From NCBI GenBank assembly GCA_027353465.1, contig DAIEHR010000080.1, positions 1 to 40,511 on the forward strand: a DNA stretch of 40,511 bases, written 5' to 3'. Shown in pieces: positions 1-40,511 of this stretch (its first letter is position 1; each line of letters starts with the position of its first letter). Source of the DNA: Acetobacteraceae bacterium. Lineage in GTDB: Bacteria; Pseudomonadota; Alphaproteobacteria; Acetobacterales; Acetobacteraceae. Both the position numbers and the translations under genes were made by a program. Below the pieces are notes generated by a model that had not been told where the DNA came from, ran no database searches, and worked only from the letters and a program-made list of their open reading frames with translations.

Positions 1-2
1 GG

Positions 3-179
3 GCCAGCCGGGACGACCTTTATTCCTGGCCTGTTGGTCAGGTCGTCGGCTTGATGCGCGACGAAACCAGCGTGCGGGAAGTGATGCTGCGCCTGCAGAC
101 CGAATATCTCGAAACCATCGATCGCATGGCGCGGACATTGGCTTCGGCTGAGCAACGGCTCACCGCAAGGGCGACATGA
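3..179 (+). CDS. C-terminal end of a probable NAD(P)H-dependent flavin oxidoreductase (nitronate monooxygenase-like), cut by the window edge
   Basis: The reading frame is open from the left edge and stops with TGA at 177-179, giving 58 visible residues; the start lies outside the window. The stretch PVGQVVGLMRDETSV followed by an amphipathic helix resembles the end of the 2-nitropropane dioxygenase/nitronate monooxygenase family, where an AGQ-VG-I segment precedes a final helix. This is a resemblance recalled from the family, not an alignment, and the FMN-binding part cannot be seen. A perfect 6-bp stem lies just downstream at 203-220. The function is uncertain; it could be another protein ending in a helix. 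Confidence 0.45.
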   Translation, partial: ASRDDLYSWPVGQVVGLMRDETSVREVMLRLQTEYLETIDRMARTLASAEQRLTARAT

Positions 180-202
180 TCGGCCGGCGCGGGCGGATAG
201 CC

Positions 203-220
203 CGGGCGAGCGCACGCCCG
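203..220 (+). terminator. GC-rich hairpin after the truncated first gene
   Basis: CGGGCG (203-208) and CGCCCG (215-220) form a perfect 6-bp stem around a 6-nt loop, 24 bases after the stop at 179. There is no run of T after it, so it may be only a weak or Rho-assisted terminator, or incidental in GC-rich DNA. Confidence 0.3.
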
Positions 221-270
221 CGACCCCCACCCCCGCGCCCTCGGAACTACGCCCCGTGCAGGAGGATTGA

Positions 271-1068
271 GTGAGTATCACCCCGAAAGCATCCCCAGCC
301 CCCGCCCGTCCGGCGGCGACCATCCTCCTGCTCCGGAATCGCCTGGCGGGCATTGAGGTCTTCATGGTGGTACGCCACCACGAGATCGATTTTGCCTCCG
401 GGGCATTGGTCTTTCCGGGTGGTCGCGTTGAACCCGAGGATTACACGATCGGCGCGGCGCAAGCTGGTGGCGCAACGCCGGAGGACGCTGGGCTGCGGGT
501 GGCGGCGGTGCGGGAGACGTACGAGGAATGCGGCGTACTGCTGGCCCGCCGGCGCGGCGCTGCAAACCTTATCGACGCGGCGCAACTCCTCGCGCTGGAG
601 CCGCGCCGTGCCGCGCTATGCCGCGGTGAGACGAGTTTCGCTGAATTGCTGGCGGCCGAGGATTTGTATCCCGCTCTCGATCAACTGGTGTATTTCGCGC
701 ACTGGATCACCCCAGCCACGCAGCCAAAGCGTTTCGACACGCATTTCTTTCTGGCGGCGGCACCCGAGGACCATCTCGCTGTCCACGATGGGGCCGAGGC
801 CGTCGATTCCGCCTGGATACGGCCGAACGATGCAATCGCCGATGCGGAGGCCAGCCGGCGAAAAGTGATTTTCCCCACGCGGATGAATCTCGCTAAGCTC
901 GCGCGCTCGGCGACGGTGGAAGAGTCTCTGGCCGCCGCCCGTAGCCAAGCGGTCGTCACCGTTCAGCCGGAATTCGTGCGCGCGGTCGAAGGGGGGCGGG
1001 AACTGCGGTTGCCGCTGTCCGCCGGATACGGCGGCGAACTGTTTATTGCGCGGGAACCTAAAGCCTAG
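271..1068 (+). CDS. Nudix hydrolase of the CoA-diphosphatase (NUDT7/NUDT19-like) type
   Basis: The 265-residue protein starts with GTG, six bases after a clear AGGAGG (260-265). It carries a Nudix box split by an insert: FPGGRVEPED at about residues 48-57, then RETYEECG at 81-88, which supplies the metal-binding REx2EE core. A long insert between the first Gly and the RE..EE half is typical of NUDT19-like proteins, which cleave coenzyme A or acyl-CoA to phosphopantetheine products. The segment YFAHWITP and a following phenylalanine-rich motif also fit that subfamily. In a window dominated by CoA thioesters, a role in trimming the CoA pool or clearing dead-end acyl-CoAs is a reasonable inference. 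Its substrate is not proven. No promoter motif of the shared type lies in front of it. Confidence 0.8.
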   Translation: MSITPKASPAPARPAATILLLRNRLAGIEVFMVVRHHEIDFASGALVFPGGRVEPEDYTIGAAQAGGATPEDAGLRVAAVRETYEECGVLLARRRGAANLIDAAQLLALEPRRAALCRGETSFAELLAAEDLYPALDQLVYFAHWITPATQPKRFDTHFFLAAAPEDHLAVHDGAEAVDSAWIRPNDAIADAEASRRKVIFPTRMNLAKLARSATVEESLAAARSQAVVTVQPEFVRAVEGGRELRLPLSAGYGGELFIAREPKA

Positions 1069-1088
1069 CGGACAAGCGGCCAAGAAGC

Positions 1089-1116
1089 TTGACATCAGCC
1101 GGTATTCTGGTAACGA
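1089..1116 (+). promoter_or_regulatory. Promoter of the TetR regulator gene
   Basis: A perfect -35 hexamer TTGACA (1089-1094) is followed after 16 bases by TAACGA (1111-1116) as a -10 candidate. The operator-like element at 1121-1136 begins immediately downstream, where transcription would start. This arrangement suggests that the TetR protein represses its own gene. The -10 is imperfect, and its exact register is uncertain by one or two bases. Confidence 0.5.
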
Positions 1117-1120
1117 TATC

Positions 1121-1136
1121 TACCAAACATTAGTTA
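1121..1136 (+). promoter_or_regulatory. Operator-like element 1 (TACCAAAC-ATTA-GTTA) at the TetR promoter
   Basis: TACCAAACATTAGTTA sits between the -10 of the TetR promoter and the regulator coding region. The same TACCAAAC core recurs in front of several other operons of the window (17278, 35091, 36917 and, inverted, 28458). The pattern CCAAAC-N4-GTT resembles operators of PsrA-type TetR regulators of fatty-acid metabolism. Binding by the adjacent TetR protein is an inference from position and repetition. Confidence 0.6.
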
Positions 1137-1148
1137 TGAGGCCTAGTC

Positions 1149-1898
1149 ATTTCCGGGAAAATCGATCCTGTAAAAGGCGGTCGCCGCGTCAAACGGAGCA
1201 AAACGTCCGACGTCGCGAGGCCGGCGGGCGGGCGCCAGCAACCCAGCCGTTCGGACGAGTCACGCGCCTATATTTTGACCGCCGCCGCTCGTCTCTTCCG
1301 TAGCCAAGGCTACGCAGCGACGACGCTGCGCCAAATCGCCGCCGCAGCGGGCATCCAGGCGGGGAGCATATATTATCACTTCGCGTCGAAGGATGAAATC
1401 CTTCTCCATGTGCTCGACGCCGGCATCAACCGGGTCTTTGAGGCAGTGCGCTCCCGCGTCGGGAGCCTGCCTCCAGGCGCCTCCCATCGCGACCGTATCC
1501 AGGCGGCCATCGCCGGACATCTGTTCGGACTTCTTCGGCATGGCGATTTCACTTCGGCGAGTATTCGTGTTTATGGTCAGATACCGGACGCGTTGAAACG
1601 CCGGCATCGCGCGGTGCGAAAAGAATACTCTCAGTATTGGGACGAAATGATCGCGGCGGCGCATGCCGCGGGCGAAATCCGGCATGACGTCTCGCCCAAG
1701 ATCATGCGACTTTATCTGGTGGGATCACTCAACTGGACCGTCGAATGGTTTAATCCGCGCCGGGGACGCGCAGACGATTTGGTCGAGAACATTTGCCGTG
1801 TTGTCTTCGGGGGAATTGAGGCGCCGCACATCCTAGCCTGCGGTAAGCCGCCAGGGCTGACTGATATCCACGCGGTAACAAGTGTGATCGGAGGCTAG
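1149..1898 (+). CDS. TetR/AcrR-family transcriptional regulator with no ordinary start codon
   Basis: The N-terminal helix-turn-helix is clear: AAARLFRSQGYAATT, then IAAAAGI and SIYYHFASKDEIL, followed by a TetR-type ligand-binding domain. The frame is open from 1140, but the only standard start codon before the domain is TTG at 1275, which would clip the first helix and has no Shine-Dalgarno site. ATT at 1149 lies seven bases after GAGG (1138-1141) and would give 249 residues with a basic N-terminal arm (GGRRVKRSK). I therefore prefer ATT, with an undetected frameshift as the alternative. The gene ends eight bases from the convergent badI-like gene. An operator-like site over its promoter and copies near other catabolic operons suggest it is the local acyl-CoA-responsive repressor. 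The family call is certain; the start and the role are not. Confidence 0.8.
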   Translation: MSGKIDPVKGGRRVKRSKTSDVARPAGGRQQPSRSDESRAYILTAAARLFRSQGYAATTLRQIAAAAGIQAGSIYYHFASKDEILLHVLDAGINRVFEAVRSRVGSLPPGASHRDRIQAAIAGHLFGLLRHGDFTSASIRVYGQIPDALKRRHRAVRKEYSQYWDEMIAAAHAAGEIRHDVSPKIMRLYLVGSLNWTVEWFNPRRGRADDLVENICRVVFGGIEAPHILACGKPPGLTDIHAVTSVIGG

Positions 1899-1905
1899 CT
1901 GATGC

Positions 1906-2724
1906 TTACTTTCGCTCAGGAAGGTATGACCGCTGTCCCAGCACCTTCCGAAAATCCGGGGTCCGTTTCTCCTTCAGCGCGGTAACTCCCTCCTTCGATT
2001 CGTCCGACGCGTAATATAAACTGAGGGCCTGCATGCCCAGGCTGCCGATGCCACGGATATTTTCGCTGTCGGCGTTGAAGGAACGCTTGGCGATCGCGAT
2101 GGCTGTCGGGCTGCGCAGCACCAATTCGTCGCACCAGGCCCGCACCTCCGCATCGAGCTGGTCATTAGGCACGACCTTGTTGCACAGGCCCATCTCCATC
2201 GCCTCCCGGGCAGGATAACGGCGGCACATATACCAAATTTCACGCGCTTTCTTTTCGCCGACCACGCGGGCGAGATAGGCCGTGCCGAACCCGGGATCGA
2301 CGGAGCCCATTTTCGGGCCGACCTGCCCGAAAATGGCGTTCTCCGCCGCGATGGTAAGGTCGCAGATCGTCGCCAGCACATTCCCGCCGCCGATCGCATA
2401 GCCGCGCACCTTGGCGATCACCGGCTTGGGTACGTCGCGGATGGCGCTGTGCAGTTCCTCGACCGGCATGCCGACGGTGCCGCGGTTCTGGCCATCGCCG
2501 TACTGCCCGTCGTGATCCGACTGGTCGCCGCCGGTGCAGAAGGCGCGGTCGCCGGCGCCGGTCAGGACGATGACGCCGACATCCTTGTCCCATCCCGCCT
2601 TGAGGAAAGCATCGACCAGTTCCGAAGCCGTGCGCGGCCGAAACGCATTCAACTTCTCCGGCCGGTTGATAGTGATCGTCGCGGCACCGCGTTCGACCGA
2701 ATAAAGGATGTCGGTGTATTCCAT
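1906..2724 (-). CDS. badI: BadI-like 2-ketocyclohexanecarboxyl-CoA hydrolase (crotonase/MenB group)
   Basis: The 272-residue crotonase-fold protein has the oxyanion segment DRAFCTGGDQS, then IRDVPKPVIA, YAIGGGNVLATICDL, FGQVGPKMGSVDPGFG and REIWYMC. These signatures are shared by MenB and especially by BadI of R. palustris, which hydrolyses 2-ketocyclohexane-1-carboxyl-CoA to pimelyl-CoA and so opens the ring. The RGTVGMPVEELH stretch favours BadI over MenB, and no menaquinone genes are nearby. I start at the ATG at 2724 because AGGA (about ten bases upstream) suits it and homologues begin near MEYTDILY; an ATG at 2733 is only two bases from that site. The gene faces the TetR gene tail to tail and the metallo-hydrolase head to head. 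A close relative acting on another cyclic beta-keto-acyl-CoA is the main alternative. Confidence 0.8.
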   Translation of the reverse strand: MEYTDILYSVERGAATITINRPEKLNAFRPRTASELVDAFLKAGWDKDVGVIVLTGAGDRAFCTGGDQSDHDGQYGDGQNRGTVGMPVEELHSAIRDVPKPVIAKVRGYAIGGGNVLATICDLTIAAENAIFGQVGPKMGSVDPGFGTAYLARVVGEKKAREIWYMCRRYPAREAMEMGLCNKVVPNDQLDAEVRAWCDELVLRSPTAIAIAKRSFNADSENIRGIGSLGMQALSLYYASDESKEGVTALKEKRTPDFRKVLGQRSYLPERK

Positions 2725-2762
2725 CGTGCTCATTTCCTCGCGCCGCGCAGTTGCCTTACCTG

Positions 2763-2778
2763 TCGAATGATAGTTAGA
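2763..2778 (-). promoter_or_regulatory. Weak operator-like site upstream of the BadI-like gene
   Basis: Read on the minus strand, the sequence is TCTAACTATCATTCGA. It follows the CC-N-AAC-N4-GTT-N-GG pattern of the other sites with about four mismatches, and lies some 40 bases in front of the badI-like start in the divergent intergenic region. The match is degenerate; I list it only because of its position. Confidence 0.25.
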
Positions 2779-2797
2779 TTGCGCGCCTTGCGCAATC
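2777..2797. promoter_or_regulatory. Perfect 8-bp inverted repeat in the badI/hydrolase intergenic region
   Basis: GATTGCGC and GCGCAATC flank a 5-base centre (GCCTT). This is the most symmetrical element in the 154-bp divergent region. It could be a second operator or an RNA hairpin in the leader of the rightward gene at 2879. It does not resemble the TACCAAAC element. Confidence 0.35.
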
Positions 2798-2878
2798 CCG
2801 CTTACTGTCGCCCAGCCATGCGCGTCCCGATCCGGTTTCGCGTTGAAAAGCGATTTTCGATCACCTAGGTTCCGAAGA

Positions 2879-3925
2879 ATGTTGCAACGACCTTCCAACG
2901 ATTTGCTCACCTATCCCCATCCGGTCCCGCCCGAGGCAGGCATGCCGATAGAGGTCGTTCCTGGCATACAATGGCTTCGCATTCCGCTGCCGTTCCAACT
3001 CGATCATGTCAATCTATACCTTCTGGAAGACCACGGCGGCTGGACCCTTGTCGATACCGGCTTTGGAAATTCAAGCACGCAAGCGTTATGGGAAGAACTG
3101 CTGGCGGGGCCGCTGCGGGGACGGGTACTGACCCGGATGATCGCCACCCACCACCATCCCGATCACGTCGGCATGGCCGGCTGGCTGTCGCAAAGGTTCA
3201 ACATTCCGGTGACCATGACCGCGGTCGAATTCAATGCGGCTGGCGCGCTGCAAGCTGACCCCACCGCGTTCGACACGCCCGAGCACCGGCATTTCTACCT
3301 GTCGCACGGACTCGACGAACCCATGGCCGCGCTCATCTCCGGGCGCGGCCACATGTACCTAAGCGCCACGACCGGACTGTCGGAACAGGGCGACCTGGTT
3401 GCCGACGGCGACTGGCTTCGTATCGGCGGCCGGTCCTTTCAGGTGGTGACCGGCGGCGGCCACTCGCCAGACCAGATCATGCTGGCCGCCCCAGCCGAGG
3501 GCATCTTCCTGGCCGCGGATCAGGTGCTGGCCCGCATTTCCCCAAACGTCAGCGTCAGCGCCGACAAGCCGGATATCGACGTGCTGGGCGACTATGTCGC
3601 TTCGCTCGGTCGGCTGCGATCGATCGTTCCCGACGATCTTCTCGTGCTGCCGGGACATGAACGCCCGTTTTTCGGGCTGCACGTCAGAATTGATCAGCTG
3701 CGCCGTCATCACGCGGTTCGCTGCGACAGGATCGCGGCAGTCTGTACTACCGCACCGCGCAGCGCGGCCGAACTGGTCCCCCTGCTGTTCAACCGGCCGC
3801 TCGATCCACACCAAACCGGCTTTGCCTTTGGCGAAGTTCTCGCTCACATCAACTACATGGTCAATCGCGGCGAATTGCGCCGCGAGATCGAGGCGGACGC
3901 GATTCATAGAGTGCGAGCGGTCTGA
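2879..3925 (+). CDS. Metallo-beta-lactamase-fold hydrolase (glyoxalase II-like, possible thioesterase)
   Basis: The 348-residue protein has the metal-binding THHHPDHVG motif at about residue 92-100, a GGGHSPDQ segment supplying a further histidine, a D in LAADQVL, and LVLPGHERPF near residue 250. Together these are the HxHxDH-H-D-H ligand set of the metallo-beta-lactamase fold. A winged C-terminal extension of about 90 residues follows, as in many MBL proteins found beside acyl-CoA catabolic genes. It could hydrolyse a thioester or lactone intermediate; the substrate cannot be read from sequence. I chose ATG 2879 because GAAGA precedes it; an ATG at 2843 is also in frame. The stop codon is built into the hairpin at 3920-3945 and the gene is divergent from badI. 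Confidence 0.75.
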   Translation: MLQRPSNDLLTYPHPVPPEAGMPIEVVPGIQWLRIPLPFQLDHVNLYLLEDHGGWTLVDTGFGNSSTQALWEELLAGPLRGRVLTRMIATHHHPDHVGMAGWLSQRFNIPVTMTAVEFNAAGALQADPTAFDTPEHRHFYLSHGLDEPMAALISGRGHMYLSATTGLSEQGDLVADGDWLRIGGRSFQVVTGGGHSPDQIMLAAPAEGIFLAADQVLARISPNVSVSADKPDIDVLGDYVASLGRLRSIVPDDLLVLPGHERPFFGLHVRIDQLRRHHAVRCDRIAAVCTTAPRSAAELVPLLFNRPLDPHQTGFAFGEVLAHINYMVNRGELRREIEADAIHRVRAV

Positions 3926-3945
3926 CGCCCCCGGGCGCGTCAGAC
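3920..3945. terminator. Bidirectional terminator-like hairpin spanning two convergent stop codons
   Basis: GTCTGACGC (3920-3928) pairs perfectly with GCGTCAGAC (3937-3945) around an 8-base loop. The stem contains the TGA of the rightward hydrolase (3923-3925) and the complement of the TGA of the leftward HMG-CoA-lyase-like gene (3940-3942). It can end both transcripts, although neither side carries a T-tract. Confidence 0.55.
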
Positions 3946-4875
3946 CCGGGTGTGCATCACCCGCCCGTTTAACGGCCGCCCGATGATCGCCTCCGCGTAG
4001 CGCGCGGCCTCCACCAGCGCCGCTAGGTCGATGCCTGTCTCTACGCCCAGTTCCCGGCAGAGATAGGCCATGTCCTCGGTGCAGATATTGCCGGCGGCGG
4101 CGGCGTTGGCATGGCCGGCGAAGGGGCATCCGCCGAGGCCGGCAACCGAGCTGTCGAACAAATCGATCCCCATTTGCAGCGCCGCATACACGTTCGCGGA
4201 CCCAAGCCCCCGCGTATCGTGCAGATGCAGTCCGATCCGCGCTTCGGGCGCCAGGTTCCGGACCGCGCCGATTCTGCGCTTGACCTCCTCGGGATTGCCA
4301 CGCCCCACCGTGTCGGCCAGCACCAGGGCAGGCAGCGGCAAGCCGCGGTCGCGGAACAGCGTGATCACCCAGCGAAACAGGTCGGTGACCGCAGACAGCG
4401 GCACGTCGCCCTGCAGGTTGCAACCGAACGCCGTCATGACATAGACCTTGGCAACGGTCAGTCCATACCGGCTGTAGCGATCCAGCCAAGCGGCCTGCTG
4501 GTCGCGCATCTCGATCATCGAACGGTTGTTGTTCGCCCGGCTGAACGCGTCGCTGGCATACAGCATCAGGTTTGGCTCAAGATCCAGTCCGGGCACGCCG
4601 CGCGCCTTCTCGAACCCTTTCTCGTTCAGCCACAGCGCGGTGTAGCGGACGCCCGCGCGGCGCGGAACGATCTCGAACAGCGATTCGGTATCGGCCATGG
4701 GAGGCACCGTTTTGGGGCTGACGAAAGAGCCGACCTGGATGCGCCGCAAGCCGGACGCCGCGAGCATGTCGATCAGTCTCGCGCGCTGCTCAATCGGGTA
4801 GGATCGAGGCTCGATCTGGAAGCCCTCCCGAGGGCCTTCCTCATGGAACTCGACATGCTTTGGAAAGTCAGTCAT
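3940..4875 (-). CDS. HMG-CoA lyase-like protein (DRE-TIM metallolyase)
   Basis: The 311-residue protein fits the family length. Seen in order are EEGPREGFQ near residue 12, which supplies the catalytic Arg of the DxxR region; QVGSFVSPKTVP; a HLHDTRG metal-binding pair near residue 218; and GLGGCPFAG followed by GNICTED, the glycine-rich loop with the conserved catalytic cysteine. HMG-CoA lyase splits HMG-CoA into acetyl-CoA and acetoacetate; relatives cleave other 3-hydroxy-3-methylacyl-CoAs. As the last gene of the 13-kb leftward run, it suggests that the pathway makes a methyl-branched 3-hydroxy-dicarboxylyl-CoA. The ATG follows GGAGAGGAG at good spacing. The gap to the upstream binding-protein gene is 175 bases, with no clear promoter seen. 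Hydroxymethylglutaryl specificity itself is unproven. Confidence 0.8.
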   Translation of the reverse strand: MTDFPKHVEFHEEGPREGFQIEPRSYPIEQRARLIDMLAASGLRRIQVGSFVSPKTVPPMADTESLFEIVPRRAGVRYTALWLNEKGFEKARGVPGLDLEPNLMLYASDAFSRANNNRSMIEMRDQQAAWLDRYSRYGLTVAKVYVMTAFGCNLQGDVPLSAVTDLFRWVITLFRDRGLPLPALVLADTVGRGNPEEVKRRIGAVRNLAPEARIGLHLHDTRGLGSANVYAALQMGIDLFDSSVAGLGGCPFAGHANAAAAGNICTEDMAYLCRELGVETGIDLAALVEAARYAEAIIGRPLNGRVMHTRV

Positions 4876-5050
4876 CGCTCTGCTCCTCTCCGACCTGTCC
4901 AGCGGCCACCCGGCCGTATCGGTTGACGGTCACATCCACCGACACGGCCGGGAAGGTTCGCCGGCACGCTGCCGCCACGCGGGTCGCTTGGCGTGCCCAC
5001 GACCCCCGCCCCGCGCGCCGTCTTCCCTGGGCCGTCGGACCGTCGGCGTT

Positions 5051-6259
5051 TCACGACGCCTTGCGCGCGATCAGCCGGCCCTCGGCAACATCCTCGGGAT
5101 ATATCACCACGTTTTTGTTCCCCTGGCGCTGCACCACCAGCAAATCCTGAAACGCCTGATGCATCGTTCCGCTCGGTGTCGCGGTGAAATGGGCCCGTCC
5201 CAGCGGCGTTTCGATATCGATGCGGCCGAGTGCGTCCACCACCTTTTCCGGGTCGTCCCCGACCTCGTCGAGCGCCAGCAGGAGGAGCGCCATCGCGCAA
5301 TACGCGCCCGCATCCAGATAATCCGCATCCATCTTGTAACGGTCTTGATATTTCCTTGCCCACTCGGTCGCGCTTGGGAATATATCCGGGCGGCGTTTAC
5401 TGGCCGGTCGCTTGATGCCCGCGGCGTAGCCGGTGACGCCGATCCAACCCTGCTGCGCGGTGCCGACGGCTTTTTGCCATGCATCGAACAGGGCGTCGAT
5501 GCCGTCGGTCAGATACGGCGCGGGCACGCCGGAAATACTGATCTGCTTCGCGAGATTGGCGAGATCGGTGGTCTGCACAAGGTTCACGACGACCTCGGGC
5601 TTACCGGCTCGAATACGCGCCAGCAGCGGGGAAAAATCATTCGCGCCTGATCGCAGCAGCAGTTCGTCGATGATCTTGAACCCGGCGTCGGAGAAATACT
5701 TGCGTGCGAACGCGAGACTGCCACGACCGTACGCATCGTCGGCGTATATGATCGTCGCCTTCTGGCCGGCACCCAGATAATGCCGCAACGCCGCCGACAT
5801 CGACGACTGGTAGTGGTACGCATAGGGAAACGTATGAAAGAAATGCGGTTCGGCGCCGACTTGCTCCTCGGTCAGCGTGCCGGTCGATCCATGTACGATC
5901 CAGACCGGCTTCCCTTCGCGCCAGGGCGGGATCGATGCCGCGACCATGGCGCTGGATATCGGCCCGAACGTATAACGAACCTTGTCCTGACCAACGAATT
6001 CGTTGACTGCCGAAACGGTCGCCTGGGCGTCGGATTGCACATCCTTGATCAGCAGTTCGACCTTGCGTCCATGAACCTCGCCATGGAATGCATCCAGGGC
6101 CATTTCCGCGCCGCGCTTGCCGGCACTGCCGAAAGCGACGAACCGGCCGCTAAGTTCCAGTGGCACGCCGATGCGAATGGGCTCTTCCGCCTTTGCCGAA
6201 CGAAAGCTTCCGGCGGATAACGCCGCCATCCCGCCAACGACCACTCTTCGCGAAACCAT
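5051..6259 (-). CDS. LivJ/LivK-type periplasmic substrate-binding protein, orphan
   Basis: The 402-residue protein is a type I periplasmic binding fold of the branched-chain amino-acid/ANL-receptor group (IGVPLELSGRF, then DVQSDAQATV and YADDAYGRG). The N-terminus MVSRRVVVGGMAALSAG ends near AKAEE; the twin arginine and short hydrophobic stretch look like a Tat or Sec signal. No permease or ATPase gene accompanies it. In alpha- and betaproteobacteria such orphan binding proteins commonly sit inside acid-catabolism operons and may serve a distant LIV transporter. It lies 60 bases after the CoA-transferase gene and 175 before the lyase gene, all leftward. The ligand could be the pathway's carboxylic or aromatic-like acid; that is inference. 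Confidence 0.8.
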   Translation of the reverse strand: MVSRRVVVGGMAALSAGSFRSAKAEEPIRIGVPLELSGRFVAFGSAGKRGAEMALDAFHGEVHGRKVELLIKDVQSDAQATVSAVNEFVGQDKVRYTFGPISSAMVAASIPPWREGKPVWIVHGSTGTLTEEQVGAEPHFFHTFPYAYHYQSSMSAALRHYLGAGQKATIIYADDAYGRGSLAFARKYFSDAGFKIIDELLLRSGANDFSPLLARIRAGKPEVVVNLVQTTDLANLAKQISISGVPAPYLTDGIDALFDAWQKAVGTAQQGWIGVTGYAAGIKRPASKRRPDIFPSATEWARKYQDRYKMDADYLDAGAYCAMALLLLALDEVGDDPEKVVDALGRIDIETPLGRAHFTATPSGTMHQAFQDLLVVQRQGNKNVVIYPEDVAEGRLIARKAS

Positions 6260-6319
6260 TATTCCTCTCCTCCGCCATGCGAATTATTTGTTATTCTATC
6301 GTTTTAACCGTCCGCGCGT

Positions 6320-7546
6320 TCAGGGCCGGCCGCGCCGTCCGGCAATGCCGGCGCCGCGCAGCCAGGCGATATCGTCCGCCGTGTAGCCTGCCTCGGCCAA
6401 AATTTCGTCGGTGTGCTCGCCATGAAGTGGCGGCGGCCGCCGCACCGCGCGCGGCAAGCCGTCGATCGCCACCGGATAGGCGATCGCCCGCATCGCCCCC
6501 CCCAGGTGCTGGTAGTGCATGATCATGCCGCTCTGCTCCAACTGCGGTTCGCTCAGCAGCCGGTCGATCGTGTTAACCGGCGCCGCCGGTATCCCGGCCG
6601 CTTCGAATAACGCCAGCCAATGCGCCAGCGGATGACGGACAACGGCCTGTTGCACCAGCGCGACGGTTTCGGCGAAATGCCGCACCCGGTCGGCGTTGGT
6701 GCGAAACCGCGGATCGTCGCGCATGCCCGGCATGCCCAGCGCATCGCACAGCGCGCCCCAAAGCCGGTCGCTGCCAACCGCGATCAGGATATAGCCGTCA
6801 GCCACCCGAAATGCCTGATACGGACACAGCGAGCCGTGTGCAGATCCCATCCGGCGCGGCAGTTCGCCCGTCTCCCACCAGCTTTGCGCGTGCCAGGCCA
6901 GGAACGCGGTCGCGGTATCGAGAAGCGAGGCTTCGACATACGCCCCTTCGCCGGTCCGGTCGCGCCGGCGAATGGCCGCCAGGATGCCGGTCGCGGCGTG
7001 GATGCCGGTGGTTTGATCAAGCGGCGAGAAGGCGATCCGCAGCGGCGGCCCGTCCGCCTCCCCCGTCACCGACATGATGCCGGTGAATGCCTGCAGGATC
7101 AGTTCGTACGCCGGCCGTTTCGCCAACGGCCCGGTCCGCCCGAACCCCGAGATGCTGCAATAGATCAGCCGCGGGTCCTCCGCCCGCAGCAGGCCGGGCG
7201 GGATTCCCAGGCGATCGGTCACGCCGGTGGCGTAGCTTTCCACCAGCACATCGGCGCGACGCGCCAGCGCCCGGACGGCGGCCTGACCCTCGGGCGTCTT
7301 GAGATCCAGGGCGATGCTGCGCTTGTTGCGGTTGACTGCCACGAACATCGCCCCATCGTCGCCGACGAAGGGCGGCATGTTGCGCATGTCGTCGCCGATG
7401 CCGGTGTCTTCGACCTTGATGACCTCGGCTCCTAGATCGGCTAGGTACTGCGTGCAAATCGGCCCCGCCATCATTTTGGTAAGGTCGAGCACCACGATGT
7501 CGTCGAGCGGCATCATAGACGCGGAAACACCAGGGTTCGCGGCCAT
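6320..7546 (-). CDS. Class III (CaiB/Frc family) CoA-transferase
   Basis: The 408-residue protein opens with VVLDLTKMMAGPICTQ and GAEVIKVEDTGIGDD, then NRNKRSIALDLKTPEG, ISGFGRTGPL and SPLDQTTG, whose Asp aligns with the catalytic Asp of formyl-CoA transferase that forms the acyl-enzyme. It ends with LHGEHTDEIL. The family moves CoA between carboxylic acids such as succinate, oxalate, itaconate or aromatic succinates. Start ATG 7546 lies four bases after the IclR stop, so the two are translationally close. It is similar along its length to the CoA-transferase at 8405-9670 (both contain YQAF, VGSDRLW and RTNADRVR), which points to an old tandem duplication now flanking the regulator. The acid it activates is unknown. 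Confidence 0.88.
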   Translation of the reverse strand: MAANPGVSASMMPLDDIVVLDLTKMMAGPICTQYLADLGAEVIKVEDTGIGDDMRNMPPFVGDDGAMFVAVNRNKRSIALDLKTPEGQAAVRALARRADVLVESYATGVTDRLGIPPGLLRAEDPRLIYCSISGFGRTGPLAKRPAYELILQAFTGIMSVTGEADGPPLRIAFSPLDQTTGIHAATGILAAIRRRDRTGEGAYVEASLLDTATAFLAWHAQSWWETGELPRRMGSAHGSLCPYQAFRVADGYILIAVGSDRLWGALCDALGMPGMRDDPRFRTNADRVRHFAETVALVQQAVVRHPLAHWLALFEAAGIPAAPVNTIDRLLSEPQLEQSGMIMHYQHLGGAMRAIAYPVAIDGLPRAVRRPPPLHGEHTDEILAEAGYTADDIAWLRGAGIAGRRGRP

Positions 7547-7550
7547 CTCG

Positions 7551-8399
7551 CTACTTTCCCTTGGGATGGAGATCGGGCCGCCGTCGCTTTCGCGGGACAG
7601 GTACCGCCGCCTGCGGCATACCAAGCGCGCGGGAAATCAATGTCGCCGCGTTACGTATCTGAGTCTTGAGCCGACAGGTCGCAACGGTCGAGCGGCTGAC
7701 AGGCGCGGCCATCGCCACCGCCGCGACGACGCGCCCCGCTTCGTCGATCAACGGCGCGGCGAAGCCGGAGACTTCGGTGGATACCTCGCCCTGCGTGACC
7801 GCCACGCCCTCTTCGCGGATCCGTGCGAGCAGCGGGCGCAGCGCCGCGGCTTGCGTGACCGTCAACGGCGTCAGCGGCACGAGGTCGGTGTCCCACAGAT
7901 AGGCTTCGATCTCCTCCTCGGGCAAACTCGCCAACAGGACCCTTCCGGCGGCGGAGCAATACAGCGGCCGCGAGGTGCCCAGCGGCACGGTGTAGCGGAT
8001 CGAATTGGCGCTCTCGACTTTCTCCACATAGATCGCGCGGTGTGTTTCCCGGTCCAGCAGCGCGATCAGCACCGTTTCTCCCGCCTGCCGGGCCAGGTCC
8101 TCCATGAAGGGGCGCGCTATCCGCGTCAGGGATATCGCGGGCGTCAGTGCCAGCCCCAGCCGGTGGGCTTCCGGGCCCAGCAGGTATTTTCCGCCTCCTT
8201 GCAAGACGTACCCGCCGCCGGCCAGTGCCCGGAGCAACGCCAGCAGGCTGCTTTTGGGTGCGTCGGCGTGCTCGCTCAACCGAGCCAGGCTGATTCCTTC
8301 GGGGAAGGAGGCGATGTGGCTCAGCAGCCGCAATGTTCGCAGTGCCGCCCGAGGCCCGCTGTCCAGCGCCGTCGCGTCTTTCAGAGTGGAGGAGGCCAT
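7551..8399 (-). CDS. IclR-family transcriptional regulator embedded in the operon
   Basis: The 282-residue protein has an N-terminal winged helix (LRLLSHIASFPEGISLARLS, then APKSSLLALLRAL) and an IclR effector domain: YVEKVESANSIRY, PLYCSAAGRVLLA and REEGVAVTQGEVSTEVSGFAAPLID. IclR proteins bind small acids or their CoA derivatives and regulate nearby catabolic operons. It lies five bases after one CoA-transferase gene and four before its paralogue, all leftward, so it is co-transcribed with its likely targets instead of being divergent as is usual. Its C-terminus is rich in Arg and Lys. The family assignment is firm; the ligand and operator were not identified. Confidence 0.88.
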   Translation of the reverse strand: MASSTLKDATALDSGPRAALRTLRLLSHIASFPEGISLARLSEHADAPKSSLLALLRALAGGGYVLQGGGKYLLGPEAHRLGLALTPAISLTRIARPFMEDLARQAGETVLIALLDRETHRAIYVEKVESANSIRYTVPLGTSRPLYCSAAGRVLLASLPEEEIEAYLWDTDLVPLTPLTVTQAAALRPLLARIREEGVAVTQGEVSTEVSGFAAPLIDEAGRVVAAVAMAAPVSRSTVATCRLKTQIRNAATLISRALGMPQAAVPVPRKRRRPDLHPKGK

Positions 8400-8404
8400 C
8401 GGCG

Positions 8405-9670
8405 CTAGCCCTGTTCGACGCTGCCGGGCGGCCCCGAACCGGCGGGCACCTGCTTGCCCACGGCCACGACGCGCCTTTCAACCCAGTCATCGATCTGCTC
8501 CGAAGTGAAGCCGGCTTCCAGCAACACGTCCTGGGTATGCTCGCCCAGCATCGGCGGCGGCATCCGCACGCGCCGGTCCTGGCCGTCCGTACGCAGCGGG
8601 ATGCTGATGCTGTTCAGCGCTCCATAGCGCGGGTGCTGGTAGGGCTGAACGATGCCGCGGTCAGCGACGTGCGGAAAAGCCAGTACTGTCTCTACTGGAT
8701 TGATCGGCGCGTTGGGCACTCCAGCCGCGGTCAAGATGGCGACCCATTCCGCCACCGTCTTCCGCCGCAGCCGATCGCCGACCAGTGCCACCGTCGCTTC
8801 GAAATTGCGAACCCGGTCAGCGTTGGTGCGATAGCGCGGATCGTCGGCGTGGGCGTCGAGGCCCGCCGCCGCGCACAGCCGTTGCCAAAGCCTGTCGCTG
8901 CCCACACCCAGCATGATGTAATCGTCGGCCGCCTGGAACGCCTGATACGGACACAGCGATTCGTGACCCGATCCGGCCTTGCGCGGTGGCTCGCCGGTCA
9001 ACCACCAAGTCTGTGCGCTATAGGCGAGAAACGCCATGGCGGTGTCGAACAACGAGACTTCCAGGAAGCGCCCCTCGCCGGTGCGATCGCGCTCGCGAAG
9101 CGCGGCGAGAATGCCGATCACGGCCCACAGGCCGGTGGTCTGATCCAGCGGCGAGAACGGGCTGCGCACCGGCATGCCGCCCTTTTCTCCGGTGATGCCC
9201 ATGATCCCGCTCGCCGCCTGCAGCATCATGTCATAACCCGGCAGGTCCGAAAGCGGCCCGGTGCGGCCGTAGCCCGATATGCTGACATAGATGATTCCCG
9301 GACGCCGTGCCCGAACCTGCTCGTAGCCGAAGCCCAGCCGGTCAATGGTTCCTTCTCGATAGCTTTCAAGGAAGATATCGGCGGTATCGAGCAGCCGGCC
9401 AACGATCTCGCGGCCCTCGGGGGTTTTCAGATCGACCGCCACGCTGCGCTTGTTGCGGTTGACGCTGAGAAAAATAGCCCCATCCCGCCCGTCGCCGGCG
9501 AACGGCGGCCACCCCCTCGTATCGTCGCCAGTCCCGGTTGGCTCCACCTTGATCACGTCCGCGCCGAGGTCGGCCAGGCACTGGCTACAGGTCGGTCCCG
9601 CCAGCACTTTGCCCAGGTCCAGCACGCGCACGCCTCGCAGCGGCAGGAAGCCCTCCGCCTTGGCACTCAT
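8405..9670 (-). CDS. Class III (CaiB/Frc family) CoA-transferase
   Basis: The 421-residue protein has VRVLDLGKVLAGPTCSQ, GADVIKVEPTGTGDD, NRNKRSVAVDLKTPEG, ISGYGRTGPLSDLPGY, SPLDQTTG with the catalytic Asp, and LGEHTQDVL near the end. Its ATG overlaps the stop of the upstream ligase by four bases (ATGA, 9667-9670), indicating translational coupling. The close resemblance to the protein at 6320-7546 suggests the two arose by duplication; they may form a heteromeric enzyme or handle two acids. The nearby AMP-ligase provides a second way of loading CoA. The donor, possibly succinyl-CoA, and the acceptor are not determined. Confidence 0.88.
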   Translation of the reverse strand: MSAKAEGFLPLRGVRVLDLGKVLAGPTCSQCLADLGADVIKVEPTGTGDDTRGWPPFAGDGRDGAIFLSVNRNKRSVAVDLKTPEGREIVGRLLDTADIFLESYREGTIDRLGFGYEQVRARRPGIIYVSISGYGRTGPLSDLPGYDMMLQAASGIMGITGEKGGMPVRSPFSPLDQTTGLWAVIGILAALRERDRTGEGRFLEVSLFDTAMAFLAYSAQTWWLTGEPPRKAGSGHESLCPYQAFQAADDYIMLGVGSDRLWQRLCAAAGLDAHADDPRYRTNADRVRNFEATVALVGDRLRRKTVAEWVAILTAAGVPNAPINPVETVLAFPHVADRGIVQPYQHPRYGALNSISIPLRTDGQDRRVRMPPPMLGEHTQDVLLEAGFTSEQIDDWVERRVVAVGKQVPAGSGPPGSVEQG

Positions 9671-11652
9671 GGCCCGGCTCCCTCGGCGGCACGGCTGGCC
9701 CGGATCGCCTCGACCGTCTCGGGATTGACCAAGGAGGAGAGGTCTCCCGGATCGCGATCCAGACAGGCAGCCCGAACAACCCGCCGCATGATCTTCATGT
9801 TCCTGGTTTTCGGCAGGTCGTCCACCGCCATGACAAGCTTCGGGCGGTACGGCACGCCAAGGCCAGCGACCACGGCGGCGGCCAGTTCCTCACGCAGCGC
9901 CAAGGTCCAGGTAAGGCCGGGCATCGGCACGACGATGCAGCCGACCGCCTCGCCCTTGGTCTCGTCGGGCAGGCCGATCACCGCGCATTCGGCCACCTTG
10001 CCGGTCGCCATCAGCAGGGTCTCGATCTCCGACGGGCCGGTGCGCTTACCGGCAATCTTCAGCGTGTCGTCGCTGCGTCCCAGGATGAACCAGTAGCCGT
10101 CTGCTTCCCGCCTCGCCCAGTCGCCATGCCGCCACAGGCCGGGAATGTCGCGCCAGTAACTGCCCAGGTAGCGCTCCCGATCATGCCAAAGGCCGCGCGT
10201 CAGGCCCGGCGACGGACCGCGGATCACCAGTTCGCCGACCGTGCCGTCCGGTATCGGATGGCCCGCCCCATCCGTGACATCGGCCTGCATACCGGGAATG
10301 GCTCGGCTGAAGGCGCAAGGGCGAAGGGGCAGCACCACCGGGCAGCCCAGGATCCCGCCGCCCACTTCGGTGCCGCCGGAATAGTTCAGTATCGGCACCC
10401 GGCGCGCGCACACCTTATCGAAGGTCCAGTGCCAAGCGTCCGGCGTCCACACCTCTCCGGTCGAGGCGACCACGCGCAGTGACCCGAGATCGTGGCGTTC
10501 GATCCCGCCGCCGCCGTCTTTCATGAAGCCACGAACGGTCGTGGGCGCCAGCCCCAGGAACGAGACACGGTGGTCGGCAACCAGCCGCCACATGCGGCCC
10601 GCGTCGGGATAGTCGGGCGCGCCTTCCGCCAGCAGCAGCGATGCGCCCATCAGCGGCACACCGACCGCGCAAAGCGGGCCGACCAGCCAGCCCATGTCGC
10701 TCAGCCATAGCAGCCGGTCGGTCGGCCGCAGATCCATGACCAGACCGAGATCGGCCACCAGCTTCGCCGCGAAGCCGCAATGCGTATGGACCGTGCCTTT
10801 CGGGCGGCCGGTGGTGCCGGAGGTGTACATCAGCATCATCGGCGCGTCCGCCGGCATCTGTTCGGTCGGCGCATCCTCCCGCCGGCCGGCGGTGAGTTCG
10901 TGGTACCAGTGATCGCGCGGGGTGGACCACGGCACCTGGGAGCCCAGGCGGCGGACCACGACCACATTGCGAATCGCCGGCAGTTCGGCGACAGCCTCGT
11001 CCAGCACCGACTTCATCTCGACGGTCCGGCCGCGCCGCAACGTCGCATCGGCGGTGATCACCGCCACTGCGCCGGCATCGCGCAGCCGACCGGCCAGGGC
11101 CGCAGCGCCGAAGCCCGAGAACAGTGGCAGGATGACGCCGCCGATCTTGGCCACAGCCAGCACCGCCGACACCGCCTCGGGCAGCGCGGGCATGTAAAGG
11201 CCGACGACGTCGCCCGGCCTATGGCCAAGGGCTCGCAAACCATCCGCCAGACGGCTTACGTCCGCGGCGAGTTCGGCGTAGCTCCATTGCCGGATCGCGC
11301 CGTCCTCGCCTTCCCAGACGACTGCGTTGCGTTCCCATCGCTCGGTGTCCCGATACCGGTCGAGGCAGTTCAGCGCGACGTTCGTCAGCCCGCCGTCGCA
11401 CCAGCGCGCGAAGGGCGCCCCTGCGGACTCGTCCAACAGCGTGTCGTATGGACGATGGAACGCCAGCCGGCCGAGAACGGCGCCCCAAAACCATTCGGGG
11501 TCGGAATCGGCCCGCCGAAGCAGGGCATCATAGTCCGTCACCCCTTGTTCGCGCATGAACAACGCGACGTTGCTTCCGGTCAGCAGTTCGCGCGAGGGAT
11601 GCCAGACCGGCCGCGCACCTTTCTCCTGGGCTGCCGGCAGAGGCTCTGTCAT
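9667..11652 (-). CDS. AMP-forming acyl-CoA synthetase of the acetyl-/acetoacetyl-CoA synthetase type
   Basis: The 661-residue protein begins with an ACAS-type N-terminal domain (VWHPSRELL) and then an AMP-binding domain: MYTSGTTGRPKGT (P-loop), NYSGGTEVGGG, WRHGDWARREADGYWF and GRSDDTLKIAGKR. The C-terminal lysine that drives adenylation is kept in KTRNMKIMRR, although the usual SGK is NMK. Family members join a short acid to CoA with ATP going to AMP. Beside an HMG-CoA-lyase-like gene, a role in activating acetoacetate or a similar released acid is attractive but unproven. It starts at the ATG at 11652, overlapping the MaoC stop by four bases, and ends overlapping the next CoA-transferase start. 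Confidence 0.82.
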   Translation of the reverse strand: MTEPLPAAQEKGARPVWHPSRELLTGSNVALFMREQGVTDYDALLRRADSDPEWFWGAVLGRLAFHRPYDTLLDESAGAPFARWCDGGLTNVALNCLDRYRDTERWERNAVVWEGEDGAIRQWSYAELAADVSRLADGLRALGHRPGDVVGLYMPALPEAVSAVLAVAKIGGVILPLFSGFGAAALAGRLRDAGAVAVITADATLRRGRTVEMKSVLDEAVAELPAIRNVVVVRRLGSQVPWSTPRDHWYHELTAGRREDAPTEQMPADAPMMLMYTSGTTGRPKGTVHTHCGFAAKLVADLGLVMDLRPTDRLLWLSDMGWLVGPLCAVGVPLMGASLLLAEGAPDYPDAGRMWRLVADHRVSFLGLAPTTVRGFMKDGGGGIERHDLGSLRVVASTGEVWTPDAWHWTFDKVCARRVPILNYSGGTEVGGGILGCPVVLPLRPCAFSRAIPGMQADVTDGAGHPIPDGTVGELVIRGPSPGLTRGLWHDRERYLGSYWRDIPGLWRHGDWARREADGYWFILGRSDDTLKIAGKRTGPSEIETLLMATGKVAECAVIGLPDETKGEAVGCIVVPMPGLTWTLALREELAAAVVAGLGVPYRPKLVMAVDDLPKTRNMKIMRRVVRAACLDRDPGDLSSLVNPETVEAIRASRAAEGAGP

Positions 11653-12128
11653 TCGACGGCTTCCTTGGGCGTGCAAAGCATCAAGGCCAGCCGCCGTACC
11701 CTCGCAACAAGTTCTTCCTTTTGGTTGTAGCCACGGGTCTCGAACTCCACGATCCCGGTGCCGGGACGGGATTTCGATTCACGGCAGCTGATCACTTCCG
11801 TTTCGGCGCGCAGCGTGTCGCCGATGCGGACCGGCGCGGGAAACGTCACTTCACCGAAACCGAGATTACCGAGCGTCGTGCCCAGCGTCAGTTCGCCGAC
11901 GCCGACGCCGACGATGAGGCCCAGTGTGTAGATGCTGTTGACGATACGCGAACCAAACATCGTGTCCCGGGAGAATTCGTCATCGAGGTGCAATGGCTGC
12001 GGATTATGCGTCAGGGCGCAAAACAGCGTATTGTCGGCATCGGTCACCGTGCGAGTGATCGCGTGGCGGAAAATATCGCCGGGATGTAACTCTTCCAAAT
12101 ACTTTCCGCGCGGCGGCTGGTGGATCAT
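11649..12128 (-). CDS. MaoC-type hotdog hydratase, itaconyl/mesaconyl-CoA hydratase-like
   Basis: The 159-residue single hotdog domain carries the helix motif ALTHNPQPLHLDDEF at about residues 38-52. The usual TGDxNPxH active-site loop reads THNPQPLH here, so the catalytic His (47) is kept while the Asp position is Asn (42). Short MaoC proteins with an HNP loop are often found with a CitE-type lyase and a CaiB transferase; in itaconate degradation the trio is CoA-transferase, itaconyl-CoA hydratase and citramalyl-CoA lyase. The CitE-like gene lies 23 bases upstream here. The inferred role is hydration of a 2-methylene or methyl-branched dicarboxylyl-CoA. It could be an inactive or differently reacting relative. 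Confidence 0.78.
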   Translation of the reverse strand: MIHQPPRGKYLEELHPGDIFRHAITRTVTDADNTLFCALTHNPQPLHLDDEFSRDTMFGSRIVNSIYTLGLIVGVGVGELTLGTTLGNLGFGEVTFPAPVRIGDTLRAETEVISCRESKSRPGTGIVEFETRGYNQKEELVARVRRLALMLCTPKEAVE

Positions 12129-12151
12129 CGGTTTTCTCCTGTCGATCGAAA

Positions 12152-13027
12152 TTACTTGGCGCCGCCATGCGCCAGCGCGATGATTTCCCGGGCGGTCCGC
12201 ACATGCGCCAGGTCGATGTGCTCGCCTTCGTAGATGATCGCGCCGCGGCTGGCCTTGGTCGCCTCCTCATAGGCATGCACCATGCCCTCATAATAGGCGA
12301 TCTCCTGCGATGAGGGGCTATAGGTTTCGTTGACGACCGGGACGTTGCTGGGGTGCAGCACGAACTCGCCGACGAAACCCAGCTCGCGATGCTTCAGCGC
12401 CGACTGGCGGAGCCCGTCCAGGTCGCGGATATCCTGCCATAATCCGCCCAGCGGCAGCTTGCCTGCAGCGCGCGCGGCAATCACCGCGGCCGATTTCAGG
12501 TGCAGCGTTTCCATCCCCTCGGGCGTCCACTGGTAGCCGACCGAGCGCTGCACATCGCCATTGCGGGCGCTGACCCCGGCGATCATGCCGACCCGGGCGT
12601 GCCGGGCGATTTCGTAGGCGAATTGGATGGACCGCGCGGTTTCCAGCGTCGCCACCAACATCGTGCCGCCCTGGGGACGGCCGTTTCGCAATTCGGCTTC
12701 CGACAGCATGGCCGAGATGGTCTCGATATCCTCCGGCCCCTCTGGCTTGGGCAGTACGATGCCCTCAAGCCCCTCGGTCACCACCGCCAGGATATCTTCA
12801 AAACTATATAGGAATGGACTGCGATTGATGCGCACATGCACCCGCTGGCCGGCACGGGCTAGGCCGGCGATTCGACGGTGAGCGATGTCGCGGGCCTGCG
12901 CCTTGCCGTCCTCGGGCACGCTGTCTTCCAGATCCAGGATGATCGCATCGGCGCCATAGCCGGGCACCTTATCGATCCAGGATTCCCGGATCGAGGGGAC
13001 GAAAAGAAACGAGCGGATCGGCTTCAT
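12152..13027 (-). CDS. CitE/HpcH-family acyl-CoA lyase (malyl-/citramalyl-CoA lyase-like)
   Basis: The 291-residue TIM-barrel protein starts RSFLFVPSIRESWIDK and continues GADAIILDLEDSVP, where the acidic residues bind Mg, then VRINRSPF, GIVLPKPEGPEDIE and ATLETARSI, with its conserved Glu. Family members cleave 3-hydroxy-acyl-CoAs such as malyl-, beta-methylmalyl- or citramalyl-CoA to acetyl-/propionyl-CoA and glyoxylate or pyruvate. The length fits the stand-alone lyases. With the MaoC gene 23 bases downstream and the dehydrogenase 31 bases upstream in one leftward run, it probably performs the carbon-carbon cleavage after hydration. Which hydroxy-acyl-CoA is cut cannot be told from sequence. 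Confidence 0.85.
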   Translation of the reverse strand: MKPIRSFLFVPSIRESWIDKVPGYGADAIILDLEDSVPEDGKAQARDIAHRRIAGLARAGQRVHVRINRSPFLYSFEDILAVVTEGLEGIVLPKPEGPEDIETISAMLSEAELRNGRPQGGTMLVATLETARSIQFAYEIARHARVGMIAGVSARNGDVQRSVGYQWTPEGMETLHLKSAAVIAARAAGKLPLGGLWQDIRDLDGLRQSALKHRELGFVGEFVLHPSNVPVVNETYSPSSQEIAYYEGMVHAYEEATKASRGAIIYEGEHIDLAHVRTAREIIALAHGGAK

Positions 13028-13058
13028 GGGTAGGATCCTGTTCGCGCGGCGATGGGCC

Positions 13059-14225
13059 TCAATAAGATTTGGGCAGGCCCAGCACTTTTTCCGCGATGTT
13101 GGAGAGGATAAGTTGCGGGGTGACCGGGGCGATGCGGACCAACAGCGCCTCGCGCAGTAGCCGTTCCACATGAAATTCCTTGGCGTAGCCGTAGCCGCCA
13201 TGGGTAAGCTGCGCGGTCTGGCAGGTATCGACGGCGGCCTGCGCAGCCAGCAGCTTGGCCGCGTTCGCCTCCGGCCCGCAGGGCTGCCCGCTGTCGTAGA
13301 GGGCGCCGGCGCGGTACACCATCAGGCGCGCCGCCTCGAGTTGCGCCCAACATAGCGCCAGAGGGTGCTGGACGCCCTGATTTTGGCCGATGGGCCGGCC
13401 GAATACCACGCGATCGCGCGCATAGCGCGCGGCGCGGAATAGCGCCGACCGGCCGATGCCCACCGCCTCGGCACCCACCAGCACGCGCTCGGGGTTCATG
13501 CCGTGCAGGATGTAGTGGAAGCCGTTGTCTTCCTCGCCGATCCGGTCCTCCTCCGGGACTTCCAGACCATCTATGAACAGCTCGTTCGAGTCGACCGCCT
13601 TGCGGCCCATCTTTTCAATCTCTCGGACTTCGATCCGGCTGCGGTCGAGCTTCGTATAGAACAGGCTGAGACCGCCAGTCGCCTTGCGCACCTGATCGAT
13701 CGGGGTGGTGCGCGCCAGGATTAGCATGTTGTCGGCCACCTGGGCGGTGGATATCCATATCTTCCGTCCGGAGATGATATAGCGCTTGCCGTCCCGCACC
13801 GCCTTGGTGGTCAGTTTGGTGGTATTAAGACCAGCGTCGGGTTCCGTAACGGCGAAGCAGGCCTTGACCTCGCCCCTGATCAGCGGCGGCAGCATGCGCT
13901 GCTTCTGCTCCGGCGTGCCAAACACCACGACCGGGTGCAAACCAAAGATATTCATGTGAACCGACGACGCGGCCGACATGCCGCCGCCTGTTTCGGCGAT
14001 GGTCTGCATCAGCAGCGCGGCCTCGGTGATGCCAAGGCCAGCGCCGCCGTATTCCTCGGGCATCGCGATGCCAAGCCAGCCGCCATCGGCCACGGCGCGG
14101 TAGAAATCCTCGGGAAAGCCGCCCTCCCGGTCGCGGGTCAGCCAGTAACGATCATCGAACCGGGCGCAGAGCGCGTTCACCGCGTCCACGATTTCCCGGC
14201 GAGCCGGCGTCATATCGAAATCCAT
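13059..14225 (-). CDS. Acyl-CoA dehydrogenase with an atypical catalytic region
   Basis: The 388-residue protein has the standard ACAD layout: an N-terminal helical domain (MPEEYGGAGLG), a beta-domain with CFAVTEPDAGLNTT and ISGRKIWIST, and a C-terminal helical domain with RVVFGRPIGQNQGVQH and THGGYGYAKEFHVERLLREA. Where most ACADs have the catalytic Glu in an EGT motif near the C-terminus, this protein reads RIAPVTPQLIL, so the base must lie elsewhere, for example on helix G (ERVLVGAEAVG), or the chemistry differs. It has FAD-dependent alpha,beta-desaturase ancestry. It sits 31 bases before the CitE gene and 90 after the CoA-transferase gene. Confidence 0.85.
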   Translation of the reverse strand: MDFDMTPARREIVDAVNALCARFDDRYWLTRDREGGFPEDFYRAVADGGWLGIAMPEEYGGAGLGITEAALLMQTIAETGGGMSAASSVHMNIFGLHPVVVFGTPEQKQRMLPPLIRGEVKACFAVTEPDAGLNTTKLTTKAVRDGKRYIISGRKIWISTAQVADNMLILARTTPIDQVRKATGGLSLFYTKLDRSRIEVREIEKMGRKAVDSNELFIDGLEVPEEDRIGEEDNGFHYILHGMNPERVLVGAEAVGIGRSALFRAARYARDRVVFGRPIGQNQGVQHPLALCWAQLEAARLMVYRAGALYDSGQPCGPEANAAKLLAAQAAVDTCQTAQLTHGGYGYAKEFHVERLLREALLVRIAPVTPQLILSNIAEKVLGLPKSY

Positions 14226-14315
14226 GGCCTTCCTCCCGCGCTATATCTTCCAGGCCGTTCGGCGACAGTTACCCGGAGTATTCGAAAATCAGAACACCAT
14301 GCCTAAATTCGAACG

Positions 14316-15548
14316 TCAAGCCGGCGGATCAGCCACTCCGCCTGATGCCGCGCGCATAGCGATGACGCCGCGCGCCGCCAGATCGTTCAGCGTGGGGTCG
14401 TCGAGGCCGAGCACCCCACCCAGCACCGATCGCGTGTGCTCGCCCAACAGAGGTGGATTGGTCGGCGTCACTGGAGGCGTGCCGCGCAGCCGCAGCGGCG
14501 AGGCCACCACTGCCACTTCGCCGGCCGTGGGATGCGGAATATGCTGAACCATACCGCGCGCCAGCACTTCAGGCGCGCCCAGCGCCTCGGGTAGTCCGCG
14601 CACCGTGCCGGCCGGAACGTCGGCCTTCACCAAGGCCGCCACCCAGGCTTCGGCAGGCCGCGTGGCGAAGATCTCCGACAGGATCGGCACCAGCGTGGCG
14701 CGGTTGCGCTGGCGGTCCTGATTGCGGCGGAAGCGCTCGTCATCGGCCAGTTCTGGCCGGCCGATCACGTCGCGGCACAGGAGGGCGAACTGGCGGTCGT
14801 TGCCACAGCCCAGCACGAACCCAGTATCGCTGCCGTGGAATATACCGTACGGCACCACGGTGGGATGCTGGTTGCCCAACCGGCGCGGCACATGGCCGCC
14901 GTTCAACCAACCGCTTCCCAGATTCACCAGCATGGCCAAGCCGCTGTCCAGCAGCGCGATATCGATGAACTGGCCCTTGCCGTCGCGCTCCCGCGCGAAC
15001 AGCGCCGCCAGGATGGCCTGTGTCGCGTTCATGCCGGTGGCGATGTCGGTGATCGCCACGCCATGCTTCAGCGGATCCCCCTCCGGCGTGCCGGTAATCG
15101 ACATGAGCCCGCTTTCGGCCTGAATGACCGCATCGTATCCCGGATCGGCCGCGCGCGGGCTGTCTCGCCCATAGCCGGACACCGAGCAGTAGATCAGGCG
15201 GGGATTGAGGGCGTGCAACGCTTCCCAGCCCAGGCCGATCCGCTCCAGCGTGCCCAGGCGCATGTTCTCAATCAGGACATCCGCCCGCTGTGCCAGGCCG
15301 CGCAGTATCGCAATGCCATCGGGGGCCTTCATGTCCAGCGCGATGCTGCGTTTGTTGCGGTTCGTGCAAAGGTAATAGGTCGATTCGCCGCCGATTTCCG
15401 GCGGACGCCAGGTGCGGGTGTCGTCGCCGGTAACGGGGTGTTCGATCTTCCATATCTCGGCACCGAGGTCGCCGAGCGTCATCGCCGCCCACGGGCCCGC
15501 CAGAACGCGGGTGAGGTCGAGAACCTTGATGCCGGCCAACGGTGGCAT
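14316..15548 (-). CDS. Class III (CaiB/Frc family) CoA-transferase
   Basis: The 410-residue protein opens IKVLDLTRVLAGPWAAM and continues with GAEIWKIEHPVTGDDTR, NRNKRSIALDMKAPDG, VSGYGRDSPRA, VAITDIATGMNATQ (catalytic Asp) and LLGEHTRSVL. This variant has the GDDTR and ITDIATG signatures common in succinyl-CoA:dicarboxylate transferases, so a dicarboxylic acceptor is plausible. I start at ATG 15548, nine bases after AGGA; the frame stays open further upstream but without a good site. It is 80 bases downstream of one dehydrogenase and 90 upstream of another, in the same leftward unit. Substrate unknown. Confidence 0.87.
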   Translation of the reverse strand: MPPLAGIKVLDLTRVLAGPWAAMTLGDLGAEIWKIEHPVTGDDTRTWRPPEIGGESTYYLCTNRNKRSIALDMKAPDGIAILRGLAQRADVLIENMRLGTLERIGLGWEALHALNPRLIYCSVSGYGRDSPRAADPGYDAVIQAESGLMSITGTPEGDPLKHGVAITDIATGMNATQAILAALFARERDGKGQFIDIALLDSGLAMLVNLGSGWLNGGHVPRRLGNQHPTVVPYGIFHGSDTGFVLGCGNDRQFALLCRDVIGRPELADDERFRRNQDRQRNRATLVPILSEIFATRPAEAWVAALVKADVPAGTVRGLPEALGAPEVLARGMVQHIPHPTAGEVAVVASPLRLRGTPPVTPTNPPLLGEHTRSVLGGVLGLDDPTLNDLAARGVIAMRAASGGVADPPA

Positions 15549-15628
15549 GTCTTGAAATCCTGTGGTGGCAGAGACAGAGGGCCGCGCCCGCCCGGTCGCG
15601 CGGGTCGCGGCGGGGAACCGGAAGCCGC

Positions 15629-16771
15629 TTAGCCGGCCATCATCGCCCGGGCGATGATGGTACGCTGGATCTGCGACGTGCCGCCGCCGATGGTGGATTG
15701 GATGCCCTCGCGCAGGTAGCGTTCCATGTCGGCCTCGGGCAACATCGAATGGCCGCCCAGGATCTGCATCCCGTGGCGGGAGACGAATTGCAACGTCTCC
15801 GATCCGAACAGCTTCGCCATTGCCACTTCCTTGTCGCACGGCTCGCCCCTGGTCGCCATCTCCGCGGCGCGGTAGGCCAGGAGCCGGGCGGCATCGACCT
15901 GCGTCTGCATATCGGCGAGCATGTGCTTGATGACCTGGAACTCGGCGATCGGCCGGCCGAACTGCTCCCGCTGCTGGGCATAGCGCAGCGCGGTGTCCAC
16001 CACCGTCTGGGCATTGCCGACATAGGCGGCGGCGATTGCAATCCGCTCCAGCCGCAGATTGGCGCCGATGATTTCCCATCCCTGGCCGGCGGCGCCAAGA
16101 CGGTTTGCCTCCGGCACCTTGGCATCGTCCACGAAGATTTCGGTGGTTCCCGTCGCCCGCCGCGACAAGGTGGGCAAACGCCTTATGTCCAGACCCGGCG
16201 TGTTATTGGGGACCAACAGCACGGACAGGCCCTGATGCTTGGGAGCGGCCGGATCGGTGCGGACCAGCATCGCGATCACCACGTCCCGTGCCGCCGCGCC
16301 GCTGCACCAGAGCTTCTGACCGCGGATCACGTACTCGCCGTTTTCCAGCGTCGCGCGGGTGCGGGTCGATGCGGCGTCGGACCCGGCGGACGGTTCCGAG
16401 ATCGAAATCGAGAAGCGCCGCTCCCCCTTCATGAACGGGTCGAGATAGTCCAGCTTTTGTTGCTTGCTGCCGAAGCGGACGACATTCATCGCGGTGAAGG
16501 TCGGCACCGCGATCGCGGCGGCGAAATCGAAGCCGTATTTACCGATCGCTTCGCACATGATCGCATAGTCGAAGATGGACGCGCCGTTGCCGCCATATTC
16601 TTCCGGGATTAGCAACTGTAGCCACCCCGCCTTGGCCAACTTGGCATATCCCTCGTACGGGTACTCCCGCTCCATGTCGCATTTGCGGATGTATTCGAGC
16701 GTGATCTCCTCATCCATGAAACGATGCACGGTCTCGCGCCACATCTTCTGGTCGTCGCTCAGGAAATTCAT
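15629..16771 (-). CDS. Acyl-CoA dehydrogenase (EGT glutamate replaced by glycine)
   Basis: The 380-residue ACAD has IPEEYGGNGASIFD, ISISEPSAGSDAAST, IRGQKLWCSG, REQFGRPIAEFQVIKH and GGHSMLPEADMERYLRE. In the C-terminal STIGGGTSQIQR the residue that is normally the catalytic Glu of EGT is Gly (about position 363). Dehydrogenases of the isovaleryl-CoA/long-chain type take the base from helix G instead, and here LRLERIAIAAAYVG contains a candidate Glu. That points to branched or bulky acyl-CoAs. The gene is second in the leftward unit, 12 bases after the MaoC gene, so it should respond to the operator at 17278-17291. Confidence 0.86.
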   Translation of the reverse strand: MNFLSDDQKMWRETVHRFMDEEITLEYIRKCDMEREYPYEGYAKLAKAGWLQLLIPEEYGGNGASIFDYAIMCEAIGKYGFDFAAAIAVPTFTAMNVVRFGSKQQKLDYLDPFMKGERRFSISISEPSAGSDAASTRTRATLENGEYVIRGQKLWCSGAAARDVVIAMLVRTDPAAPKHQGLSVLLVPNNTPGLDIRRLPTLSRRATGTTEIFVDDAKVPEANRLGAAGQGWEIIGANLRLERIAIAAAYVGNAQTVVDTALRYAQQREQFGRPIAEFQVIKHMLADMQTQVDAARLLAYRAAEMATRGEPCDKEVAMAKLFGSETLQFVSRHGMQILGGHSMLPEADMERYLREGIQSTIGGGTSQIQRTIIARAMMAG

Positions 16772-16783
16772 GTGCGGGTTCCC

Positions 16784-17245
16784 TTATGCGTTGTCCGCGG
16801 ACTCGCGCTTCAGCCGCTGTCTACGAATCAGCAGGCTGAAATCGCAGCGCATGACCGTTTCACGCCGTTGGTTAATGACCTGAAGATCGAGTGTCGCGAT
16901 GCCGTGCCGATCACCCTTCTCGCGCAGCGCCGTGATTTCCGCCCGCGCCTGAATCGTGTCGTTGATGAAGCTGGGACGTAGGAACCGCATCCGGTCCACG
17001 CCATAGAACGCCTCCACCACCTCGTGATCGAACGGCAGCATCGCATTGCCGATACTGAAAATCAGGCTGCCTTGCACGATCCGTTGACCATACAGCGTCT
17101 GTTTGGCGAATTCCTTGTTGGCGTGCAGTTCCAGCCAGTTGCCGGTCAGCATGCAGAAATTGACCACGTCGGTTTCCGTCAGTGTACGTCCGCCAGAGAT
17201 GCTGAAATCGCCGACTGAAAGCTCTGGAAAGGGTTTTTGTATCAT
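16784..17245 (-). CDS. MaoC-like hotdog protein, first gene of the 13-kb leftward unit
   Basis: The 153-residue hotdog protein has the helix CMLTGNWLELHANKEFAK. Relative to the hydratase-2 motif TGD..LH, the His (41) is present but the catalytic Asp is Asn (36). RIVQGSLIFSIGNAML and the FLRPSFINDTI strand fit MaoC proteins. ATG 17245 follows GGGAG at a five-base spacing; an upstream in-frame ATG would run over the operator and has no site. It heads the run of 12 leftward genes ending at 3940. A role in hydrating an enoyl-CoA is expected from the family, but the Asn makes a shifted activity or loss of activity possible. Confidence 0.78.
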   Translation of the reverse strand: MIQKPFPELSVGDFSISGGRTLTETDVVNFCMLTGNWLELHANKEFAKQTLYGQRIVQGSLIFSIGNAMLPFDHEVVEAFYGVDRMRFLRPSFINDTIQARAEITALREKGDRHGIATLDLQVINQRRETVMRCDFSLLIRRQRLKRESADNA

Positions 17246-17270
17246 TGTGTCTCCCAAAAAGACCGGCCTA

Positions 17271-17504
17271 TTAGCCAACCGAACGTTTGGTATAATCCCG
17301 TGATGCGGCCTGATGGTCAAGGGCCGGCATAGCGTGGCGTCGCCGCGGCTTGCGAAGGATCAGGATCAGCGGCATCGAAACGCACGCAAGCAGCATCATC
17401 AGCTTGAAATTATCGACATAAGAAATGGTCAGCGCCTGACGGTTAATCTCTATGTCCAGCAATGCGGCCGACGGACGATGGGCGGGGTTCCAGAACAGGC
17501 GGGA
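17271..17504 (-). pseudogene. C-terminal remnant of an EmrB/QacA-type (DHA2) MFS exporter
   Basis: Reading leftward from just below an in-frame TGA (17505-17507), the frame shows WNPAHRPSAALL, then EINRQALTISYVDNFKLMM followed by a hydrophobic segment and LRKPRR. This is the last transmembrane helix and tail typical of DHA2 drug exporters (Arg-Gln-Ala, Tyr, Asn-Phe, Leu-Met-Met pattern). About 450 residues that should precede it are missing, and no transporter sequence was recognised between 17508 and 17737. It is a degraded gene whose 3' end now overlaps the promoter region of the MaoC-led unit. The length of native tail after LRKPRR is unclear. Confidence 0.6.
17278..17291. promoter_or_regulatory. 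Operator-like palindrome 3 (ACCGAACGTTTGGT) before the 13-kb leftward unit
   Basis: ACCGAAC and GTTTGGT are near-perfect inverted halves (six of seven bases). On the minus strand it reads TACCAAACGTTCGGT, sharing TACCAAAC with the sites at 1121, 35091 and 36917. It lies 33 bases upstream of the first start (17245), a good place to control all 12 genes. A TTGACC at 17315-17320 (minus strand) could be the -35, with no convincing -10. Confidence 0.6.
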
Positions 17505-17507
17505 TCA

Positions 17508-17737
17508 GCGTGGCCGACACCCGCCTAGCGGCGGAGCCGCTGCTAAGACTGATAACCAGATTGCCGCCGCGAACGACAGCGCCACGCACGCAGCCGCTGA
17601 CAAGCGAGCGGCGGCTGCGATGGGTAAAAGAAGCCGTCGCGCTGTTCCTAAGCAGCTGGCGCGCAACCGATGGCGAACGGCAGCAGGCCTGGACCGGACG
17701 GACGGCACGCAACGAACGTCCGGTCCACATGGACCGC
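17508..17737. other. Gap with no recognisable gene
   Basis: These 230 bases between the transporter remnant and the amidohydrolase stop contain open frames on both strands, but none shows a family motif or a convincing ribosome-binding site. I see nothing functional in it; it is probably decayed sequence of the former exporter gene or its partner. Confidence 0.4.
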
Positions 17738-18943
17738 TTAAGCAGCAATCCGCTGGTTCTCGGGAACGTTGAGCTTGAAGAAACGCGCTGCGTTCAGACC
17801 TAGGACCTTCGCGCGCTGCGTGTCGTTCAGGTCCGGCATCGTGCGTTCGATCGCCTCCGCCGAGTGCGGCCAGGTTCCCTCGTGGTGCGGGTAGTCGTTG
17901 GCCCAGGCGAAGTTATCGATCAGGCCGAAACGTTCCGCCGCGAACAGGCCGACGGGATCCTCCTGGAACGTCGCCAGGCCATGCGCCTTGTAATAATCGC
18001 TTGGCAGGCCCTGCAACTTCGGCCGCACCCACATGTGGTGTTTGCGGTAGGCCTCGTCCATCGCTTCCAGCAGCCAGGGAACCCAGCCAATTCCGGCCTC
18101 GATGGTCGCGAAGCGCAGACCCTTGAAGCGCTCCAGCACGCCGGAGGCGCACAGGTTGGCCACCGGCTCGATCGTCGGCGCCAGGGAGTGGGTGACATAG
18201 TTGACCACGGCCCCGCCGTTGCCCCGCGCGGCGCGTGGATCGCGGCCTGTCGAGACGTGGAAGGTGATCGGCAGGTCAGCTTCTTCGATCAGCCGCCACA
18301 TAGGGTCGAAATGCGGCAGGTTGTAATTGACATGATCGACGTCATGCCCACCCCAGATCGGCTTGCAGGGAAGTGACAACGCGCGAAAGCCGATCTTGGC
18401 ACAGCGTTCGATCTCCTTCATCGCGCCTTCAAGATCGCCGGTGGCGACGTTGGCGACCGGCAGCATGTTGTCGGGGTAGGGACCATACTGCTCCCACGCC
18501 CAATCGTTCCACACCCGGCACTGCGCGTTGGCGAACACCGGATCAGGCGTGGCCCACATCGCCAGGCCCTTATTGGGGAAAATGATTTCGACATCGACCC
18601 CGTCGGCGCGGTTGTCGCGGATCCGCTCCTGCACGTCCGCGCCGGCCCTGGAGCGCACCCAGTCCTCGCCCTCGAAGCTCATGACCCGTACGCGATCAGG
18701 GCGATAGCCCTCGCAATAGCGCCACTGAACGCCCTGGTCGTCGGTGATGATGCGGGGCACACGCTCCCGGTACTTCGCCTCGATGTTCTTTTCCCACAGG
18801 TCCGGCGGTTCGTTGGCATGGCTGTCAGTGGACACCATGAAGTATTTTTTGGGGTCGCCGGCCCGGGCGGTGCGTTGCCAACCGGAGTGTCCCGGCGTGT
18901 CCAATCGCCATAGGTTCGGGGCGTTGATGGGAATTTCGTTCAC
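17738..18943 (-). CDS. Amidohydrolase family 2 (ACMSD-like TIM-barrel metal-dependent hydrolase)
   Basis: The 401-residue protein shows VSTDSHANEPPDLWEKNI near the N-terminus, in the place of the metal-binding HxH (here DxH), then GVDVEIIFPNKGLAMW, ITFHVSTG (metal-ligand His), the helix RFATIEAGIGWVPWLLE, and FAWANDYPHHEGTWP with the late Asp. This is the amidohydrolase_2 group, which includes ACMSD and gamma-resorcylate decarboxylase as well as C-C hydrolases acting on ring-cleavage products. The GTG start at 18943 is preceded by AAAGGAGG at eight bases, better than upstream in-frame starts. It is divergent from aliB, and the palindrome at 19094-19113 lies between them. Decarboxylation or hydrolysis of a ring-derived acid is possible. 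Confidence 0.82.
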   Translation of the reverse strand: MNEIPINAPNLWRLDTPGHSGWQRTARAGDPKKYFMVSTDSHANEPPDLWEKNIEAKYRERVPRIITDDQGVQWRYCEGYRPDRVRVMSFEGEDWVRSRAGADVQERIRDNRADGVDVEIIFPNKGLAMWATPDPVFANAQCRVWNDWAWEQYGPYPDNMLPVANVATGDLEGAMKEIERCAKIGFRALSLPCKPIWGGHDVDHVNYNLPHFDPMWRLIEEADLPITFHVSTGRDPRAARGNGGAVVNYVTHSLAPTIEPVANLCASGVLERFKGLRFATIEAGIGWVPWLLEAMDEAYRKHHMWVRPKLQGLPSDYYKAHGLATFQEDPVGLFAAERFGLIDNFAWANDYPHHEGTWPHSAEAIERTMPDLNDTQRAKVLGLNAARFFKLNVPENQRIAA

Positions 18944-19093
18944 GGCTTCGTCCTCCTTTTTCACAGAAATGCTCTCAACCACGGTTGCCGACCGGTCTCC
19001 TCGGCTGACAAGTTGGTTGCCTGCAAGCAAAGCGGGTTATCTTCAGGCAGCACCCTGGCAGGCTAAGCCGGCTTGGGGGCGCGGCGCAAGTGT

Positions 19094-19113
19094 AACCTAA
19101 CTAATGTCAGGTT
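19094..19113. promoter_or_regulatory. Operator-like palindrome 4 between the amidohydrolase and aliB genes
   Basis: AACCTAAC-TAAT-GTCAGGTT is a 20-bp near-perfect palindrome (one mismatch per half, N4 centre). It has the CC-N-AAC-N4-GT-N-AGG geometry of the other sites, with T in place of A in the half-site. It is 151 bases before the amidohydrolase start and 82 before aliB, so it could control both directions. Confidence 0.55.
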
Positions 19114-19195
19114 GATCTCTGGCGCTGACCTCGGTTATGAAGGGCGTCCGCGGGCCTGACCGGGCCTCTGTGCGGTGAAAGCCCCGAAGGACCGA

Positions 19196-20377
19196 ATGAT
19201 CCCTACTGACGAACAAGCCGCCTTTCGAGACGTCGCCAGGCGCTTCGCGAAGGAGCGTCTTGCGCCAGGCTATCTCACGCGCGAGACCGAAGCGGTTCTG
19301 GACCGCACCCTGCTGCGAGAGATGGGCAGCCTCGGCCTGATCGGGCCTGACCTGCCCGAGCGCTATGGCGGTCTGGACGCCAGCGCGGTGACCAGCGGCA
19401 TCATCATGGAGGAAATCTCCCATGGCGATTTCAACATCGGCTACGTGCCGCTTCTGGCCTCGCTGATGGGCGGCATCGTGGTGCGGCATGCATCGCCCGC
19501 GATCGCCGCTGAATGGGTGCCGCGGGTCGTCGCCGGGGAGGTGTTGATCGGCCTGGGCCTGACCGAGCCGCGCGGCGGGTCGGATGCCGCCAATCTGGTG
19601 CTGCGGGCCGAGCGAAGCGGTGGCGGCTTCACACTTACGGGCGAAAAGAACTCGATCTCCTTCGCCGACCAAGCGGATGCCTTCGTGGTGTTTGCGCGAA
19701 CCGGCCGCCCTGGTGACGGCGCGCGCGGCATCAGCGCCTTCTTCGTCCCCGCCGACAGCCCGGGGCTGTCTCGCACGCGCCTCAATTGCATCGGCTCGAA
19801 GCTCGTAGGCCGAGGTTCGCTGTTCTTCGACGGCGTGTTCGTCCCCGAATCGGCGATGATGGGCCGAGAGGACGCCGCCTTCGTGCAGGTGATGCAGGGC
19901 TTCGATTACAGCCGCGCGCTGATCGGGCTCCAATGCATCGCCGCCGCGCAGGCGTCCCTGGACGAGGCATGGCAATACACCCAGGAAAGGAAGGCGTTCG
20001 GCGCGCCTATCGCGCAATACCAGGGCGTCAGCTTCCCGCTTGCCGAGGCCGACACGGTGCTGACCGCCGCCCGGCAGCTTTGTTATCACACGCTCGCGCT
20101 GCGCGATGCCGGCATGCAGCACACCGCGGAGGCGGCGATGTGCAAATGGTTCGCGCCGAAATCCGCAGTGGACATTATCCATCAATGCCTGCTCACGCAC
20201 GGCCATTACGGCTGGACCCTGGATACCCCGCACCAGCAGCGTCTGCGCGACGTCATGGGGCTGGAGATCGGCGACGGCACGGCGCAGATCATGAAGCTCA
20301 TCATCGCGCGGGAACGGGTGGGCAGGGTCGCCGTCCAGTATTCCTCCCGTTCGGCCAGCGCGGAGACATCGGCATGA
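19196..20377 (+). CDS. aliB: AliB-like cyclohexanecarboxyl-CoA dehydrogenase
   Basis: The 393-residue ACAD has the distinctive features of the AliB group: ERLAPGYLTRE, EMGSLGLIGPDLPERYGGL, FNIGYVPLLASLMG, GLTEPRGGSDAANLVLRAE and GFDYSRALIGLQCIAAAQAS. The C-terminal catalytic motif is IGDGTAQIMK, with Asp (about residue 360) in place of the common Glu of EGT. In R. palustris AliB oxidises cyclohexanecarboxyl-CoA to cyclohex-1-ene-1-carboxyl-CoA with FAD. I use ATG 19196 because GAAGGA precedes it by five bases; a GTG at 19175 is in frame. The stop overlaps the crotonase start (ATGA), so the two are coupled. Assignment is by motif pattern; a substituted ring as true substrate is possible. Confidence 0.78.
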   Translation: MIPTDEQAAFRDVARRFAKERLAPGYLTRETEAVLDRTLLREMGSLGLIGPDLPERYGGLDASAVTSGIIMEEISHGDFNIGYVPLLASLMGGIVVRHASPAIAAEWVPRVVAGEVLIGLGLTEPRGGSDAANLVLRAERSGGGFTLTGEKNSISFADQADAFVVFARTGRPGDGARGISAFFVPADSPGLSRTRLNCIGSKLVGRGSLFFDGVFVPESAMMGREDAAFVQVMQGFDYSRALIGLQCIAAAQASLDEAWQYTQERKAFGAPIAQYQGVSFPLAEADTVLTAARQLCYHTLALRDAGMQHTAEAAMCKWFAPKSAVDIIHQCLLTHGHYGWTLDTPHQQRLRDVMGLEIGDGTAQIMKLIIARERVGRVAVQYSSRSASAETSA

Positions 20378-21162
20378 GCGCGGAAACAACGCCGCCCGTC
20401 CTGGCGGAACGGGACGGTTCGGTTGGCATCATCCGGTTGAACCGGCCGGCGAAGTTCAACTGCCTCTCTACCGCCGTCATGAGCGGCATAGCTGCGGCGC
20501 TTGATGGTTTCGAGGGCGATTCCACCATCCGCGCGGTGCTGGTCGCCAGCGAGGGCAAGCATTTCTGCACCGGCGCCGACCTCGATGAGGTCAAGGGATT
20601 GCGGTCCGACCGCGCCGCCCTGACGCATTTCATCGCAACCGGCCACGCGGCACTGTGCCGGCTGGAGGCCAGCGCGCTTCCCGTGGTCGTGGCGGTGCAG
20701 GGACTGTGCCTGGCGGGCGGGCTTGAACTCATGCTGGCCTGCGACGTGGCGTTCGCCGGCGCCGACGCCCGGTTCGGCGACCAGCACGCGCAGTTCGGCC
20801 TGATTCCCGGCTGGGGCGGTAGCCAGCGGCTGACCCGAACCGTCGGCATGCGCCGAGCCAGCGACCTGTTCTTCAGCGCGAACTGGATCGACGCAGAGAC
20901 CGCCAAGGCATGGGGGCTGGTCAATGCCGTCACGGCCGACGCAGCGCCTGTGCAGGAGGCGCTGGCCTATTGCCGCACCCTCGCCGAGCGCAGCCGCTCC
21001 GGGCTGGCGACGATGAAGCGGCTCGCGCGACAAGGCGCCGATCTCCCGCTGGCTGACGGACTGCGGCTCGAACAGAAACTGGCGGTCGATGCGCTGCTTG
21101 CCGGCGATGTTACCGAAGGTCTCGCCGCGTTCCAGGAACGGCGGAAACCGCGGTTCGCCTGA
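20374..21162 (+). CDS. Enoyl-CoA hydratase/isomerase (crotonase), possible BadK-type partner of AliB
   Basis: The 262-residue crotonase has the oxyanion-hole segments KHFCTGADL (about 62-70) and LCLAGGLEL, then FGLIPGWGGSQRL. The two glutamates that carry out hydration in classical hydratases (rat Glu144 and Glu164) align with His138 (DQHAQFG) and Asp164 (ASDLFF), judged by eye. It therefore may be an isomerase, a hydrolase or a hydratase with altered machinery. Its start overlaps the aliB stop by four bases, so the two gene products are likely made together. By position it would hydrate cyclohex-1-ene-carboxyl-CoA, the BadK step, which is an inference. A SDR gene follows after 19 bases. Confidence 0.82.
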   Translation: MSAETTPPVLAERDGSVGIIRLNRPAKFNCLSTAVMSGIAAALDGFEGDSTIRAVLVASEGKHFCTGADLDEVKGLRSDRAALTHFIATGHAALCRLEASALPVVVAVQGLCLAGGLELMLACDVAFAGADARFGDQHAQFGLIPGWGGSQRLTRTVGMRRASDLFFSANWIDAETAKAWGLVNAVTADAAPVQEALAYCRTLAERSRSGLATMKRLARQGADLPLADGLRLEQKLAVDALLAGDVTEGLAAFQERRKPRFA

Positions 21163-21181
21163 ATGGTGGGGGGAAAGACGC

Positions 21182-22054
21182 ATGAATGAAGCGGTTCAGC
21201 CGGGCTCCAGCGCGCCGTTCGGCTTTTCCGATGCCGAACTCGCGGCAGCGGCGACGCCATTCCGCGACGGCCTGTTTTCAGGCCAGCGCGCCCTGATCAC
21301 CGGTGGAGGCACAGGGATCGGCAAGGCGATCGCGGCGCTGTTCGCCCGTCTCGGTGCCGACGTGGTGATCGCCGGACGGCGTTCAGAGCCGCTGGAAGCC
21401 GCCGCCACGTTCCTGCGCGGCTTCGGCGGTAAGGTGGTGACGCAGTCCATGACAATCCGCGATCCGGCCGCCGTAGATGCCTGCTTCGATGCACTGGCCG
21501 AGTCGTTGGGCGGCATCGATATCCTGGTGAACAACGGCGGCGGCCAGTTCCCTCAGGCCGCCCTCGATTTTTCGGTGAAGGGCTGGAATGCGGTCATCGA
21601 CACCAACCTCAACGGCACCTGGTACATGATGCAGAACGCCGCGCGCCGTTGGGTCGCGGCGCAGCGGCCGGGCTGCATCATCAACATCGTCGCCGATGTG
21701 TGGCGGGGCATGCCCGGCATCGCGCATACCTGCGCGGCGCGGGCCGGGGTGATCTACCTGTCCAAGAGCGTCGCCGTCGAATGGGCGCCGCTTGGCATTC
21801 GGGTCAACTGCGTGGCGCCCGGCTGCGTGGAGACCAGCGGCTTCGGCGTCTACCCGCCCGAAGGCGCGGCGACCTTCAAGGAATCCAACCCCATGCGCCG
21901 CGTCGGCGACGTGCAGGATGTGGCCGATGCCTGCGCCTATCTGGCGGCATCCTCCGGTAAGTTTATCACCGGCGAGGTGCTTACGGTGGATGGCGGGCAG
22001 CAGATGTGGGGCGACCCGTGGCCAACGGGCCGACCAGCGTATTTCCGCCTGTGA
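21182..22054 (+). CDS. Short-chain dehydrogenase of the enoyl-/dienoyl-CoA reductase-like type
   Basis: The 290-residue SDR has the cofactor loop TGGGTGIGKA (about 40-49), VVIAGRRSEP, which favours NADPH, and DILVNNGGGQFP. Where ordinary SDRs have YxxxK, this one has TCAAR (183-187) within AHTCAARAGV, the pattern seen in trans-2-enoyl-CoA and 2,4-dienoyl-CoA reductases, which also lack the tyrosine. It is therefore more likely an enoyl- or dienoyl-CoA reductase than a hydroxyacyl-CoA dehydrogenase. ATG 21182 follows GGGGGGAAAG. It is the third gene of the aliB group. It could reduce an unsaturated ring or side chain before or after AliB action. Confidence 0.8.
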   Translation: MNEAVQPGSSAPFGFSDAELAAAATPFRDGLFSGQRALITGGGTGIGKAIAALFARLGADVVIAGRRSEPLEAAATFLRGFGGKVVTQSMTIRDPAAVDACFDALAESLGGIDILVNNGGGQFPQAALDFSVKGWNAVIDTNLNGTWYMMQNAARRWVAAQRPGCIINIVADVWRGMPGIAHTCAARAGVIYLSKSVAVEWAPLGIRVNCVAPGCVETSGFGVYPPEGAATFKESNPMRRVGDVQDVADACAYLAASSGKFITGEVLTVDGGQQMWGDPWPTGRPAYFRL

Positions 22055-22169
22055 GGCAAAAACCGGTTCGCCGCGGCGGTTAAGCTGATCGCGGCTCCTT
22101 ACCGCATAATGATAACCCGTGCGAACCGACGGCCCGCCTTAAGAATGAAAAAATACAGGGAGATGCAAC

Positions 22170-23393
22170 ATGAAACTGAACCGCCGGGCACTGCTCGCCG
22201 CCGCTGCCTCGACCACCGTCACGGGAAGGCTGGCCCGCGCCCAAACCCCGACTATTAAAATTGGCGTCCTGAACGACCAGTCCGGCACCTATCGTGATGC
22301 CACCGGCCCAACCAGCGTGATCTGCACACGTCAGGCGATCGAGGAGTTCGCTCCTGAACTGAAAGGCTTCAACGTCGAAGTGCTGGTCGCCGACCACAAG
22401 AACAGGCCCGATCTCGCGGCAACGTTCGCCAAGCAATGGATCGATCGCGAGGGGGTCGTCCTGATCCAGGACGGCGGGGCATCCTCCTGCGCACTCCTCC
22501 TGGCTAGCATCTGCCGCGAGAGGAACATCGTCTTTCTGAGTACGAGCACTGCCACATCCGCTCTGACCGGCGAAGCTTGCTCGCCGAACACCGTCCATTG
22601 GGTTTACGATACCTGGGCACTGGCGCAATCCACCGGCACCTCGACGGTGAAGTCCGGCGGCGACAGTTGGTTCTTCATCAGTGCCGACTACACGTTCGGC
22701 CATATCCTGGAGCACGACACCGCCGAATTTGTTCTCGCCGCCGGCGGCAAGGTGCTGGGCAATTTGTCCTATCCCTTCCCGGAGACCACGGATTTCTCGG
22801 CGCAGTTGCTACGGGCGCAGGCGTCCGGCGCCAAAGTCCTCGGTCTTGCGAATGCCGGCACGGACACGTTCAACTGCGTCAAGCAGGCGCACGAGTTCGG
22901 TCTGCACAAAACCATGAAGATCGCCGCCCTGCTGGGCACCATCAACGAGGTGCATGGATTGGGGCTGGAGGTGGCGCAGGGTCTCCGGCTGAGCGAAGCC
23001 TTCTACTGGGATCTTAACGACCGCACCCGCGCGTTCGCCAAACGGGTGACGCCGAAAACCGGCGCTATCTGGCCGAACATGTCGCAGGCCGGCCAATACT
23101 CGTCAATGATGCACTACTTGAAGACGGTTACGGACATGGGGCCGGCCGAGGCGGTCAAGGACGGCGCGTCCACCGTGGCGCGCATGAAGAAGATCCCGAC
23201 CGATGACGACGCCTTCGGACGCGGCCGAATCCGCGAGGACGGCCGCAAGATCCATCCATTCTACCTGTTCGAGGCGAAGAAACCCGAGGAGAGCAAACAC
23301 AGTTGGGATCTGCTGAAGCTGGTCGCCACGACACCGGCGGAGGAAGCCTTCCGTCCGCTGGACCGCGACCACTGCTCGTTTGCCAAGGCCTGA
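22170..23393 (+). CDS. LivJ/LivK-type periplasmic substrate-binding protein, orphan
   Basis: The 407-residue protein begins MKLNRRALLAAAAST with a signal ending near RAQTP; the twin arginine (RRALL) suggests Tat export. The mature part shows IKIGVLNDQSGTY, ADHKNRPDLA, FLSTSTATSAL and FISADYTFG of the ANF-receptor-like binding-protein fold. It differs clearly from the copy at 5051-6259 and so probably binds another ligand. No permease or ATPase gene is present. It follows the SDR by 115 bases, a gap that could hold its own promoter, though none is obvious. AGGGAG precedes the ATG. Ligand inferred to be a carboxylic acid. Confidence 0.8.
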   Translation: MKLNRRALLAAAASTTVTGRLARAQTPTIKIGVLNDQSGTYRDATGPTSVICTRQAIEEFAPELKGFNVEVLVADHKNRPDLAATFAKQWIDREGVVLIQDGGASSCALLLASICRERNIVFLSTSTATSALTGEACSPNTVHWVYDTWALAQSTGTSTVKSGGDSWFFISADYTFGHILEHDTAEFVLAAGGKVLGNLSYPFPETTDFSAQLLRAQASGAKVLGLANAGTDTFNCVKQAHEFGLHKTMKIAALLGTINEVHGLGLEVAQGLRLSEAFYWDLNDRTRAFAKRVTPKTGAIWPNMSQAGQYSSMMHYLKTVTDMGPAEAVKDGASTVARMKKIPTDDDAFGRGRIREDGRKIHPFYLFEAKKPEESKHSWDLLKLVATTPAEEAFRPLDRDHCSFAKA

Positions 23394-23491
23394 TGCTTGG
23401 CGATGGGTTGGAGACCTCGAATAGGAAGCGCATCGAGCGGAGCCGACCGCCGGCCATGCGGTTCTATCTTGCCCTCCACCAGCCGCCTGGA

Positions 23492-24298
23492 TCAGAGTTC
23501 CTGTCCGCAGGCCAGAGCTGCGCTCGCCTCGTCCATATCCACACGCCAGCGAGAGGCGTCAAAGCGCATCCCGGTCACACCGTCCGATCCTTCTGTGGCC
23601 AGCCAGAGCAGCGGCGGGGTGATGATCGCCGGATCGAGCAACTGCGCCTTCAGGGCGGGATCGACGCGGTCGGGAACCATGCCTGTCCGCGTCGCGCCGC
23701 CGGGCAGCAGGGCGTTCACCGTGACGCCCGAACCATGGAGGTCCTGCGCCCAGATGACCGTCTCGGACTCAAGCGCGGCCTTGGATGGCCCATAGGGGGA
23801 GAATCCGGCCCGACGCATGGTCGCGTGGTTCATGGAAATATTGACAATGCGGCCCCAACCCGCGTCGAGCATCACGGGCGCGGCGGCGCGGGCCATGAAG
23901 AACGGGCCATTGACGTTGGTGTCGATCACCATGCGCCAGACCTCGAGGTCAGTTTGCCAGAAGCGCGTCGGTTCCGTCAGAAAATTCTCACTGACATATC
24001 GCATTCCGCGTCCTGCGTTGTTGACAAGCACGTCCAGCCGTCCGAACCGTGCGACCGTCGCATCGACGACACGGACACAGTCTTCCGGGCGGCTGACGTC
24101 GGCTTCCATGGCAATGACGTGCTGTTTACCCGCCTCGCTCGCCACGGCCTCGATCTCCGCGAAGGCGCGCGATGCCGTTGCGACCACGCTCGCCCCGGCC
24201 CGGGCCAAGGCGAGCGTCATGGCGCGGCCAAGACCGCGGCCCCCGCCGGTTACGATTGCGACCCGTCCGGAAAGGCGGCCCGATGCATCTGTGTTCAT
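23492..24298 (-). CDS. Short-chain dehydrogenase/reductase
   Basis: The 268-residue classical SDR has TGGGRGLGRAM near residue 20, LVNNAGRG, NISMNHATM and the YGPSK active site (Tyr and Lys both present), so it should be a working NAD(P)-dependent alcohol dehydrogenase or ketoreductase. It faces the binding-protein gene tail to tail, 98 bases apart, and is monocistronic. The start is uncertain: ATG 24298 has no strong site, and two ATGs a few codons further upstream are possible. The stretch RYVSENFLTEPTRFWQ is a marked insert, but its meaning is unknown. A role oxidising a ring hydroxyl is possible. Confidence 0.8.
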   Translation of the reverse strand: MNTDASGRLSGRVAIVTGGGRGLGRAMTLALARAGASVVATASRAFAEIEAVASEAGKQHVIAMEADVSRPEDCVRVVDATVARFGRLDVLVNNAGRGMRYVSENFLTEPTRFWQTDLEVWRMVIDTNVNGPFFMARAAAPVMLDAGWGRIVNISMNHATMRRAGFSPYGPSKAALESETVIWAQDLHGSGVTVNALLPGGATRTGMVPDRVDPALKAQLLDPAIITPPLLWLATEGSDGVTGMRFDASRWRVDMDEASAALACGQEL

Positions 24299-24601
24299 TG
24301 CACGTGATCCCATCATTGTGACACGACGCCTGTCTTTCAAACCGTTCCGACCGGGCGAGACAAGATGGAACGTATGCGGAAGATTTTTCGCCGGCTGGCG
24401 ACGCAAGCCAGAGACTTGGTGCGGCGTTTCTATGAAACCAGTCCCGCAGGCGGGATGGAGGCAGGGCTGCAACGCAAACGGATGTCCGCCCAGTTGCTAT
24501 GGGATCGCCCGGCGCCGCCTGTCATGTATCTTCGCGGACGGTGAGGCCTCACAACGGGCGGTCCGCCGCGCCGGTGGCCGCATTGCCATGGAGAGAAGAC
24601 A
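24299..24601. other. Intergenic region between divergent SDR and phosphoesterase genes
   Basis: This 303-base stretch has a degenerate operator-like CAAACCGTTCCG at 24338-24349, far from the consensus, and the small open frame at 24365-24544 listed separately. No clear promoter hexamers or terminator were seen. Confidence 0.3.
24365..24544 (+). CDS. Possible small protein (59 residues) of unknown function
   Basis: ATG 24365 begins a 59-residue frame with an amphipathic, arginine-rich N-terminal helix (RKIFRRLATQARDLVRRF) and a proline-rich end (RPAPPVMYL). A weak GCGAGACAAG site precedes it. It stops 57 bases before the phosphoesterase start. Third-codon GC looks lower than in the flanking genes, which argues against it. 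I do not recognise it. Confidence 0.3.
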   Translation: MERMRKIFRRLATQARDLVRRFYETSPAGGMEAGLQRKRMSAQLLWDRPAPPVMYLRGR

Positions 24602-25210
24602 TTGAAAGTCGGGATCGTTTCGGATCTTCACTGCAACCTCCAGGGTCTTGAACTGGCGCTGAAGGCAATGGGGGAGATCGACGAACTGCTGTGCCTCGGT
24701 GACAGTATCTTCGAATATCAATTCTCCAACGAGGTGGTCGCGCGACTGAAGGAGCGCCGCGCGCACATCATCAAGGGTAACCATGAGGAAGTGTTCCTGT
24801 CCCCGGCAGGCGAACGTGCGCGGCTGCGCGAAGGGATCGACCCGGCACTGCTGCGCTTTCTCGGGGAGCAGCCTCACCGGCGATCTCTCGACCTGGGGGG
24901 AAAGCGGCTGTTGCTGATCCACTCGACGCCATGGGAGCCTCGGGGAGAGTACGTGCATCCGCACAGCCCCAAGCTGGATCGTTTCGGAGAGGCGGATGCC
25001 GATATCGTGTTGTACGGGCATACCCATTGCCAGGTGGTGAGGCGGATTGGCAGCGTGCTTGTCATCAACCCCGGTTCAGCCGGGGATGCCCGCGATAGCC
25101 GGAACGGCCGGCAGCTGAGTTGCGCGGTGTTGGACACGGTATCCGAGGAGGTGCGGGTGATCGACTACCCGGATCCGCGATACGAACCCAGAGCTTTATT
25201 GAAACGATAG
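24602..25210 (+). CDS. Calcineurin-like metallophosphoesterase (YfcE/MJ0936-like)
   Basis: The 202-residue protein contains all motifs of the compact phosphodiesterase family: VSDLHCN (residues 5-11), LCLGDSIFE, IKGNHEE, LLLIHSTPWEP, LYGHTHCQV and VINPGSAGDAR, which together bind two metal ions. Related enzymes hydrolyse phosphodiesters, often with Mn. The TTG start at 24602 is preceded by GGAGAGAAG at a good distance, and no ATG in frame lies nearby. It is the only gene here without an obvious link to acyl-CoA chemistry and stands alone in front of a CoA-transferase gene. Physiological substrate unknown. Confidence 0.85.
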   Translation: MKVGIVSDLHCNLQGLELALKAMGEIDELLCLGDSIFEYQFSNEVVARLKERRAHIIKGNHEEVFLSPAGERARLREGIDPALLRFLGEQPHRRSLDLGGKRLLLIHSTPWEPRGEYVHPHSPKLDRFGEADADIVLYGHTHCQVVRRIGSVLVINPGSAGDARDSRNGRQLSCAVLDTVSEEVRVIDYPDPRYEPRALLKR

Positions 25211-25282
25211 CCCGCGTGCGGACTTCCAGATCGGGCGCCGATCACGCACTATCGCGGCAAGAAAACAGGGAGGATCGATACG

Positions 25283-25450
25283 ATGCGATGGGTCGCCGTG
25301 CAGATGCGTAGTTGGTCGGATGTGACCCCACTCGCGCCCCATCGGCGGGTCGGGCACCGCCTCCGCGTCCCCGCTGGGGGGATGAATCCCAGGATAGGCT
25401 ACCCCGTTTGCGACTGCATCGGCTGGCAGCGGAAGGGGGTTTGGCCATGA
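25283..25450 (+). CDS. Possible small leader ORF (55 codons) coupled to a CoA-transferase gene
   Basis: ATG 25283 follows AGGGAGGA (25267-25274) at eight bases, the best ribosome-binding site in the region. The frame ends at TGA 25448-25450, overlapping the ATG of the CoA-transferase (ATGA). The peptide (MRWVAVQMRSWSD... ending GWQRKGVWP) has three Trp and no family motif. It may be a translated leader that couples to the downstream gene, or a chance frame. The downstream gene has its own GAAGGGGG site, so coupling is not required. Confidence 0.35.
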   Translation: MRWVAVQMRSWSDVTPLAPHRRVGHRLRVPAGGMNPRIGYPVCDCIGWQRKGVWP

Positions 25451-26637
25451 GCTACGACGCACCGTTCGCGGGAATCAAGGTCATCGATCTCAGCCAGGGA
25501 ATCGCGTCTCCCTACGCGGGCATGTTGTTGGCGCAATATGGTGCCAACGTCATTAAGGTCGAAGTGCTGGACGGCGGGGACTGGGTGCGGGTTACCGCTC
25601 CCAAACCGGGTGGCAACACGGCGCTGTCGGTTATGGGCAATCTCGGCAAGCAAAGCATCGGCCTCAACCTGAAGTCGTCCGAGGGCTGCGCGGTCCTGTG
25701 GCGGCTGCTGGAAGGTGCCGACATCTTCATGGAAGGCTTCCGCACCGGCGTGATCGAGCGGCTCGGTTACGGCTACGAGGCGGTGGCGGCGAAGCACCCG
25801 GGCATCATCTATCTCTCGGTGTCCGGCTTCGGGCAGTCCGGCCCGTACGCGGAACTTCCGGCGATGGACCCCGTGCTGCAGGCATTCAGCGGCTTCATGG
25901 CGGAAAACCGAGACCTGAATGGGCGGCCGATCAACATTGCATCGATTCCCGTGGACCTGATGACGGCGCTTTTCGTGTTTCAGGCCCTTTCGGCGGCGCT
26001 CTACGCCCGCCGGGACGAGACGCGGGGCCGCTACATCGAAGCGAGCCTGCTGCAGGGCGCGGCCTGGCTCAATGAATACGCGATGCTTCAGCGCGTCATC
26101 TTCGACGGCGATCCTCCAAGCGCGCGCGCACACCGCGGCGTCTACCAGACGGCGGATGGGTGGATTCTCGTCATCGTCGCGGGGCGCCGCGGCTGGGGCG
26201 ACTTTTGCAGCGCATTGGAACGACCGGAGCTTCGCGACGATGTGCGCTTCACCACCGCCATGAGCCGGGCCGTCAATTCAGCCCTGCTGGCACCGATCCT
26301 TAGCGAGATATTGGTGGCGCACCCGAACGCGCACTGGCAGACACGATTCACCGAATACGGCGTCATGCACTCACTCGCCAATGAGTCGCTGGATGTTCTT
26401 CGCGACCGGCATGTCGAGGCGACGGGGTTGTTCAGCTACCTGGAGCAGCCTGGCCTGGCGGAAAAAATGCCGATCCCGCGTATTCCCGGCGCGCCTCCGC
26501 CGGAGAGCGGATCGCCGCGTGGCACTGCCCCACTGGCCGGCGCCCACACAGATGCGGTGCTGACCGCGCACGGCTACAGTGCCCCGGAGATTGCCGGCTT
26601 GCATGCGCGCGGCATCGTTGCGGGCGCCGTTTCCTGA
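25447..26637 (+). CDS. Class III (CaiB/Frc family) CoA-transferase
   Basis: The 396-residue protein has IKVIDLSQGIASPYAGM, GANVIKVEVLDGGDWVR, IGLNLKSSEG, VSGFGQSGPYAELPAMD and SIPVDLMTAL (catalytic Asp). The N-terminal motif and the GDWVR segment differ from the other four copies here, so it is a separate lineage. Lacking NRNKRS in its usual place (it has NLGKQS), it may use a different CoA donor. ATG 25447 lies seven bases after GAAGGGGG and overlaps the small ORF stop. It converges with the thioesterase gene. Its substrate is unknown. Confidence 0.85.
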   Translation: MSYDAPFAGIKVIDLSQGIASPYAGMLLAQYGANVIKVEVLDGGDWVRVTAPKPGGNTALSVMGNLGKQSIGLNLKSSEGCAVLWRLLEGADIFMEGFRTGVIERLGYGYEAVAAKHPGIIYLSVSGFGQSGPYAELPAMDPVLQAFSGFMAENRDLNGRPINIASIPVDLMTALFVFQALSAALYARRDETRGRYIEASLLQGAAWLNEYAMLQRVIFDGDPPSARAHRGVYQTADGWILVIVAGRRGWGDFCSALERPELRDDVRFTTAMSRAVNSALLAPILSEILVAHPNAHWQTRFTEYGVMHSLANESLDVLRDRHVEATGLFSYLEQPGLAEKMPIPRIPGAPPPESGSPRGTAPLAGAHTDAVLTAHGYSAPEIAGLHARGIVAGAVS

Positions 26638-26748
26638 CGCCGACGGGCTTGATCGGCTTTCGTGGACCCACTGTCATGGGCAGGCGTCCCTATCCGGGGA
26701 CCCTGTGCGAGGCTCTGTTTCACGCCGCTGCTCCCCATGTGAGCCGTG

Positions 26749-27207
26749 TCAGCCTGTGGGCTTCGGCTGACGCGGCGGCAGGATGAGCACTGTTCCCTGC
26801 GCCGCGCAGCAGGGCCGCCCGTCGTTTGTGACATCGATGCGAACCACAGCGGTGGTGCGCGTCATGGCGATGATGGTTGCTTCGGCGGTCACCGTGCCGG
26901 AACTCACGGGCGCCAGCAGGTTGAGCTTGAACTCGGTGGTCGCCGCCCAGTAGCCGTCCGGCATGTGCAGGTAGCACACCGAGCCAAGGACATGGTCGCA
27001 CAGCGCCGACAGAACACCGCCGTGCATGTTGCCGATCCGGGTTACCAGCTTCGGGTCCACGGGAATTTGTACGCGCATCCGGCCAGGTTCGACGAATGTG
27101 GTGCGGATGCCCAGAAATTCCGGAAGTCCGGATGTCTGAACAGCGGCGTCGATGTAACGTTTAGCGACGTTCTCGTTGAATGGAGGGAGCCTGGGAGAGA
27201 TATCCAT
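26749..27207 (-). CDS. PaaI-type hotdog acyl-CoA thioesterase
   Basis: The 152-residue hotdog protein has the PaaI signature NMHGGVLSALCDHVLG at about residues 58-73, with the catalytic Asp in the helix, and TEFKLNLLAPVSSG on the following strand. The family hydrolyses aryl- or acyl-CoA thioesters and often rescues CoA from blocked intermediates. It is 54 bases downstream of the alcohol dehydrogenase gene in the same direction and probably co-transcribed from the operator region at 28458. It ends facing the CoA-transferase gene (tail to tail, 111 bases apart). Substrate length or ring preference is unknown. Confidence 0.82.
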   Translation of the reverse strand: MDISPRLPPFNENVAKRYIDAAVQTSGLPEFLGIRTTFVEPGRMRVQIPVDPKLVTRIGNMHGGVLSALCDHVLGSVCYLHMPDGYWAATTEFKLNLLAPVSSGTVTAEATIIAMTRTTAVVRIDVTNDGRPCCAAQGTVLILPPRQPKPTG

Positions 27208-27261
27208 ATTTCGCTTTCTCTGTGCGGTGTCGGCGTGATGTTGACGGTATGGGTGCCGCCG

Positions 27262-28356
27262 CTAGGCGGGTGGAAAGAGGCAGGAGTGGATCGATTCTTC
27301 GCCCTCCACCTGCCGGGCCAGGGTACGGATGGCGCGATCCGCATCCTCCAACTGGAAGTCATGCGTATGCATCAGTGCTAGCGGGATCTGACGGCGTTCG
27401 ATCAACTCGATCGCCTTGCGGTAACCGGAACTCAGCACCCCGATCGCGCCCTTGATGGTGATCTCCTTCATGACGATGATGTCGGAGATGAAATCCGGGA
27501 CTGGCCTGCCTCCTTTGACGCCGGCCAGCACGATGGTGCCGCCCCGGCGCACGTAATCAAGCGCGCCGCGCACCGGCTGGGTGGCGTAGGAGGTTACGTC
27601 CACGACAACATCCACGCCCCGGCCGTTGCTGATTTCGTTGACCCGCCGTCTTGCGTCCTCGTTCTCCACATCAATCGTGTGGTCAGCCCCCAGCGCGCGG
27701 GCCACCTCCAGCTTCTTGGCATCCGCCGCGAGGCCGGTAACGATGATCGTCTTGGCGCCGGCGTGCCGCGCCGCGACCACGCTGGACAGACCGCGCTGGC
27801 CCGGACCAAGAATCAGCACGGTATCGCCCACCTGTGTGTTCGGCACTTCCACCGCCCAGCGAAAGCCCGCGCCAAGCGGGTTGAACATGACGGCGATTTC
27901 GGGCGGCAGCGACTTGTCGATCCGGTGCACGATCGAATTCGGCGCCAGGTACATATACTGCGCGTAGGCGCCCCACAGCCCGGGTGCCTGGCTCAGCGGG
28001 ATGTACGAATAGATCTGCCGGCGATCGCAAAGATGGTAACGGCCGGCACGGCAGGTTTCGCAACTCAGGCACGCCAGCATCGTCTCGACGCAAACCCGGT
28101 CACCGACATCGACGCGCCAGCGTCTAGCGGCCGCGTCGCCGATCGCCTCGATGATGCCCAGCGGTTCGTGCCCGGGAATCGATGGAAACGGGGTCCTCAA
28201 TACGCCTTCGTACTGCTCGTAGTCGCTGCCGCAGATGCCGCAGGCCTCGATCCGCAGGATCGCGGTGTCGTCGGTCACCGATGGGATCGGCAGGTCGCGC
28301 CGTTCCAGCCGGCGCGGTCCGGTCTGCACCATGGCCAGCGTCATTCTTGGCGGCAT
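27262..28356 (-). CDS. Zinc-dependent medium-chain alcohol dehydrogenase
   Basis: The 364-residue MDR protein has catalytic zinc ligands in CGICGSD and GHEPLG, and the four structural-zinc cysteines in ACLSCETCRAGRYHLC. The nucleotide-binding part has LGPGQRGLSSVVAARHAGA, where the usual GxGxxG is changed to GPGQRG. The region VMKEITIKGAIGV and the C-terminal FPPA end are ordinary. It would oxidise an alcohol or reduce a carbonyl with NAD(P). I chose ATG 28356 because GGAGG lies nine bases upstream; longer frames run through the operator. The gene is divergent from the CMD operon and followed by the thioesterase. An alcohol derived from the pathway substrate is a plausible target. Confidence 0.87.
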   Translation of the reverse strand: MPPRMTLAMVQTGPRRLERRDLPIPSVTDDTAILRIEACGICGSDYEQYEGVLRTPFPSIPGHEPLGIIEAIGDAAARRWRVDVGDRVCVETMLACLSCETCRAGRYHLCDRRQIYSYIPLSQAPGLWGAYAQYMYLAPNSIVHRIDKSLPPEIAVMFNPLGAGFRWAVEVPNTQVGDTVLILGPGQRGLSSVVAARHAGAKTIIVTGLAADAKKLEVARALGADHTIDVENEDARRRVNEISNGRGVDVVVDVTSYATQPVRGALDYVRRGGTIVLAGVKGGRPVPDFISDIIVMKEITIKGAIGVLSSGYRKAIELIERRQIPLALMHTHDFQLEDADRAIRTLARQVEGEESIHSCLFPPA

Positions 28357-28456
28357 CCTGGCTGTCCTCCGTTTTCGTGGTTGTAATTCGGTTGGGCTTC
28401 CTCCGTCCCCGGCGTCCAGCTCTTGCCGCCGGCAGTTGCGTGGCTTTATAACGTCG

Positions 28457-28475
28457 CCAAACAATCATTTGGTAG
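28457..28475. promoter_or_regulatory. Operator-like element 5 between the alcohol dehydrogenase and CMD operons
   Basis: CCAAACAATCATTTGG (28457-28472) is an imperfect palindrome whose outer halves CCAAA/TTTGG match exactly. On the plus strand its end reads ATTTGGTAG, giving TAGAAC as a possible -10 for the CMD gene; on the minus strand TACCAAAT matches the common core. It sits 101 bases before the dehydrogenase start and 28 before the CMD start. Confidence 0.6.
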
Positions 28476-28502
28476 AACAGCTACGCCGGGGAGGCAAGGT
28501 CG

Positions 28503-29096
28503 GTGCGGAAATCAGAACCACGGGTCCCGATGTTGACGACAGAAGCGGCCAAGGCCGCGGCGGCTGGCGCCGGGGTGCATGAACGATTGGCCGGCCTGTC
28601 CGTATTCCGCGTGCTGCTGCACGATCCGGCGCTGGCACGCGAACTTGCCGGCACCCTGCAATTTCTGCTGGCTTCGACCGCCAGCCTGGAGGCCCGGTTG
28701 CGGGAGTTGATCATCATGCGGATCGGGTGGCGGACCGCATCGCTTTACGAATGGACCCAGCATTGGCGAGTTGCCCGGCGGCTGGAGATTCCGGAAGCCG
28801 ACATCCTGGCGGTGCGCGACTGGCACAATGCCCCCAATCTCTCGGCGGCGGACAAGGCCGTGCTGGCCGCGACCGACGAGACCCTGGACACCGGCATGAT
28901 CTCCGATGCCACATGGAATGCTTGCGCCAAGCACCTCGCCTCGCCGCGGGAGCGCGTGCAGCTTGTCGTCGCCATCGGAAACTGGACGATGTTCTCGCAA
29001 CTGCTCAAAAGCCTGCGCATCCCGCTTGAGGAGAGCGTGGTTCCCTGGCCACCCGATGGCAAGCCTGCGCCCGGGTCGGAAGATGCGCGGCCATGA
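28503..29096 (+). CDS. Carboxymuconolactone decarboxylase (AhpD-like) family protein
   Basis: The 197-residue all-helical protein has the CMD core LRELIIMRIGWRTASLYEWTQHW at about residues 62-85, with the conserved Glu and His of ExWxxH. The thioredoxin-like CxxC of peroxidase-type AhpD proteins is absent, so antioxidant activity is unlikely. Such proteins occur in many acyl-CoA and aromatic catabolic operons with unclear chemistry (decarboxylation, lactone or hydrolase-like roles). The start is GTG 28503 after GGGGAGG, and the stop overlaps the next ATG by four bases. It is the first gene of a four-gene operon under the operator at 28457-28475. Confidence 0.8.
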   Translation: MRKSEPRVPMLTTEAAKAAAAGAGVHERLAGLSVFRVLLHDPALARELAGTLQFLLASTASLEARLRELIIMRIGWRTASLYEWTQHWRVARRLEIPEADILAVRDWHNAPNLSAADKAVLAATDETLDTGMISDATWNACAKHLASPRERVQLVVAIGNWTMFSQLLKSLRIPLEESVVPWPPDGKPAPGSEDARP

Positions 29097-30283
29097 GCGG
29101 TATGGAAACCGACAGCGGCATCGCGTCCTTTTCGTTGGGCGAGGAGCAACGGCAGGTCCAGGAACTGGTCCGCCGCGTCGCGAACGAACGTGTTGCGCAT
29201 CGCGCCGCCGAAATCGACCGCTCCGCCGAATATCCGCAGGACATGTTCGACTTGTTGCGTGAACTTGGCCTGTTCACCCTGCCATTCCCGCCTGAATACG
29301 GTGGATCGGGTAGCCTGCTGTCGAGTTGCGTGGCGATCGAGGAACTCGGCCGGGTTTGCTACAACACCGCTTATCTGCTGCTGGTGCAGTGGACGCCGAT
29401 CGGCGCGCTGCTGGCCGGCGGCTCCGAGGAACAGAAGCGGCGGCTGCTGCCGGGACTGGCAAACGGCACGCTGCGCGCCGGCTTCTCGCTCACCGAACCG
29501 CAAAGCGGGTCCGACGTCAGCGGCATCCGCACCCGCGCCCGCCGGGAAGGCAACGAATACCGGATCGACGGCGGCAAGATCTGGTGTACCAACGCGGCGG
29601 TATCGGACTTTTTCCTGGTGGCGGCCCGCACCGGCGAGGACGGCACGCGCGGCGTCATCAATTTTTTCATCATCGAACGCGACCGTCCCGGATTTACCAT
29701 CGGCCGCAAGGAAGACAAGCTTGGCGCCCGTGGCGTTCCTTCCTCCGCGCTGTTCTTCGATAACGTGCACGTCCCGGCGGAAAACATGCTGGGCCGCGAA
29801 GGCGCGGGATTCAAGGTGGTCATGCAGGCGCTGAATGCATCCCGCCCCCTGATCGCGGCCCGCGCGGTGGGGCTGGCCCAAGGCGCCATGGACCTGGCCA
29901 TCAGCTTCATCCGCGACCGGCGTGCGTTCGGCCAGCCCGTCGCGGACTTCCAGGGCGTGCGCTGGATGATCGCCGACATGGCCATCGCGGTGGATGCGGG
30001 ACGCCAGCTCACCTACCGCGCCGCGGCGATGGCCGATGCCGGAATAACCGGAACCGAAATGGCGCGCGCTGCGGCGGTGGCGAAATGCTTTACCACCGAT
30101 GCGGCGATGAAGGTCGCCACCGACGCGGTGCAGCTGTTCGGCGCGGCGGGGATTTCCAACGAGGTTCCGATCAACCGATATTTCCGCGACGCCAAGGTGT
30201 TGCAAATCATCGAGGGCACCAACCAAATCCAGCGCAACATCATCGCGCGGAACATCCTTGGACCAGAGGGACGGCCGGCATGA
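29093..30283 (+). CDS. Acyl-CoA dehydrogenase with canonical EGT glutamate
   Basis: The 396-residue protein has FPPEYGGSGSLLSS, GFSLTEPQSGSDVSG, IDGGKIWCTNA, RRAFGQPVADFQGVRW and the C-terminal IIEGTNQIQRNIIARN, which keeps the catalytic Glu; it is therefore a conventional alpha,beta-desaturating dehydrogenase of the short- to medium-chain type. It is the only one of the four in this window with a normal EGT motif. It overlaps the CMD gene by four bases and the MaoC gene by four bases. It may act on the side chain or on the open-chain product. Confidence 0.88.
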   Translation: MSGMETDSGIASFSLGEEQRQVQELVRRVANERVAHRAAEIDRSAEYPQDMFDLLRELGLFTLPFPPEYGGSGSLLSSCVAIEELGRVCYNTAYLLLVQWTPIGALLAGGSEEQKRRLLPGLANGTLRAGFSLTEPQSGSDVSGIRTRARREGNEYRIDGGKIWCTNAAVSDFFLVAARTGEDGTRGVINFFIIERDRPGFTIGRKEDKLGARGVPSSALFFDNVHVPAENMLGREGAGFKVVMQALNASRPLIAARAVGLAQGAMDLAISFIRDRRAFGQPVADFQGVRWMIADMAIAVDAGRQLTYRAAAMADAGITGTEMARAAAVAKCFTTDAAMKVATDAVQLFGAAGISNEVPINRYFRDAKVLQIIEGTNQIQRNIIARNILGPEGRPA

Positions 30284-30762
30284 CAACGAACAGCGAATAC
30301 GAAGTGGTGGGGCTTGGGCTGCACTACGAGGATCTTCCGGTCGGGCGGAAATTCCGCACCATCGCCCGCACCGTGACCGAATCCGACCTGGTCGCCTTCA
30401 TCAACGCGACCGGCATGACCGAGGTGCTGTTCACCGACGTCGAATTCCTGGCCCATGAAAGCGACATCAAGGGCCGGCCGGTCCCCGGCGCGCTGGCTTA
30501 CACCTTTGCCGAGGGGCTGCTTACCCAATCCACCATGCAGCACACCGGTTTCGCCTTCCTGCATATGGAACTGACGATCGAAAACCCATGCCGGGTCGGC
30601 GATACCATCCATGTCGAGTGCGAGGTGGTGGAAAGCCGGCGCAGCAAGAGCCGGCCGAATCGCGGTCTGGTCCGCACGAGCAACCGCGTGGTGAAGCATG
30701 ATGGCACGACGGTCCTGACCTACACGCCGCTGCGGATGGTCAAGGCGCGGAGCACCGGCTGA
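30280..30762 (+). CDS. MaoC-like hotdog protein lacking both catalytic residues
   Basis: The 160-residue single-hotdog protein has the strands and helix of MaoC (VGRKFRTIARTVTESDL, RVGDTIHVECEV) but reads NATGMTEVLFTD where hydratases have TGDxNPxH. The Asp and His positions are Met46 and Phe51, so it is unlikely to hydrate by the usual mechanism. It may act as a binding or thioesterase-like protein, or hydrate by another route. Its start overlaps the dehydrogenase stop (ATGA), and its stop overlaps the CoA-transferase ATG by one base (TGATG), so its output is closely tied to its neighbours. Confidence 0.78.
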   Translation: MTTNSEYEVVGLGLHYEDLPVGRKFRTIARTVTESDLVAFINATGMTEVLFTDVEFLAHESDIKGRPVPGALAYTFAEGLLTQSTMQHTGFAFLHMELTIENPCRVGDTIHVECEVVESRRSKSRPNRGLVRTSNRVVKHDGTTVLTYTPLRMVKARSTG

Positions 30763-31934
30763 TGGCGTCCGCACCCCGGCCGGGTCCCCTTGCCGGTGTG
30801 CGGGTGATCGACCTCACGATCAATGTGCTCGGCCCGTTGGCGACGCAGATCCTGGGTGACGCCGGAGCGGATGTCATTAAGGTCGAGTCCACCGCCGGCG
30901 ACCCGACGCGCGAGATGGGCATCACGCGAACGCCGGGCATGGCGGTGATGTACCTGAACTTGAACCGCAACAAACGCAGCGTCGTGCTCGATTTGAAGCA
31001 CCCATCCGGACAGGCTTCGATGGCCACCCTGGTGGCTACCGCCGATGTCGTGGTCCACAACATGCGGCTGGGTGCGGCCGAACGGCTCGGCCTCGGTCCG
31101 ACCTCGCTGAGGCGGACGAATCCGCGCCTCATCCATGCCGCCGCAACCGGCTTCCGCCAAGCCAGCAGCCGTCGCGACCGCCCGGCGTTCGACGATGTGA
31201 TCCAAGGCATGAGCAGCATCGCCACGCTCAACCGCGATGCCTCCGGTGCACCCCGCTATACGCCGATCGCGCTCGCCGACAAGTTCTGCGGCCACGCGCT
31301 GGCCTCCGCCATCACCATGGCGCTGTACCATCGGGAGCGCACGGGTGAAGGGCAGGAGATCCACCTGCCCATGCTGGAGACGCTGCTGGCCTTCAACCTG
31401 CCCGAGCATCTGGGCGGAGCCACATTGTGCGAACCGGCATTCGGACTCGGCTACAGCCGGATGTTGTCGCCGCATCGGCGTCCCTATGCTACACGAGATG
31501 GCTATATCTGCGTCATGGCGGTCACGGACGATCAATGGCACAGGCTGTTCGGCGCGCTGGGCCGGCCGGAGATGATGCGCGACGCGCGTTTCGCGCGACT
31601 GGCGGAGCGCGTGGCCAATATCGGCGAGGCCTATGCCGTGCTGACCGAAACGTTCCCGACCCGCGATACCAGGGAGTGGCTGGATATTCTTGAGCGTGCG
31701 GACGTGCCCTGCGGGCCTGCCAACACGATCGCTGATCTGCTAGACGACCCCTATCTTGCCGAAACGGGATTTTTCCAGGAGGTCGCGCATCCAACCGAAG
31801 GCCGGCTCACGATGATGGCGCCCCCGGTTGAATTCTCCGCATCCCCCGCAACGATCAGACTGCTCCCGCCAAAGCTCGGCGAACATACAGAATCCGTGCT
31901 GCGCGAACTGGGGCTGCAAGCCGGCGAGACGTGA
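30762..31934 (+). CDS. Class III (CaiB/Frc family) CoA-transferase
   Basis: The 390-residue protein has VRVIDLTINVLGPLAT, GADVIKVESTAGDPTREMG, NRNKRSVVLDLKHPSG, ATGFRQASS and PIALADKFCGHAL (catalytic Asp), ending LGEHTESVLRELGL. It lacks the common GRTGP loop, which argues for a distinct acid. It is last in the CMD-ACAD-MaoC operon, ends in the hairpin at 31921-31945, and faces badH. It may transfer CoA to an open-chain or alicyclic acid, giving a second entry route beside AliA. Substrate unknown. Confidence 0.86.
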   Translation: MASAPRPGPLAGVRVIDLTINVLGPLATQILGDAGADVIKVESTAGDPTREMGITRTPGMAVMYLNLNRNKRSVVLDLKHPSGQASMATLVATADVVVHNMRLGAAERLGLGPTSLRRTNPRLIHAAATGFRQASSRRDRPAFDDVIQGMSSIATLNRDASGAPRYTPIALADKFCGHALASAITMALYHRERTGEGQEIHLPMLETLLAFNLPEHLGGATLCEPAFGLGYSRMLSPHRRPYATRDGYICVMAVTDDQWHRLFGALGRPEMMRDARFARLAERVANIGEAYAVLTETFPTRDTREWLDILERADVPCGPANTIADLLDDPYLAETGFFQEVAHPTEGRLTMMAPPVEFSASPATIRLLPPKLGEHTESVLRELGLQAGET

Positions 31935-31945
31935 AGCCTCGCCGG
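31921..31945. terminator. Terminator-like hairpin between convergent CoA-transferase and badH genes
   Basis: CCGGCGAG (31921-31928) and CTCGCCGG (31938-31945) form a perfect 8-bp stem with a 9-base loop that contains the TGA of the CoA-transferase gene (31932-31934). The badH stop lies 14 bases further on. No T-tract follows, but position and symmetry favour a transcription end. Confidence 0.5.
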
Positions 31946-31958
31946 GTCGCTGGCCGCG

Positions 31959-32708
31959 TCAGTCCACCATCGTCAGCCCGCCGCTGACGCTGAGGACCTG
32001 ACCGGTGACATAGTCGGTGCGCGGACCGAGGAAGAACATCACCGCCTCGGCGATCTCCTGTGGCTGGGCAACACGGCGGAACGGAATGGCGCGGGTCAGC
32101 GCCTCGCGCATCCGTTCCGGCTGGGCCTGAAGCAGCGGCGTGTCGGTCGGCCCAGGGCAGACGCAGTTCACGTTGATGCGGCTTCTGGCCATTTCCCGCG
32201 CGAGCGACTTGGTGAACGCGATGATCCCGCCCTTGGCGGCCGAATAGACCGTCTCACCCATGCTGCCGACGCGGCCGGCGTCGCTGGAGATGTTGACGAT
32301 CTTGCCCTTTCCGGCGGCGATCATCGGCGGCAGCACGCCGCGGCAAAGGCGCACCGCGCCCAACAGGTTGATGTTGATAAGCCGCTCCCATATGGCGGGG
32401 TCGTTTTCCATGAAGGGCTGGATGCGGTCCCAGCCGGCGGCGTTCACCAGCCCGTCCAGCCGGCCACCGGCGGCCGCGTTCGCACCGGCGGCAAACTCCT
32501 CCACGGACGCCGCCTGCGTCAGGTCGAGTTTCAGGAACTCGACGCGCAATCCCTGTCCCGCCGCGTCCTTGGCGACCGCATGCCCGGCGTCTTCGGTCAC
32601 GTCGCCAATGATGACGCGGGCGCCTTCCCGTGCGAGCAGGAACACGGTTGCCTTACCGATTCCCGACGCGCCGCCGGTGACCGCGACAACGCGATCTGCC
32701 ATATCCAT
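31959..32708 (-). CDS. badH: BadH-like 2-hydroxycyclohexanecarboxyl-CoA dehydrogenase (SDR)
   Basis: The 249-residue SDR has TGGASGIGKA, VNAAGWDRIQPF, the ISSDAGRVGSMGE segment and active-site YSAAK, and ends TGQVLSVSGGLTMVD. This set, especially the NAGWD motif, SDAGRVG and the SGGLTM ending, is the pattern of BadH of R. palustris, which oxidises 2-hydroxycyclohexanecarboxyl-CoA to the 2-keto form with NAD. GGAAAA precedes the ATG by six bases. It lies 27 bases after the luciferase-like gene at the end of the leftward Rieske operon, distant from badI at the other end of the window. A 3-hydroxyacyl-CoA dehydrogenase of another ring system is the alternative. Confidence 0.75.
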   Translation of the reverse strand: MDMADRVVAVTGGASGIGKATVFLLAREGARVIIGDVTEDAGHAVAKDAAGQGLRVEFLKLDLTQAASVEEFAAGANAAAGGRLDGLVNAAGWDRIQPFMENDPAIWERLININLLGAVRLCRGVLPPMIAAGKGKIVNISSDAGRVGSMGETVYSAAKGGIIAFTKSLAREMARSRINVNCVCPGPTDTPLLQAQPERMREALTRAIPFRRVAQPQEIAEAVMFFLGPRTDYVTGQVLSVSGGLTMVD

Positions 32709-32735
32709 CGATTATTTTCCTTTTCGTTCGCGTTA

Positions 32736-33836
32736 TCAGGCGGCGCTTGCCATGCCGCCGACCTCTGCCTCGACATTTAGCGCCTTCAGCTTCGGTAGAA
32801 CATGACTGGCGAATAGCCGCATGCTGGCCTGCGCCATCGGATACGGCATGCCGCCGTAGCTGAAGATTGTAACAAATCCAGAACAGTCCGTCAGTCGCTG
32901 GAAGTGCAGCATCTGCTCCAATACCTGTTCGGGCGTTCCGCGCACCTGCAAGTCGGCAAGGAAGTTGACGAAAGCATCGATCCCGTGCTTGGAAATATTC
33001 CGCGCCAGCGCTCCATAGTATTCGTAACCGTTGATGTCCGCCAAGCCTTCATTGTGGAATTCGTAATGCTCCAGCGCCGACCGGCTGTAGCCGCGGGTAT
33101 ACCGCTCGTGCATCTCCTGTGCCATGGCGGCGTCCTCGTGGCAGGCGACGAAGCAGACCATCAACGGCTTCGGGGGTTCGCTGCCGGGATGCATCTCCCG
33201 GTAGATCGCCCTGTATTCGTTTAGTTCCGCCACCGTCTTGTCCCACGGCTTCTGCGCGATGATCATCACGCCAATGCCCAGACGCGCCATGATCCGCGCC
33301 GATTCCGGCGACACGGCCGAGGCATAGACCCTTCCCTTGAAACTGCGGAACGGCGTTGGGCGGATTTGGATGGGTTTCTGCTGATACAGCTTGCCATCGG
33401 ACTGGATCACCCCGGTTTCCAGCGCGCCCAGGATTGCTTCCGTATGCTCGACGAAGCGTTGCCGGGACTGACCCATATCCAGGCGGAAACCGTCGAACTC
33501 GACCCGCCCAAGGCCCCGGCCGAAGCCCAGGATCGCACGCCCGTCCGAAACGTGGTCCAGCACCGAGATCTCCTCGGCAAGCCGCACCGGGTCGTGCCAG
33601 GGCACCACCATGACCATCGATCCCAACTGCACCCGCCGTGTGCGCCCGGCCATGTAGGTCAGGAACTGCGATACGTTCGGGCACATCGTGTAGTTGTCGA
33701 AATGATGCTCGGCGGACCAGATGGAATCGAAGCTCAACGGTTCCGCCTGGTCGGCAAGCGCCAGTTCATTCCGATACACCTCGCGATCCGTCAGGCCATT
33801 GAGGTTCTGAAAGAACGTGCTCATTCCAACATGCAT
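32736..33836 (-). CDS. Luciferase-like flavin-dependent monooxygenase (LLM class)
   Basis: The 366-residue protein has the bacterial luciferase-like barrel: SIWSAEHHFDNY, LGSMVMVVPWHDPVRLAEE, ILGFGRGLGRVEF and ASAVSPESARIMARLGIG. Such enzymes use reduced FMN or F420 to oxygenate ketones, sulphonates or aromatic/terpenoid substrates. It stands 37 bases downstream of the Rieske oxygenase gene in the same leftward unit, which suggests two successive oxygenations, or oxygenation followed by Baeyer-Villiger-type ring opening. No flavin reductase gene is in the window. GGAGAGA precedes the ATG. The true substrate is unknown. Confidence 0.85.
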   Translation of the reverse strand: MHVGMSTFFQNLNGLTDREVYRNELALADQAEPLSFDSIWSAEHHFDNYTMCPNVSQFLTYMAGRTRRVQLGSMVMVVPWHDPVRLAEEISVLDHVSDGRAILGFGRGLGRVEFDGFRLDMGQSRQRFVEHTEAILGALETGVIQSDGKLYQQKPIQIRPTPFRSFKGRVYASAVSPESARIMARLGIGVMIIAQKPWDKTVAELNEYRAIYREMHPGSEPPKPLMVCFVACHEDAAMAQEMHERYTRGYSRSALEHYEFHNEGLADINGYEYYGALARNISKHGIDAFVNFLADLQVRGTPEQVLEQMLHFQRLTDCSGFVTIFSYGGMPYPMAQASMRLFASHVLPKLKALNVEAEVGGMASAA

Positions 33837-33873
33837 GCTTGTCTCTCCGGGGTTTCGCGGTCGGGCTGGCAGG

Positions 33874-35028
33874 TCAGCCAGTCATGAGGCCGAGTTCGGT
33901 GCGGATCGCCCGGTGATAATGCGCCAGGGCTGGCTCGTTGCGGCCAAACGTCACATGCTCCTGGGCGCCAGAACCAAAGGCGCGCTGCATGCCGGCGGCG
34001 AGCGGGAAGTCCTCGTCCTGGACGGTTCGCATCAGCAAATCCATGTTCTTGTCCCAGTATCGGCGCGCCTTCTCAGTCGCCGGTTCCTCGGGGGCATAGA
34101 GCGAAACGTGCATGAGGCTTTCATTGGCACCGTCTCCGGCTGGATACACGCGCCATGTCTCGACATGGTCACCCTGCCAGATGAGTACGACGTTCGGGAA
34201 CAGGACATACACCACGGCGGTATGCCGCAGCACGTTCCAATCCGGCTCCGGTGTCGTCCGCAGGTCGCCAATGGTCTTGCGCGGCACCGCCATGCGCAGG
34301 TTCGGCCCGTTGCCGCGAAACGCCGCCGCCGTGCCATGCAGCAGCGGTGCGATGGTGTTCCGGTGCAGTACCGGAACATGATACACTTCCAGGAACGTAT
34401 CGATCACCAGCTTCCAGTTCAGCGGCTGGCGCAGTACGCGGGTTTCGTAGTGCGTGTAAGACCCAAGCCCGTAGCTGCCGAGTTCCGGACCCAGCCCGCA
34501 TAGCTGCGCGTCGGGGTCGATGGCCGGCCCAGCCGAGGGGCGCACCCAGATCAGTCCGTCCTTTTCGGCCGCCGGCAGGCGTGTCAACCCATAGTCCGCC
34601 AGGTCGATGTCCCCAAAAGAGCGCCGTTCAGCGATACTCGCGAGCCGGCCGTCCAGGTCATAACTCCACGCGTGATAAGGGCAGGTGAACCGGTCCTTGG
34701 AGACGCCACATCCCTCAGCCACGCGGGTCCCGCGATGCCGGCAGACATTGAGGAAGCCGTTCACGCCGCCTTCCGCATTGCGCACGATCAGGATCGGGGG
34801 ACCGGCGAAGTCGTTGGTCATGTAGGAGCCGGGCGCAGGCAAATCGCAACTCAGTCCCATGACGAGCGGACCTGTGCGAAAGAATCGCTCCCGCTCAAGC
34901 TTTACCTGATCGGCAGAGACGTAGTCGCTCACGGGGTTGCGGAACAAATCGTCAGCCAGCGCCGTGCGCCGCCCGTCGAGTGCCGACAACAATTCCTGGC
35001 CGAGTTCGACCTGCATGGCATGGTTCAT
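33874..35028 (-). CDS. Rieske non-heme iron oxygenase, large subunit
   Basis: The 384-residue protein carries the Rieske [2Fe-2S] ligands CRHRG (Cys96, His98) and CPYHAW (Cys116, His119), and a mononuclear iron site in NWKLVIDTFLEVYH followed by His222 (His217 and His222), with a later Asp near VQDEDF. The length and the AW after the second motif fit the alpha subunit of ring-hydroxylating or demethylating oxygenases. No beta subunit, ferredoxin or reductase gene is nearby, so a partner encoded elsewhere must supply electrons. It is first in a leftward operon with the luciferase-like and badH genes. Its promoter overlaps the operator at 35091-35108. It probably hydroxylates the ring or a ring substituent. 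Confidence 0.87.
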   Translation of the reverse strand: MNHAMQVELGQELLSALDGRRTALADDLFRNPVSDYVSADQVKLERERFFRTGPLVMGLSCDLPAPGSYMTNDFAGPPILIVRNAEGGVNGFLNVCRHRGTRVAEGCGVSKDRFTCPYHAWSYDLDGRLASIAERRSFGDIDLADYGLTRLPAAEKDGLIWVRPSAGPAIDPDAQLCGLGPELGSYGLGSYTHYETRVLRQPLNWKLVIDTFLEVYHVPVLHRNTIAPLLHGTAAAFRGNGPNLRMAVPRKTIGDLRTTPEPDWNVLRHTAVVYVLFPNVVLIWQGDHVETWRVYPAGDGANESLMHVSLYAPEEPATEKARRYWDKNMDLLMRTVQDEDFPLAAGMQRAFGSGAQEHVTFGRNEPALAHYHRAIRTELGLMTG

Positions 35029-35087
35029 AAGCCTGCCTCTCCTGCTCGCGGCGAAACCGATAACGTATCAACCACCGCATTTGATAT

Positions 35088-35116
35088 AATCTACCAAACA
35101 ACCGTTAGACTGTCCA
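35088..35116 (-). promoter_or_regulatory. Promoter of the Rieske operon with an operator in its spacer
   Basis: On the minus strand TGGACA (35116-35111) is followed by 17 bases and TAGATT (35093-35088). The operator-like element CTAACGGTTGTTTGGTAG fills the spacer and enters the -10, so a bound repressor would block RNA polymerase directly. Hexamers match the consensus at 5 of 6 and 4 of 6 positions. Confidence 0.5.
35091..35108. promoter_or_regulatory. Operator-like element 6 (CTACCAAACAACCGTTAG)
   Basis: The element has TACCAAAC, a four-base spacer AACC and GTTAG, matching the TetR promoter site at 1121-1136 in core and spacing. It lies 63 bases before the Rieske start. Confidence 0.6.
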
Positions 35117-35155
35117 GGCATTATAGCCCGGAGCGCGTTTGGATGACGCGCCGAC

Positions 35156-36847
35156 TCAACCGCGAAGGCCAAGCTCCTCGATCATGTGCCGGCGGATCAG
35201 GAATTTCTGGATCTTGCCCGTCACGGTCATCGGAAAGGAGTCCACGAAACGGATGTAGCGGGGGATTTTCTGGTGGGCGATCCGGCCGCGGCAGAAGGCG
35301 CGGATTTCCTCCTCGACAAGCGTCTCACCGTCGGTCAACCGGATCCACGCACAAAGTTCTTCCCCGAATTTGTCGTCCGGCACGCCGACCACCTGAACGG
35401 TCTGCACTCTGGGATGCTGAAACAGGAAATCCTCGATCTCCCGCGGATACAGATTCTCACCGCCCCTGATCACCATGTCCTTGATCCGGCCGACAATCGC
35501 GCAATAGCCCTCGGCGTCGATCATGGCCAGGTCGCCCGTATGCAGCCACCGGGCGCTGTCGATTGTCTCCCGCGTCTTTGCATCATCGTCCCAATAGCCC
35601 AGCATCACCACGTAGCCGCGGATGCAGAGTTCGCCTTTGTCGCCGGCGGCGACCATCTTGCCGTCAAGGTCCACGACCTTGGCCTCGACATGCGGCAGCA
35701 CCCTGCCGATCGTCGTGGCCCGGCGTTCCAGTGGGTCGTCGAGACGGCTCAGGAACGTGCCGGGGCTAGTTTCGGTCATTCCATAGGCGATCGCCAGATC
35801 GCGCATGTGCATCCGGTCAACCACCCGCTTCACGATCTCTATCGGACAGGGCGATCCGCCCATGATGCCTGTCCGCAGCGTCTTAAGGTCGAAGGATGCG
35901 AAGTCCGGATGATCGAGTTCGGCGATAAACATCGTCGGAACGCCGAACAGGGCGGTGCAGCGTTCGGCCTCGACCGCAGCCAGCACGGCGCCAGGATCGA
36001 ATCCCTCGCCAGGGTAGATCACCGCGGCGCCATGCACCAAGCAGCCGAGGTTGCCAGCCACCATGCCAAAGCAGTGGTAGAGCGGAACCGGCAAACAGAG
36101 CCGGTCGGCTTCGGTCAACCGCAGTCCGTCAGTCAGATAGAAGGCATTGTTCAGAATGTTATGATGCGACAGCGTCGCCCCTTTCGGTGAGCCGGTCGTG
36201 CCCGACGTGAACTGGATGTTGATCGGATCGTCGCACTGCAATGTCGGAGCCAGCGCCCGCACCTGTTCATCGGTTTCCGCCGTCGCCGCCAGCGCCACTC
36301 CATCGAACGGCAGGAAGCCTGGTTCGGACGTGTCAGAGATTAGTATGGCGATCTTCAAGTGCGGCAACCGCGCGCTGTCCGCCGGCCATGCTTCATCCAT
36401 GAGTTCCGGCAGTAGGGCGTGCATCATGCCGACATAGTCGCTGCTCTTGAAAGCGCGGGCAAGCACAAGGCCCCGGCATTGCGACAGGTTCAGCACGTAT
36501 TCGAGTTCCGCCGCCCTGTAGGCCGGATTGATGGTGACCAGGATCACCCCCGCCTTGGCCGCGGCATATTGCGTAAGGAGCCATTCTGCATTGTTTGGCG
36601 ACCAGATGCCAAGCCGGTCGCCCGGCCGAAGCCCGAGGGCCAGCAGCCCCGAGGCGACCCGATCCGCCCGCTCCCGCAACTCCGCGTAACTCCACCGGAT
36701 GTCCTGGTGGCAGGCCACCATGGCGTCGCGATCGGCCCAGATATCAGCCGCGCGATCCAGCGCGGCGCCGATCGTCTCTCCACGTAGCGGTATGTCGCTG
36801 ACACCGTGGACGTAGCTCAGCGCGGCGGGTTGGCAGTCATTCGGCAT
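35156..36847 (-). CDS. Medium/long-chain-type acyl-CoA synthetase (FadD-like, AMP-forming)
   Basis: The 563-residue ligase has the ATP/AMP motif [29 protein letters not shown], the hinge region [25 protein letters not shown] and the C-terminal adenylation Lys in [22 protein letters not shown] and [14 protein letters not shown] are common in the fatty-acyl-CoA synthetase branch. It would activate a carboxylic acid at the cytoplasmic face. It is divergent from aliA across a 142-bp region holding the operator at 36917-36930, so two ligases of different type are controlled together; this one probably handles a side-chain or linear acid. It is followed by the Rieske operon after a 127-base gap that has its own promoter. 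Confidence 0.86.
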
Positions 36848-36913
36848 AACGTTCCTCCCTGGGAATTTATTGCTTGCCCCGGAAGCTTTTGCCTGCGAGG
36901 GATATGGCCACCT

Positions 36914-36942
36914 AGACTACCAAACGTTAGCATGACTTTGAA
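36914..36942 (-). promoter_or_regulatory. Promoter of the FadD-like ligase gene with an operator in its spacer
   Basis: On the minus strand TTCAAA (36942-36937), 17 bases and TAGTCT (36919-36914). As at the Rieske promoter, the spacer ends in GTTTGG and the -10 begins TAG, the shared TACCAAAC element read on the other strand. The hexamers are weak matches; the repeated architecture is the main support. Confidence 0.45.
36917..36930. promoter_or_regulatory. Operator-like element 7 (CTACCAAACGTTAG) between the two ligase genes
   Basis: TACCAAAC is followed directly by GTTAG, without the four-base spacer seen at 1121 and 35091 and like the site at 17278. It lies 70 bases from the FadD-like start and 60 from the aliA start. 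Confidence 0.6.
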
Positions 36943-36989
36943 CGTCAGACGAGGGCTTTGCCGCATTAGGACGAGCCAGGGAGCGAAAT

Positions 36990-38612
36990 ATGATACAGCC
37001 GAACGATGTGACCGAACGAAGATGCACGATGCGCGCCGCGGGCCATTGGCGCGATGTCGTGCTGACCGATTTCCTGGACCGCTGGGCGGCCGAACGCCCC
37101 GATAGCATAGCCGTCGTTGACCACAACAGCGTGACCGGGATACGTACCGAGCTGACGTTCAGCGAGTTGGCCGGACGGGTTGACCGGCTCGCCGCCGGCC
37201 TCGCCCGGCTGGGTGTCGGGCGAGGCGACGTGGTCTCGTTTCAATTGCCTAATTGGTGGCAGTTCAATGCCCTTCATCTGGCGGCGCTTCGGCTTGGCGC
37301 CGTCACCAACCCGCTGATGCCGATTTTTCGCGAACGCGAACTCGGCTTCATGCTAGGCCTCGCCGAGAGCAAGGTACTGGTGGTGCCGCGCGTGTTTCGC
37401 GGCTTCGATCATCGGGCCATGGCCGAACGGTTGCGTCCCGGCCTGCCGGCGCTACGGCATCTGCTGGTGATCGGCGGAGAGGACGAGACGTCCTTTGAAG
37501 CCCTGATGGAGACACCGGCGCCGTCCGCCCGGACGTTCCGCCCAGACCCGGATGACGTCATCCAGCTGCTTTATACCTCCGGCACCACCGGCGAGCCAAA
37601 AGGTGCCATGCATACATCCAACACGCTGTTCAGCAACGTCATACCCTATGCCGAACGGCTCGGCCTGACCGCGGCGGATCCGGTGCTGATGGCCTCGCCG
37701 ATGGCGCACCAGACCGGCTTCATGTACGGCTTGATGATGGCGATGTGGCTCGGCGCCAAGAATGTCCTACAGGATGTCTGGAGCGCCGAACGCGCGGCCG
37801 ACATCATCGCCGCCGAGGGCGTCGCCTTTACCATGGCATCGACGCCGTTCCTCAGCGATCTGGTCGAGGTCGCGGAACGCCGGCCCGAGGCATTCCGCCG
37901 CTTCCGCATTTTCCTGGCAGGCGGCGCACCGATCCCGCGCGTACTGGCCCGGCACGCCGCCGAGGCGCTCGGCTGCGCGATCGTCTCCGGCTGGGGCATG
38001 ACGGAGAATGGCGCCATGGCGATCGGCAAGCTGGACGATCCGCCGGAAAAAATATTCGAAACCGACGGCTGCCCGCTGCCCGGGATGGAGCTTCGGGTCG
38101 TCGATGCGGACTGGAAGGCGTTGCCCAGCGGCGAGGAGGGCCAGTTGCAGGCCCGCGGATGCAGCAATTTCGTCGGTTATCTAAAGCGCCCCGAACTGAA
38201 CAACACCGACGCGGACGGCTGGTTCGATACGGGCGATCTGGCTCGCCTCGATGCCGACGGTTATGTCCGCATTACCGGCCGCGCAAAGGACATCATCATC
38301 CGAGGCGGCGAGAATGTTCCGGTGGTCGAGATCGAGCAGGTTCTCTACCGCCATCCTGCGGTGCAGGAGGTTGCTATCGTCGCCATGCCGGACCCGCGGC
38401 TTGGGGAGCGCTGCTGCGCCTTCGTGGTGACGCGTGAGGGCGAACACTTCGACATGGGCGAGATGCGACGCTTCCTGGAAGAGCAAGGGATGGCGCGGCA
38501 TTACATGCCGGAGCGGCTGGAGATCGTTCCGGAACTGCCCAAGACGCCGAGCGGCAAGATTCAGAAATTCCGGTTGCGCGATGCAGCCCGGACGTTTGCC
38601 GGCAATGCCTGA
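36990..38612 (+). CDS. aliA: AliA-like cyclohexanecarboxylate-CoA ligase
   Basis: The 540-residue AMP-forming ligase has the series characteristic of annotated cyclohexanecarboxylate-CoA ligases: VSFQLPNWWQFNALHLAALR, NPLMPIFRERELGFML, LYTSGTTGEPKGAMHTSNTL, ASPMAHQTGFMYGLMM, FLAGGAPIP, GWGMTENGAM, DTGDLARLDADGYVRITGRAKDI split over the hinge, and the C-terminal Lys in PSGKIQKFRLR. AliA activates cyclohexanecarboxylate with ATP and CoA as the entry step. ATG 36990 follows GGGAG at seven bases. It stands alone, divergent from the FadD-like ligase gene, and the IS remnants start 166 bases after its stop. A substituted or unsaturated ring acid may be the natural substrate. Confidence 0.8.
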   Translation: MIQPNDVTERRCTMRAAGHWRDVVLTDFLDRWAAERPDSIAVVDHNSVTGIRTELTFSELAGRVDRLAAGLARLGVGRGDVVSFQLPNWWQFNALHLAALRLGAVTNPLMPIFRERELGFMLGLAESKVLVVPRVFRGFDHRAMAERLRPGLPALRHLLVIGGEDETSFEALMETPAPSARTFRPDPDDVIQLLYTSGTTGEPKGAMHTSNTLFSNVIPYAERLGLTAADPVLMASPMAHQTGFMYGLMMAMWLGAKNVLQDVWSAERAADIIAAEGVAFTMASTPFLSDLVEVAERRPEAFRRFRIFLAGGAPIPRVLARHAAEALGCAIVSGWGMTENGAMAIGKLDDPPEKIFETDGCPLPGMELRVVDADWKALPSGEEGQLQARGCSNFVGYLKRPELNNTDADGWFDTGDLARLDADGYVRITGRAKDIIIRGGENVPVVEIEQVLYRHPAVQEVAIVAMPDPRLGERCCAFVVTREGEHFDMGEMRRFLEEQGMARHYMPERLEIVPELPKTPSGKIQKFRLRDAARTFAGNA

Positions 38613-38777
38613 CATGCCCGACGGAAATAGACCATGGCCGGGTCTCAAACGGGCCCTGTCATGGTCCATCCTTTGCGCCGCCGCGAGCCACCAAGGTCAA
38701 CGGCCGCCTCTTCTGGCGCTTGAGGGCTGCATCGCTGACGGCCAAGCTTTTGAAAGATCACTCCTGTCCGGTCGATA
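38613..38777. other. Region between aliA and the insertion sequence, no gene recognised
   Basis: Contains no supported gene. A short rightward frame ends with LLKDHSCPVDN just before the IS target site, but has no family motif. It is probably the tail of a lost gene or mobile element. Confidence 0.35.
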
Positions 38778-38785
38778 ACTGAACA
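38778..38785. repeat. Left target-site duplication ACTGAACA
   Basis: The eight bases directly before the left inverted repeat are identical to the eight bases after the right one (39591-39598). An 8-bp duplication is what IS1595-family elements make on insertion. Confidence 0.85.
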
Positions 38786-39590
38786 CCGGGGTGTCCATTT
38801 AACCGGAGTTGAGCAAGACTGGGGCAATGTTTGAAGCGGACCCTGGAGATCGGCTCTTACCAGACAGTGTGGGCGATCCTTCATCGCCTGCGGTCTGTAC
38901 TGATTCGCCCCGATCGGGAGCGCCTTTGCGGGAAGGTGGAGGTGGACGAAACCTACATTGGAGGCAAAGAATCTGGCCTTTCGGGAGGCCGTGCCAAAGG
39001 GAAGAAGATCCTGACGTGTATCGCGATCGAGATCCTGGAGCCGAAGGGATTCGGGCGCTGTCGAATGGCGCCCGTGGCGGATGCCTCCTCAGAATCGCTT
39101 CACTCCTTCGTGGTGGATAACATCGAGCCGGGCGCGACGGTCATCACCGATGCATGGCAGGGTTACCGGTGGCTGGAGAAGAATGGGTACATCCATGACC
39201 GCCGTAGCCAGCGGGCCGCATCTGCGCGAGGCGAGGACCTTGGAGAACTTCTGCCAGGCGTGCATCGAATAGCGTCCCTTGCAAAACGATGGCTGCTGGG
39301 CACCCACCAGGGAGCGGTGGATTCCGCACACTTGCCCAGCTACCTGGACGAGTTCGTGTTCCGCTTCAACCGCCGCCGCTCACGTAGCAGAGGGATGCTG
39401 TTCTACCGGGTCCTGGAGCTTGCTGTCGCGCATGGACCGGTTCGTTACCAAGACCTTGTTATGAGCCAGAGCCCAAAGGCTGTTCCTCCCAAGCCGCCGA
39501 GACAACGCGGACATCCGCCCAGCTTGGCGCGACCTTCGCCGAGCCGCCCGTGGAGGCAAATCCCTAACTCCGGTTAAATGGACACCCCGG
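38786..39590 (+). mobile_element. IS1595-family element, 805 bp, shortened transposase, intact ends
   Basis: Perfect 25-bp inverted repeats lie at 38786-38810 and 39566-39590 (outer end CCGGGGTGTCC, inner end CCGGAGTT). They are flanked by perfect 8-bp direct repeats ACTGAACA (38778-38785 and 39591-39598). Transposase coding runs into both repeats; its stop TAA (39575-39577) is inside the right one. The element is shorter than most of the ISXO2-like group (about 1 kb), because sequence for the transposase N-terminus is absent. Intact repeats and duplication mean it moved here as a complete short unit, probably by a transposase supplied elsewhere. Confidence 0.85.
38813..39577 (+). pseudogene. 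5'-truncated ISXO2/IS1595-type DDE transposase
   Basis: The frame from 38813 reads LKRTLEIGSYQTVWAILHRLR, then VEVDETYIGGKE, ITDAWQGY, LPGVHRIASLAKRWLLGTHQGAV and YLDEFVFRFNRRRSRSRG, the DDE_Tnp_IS1595 catalytic core with its first two Asp. The full family begins with a zinc-ribbon (CPxC) domain and a short helical region before LGLGSYQTAW; here only a few residues precede GSYQT, so about 80-100 N-terminal residues are missing. A TGA at 38810-38812 in the left repeat ends any upstream frame. A TTG at 38831 could start a 248-residue core, but without the DNA-binding part it is unlikely to be active. A long proline-rich tail follows. Confidence 0.8.
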
Positions 39591-39598
39591 ACTGAACA
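39591..39598. repeat. Right target-site duplication ACTGAACA
   Basis: Identical to 38778-38785; it closes the insertion footprint of the IS1595-family element. Confidence 0.85.
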
Positions 39599-39661
39599 AA
39601 TGCGATTGGTTATGGTCCATGACGGGATCGAAACCGTAGGCCGCTCCCAAAGCCGTAGATG

Positions 39662-39890
39662 CTATCGGCCCTCTTCGAATACTGTCACCGAAAACACCTG
39701 CATCAATGTGTAATGCGATGCCTGCAGCTTCAGCCGCTTCCGCACGATGGCGACCTGGACGTAGACCGACACGGCGATCCAGATCTGCGACTTCCCGGCG
39801 TTCTCCACCGTGGCGCGCGACGATCCGCCCAAATGTGCTCCAAGGCAGGCAATCCATCAGCTGAGAGAACAGCGTCTGTTCGACATTCAT
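39662..39890 (-). pseudogene. Internally deleted IS4-family (DUF4372-type) transposase remnant
   Basis: Read leftward, ATG 39888-39890 starts NVEQTLFSQLMDCLPWSTFGRI, the characteristic N-terminus of IS4-family transposases with a DUF4372 domain. After about 30 residues the sequence jumps to the C-terminus of the same family in another frame: SQIWIAVSVYVQVAIVRKRL, then LQASHYTLMQVFSVTVFEEG and TAG (39662-39664). Some 300 internal residues are gone, so the gene is dead. The IS1595-family element inserted 64 bases from its end. Confidence 0.72.
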
Positions 39891-40057
39891 CGGCGGGCCC
39901 TCCCCGGACGAGGTTCGGGACGGGAGAAACCGCCCGACTTCAAATCGACACCACCCGACATTGCCGAAAAATCCGCCTCGATCACGGGGTTACACACAAT
40001 TCGTTCGGATTCCTTCGGACAGAAGTGATAGCCGACAATCGGTGGATCACGCTGTTC
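39891..40057. other. Intergenic stretch between the IS4 remnant and the IclR gene
   Basis: No gene, terminator or promoter recognised in these 167 bases. A run of CGGAT/CGGAC repeats around 40006-40021 is the only local feature. Confidence 0.3.
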
Positions 40058-40511
40058 CTACCGCAGGCTACCGGAAATCGGTGACGCGGCAGCGGTAATC
40101 TCGCACAAATCCTTCGCCAATCGGGTCGCGGCCGACGCCGTGTATTGATTGGCAAACATCGTCGCGGTGCAGGCCAGGACCGGAATGCCGCCTTCGTCGA
40201 AGATCGGCGCGGAAATCGAAACGGTTCCGGATGCGTAGTCACCATTATCCACCGCCCAGCCTCGCTGTCGCGCCTCCCGAATATCTTGCATAAACGCATC
40301 GAAGGATACCGGGCGGTTCCAGCGTACTTCGCGGAAGTGGCGTTCAAGATCGCTGTCATCGAGACCGGCGAACGCCGCCATCGCCCGTCCGCTGGCGCCC
40401 ACCAGAAGCGGCAGCCTCTGACCGATACTCATCTGGATGCGGGTCTGCTTGGGGCTTGGGGTGAGCAGGATAAGCAGCATTCGGGCCTCGGAAACGCGCC
40501 GCCATAGCGAA
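40058..40511 (-). CDS. IclR-family transcriptional regulator, effector domain only (cut by the window edge)
   Basis: The frame is open to the right edge, so the helix-turn-helix lies outside. The visible 150 residues are an IclR effector domain: LLLILLTPSPKQTRIQMSIGQRLPLLVGASGRAMAA, in pieces, then REARQRGWAVDNGDYASGTVSISAPIFDEGG and a C-terminal helix pair. This is the ligand-sensing half that binds small acids. It differs from the regulator at 7551-8399 in sequence. It may regulate genes beyond the window. An ATG at 40478-40480 is internal, not the start. Confidence 0.85.
   Translation of the reverse strand, partial: SLWRRVSEARMLLILLTPSPKQTRIQMSIGQRLPLLVGASGRAMAAFAGLDDSDLERHFREVRWNRPVSFDAFMQDIREARQRGWAVDNGDYASGTVSISAPIFDEGGIPVLACTATMFANQYTASAATRLAKDLCEITAAASPISGSLR

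Follow-up and report, generated by a model that had tools for sequence, protein, structure and literature searches.

In Gram-negative bacteria, the bad-ali genes form a compact cluster of badH, badI, aliB and aliA with a MarR-type badR, as set out in parts of PMC9795900, in which an aerobic bad-ali pathway is already on record: in Aromatoleum sp. CIB, it runs with and without O2. The chcpca cluster of Rhodococcus aetherivorans BCP1 encodes BadI, BadH, AliA and AliB homologues and serves aerobic alicyclic acid use (excerpts of PMC5906575). The suggestion in an initial annotation of the DNA discussed here, that an aerobic version of this pathway had gone undescribed, is thus incorrect for its aerobic part. 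In mrc (Castellaniella defragrans; PMC4109377) and lrc (Syntrophobacteraceae LiM6; PMC12583861), as far as the parts of these sources drawn on here describe them, cleavage of a branched ring acyl-CoA is of the BadH/BadI type, and in lrc, ring cleavage is followed by cleavage at a tertiary carbon. Among the best-ranked open-licence PMC papers, we found no description of the gene combination treated below or of the AliB-crotonase islands to which it is related.

The window (the whole stretch of DNA analysed) is a 40.5-kb contig of a 4.59-Mb Acetobacteraceae metagenome-assembled genome that is 77% complete. On another contig, C303, this genome carries a compact and complete badH-badI-aliB-aliA operon with a MarR gene, which is the arrangement of the published bad-ali clusters. 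Like bad-ali in R. palustris and Aromatoleum sp. CIB (parts of PMC9795900), the window encodes AliA, AliB and BadI classes and shares the common logic of ligase, dehydrogenase, hydratase, short-chain dehydrogenase (SDR) and ring hydrolase. Unlike bad-ali, it spreads these proteins over four transcription units and 37 kb, with a TetR rather than a MarR gene beside BadI and no BadR adjacent; its SDR is not BadH by score, and its crotonase is not BadK-like. The genome has two BadI-class, two AliB-class and three AliA-class genes, of which the window contig holds one each. Because the host keeps a complete operon on C303, the window holds a second AliA/AliB/BadI-class set that is non-orthologous to that operon. 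The features are as follows (percentages are identities; G numbers are relatives' genomes, and type B is a label coined in this analysis).

1275..1898, +, TetR regulator (Pfam TetR_N, TetR_C_24; true start possibly further upstream)
1906..2724, -, BadI-clade hydrolase (beta-ketoacyl-CoA ring hydrolase class; TIGR03210, tree)
3940..4875, -, HMG-CoA-lyase-like lyase (PF00682; PRK05692 247.6 bits, over the cut-off of 246)
5051..6259, -, periplasmic binding protein LivK1 (PF13458; 54% homologue in G019 C11)
6320..7624, -, family III CoA-transferase 1 (PF02515)
8405..9670, -, family III CoA-transferase 2 (PF02515; 58% in G019 C11)
9667..11676, -, acetyl/acetoacetyl-CoA synthetase-like ligase, AcsL (64% in G019 C11)
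11649..12128, -, MaoC hydratase 1 (52-53% identical to its counterparts in the ring-cleavage clusters of KH32C and Sphingopyxis)
12152..13045, -, CitE-like lyase (start not fixed; PF03328; 64% in G019 C11)
13059..14225, -, acyl-CoA dehydrogenase 1, ACAD1 (acyl-CoA dehydrogenase family)
14316..15551, -, family III CoA-transferase 3 (start inferred; family match)
17738..19030, -, PF04909 protein, predicted dinuclear oxygenase (PtmU3-like; PDB matches, ligand motifs)
19196..20377, +, AliB-class acyl-CoA dehydrogenase (TIGR03207, tree, context)
20374..21162, +, crotonase of the AliB-crotonase pair (overlaps the AliB stop; only generic best matches)
21182..22054, +, SDR2, 2,4-dienoyl-CoA-reductase-like SDR (PRK07677 210.3 bits, cut-off 318)
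25312..26637, +, family III CoA-transferase 4 (family match)
28503..29096, +, CMD-family protein (75% in G019 C96)
29093..30283, +, acyl-CoA dehydrogenase 3 (family match)
30277..30762, +, MaoC hydratase 3, MaoC3 (72-76% in type-B clusters of G006, G008, G041)
30762..31934, +, family III CoA-transferase 5 (76% in G019 C96)
31959..32708, -, BadH-like SDR (TIGR03206 268.2 bits, below the BadH cut-off of 431.2)
32736..33836, -, luciferase-like flavoprotein (PF00296; 83% in G019 C96)
33874..35028, -, Rieske oxygenase alpha subunit (PF00848, PF00355; 74% in G019 C96)
35156..36847, -, fatty-acid-CoA-ligase family protein (PRK12583 832.7 of 832)
36990..38612, +, AliA-class acyl-CoA ligase (TIGR03208, clade)

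All four reading frames on which the initial annotation built its case, 1906-2724(-), 19196-20377(+), 31959-32708(-) and 36990-38612(+), are present, as are the Rieske and luciferase-like proteins, five family III CoA-transferases and CitE-like and HMGL-like lyases that it placed around them. The proposed resemblance to ali/bad proteins stands for three of the four, for which the AliA, AliB and BadI models are the top NCBIfam matches just below their cut-offs, and fails for BadH. BadI reaches 451.1 bits with TIGR03210, the best of all models (cut-off 467.6; MenB models 346.2 and 311.9), and in a tree of 45 rows, two of them MenB outgroup rows, it lies within the BadI clade, split from MenB at 100/100, which rules it out as the host MenB. 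It is sister to G024 and then to type-B BadIs (97/93), not to the C303 BadI. Window BadI is therefore a BadI-clade protein, with putative hydrolase activity on 2-ketocyclohexanecarboxyl-CoA; its only neighbours are the TetR gene and an MBL-fold gene. AliA scores 752.4 bits with TIGR03208 (cut-off 792.3; next model 460.6) and clades with G019 and G002 proteins, outside the canonical AliA clade. AliB scores 544.8 bits with TIGR03207 (cut-off 575.35; next model 222.5), a score that is not diagnostic since a Polaromonas AliB-class protein without a nearby BadI reaches 541.6, the C303 AliB 563.7 and the Salipiger AliB 583.2. Window AliB falls outside the clade of AliBs found beside BadI, and the AU test gives p=0.367 for joining it to that clade and p=0.712 for joining it to the alpha crotonase clade, rejecting neither position.

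The same models place the C303 BadI over its cut-off (484.8 versus 467.6 bits) and the C303 AliB, BadH (406.0 bits) and AliA (735.5, matched stretch only) under theirs; the Salipiger AliB and AliA (802.2) lie above, and its BadH (382.3) below. The TIGR03206 cut-off is thus strict, as the C303 and Salipiger BadHs also fall short of it. We nonetheless reject the SDR at 31959-32708 as BadH, given its 268.2 bits (FabG model, 210.6) versus 406.0 for the C303 protein; it is 57-60% identical to type-B SDRs, 57-58% to those of Paeniroseomonas and Siccirubricoccus and 47% to the C303 BadH. Nor does the crotonase beside aliB bear out its proposed role as BadK: its best matches are generic, and the hydratase that follows aliA in a bad-ali cluster of Paraburkholderia shares 33% identity with it.

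Several other genes were considered as markers. The PF04909 protein matches PtmU3 (1.5e-63) and DitZ (2.4e-34) in the PDB, and its predicted metal ligands (D69, H71, H258, E311, D379, H382 and E384, from motif and alignment to PtmU3) fit the signature given in part of PMC7782822 for PtmU3-type amidohydrolase-related dinuclear oxygenases (D-x-H, H, E and D-x-x-H ligands plus an acidic residue two positions beyond the final His). As an island-specific oxygenase it is ruled out, being a genus core gene (27/33 genomes); with 42% identity as the lower bound, 12 loci around its homologues showed no luciferase-like or Rieske gene and no AliA, AliB or BadI, but two had a LivK2-like gene, one the phosphoesterase and one a MaoC1-like gene. 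ACAD1 is not specific either (31/33 genus genomes, own included). The luciferase-like protein best matches alkanal monooxygenase alpha in the PDB (4.1e-35), but the PDB relatives of this protein and the Rieske protein are too distant for a substrate call. SDR2 was dropped as a bad-ali/mrc marker: 398 genomes of the phylum gave six non-self matches, and the six surrounding stretches of 16-20 kb had no BadI, AliB or AliA on a tblastn recheck; SDR2 is 33% identical to the Sphingopyxis-cluster SDR.

The described ring-cleavage systems differ from the window in other ways. The chcpca cluster is compact and actinomycete, and its gene table, in the portion of PMC5906575 concerned, is without Rieske, CitE or HMG-CoA lyase. 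Both Sphingopyxis and the KH32C plasmid carry a MaoC-CitE-ACAD trio next to BadI that resembles that of the window (ACAD, 60-62%; MaoC, 52-53%; CitE, 32-35%), where the trio lies 9 kb from BadI. Unlike mrc/lrc, in which BadH, BadI and hydratase adjoin a tertiary-carbon-cleaving enzyme, the window has AliA/AliB classes, an HMG-CoA-lyase type and lyases of other families, and no HMG-CoA-synthase-like protein or thiolase was found among the window proteins scanned.

We posit, at close to an even chance, that cyclohexanecarboxylate is not the substrate of this second set, which would most likely act on a branched alicyclic acid of the isoprenoid type. A branched, terpenoid-like substrate, as first proposed, is favoured because isoprenoid-type islands contain relatives of AliB, the crotonase, SDR2, the HMG-CoA lyase and TetR. 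We infer the following order of steps. The AliA-class ligase would form the CoA ester of the ring acid, the AliB-class dehydrogenase would create a double bond at the 2,3 position, hydration would fall to the overlapping crotonase (or MaoC3), SDR2 or the BadH-like SDR would oxidize the alcohol, and BadI, working with the AliB module, would hydrolyze the ring ketone. The resulting branched dicarboxylyl-CoA could then be processed by MaoC1, the ACADs, the CoA-transferases and the CitE/HMGL lyases, with lyase cleavage predicted at a tertiary carbon. Oxygen-dependent modifications may be the work of the Rieske and luciferase-like proteins.

Are these genes a set at all? A less probable but serious alternative is that unrelated acyl-CoA units (AliB-crotonase-SDR2, AliA with the oxygenases, CoA-transferase/AcsL/CitE and a lone BadI) adjoin by chance on a chromosomal stretch and have no common substrate. 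In G019, the AliA/luciferase-like/Rieske/CMD/CoA-transferase 5 module (C96) and the LivK1-CoA-transferase 1-ACAD1-CitE-AcsL-CoA-transferase 2 module (C11) are present in a genome with no BadI and no AliB. In G002 (80% complete), AliB, crotonase (75%), SDR2 (80%) and AliA form one operon, 75-82% identical to the window proteins, with no BadI-class match. CitE homologues occur in 2/33 and Rieske homologues (E<=1e-60) in 3/33 genus genomes, own included, and a genus core gene lies mid-window. Against chance adjacency, one contig holds a gene of each class, and other relatives join the parts: AliA is linked to the AliB module in G002, and a G030 cluster combines SDR2 (69%), BadH, BadI, FadH, AliB (68%) and an HMG-CoA-synthase-like protein, the last sharing 45% identity with a counterpart encoded near BadI on the KH32C plasmid of Azoarcus. 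Window BadI, SDR, MaoC3 and AliA resemble the distinct ring-cleavage cluster of six sister genomes, the type-B clusters, which combine BadI, ACAD, SDR, AliA (64-66%) and MaoC3. Paeniroseomonas aquatica and Siccirubricoccus phaeus unite HMG-CoA lyase (61% to the window), AliB (69%), AliA (67%; 57% to C303), ACAD, a BadI/MenB-like hydrolase (55%) and a window-type SDR (57-58%; 48% to the C303 BadH) inside 8 kb; these near-identical loci count as one case, and the Paeniroseomonas hydrolase is equally close to MenB (60%) and the C303 BadI (59%). The initial idea of a coherent set thus survives in part: this cluster comes close to it, but relatives also split the window into separable modules.

It is improbable that the AliB-crotonase pair belongs instead to an Atu/Liu-like branched-chain route, in which acyclic isoprenoid acids are carboxylated and cleaved by HMG-CoA lyase, no ring is involved and BadI is a bystander. 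The AliB survey covered 82 loci, 80 of them the top-ranked among 575 confirmed, with many from related Roseobacters, and took in 10-12 kb per side, less near contig ends; gene calling in relatives relied on a simple script based on GC, which overlooked some genes, and key genes were checked by tblastn. The 51 AliB-crotonase loci have an MCC-type carboxyltransferase (47/51), HMG-CoA lyase (40/51) and FadH (41/51), as would suit such a route, versus 0/16 for any of these at AliB loci with a BadI of at least 60%; the Fisher value of 7e-9 overstates independence because so many loci come from related Roseobacters. Another 15 of the 82, including the Paeniroseomonas and Siccirubricoccus loci, have neither the crotonase nor a BadI of at least 60%. 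Plasmid islands of Roseibium, Sagittula and Polaromonas share the AliB-crotonase pair and HMG-CoA lyase with the window (61-67%; crotonase, 65% in Polaromonas and 62% in Sagittula), and the window lyase is 62-64% identical to the lyases of three plasmid AliB islands. ACAD1 recurs in Roseibium and Polaromonas, SDR2 in Roseibium and TetR (45-46%) in Roseibium and Sagittula; no BadI occurs in the island sequence covered. The window TetR is also 58-61% identical to TetR proteins of six betaproteobacterial AliB loci, five of them encoded within ~0.3 kb upstream of AliB; a G014 TetR protein reaches 68%. In Roseibium, the island contains AtuA together with three carboxylase sets; its AtuA-family segment holds five window-like proteins at 55% or more, and four other 48-50 kb segments of the plasmid hold none. 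Unlike these islands, neither the window nor the G002 operon contains the carboxylase or FadH. An MCC-type carboxyltransferase has no match in G002 and a single one in the host, on another contig; a FadH search of the host, which had no positive control, gave no match, and none was obtained in G000, G002 or G019. Moreover, in G002 an AliA-class ligase is part of the same operon as the AliB module, and the Paeniroseomonas AliB and HMG-CoA lyase sit beside the BadI/MenB-like hydrolase. That the four proteins simply duplicate the C303 operon is very improbable: three lie just under NCBIfam cut-offs, as the C303 AliA and AliB do, and the AU test is compatible with AliB in the BadI-context clade, but the SDR scores far below BadH, the genes are scattered without BadR beside them, and neither BadI nor AliA groups within its canonical clade.

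Hence a second pathway for a branched alicyclic acid is favoured by the C303 operon and by the linkages in Paeniroseomonas/Siccirubricoccus, G002, type B, G030 and Roseibium, of which the Paeniroseomonas/Siccirubricoccus cluster adds weight to it and takes weight from its rivals. It is weakened because no locus among the 82 pairs the window-type crotonase with a BadI of at least 50% (10-12 kb per side), G002 is without BadI and G019 without BadI or AliB; the AU test, the unlinked SDR2 relatives, the ambiguous Paeniroseomonas hydrolase, the lack of a thiolase among the window proteins scanned and the host's FadH and carboxyltransferase results also count against it. The claim that the four proteins constitute the bad-ali pathway is not supported, given the C303 operon, the SDR, an AliB-crotonase pair near which none of the 82 loci has a BadI of at least 60%, and the AliA/oxygenase module present in G019 without BadI or AliB. 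More specifically, and more doubtfully, we speculate that the window encodes an aerobic route by which Acetobacteraceae cleave the ring of a branched, cyclic isoprenoid acid, a reading to which the Paeniroseomonas/Siccirubricoccus cluster also adds some weight. Here the oxygenases would prepare the substrate, an AliA/AliB-crotonase-SDR2 module acquired from isoprenoid islands would act next, a BadI from a separate lineage would then open the ring, and CitE/HMG-CoA lyase would cleave a branched dicarboxylyl-CoA.

A match just under the cut-off of the AliA, AliB or BadI model is not, on its own, a sign that cyclohexanecarboxylate is degraded: in isoprenoid-type islands, one type of AliB is paired with a crotonase (0/51 such loci near a BadI of at least 50%). 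If the combined pathway is true, it would constitute a terpenoid-acid route in Acetobacteraceae, and the annotation of naphthenic-acid degradation would gain a means to separate substrates.

The four open reading frames (ORFs) that the initial annotation had read as AliA, AliB, BadH and BadI are all found, and its observation was right in part: the ORFs stand where it placed them and Pfam confirms their surroundings, but all four score under their models' cutoffs, three of them narrowly and the proposed BadH by a wide margin. A TetR gene that it does not mention lies beside BadI.

Features of the window, with best NCBIfam matches
1275-1898: TetR gene, convergent with BadI across a gap of 7 bases
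1906-2724: BadI; best match BadI, 451.1 bits (cutoff 467.6)
19196-20377: AliB; best match AliB, 544.8 bits (cutoff 575.35)
31959-32708: BadH-like SDR; best match BadH, 268.2 bits (cutoff 431.2)
36990-38612: AliA; best match AliA, 752.4 bits (cutoff 792.3)
38831-39577, + strand: IS1595-type transposase, close to the contig end
40058-40480: truncated IclR-type gene, after the IS1595-type transposase

Pfam also identifies a Rieske oxygenase, a luciferase-like protein, five family III CoA-transferases, CitE-like and HMG-CoA-lyase-like proteins, four acyl-CoA dehydrogenases (ACADs) and three MaoC-like proteins, with no thiolase among the 40 window ORFs scanned. A crotonase of the AliB-crotonase type overlaps AliB.

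The window is an entire contig (C146) of the host genome (4.59 Mb, 77% complete). On a separate contig, C303 (L021 9672-14630), the host carries AliA, AliB, BadI and BadH consecutively, together with a MarR gene in divergent orientation. BadI of that contig scores 484.8 bits, over the NCBIfam cutoff, and BadH scores 406.0 bits; a comparison genome, G005, carries the same set. Identity between window and C303 is 69% for AliB, 58% for AliA, 76% for BadI and 47% for the window SDR against BadH. Because this canonical set is present, the four window proteins form a second set, and because the window's parts are moreover of other lineages, the proposal that these four proteins are the ali/bad pathway is unsupported. 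An aerobic bad-ali pathway is already known and thus not new: PMC9795900 reports that the bad-ali cluster of Aromatoleum CIB is required for growth on cyclohexanecarboxylate both aerobically and anaerobically, and that such clusters are widespread and often lack badK, and PMC5906575 lists bad/ali homologues in an aerobic Rhodococcus. A third AliA-class ligase of the host, cut by a contig end (C287, L043 4844-10512), lies beside flavin-monooxygenase and cytochrome P450 genes.

An alignment scan of the genome collection confirmed 575 AliB relatives, and we examined 82 loci, namely the best 80 of the 575 plus two plasmid loci. A crotonase of the window type, with no BadI of at least 50%, occurs in 51 of the 82; in 16, BadI of at least 60% is present and the window-type crotonase is absent; two have a BadI-like gene at 55%, again without this crotonase, and 13 have neither. 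The crotonase-type loci commonly include an MCC-type carboxyltransferase (47/51), HMG-CoA lyase (40/51) and FadH (41/51), each found in 0/16 of the BadI-type loci; in sequence, the carboxyltransferase resembles methylcrotonyl-CoA carboxylase and AccD1 more closely than it does geranyl-CoA carboxylase. In the AliB tree, C303 AliB falls inside a BadI-context clade (20 rows, SH-aLRT 97) and window AliB outside it, paired with that of G002 (99). Since an AU test does not reject joining window AliB to that clade (p = 0.367), the argument rests on gene context and not on phylogeny. The model score is uninformative on context, because a Polaromonas AliB with no BadI nearby scores alike (541.6 bits).

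In a tree of 45 rows, rooted on two MenBs (split 100/100), window BadI is sister to that of G024 (98/91) and not to C303 BadI, and this pair next groups with six BadIs of sister genomes (G004, G006, G008, G015, G041 and G046; 97/93). These six belong to what we call type-B clusters (L027, L029, L046, L047, L028, L026), whose BadI lineage is separate from the canonical lineage. BadI is accompanied there by an ACAD that differs from AliB, by an AliA at 64-66% and by an SDR sharing 57-60% identity with the window SDR. The genes share a single stretch in five of the six genomes, the AliA of G015 being on a different contig, and MaoC3 recurs at 72-76% in three clusters. Based on the BadI tree and on these SDR, AliA and MaoC3 identities, the window appears to carry, in its BadI, BadH-like SDR, MaoC3 and AliA, a dispersed counterpart of the type-B cluster. 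The SDR is poorly resolved in its own tree, and no type-B-like neighbors were found in the 20 kb read around G024 BadI. In the assembly of G015 (C90, L025 4288-5050), gene calling splits the BadH-like gene next to BadI into two pieces.

The closest match found to the gene set first annotated is a compact cluster in Paeniroseomonas aquatica (L059 8976-16749) and Siccirubricoccus phaeus (L060 8976-16717), the two loci with the 55% BadI-like gene. Being near-identical, they are treated as a single case. Within 8 kb, one strand bears HMG-CoA lyase (61%) and AliB (69%), and the other bears AliA (67%), an ACAD (38% to window ACAD3), the BadI-like hydrolase, an SDR and a TctC-type solute-binding protein (identified in Paeniroseomonas). 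The SDR is 57-58% identical to the window SDR versus 48% to C303 BadH; the hydrolase is 59% identical to C303 BadI versus 60% to an annotated MenB. Carboxyltransferase (42%) and biotin-carboxylase (51-52%) genes lie 4-6 kb beyond both clusters. This compact arrangement argues that a single pathway, separate from the canonical bad-ali route, can be built from AliA, AliB, an SDR of the window type, a ring hydrolase and HMG-CoA lyase.

A serious, though less likely, alternative is that the window holds independent modules rather than one pathway. In G019 (97% complete), one contig (C96) unites CMD, CoA-transferase 5, the luciferase-like and Rieske genes, AliA (83%), a PF04909 protein (80%) and a flavin-monooxygenase gene, and another (C11) carries the LivK1/CoAT1/ACAD1/CitE/AcsL/CoAT2 set; this genome lacks both a BadI-class match (highest score, 162 bits) and, at E<=1e-70, an AliB. 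In G002 (80% complete), a single operon on C125 joins AliB (82%), crotonase (75%), SDR2 (80%) and AliA (76%), again with no BadI-class match. Window AliA clusters with those of G019 and G002 (100), outside the canonical AliA clade. Across the 33 genomes of the genus, AliA-class genes (E<=1e-120) occur in 15 and the Rieske gene (E<=1e-60) in 3, host included. The PF04909 "amidohydrolase" at 17738-19030 (- strand) is a genus core gene (27/33 genomes; 90-93% identity in ten of these) that retains every metal ligand of the PtmU3-type dinuclear oxygenases, its nearest solved structures by sequence being PtmU3 (1.5e-63) and DitZ (2.4e-34). In G014 (C234, L139 13248-15789), the PtmU3-like gene forms two tandem copies (79% and 86%) beside ACAD1 at 92%, and the contig also bears a TetR 68% identical to the window TetR.

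As to substrate, the initial guess that the ring acid is substituted and terpenoid-like is strengthened by a Roseibium plasmid and by the regulators of AliB loci. One segment of this plasmid carries an AtuA-family gene alongside three carboxylase sets, and in it window HMG-CoA lyase (62%), ACAD1 (68%), AliB (66%), crotonase (61%) and SDR2 (66%) all have relatives. At 55% or above, no window relatives occur in four further segments of the plasmid, each of 48-50 kb. TetRs of six betaproteobacterial AliB loci share 58-61% identity with the window TetR and, in five of these loci, lie directly upstream of AliB. Counting against an isoprenoid link, FadH has no match in the host (a search without positive control), the single host MCC-type carboxyltransferase lies outside the window, and 31 of the 33 genus genomes have an ACAD1 homologue.

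Clusters elsewhere combine these gene types. In G030, from another family of the class, about 10 kb hold a thiolase, an HMG-CoA-synthase-like protein, SDR2 (69%), a hydratase, TetR (45-48%), BadH, BadI (72%), FadH and AliB (68%). A plasmid of Azoarcus KH32C encodes, at 9-10 kb from its BadI gene, counterparts of the G030 thiolase (66% identity) and HMG-CoA-synthase-like protein (45%). Judged by gene order, the BadH-BadI set of that plasmid is probably the set to which, according to PMC4109377, Castellaniella MrcD and MrcE show the greatest similarity. A Sphingopyxis macrogoltabida plasmid (NZ_CP013345.1, L161) brings together BadH/BadI, a MaoC-CitE-ACAD trio, an HMG-CoA-synthase-like protein and an alkane 1-monooxygenase, and is a candidate for aerobic ring cleavage of a cyclic terpene. 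According to PMC9795900, an additional badKHI cluster has been suggested for monoterpenes. Over independent modules we tentatively favor, at close to an even chance, the reading that the window encodes a second pathway, one for a branched alicyclic acid.
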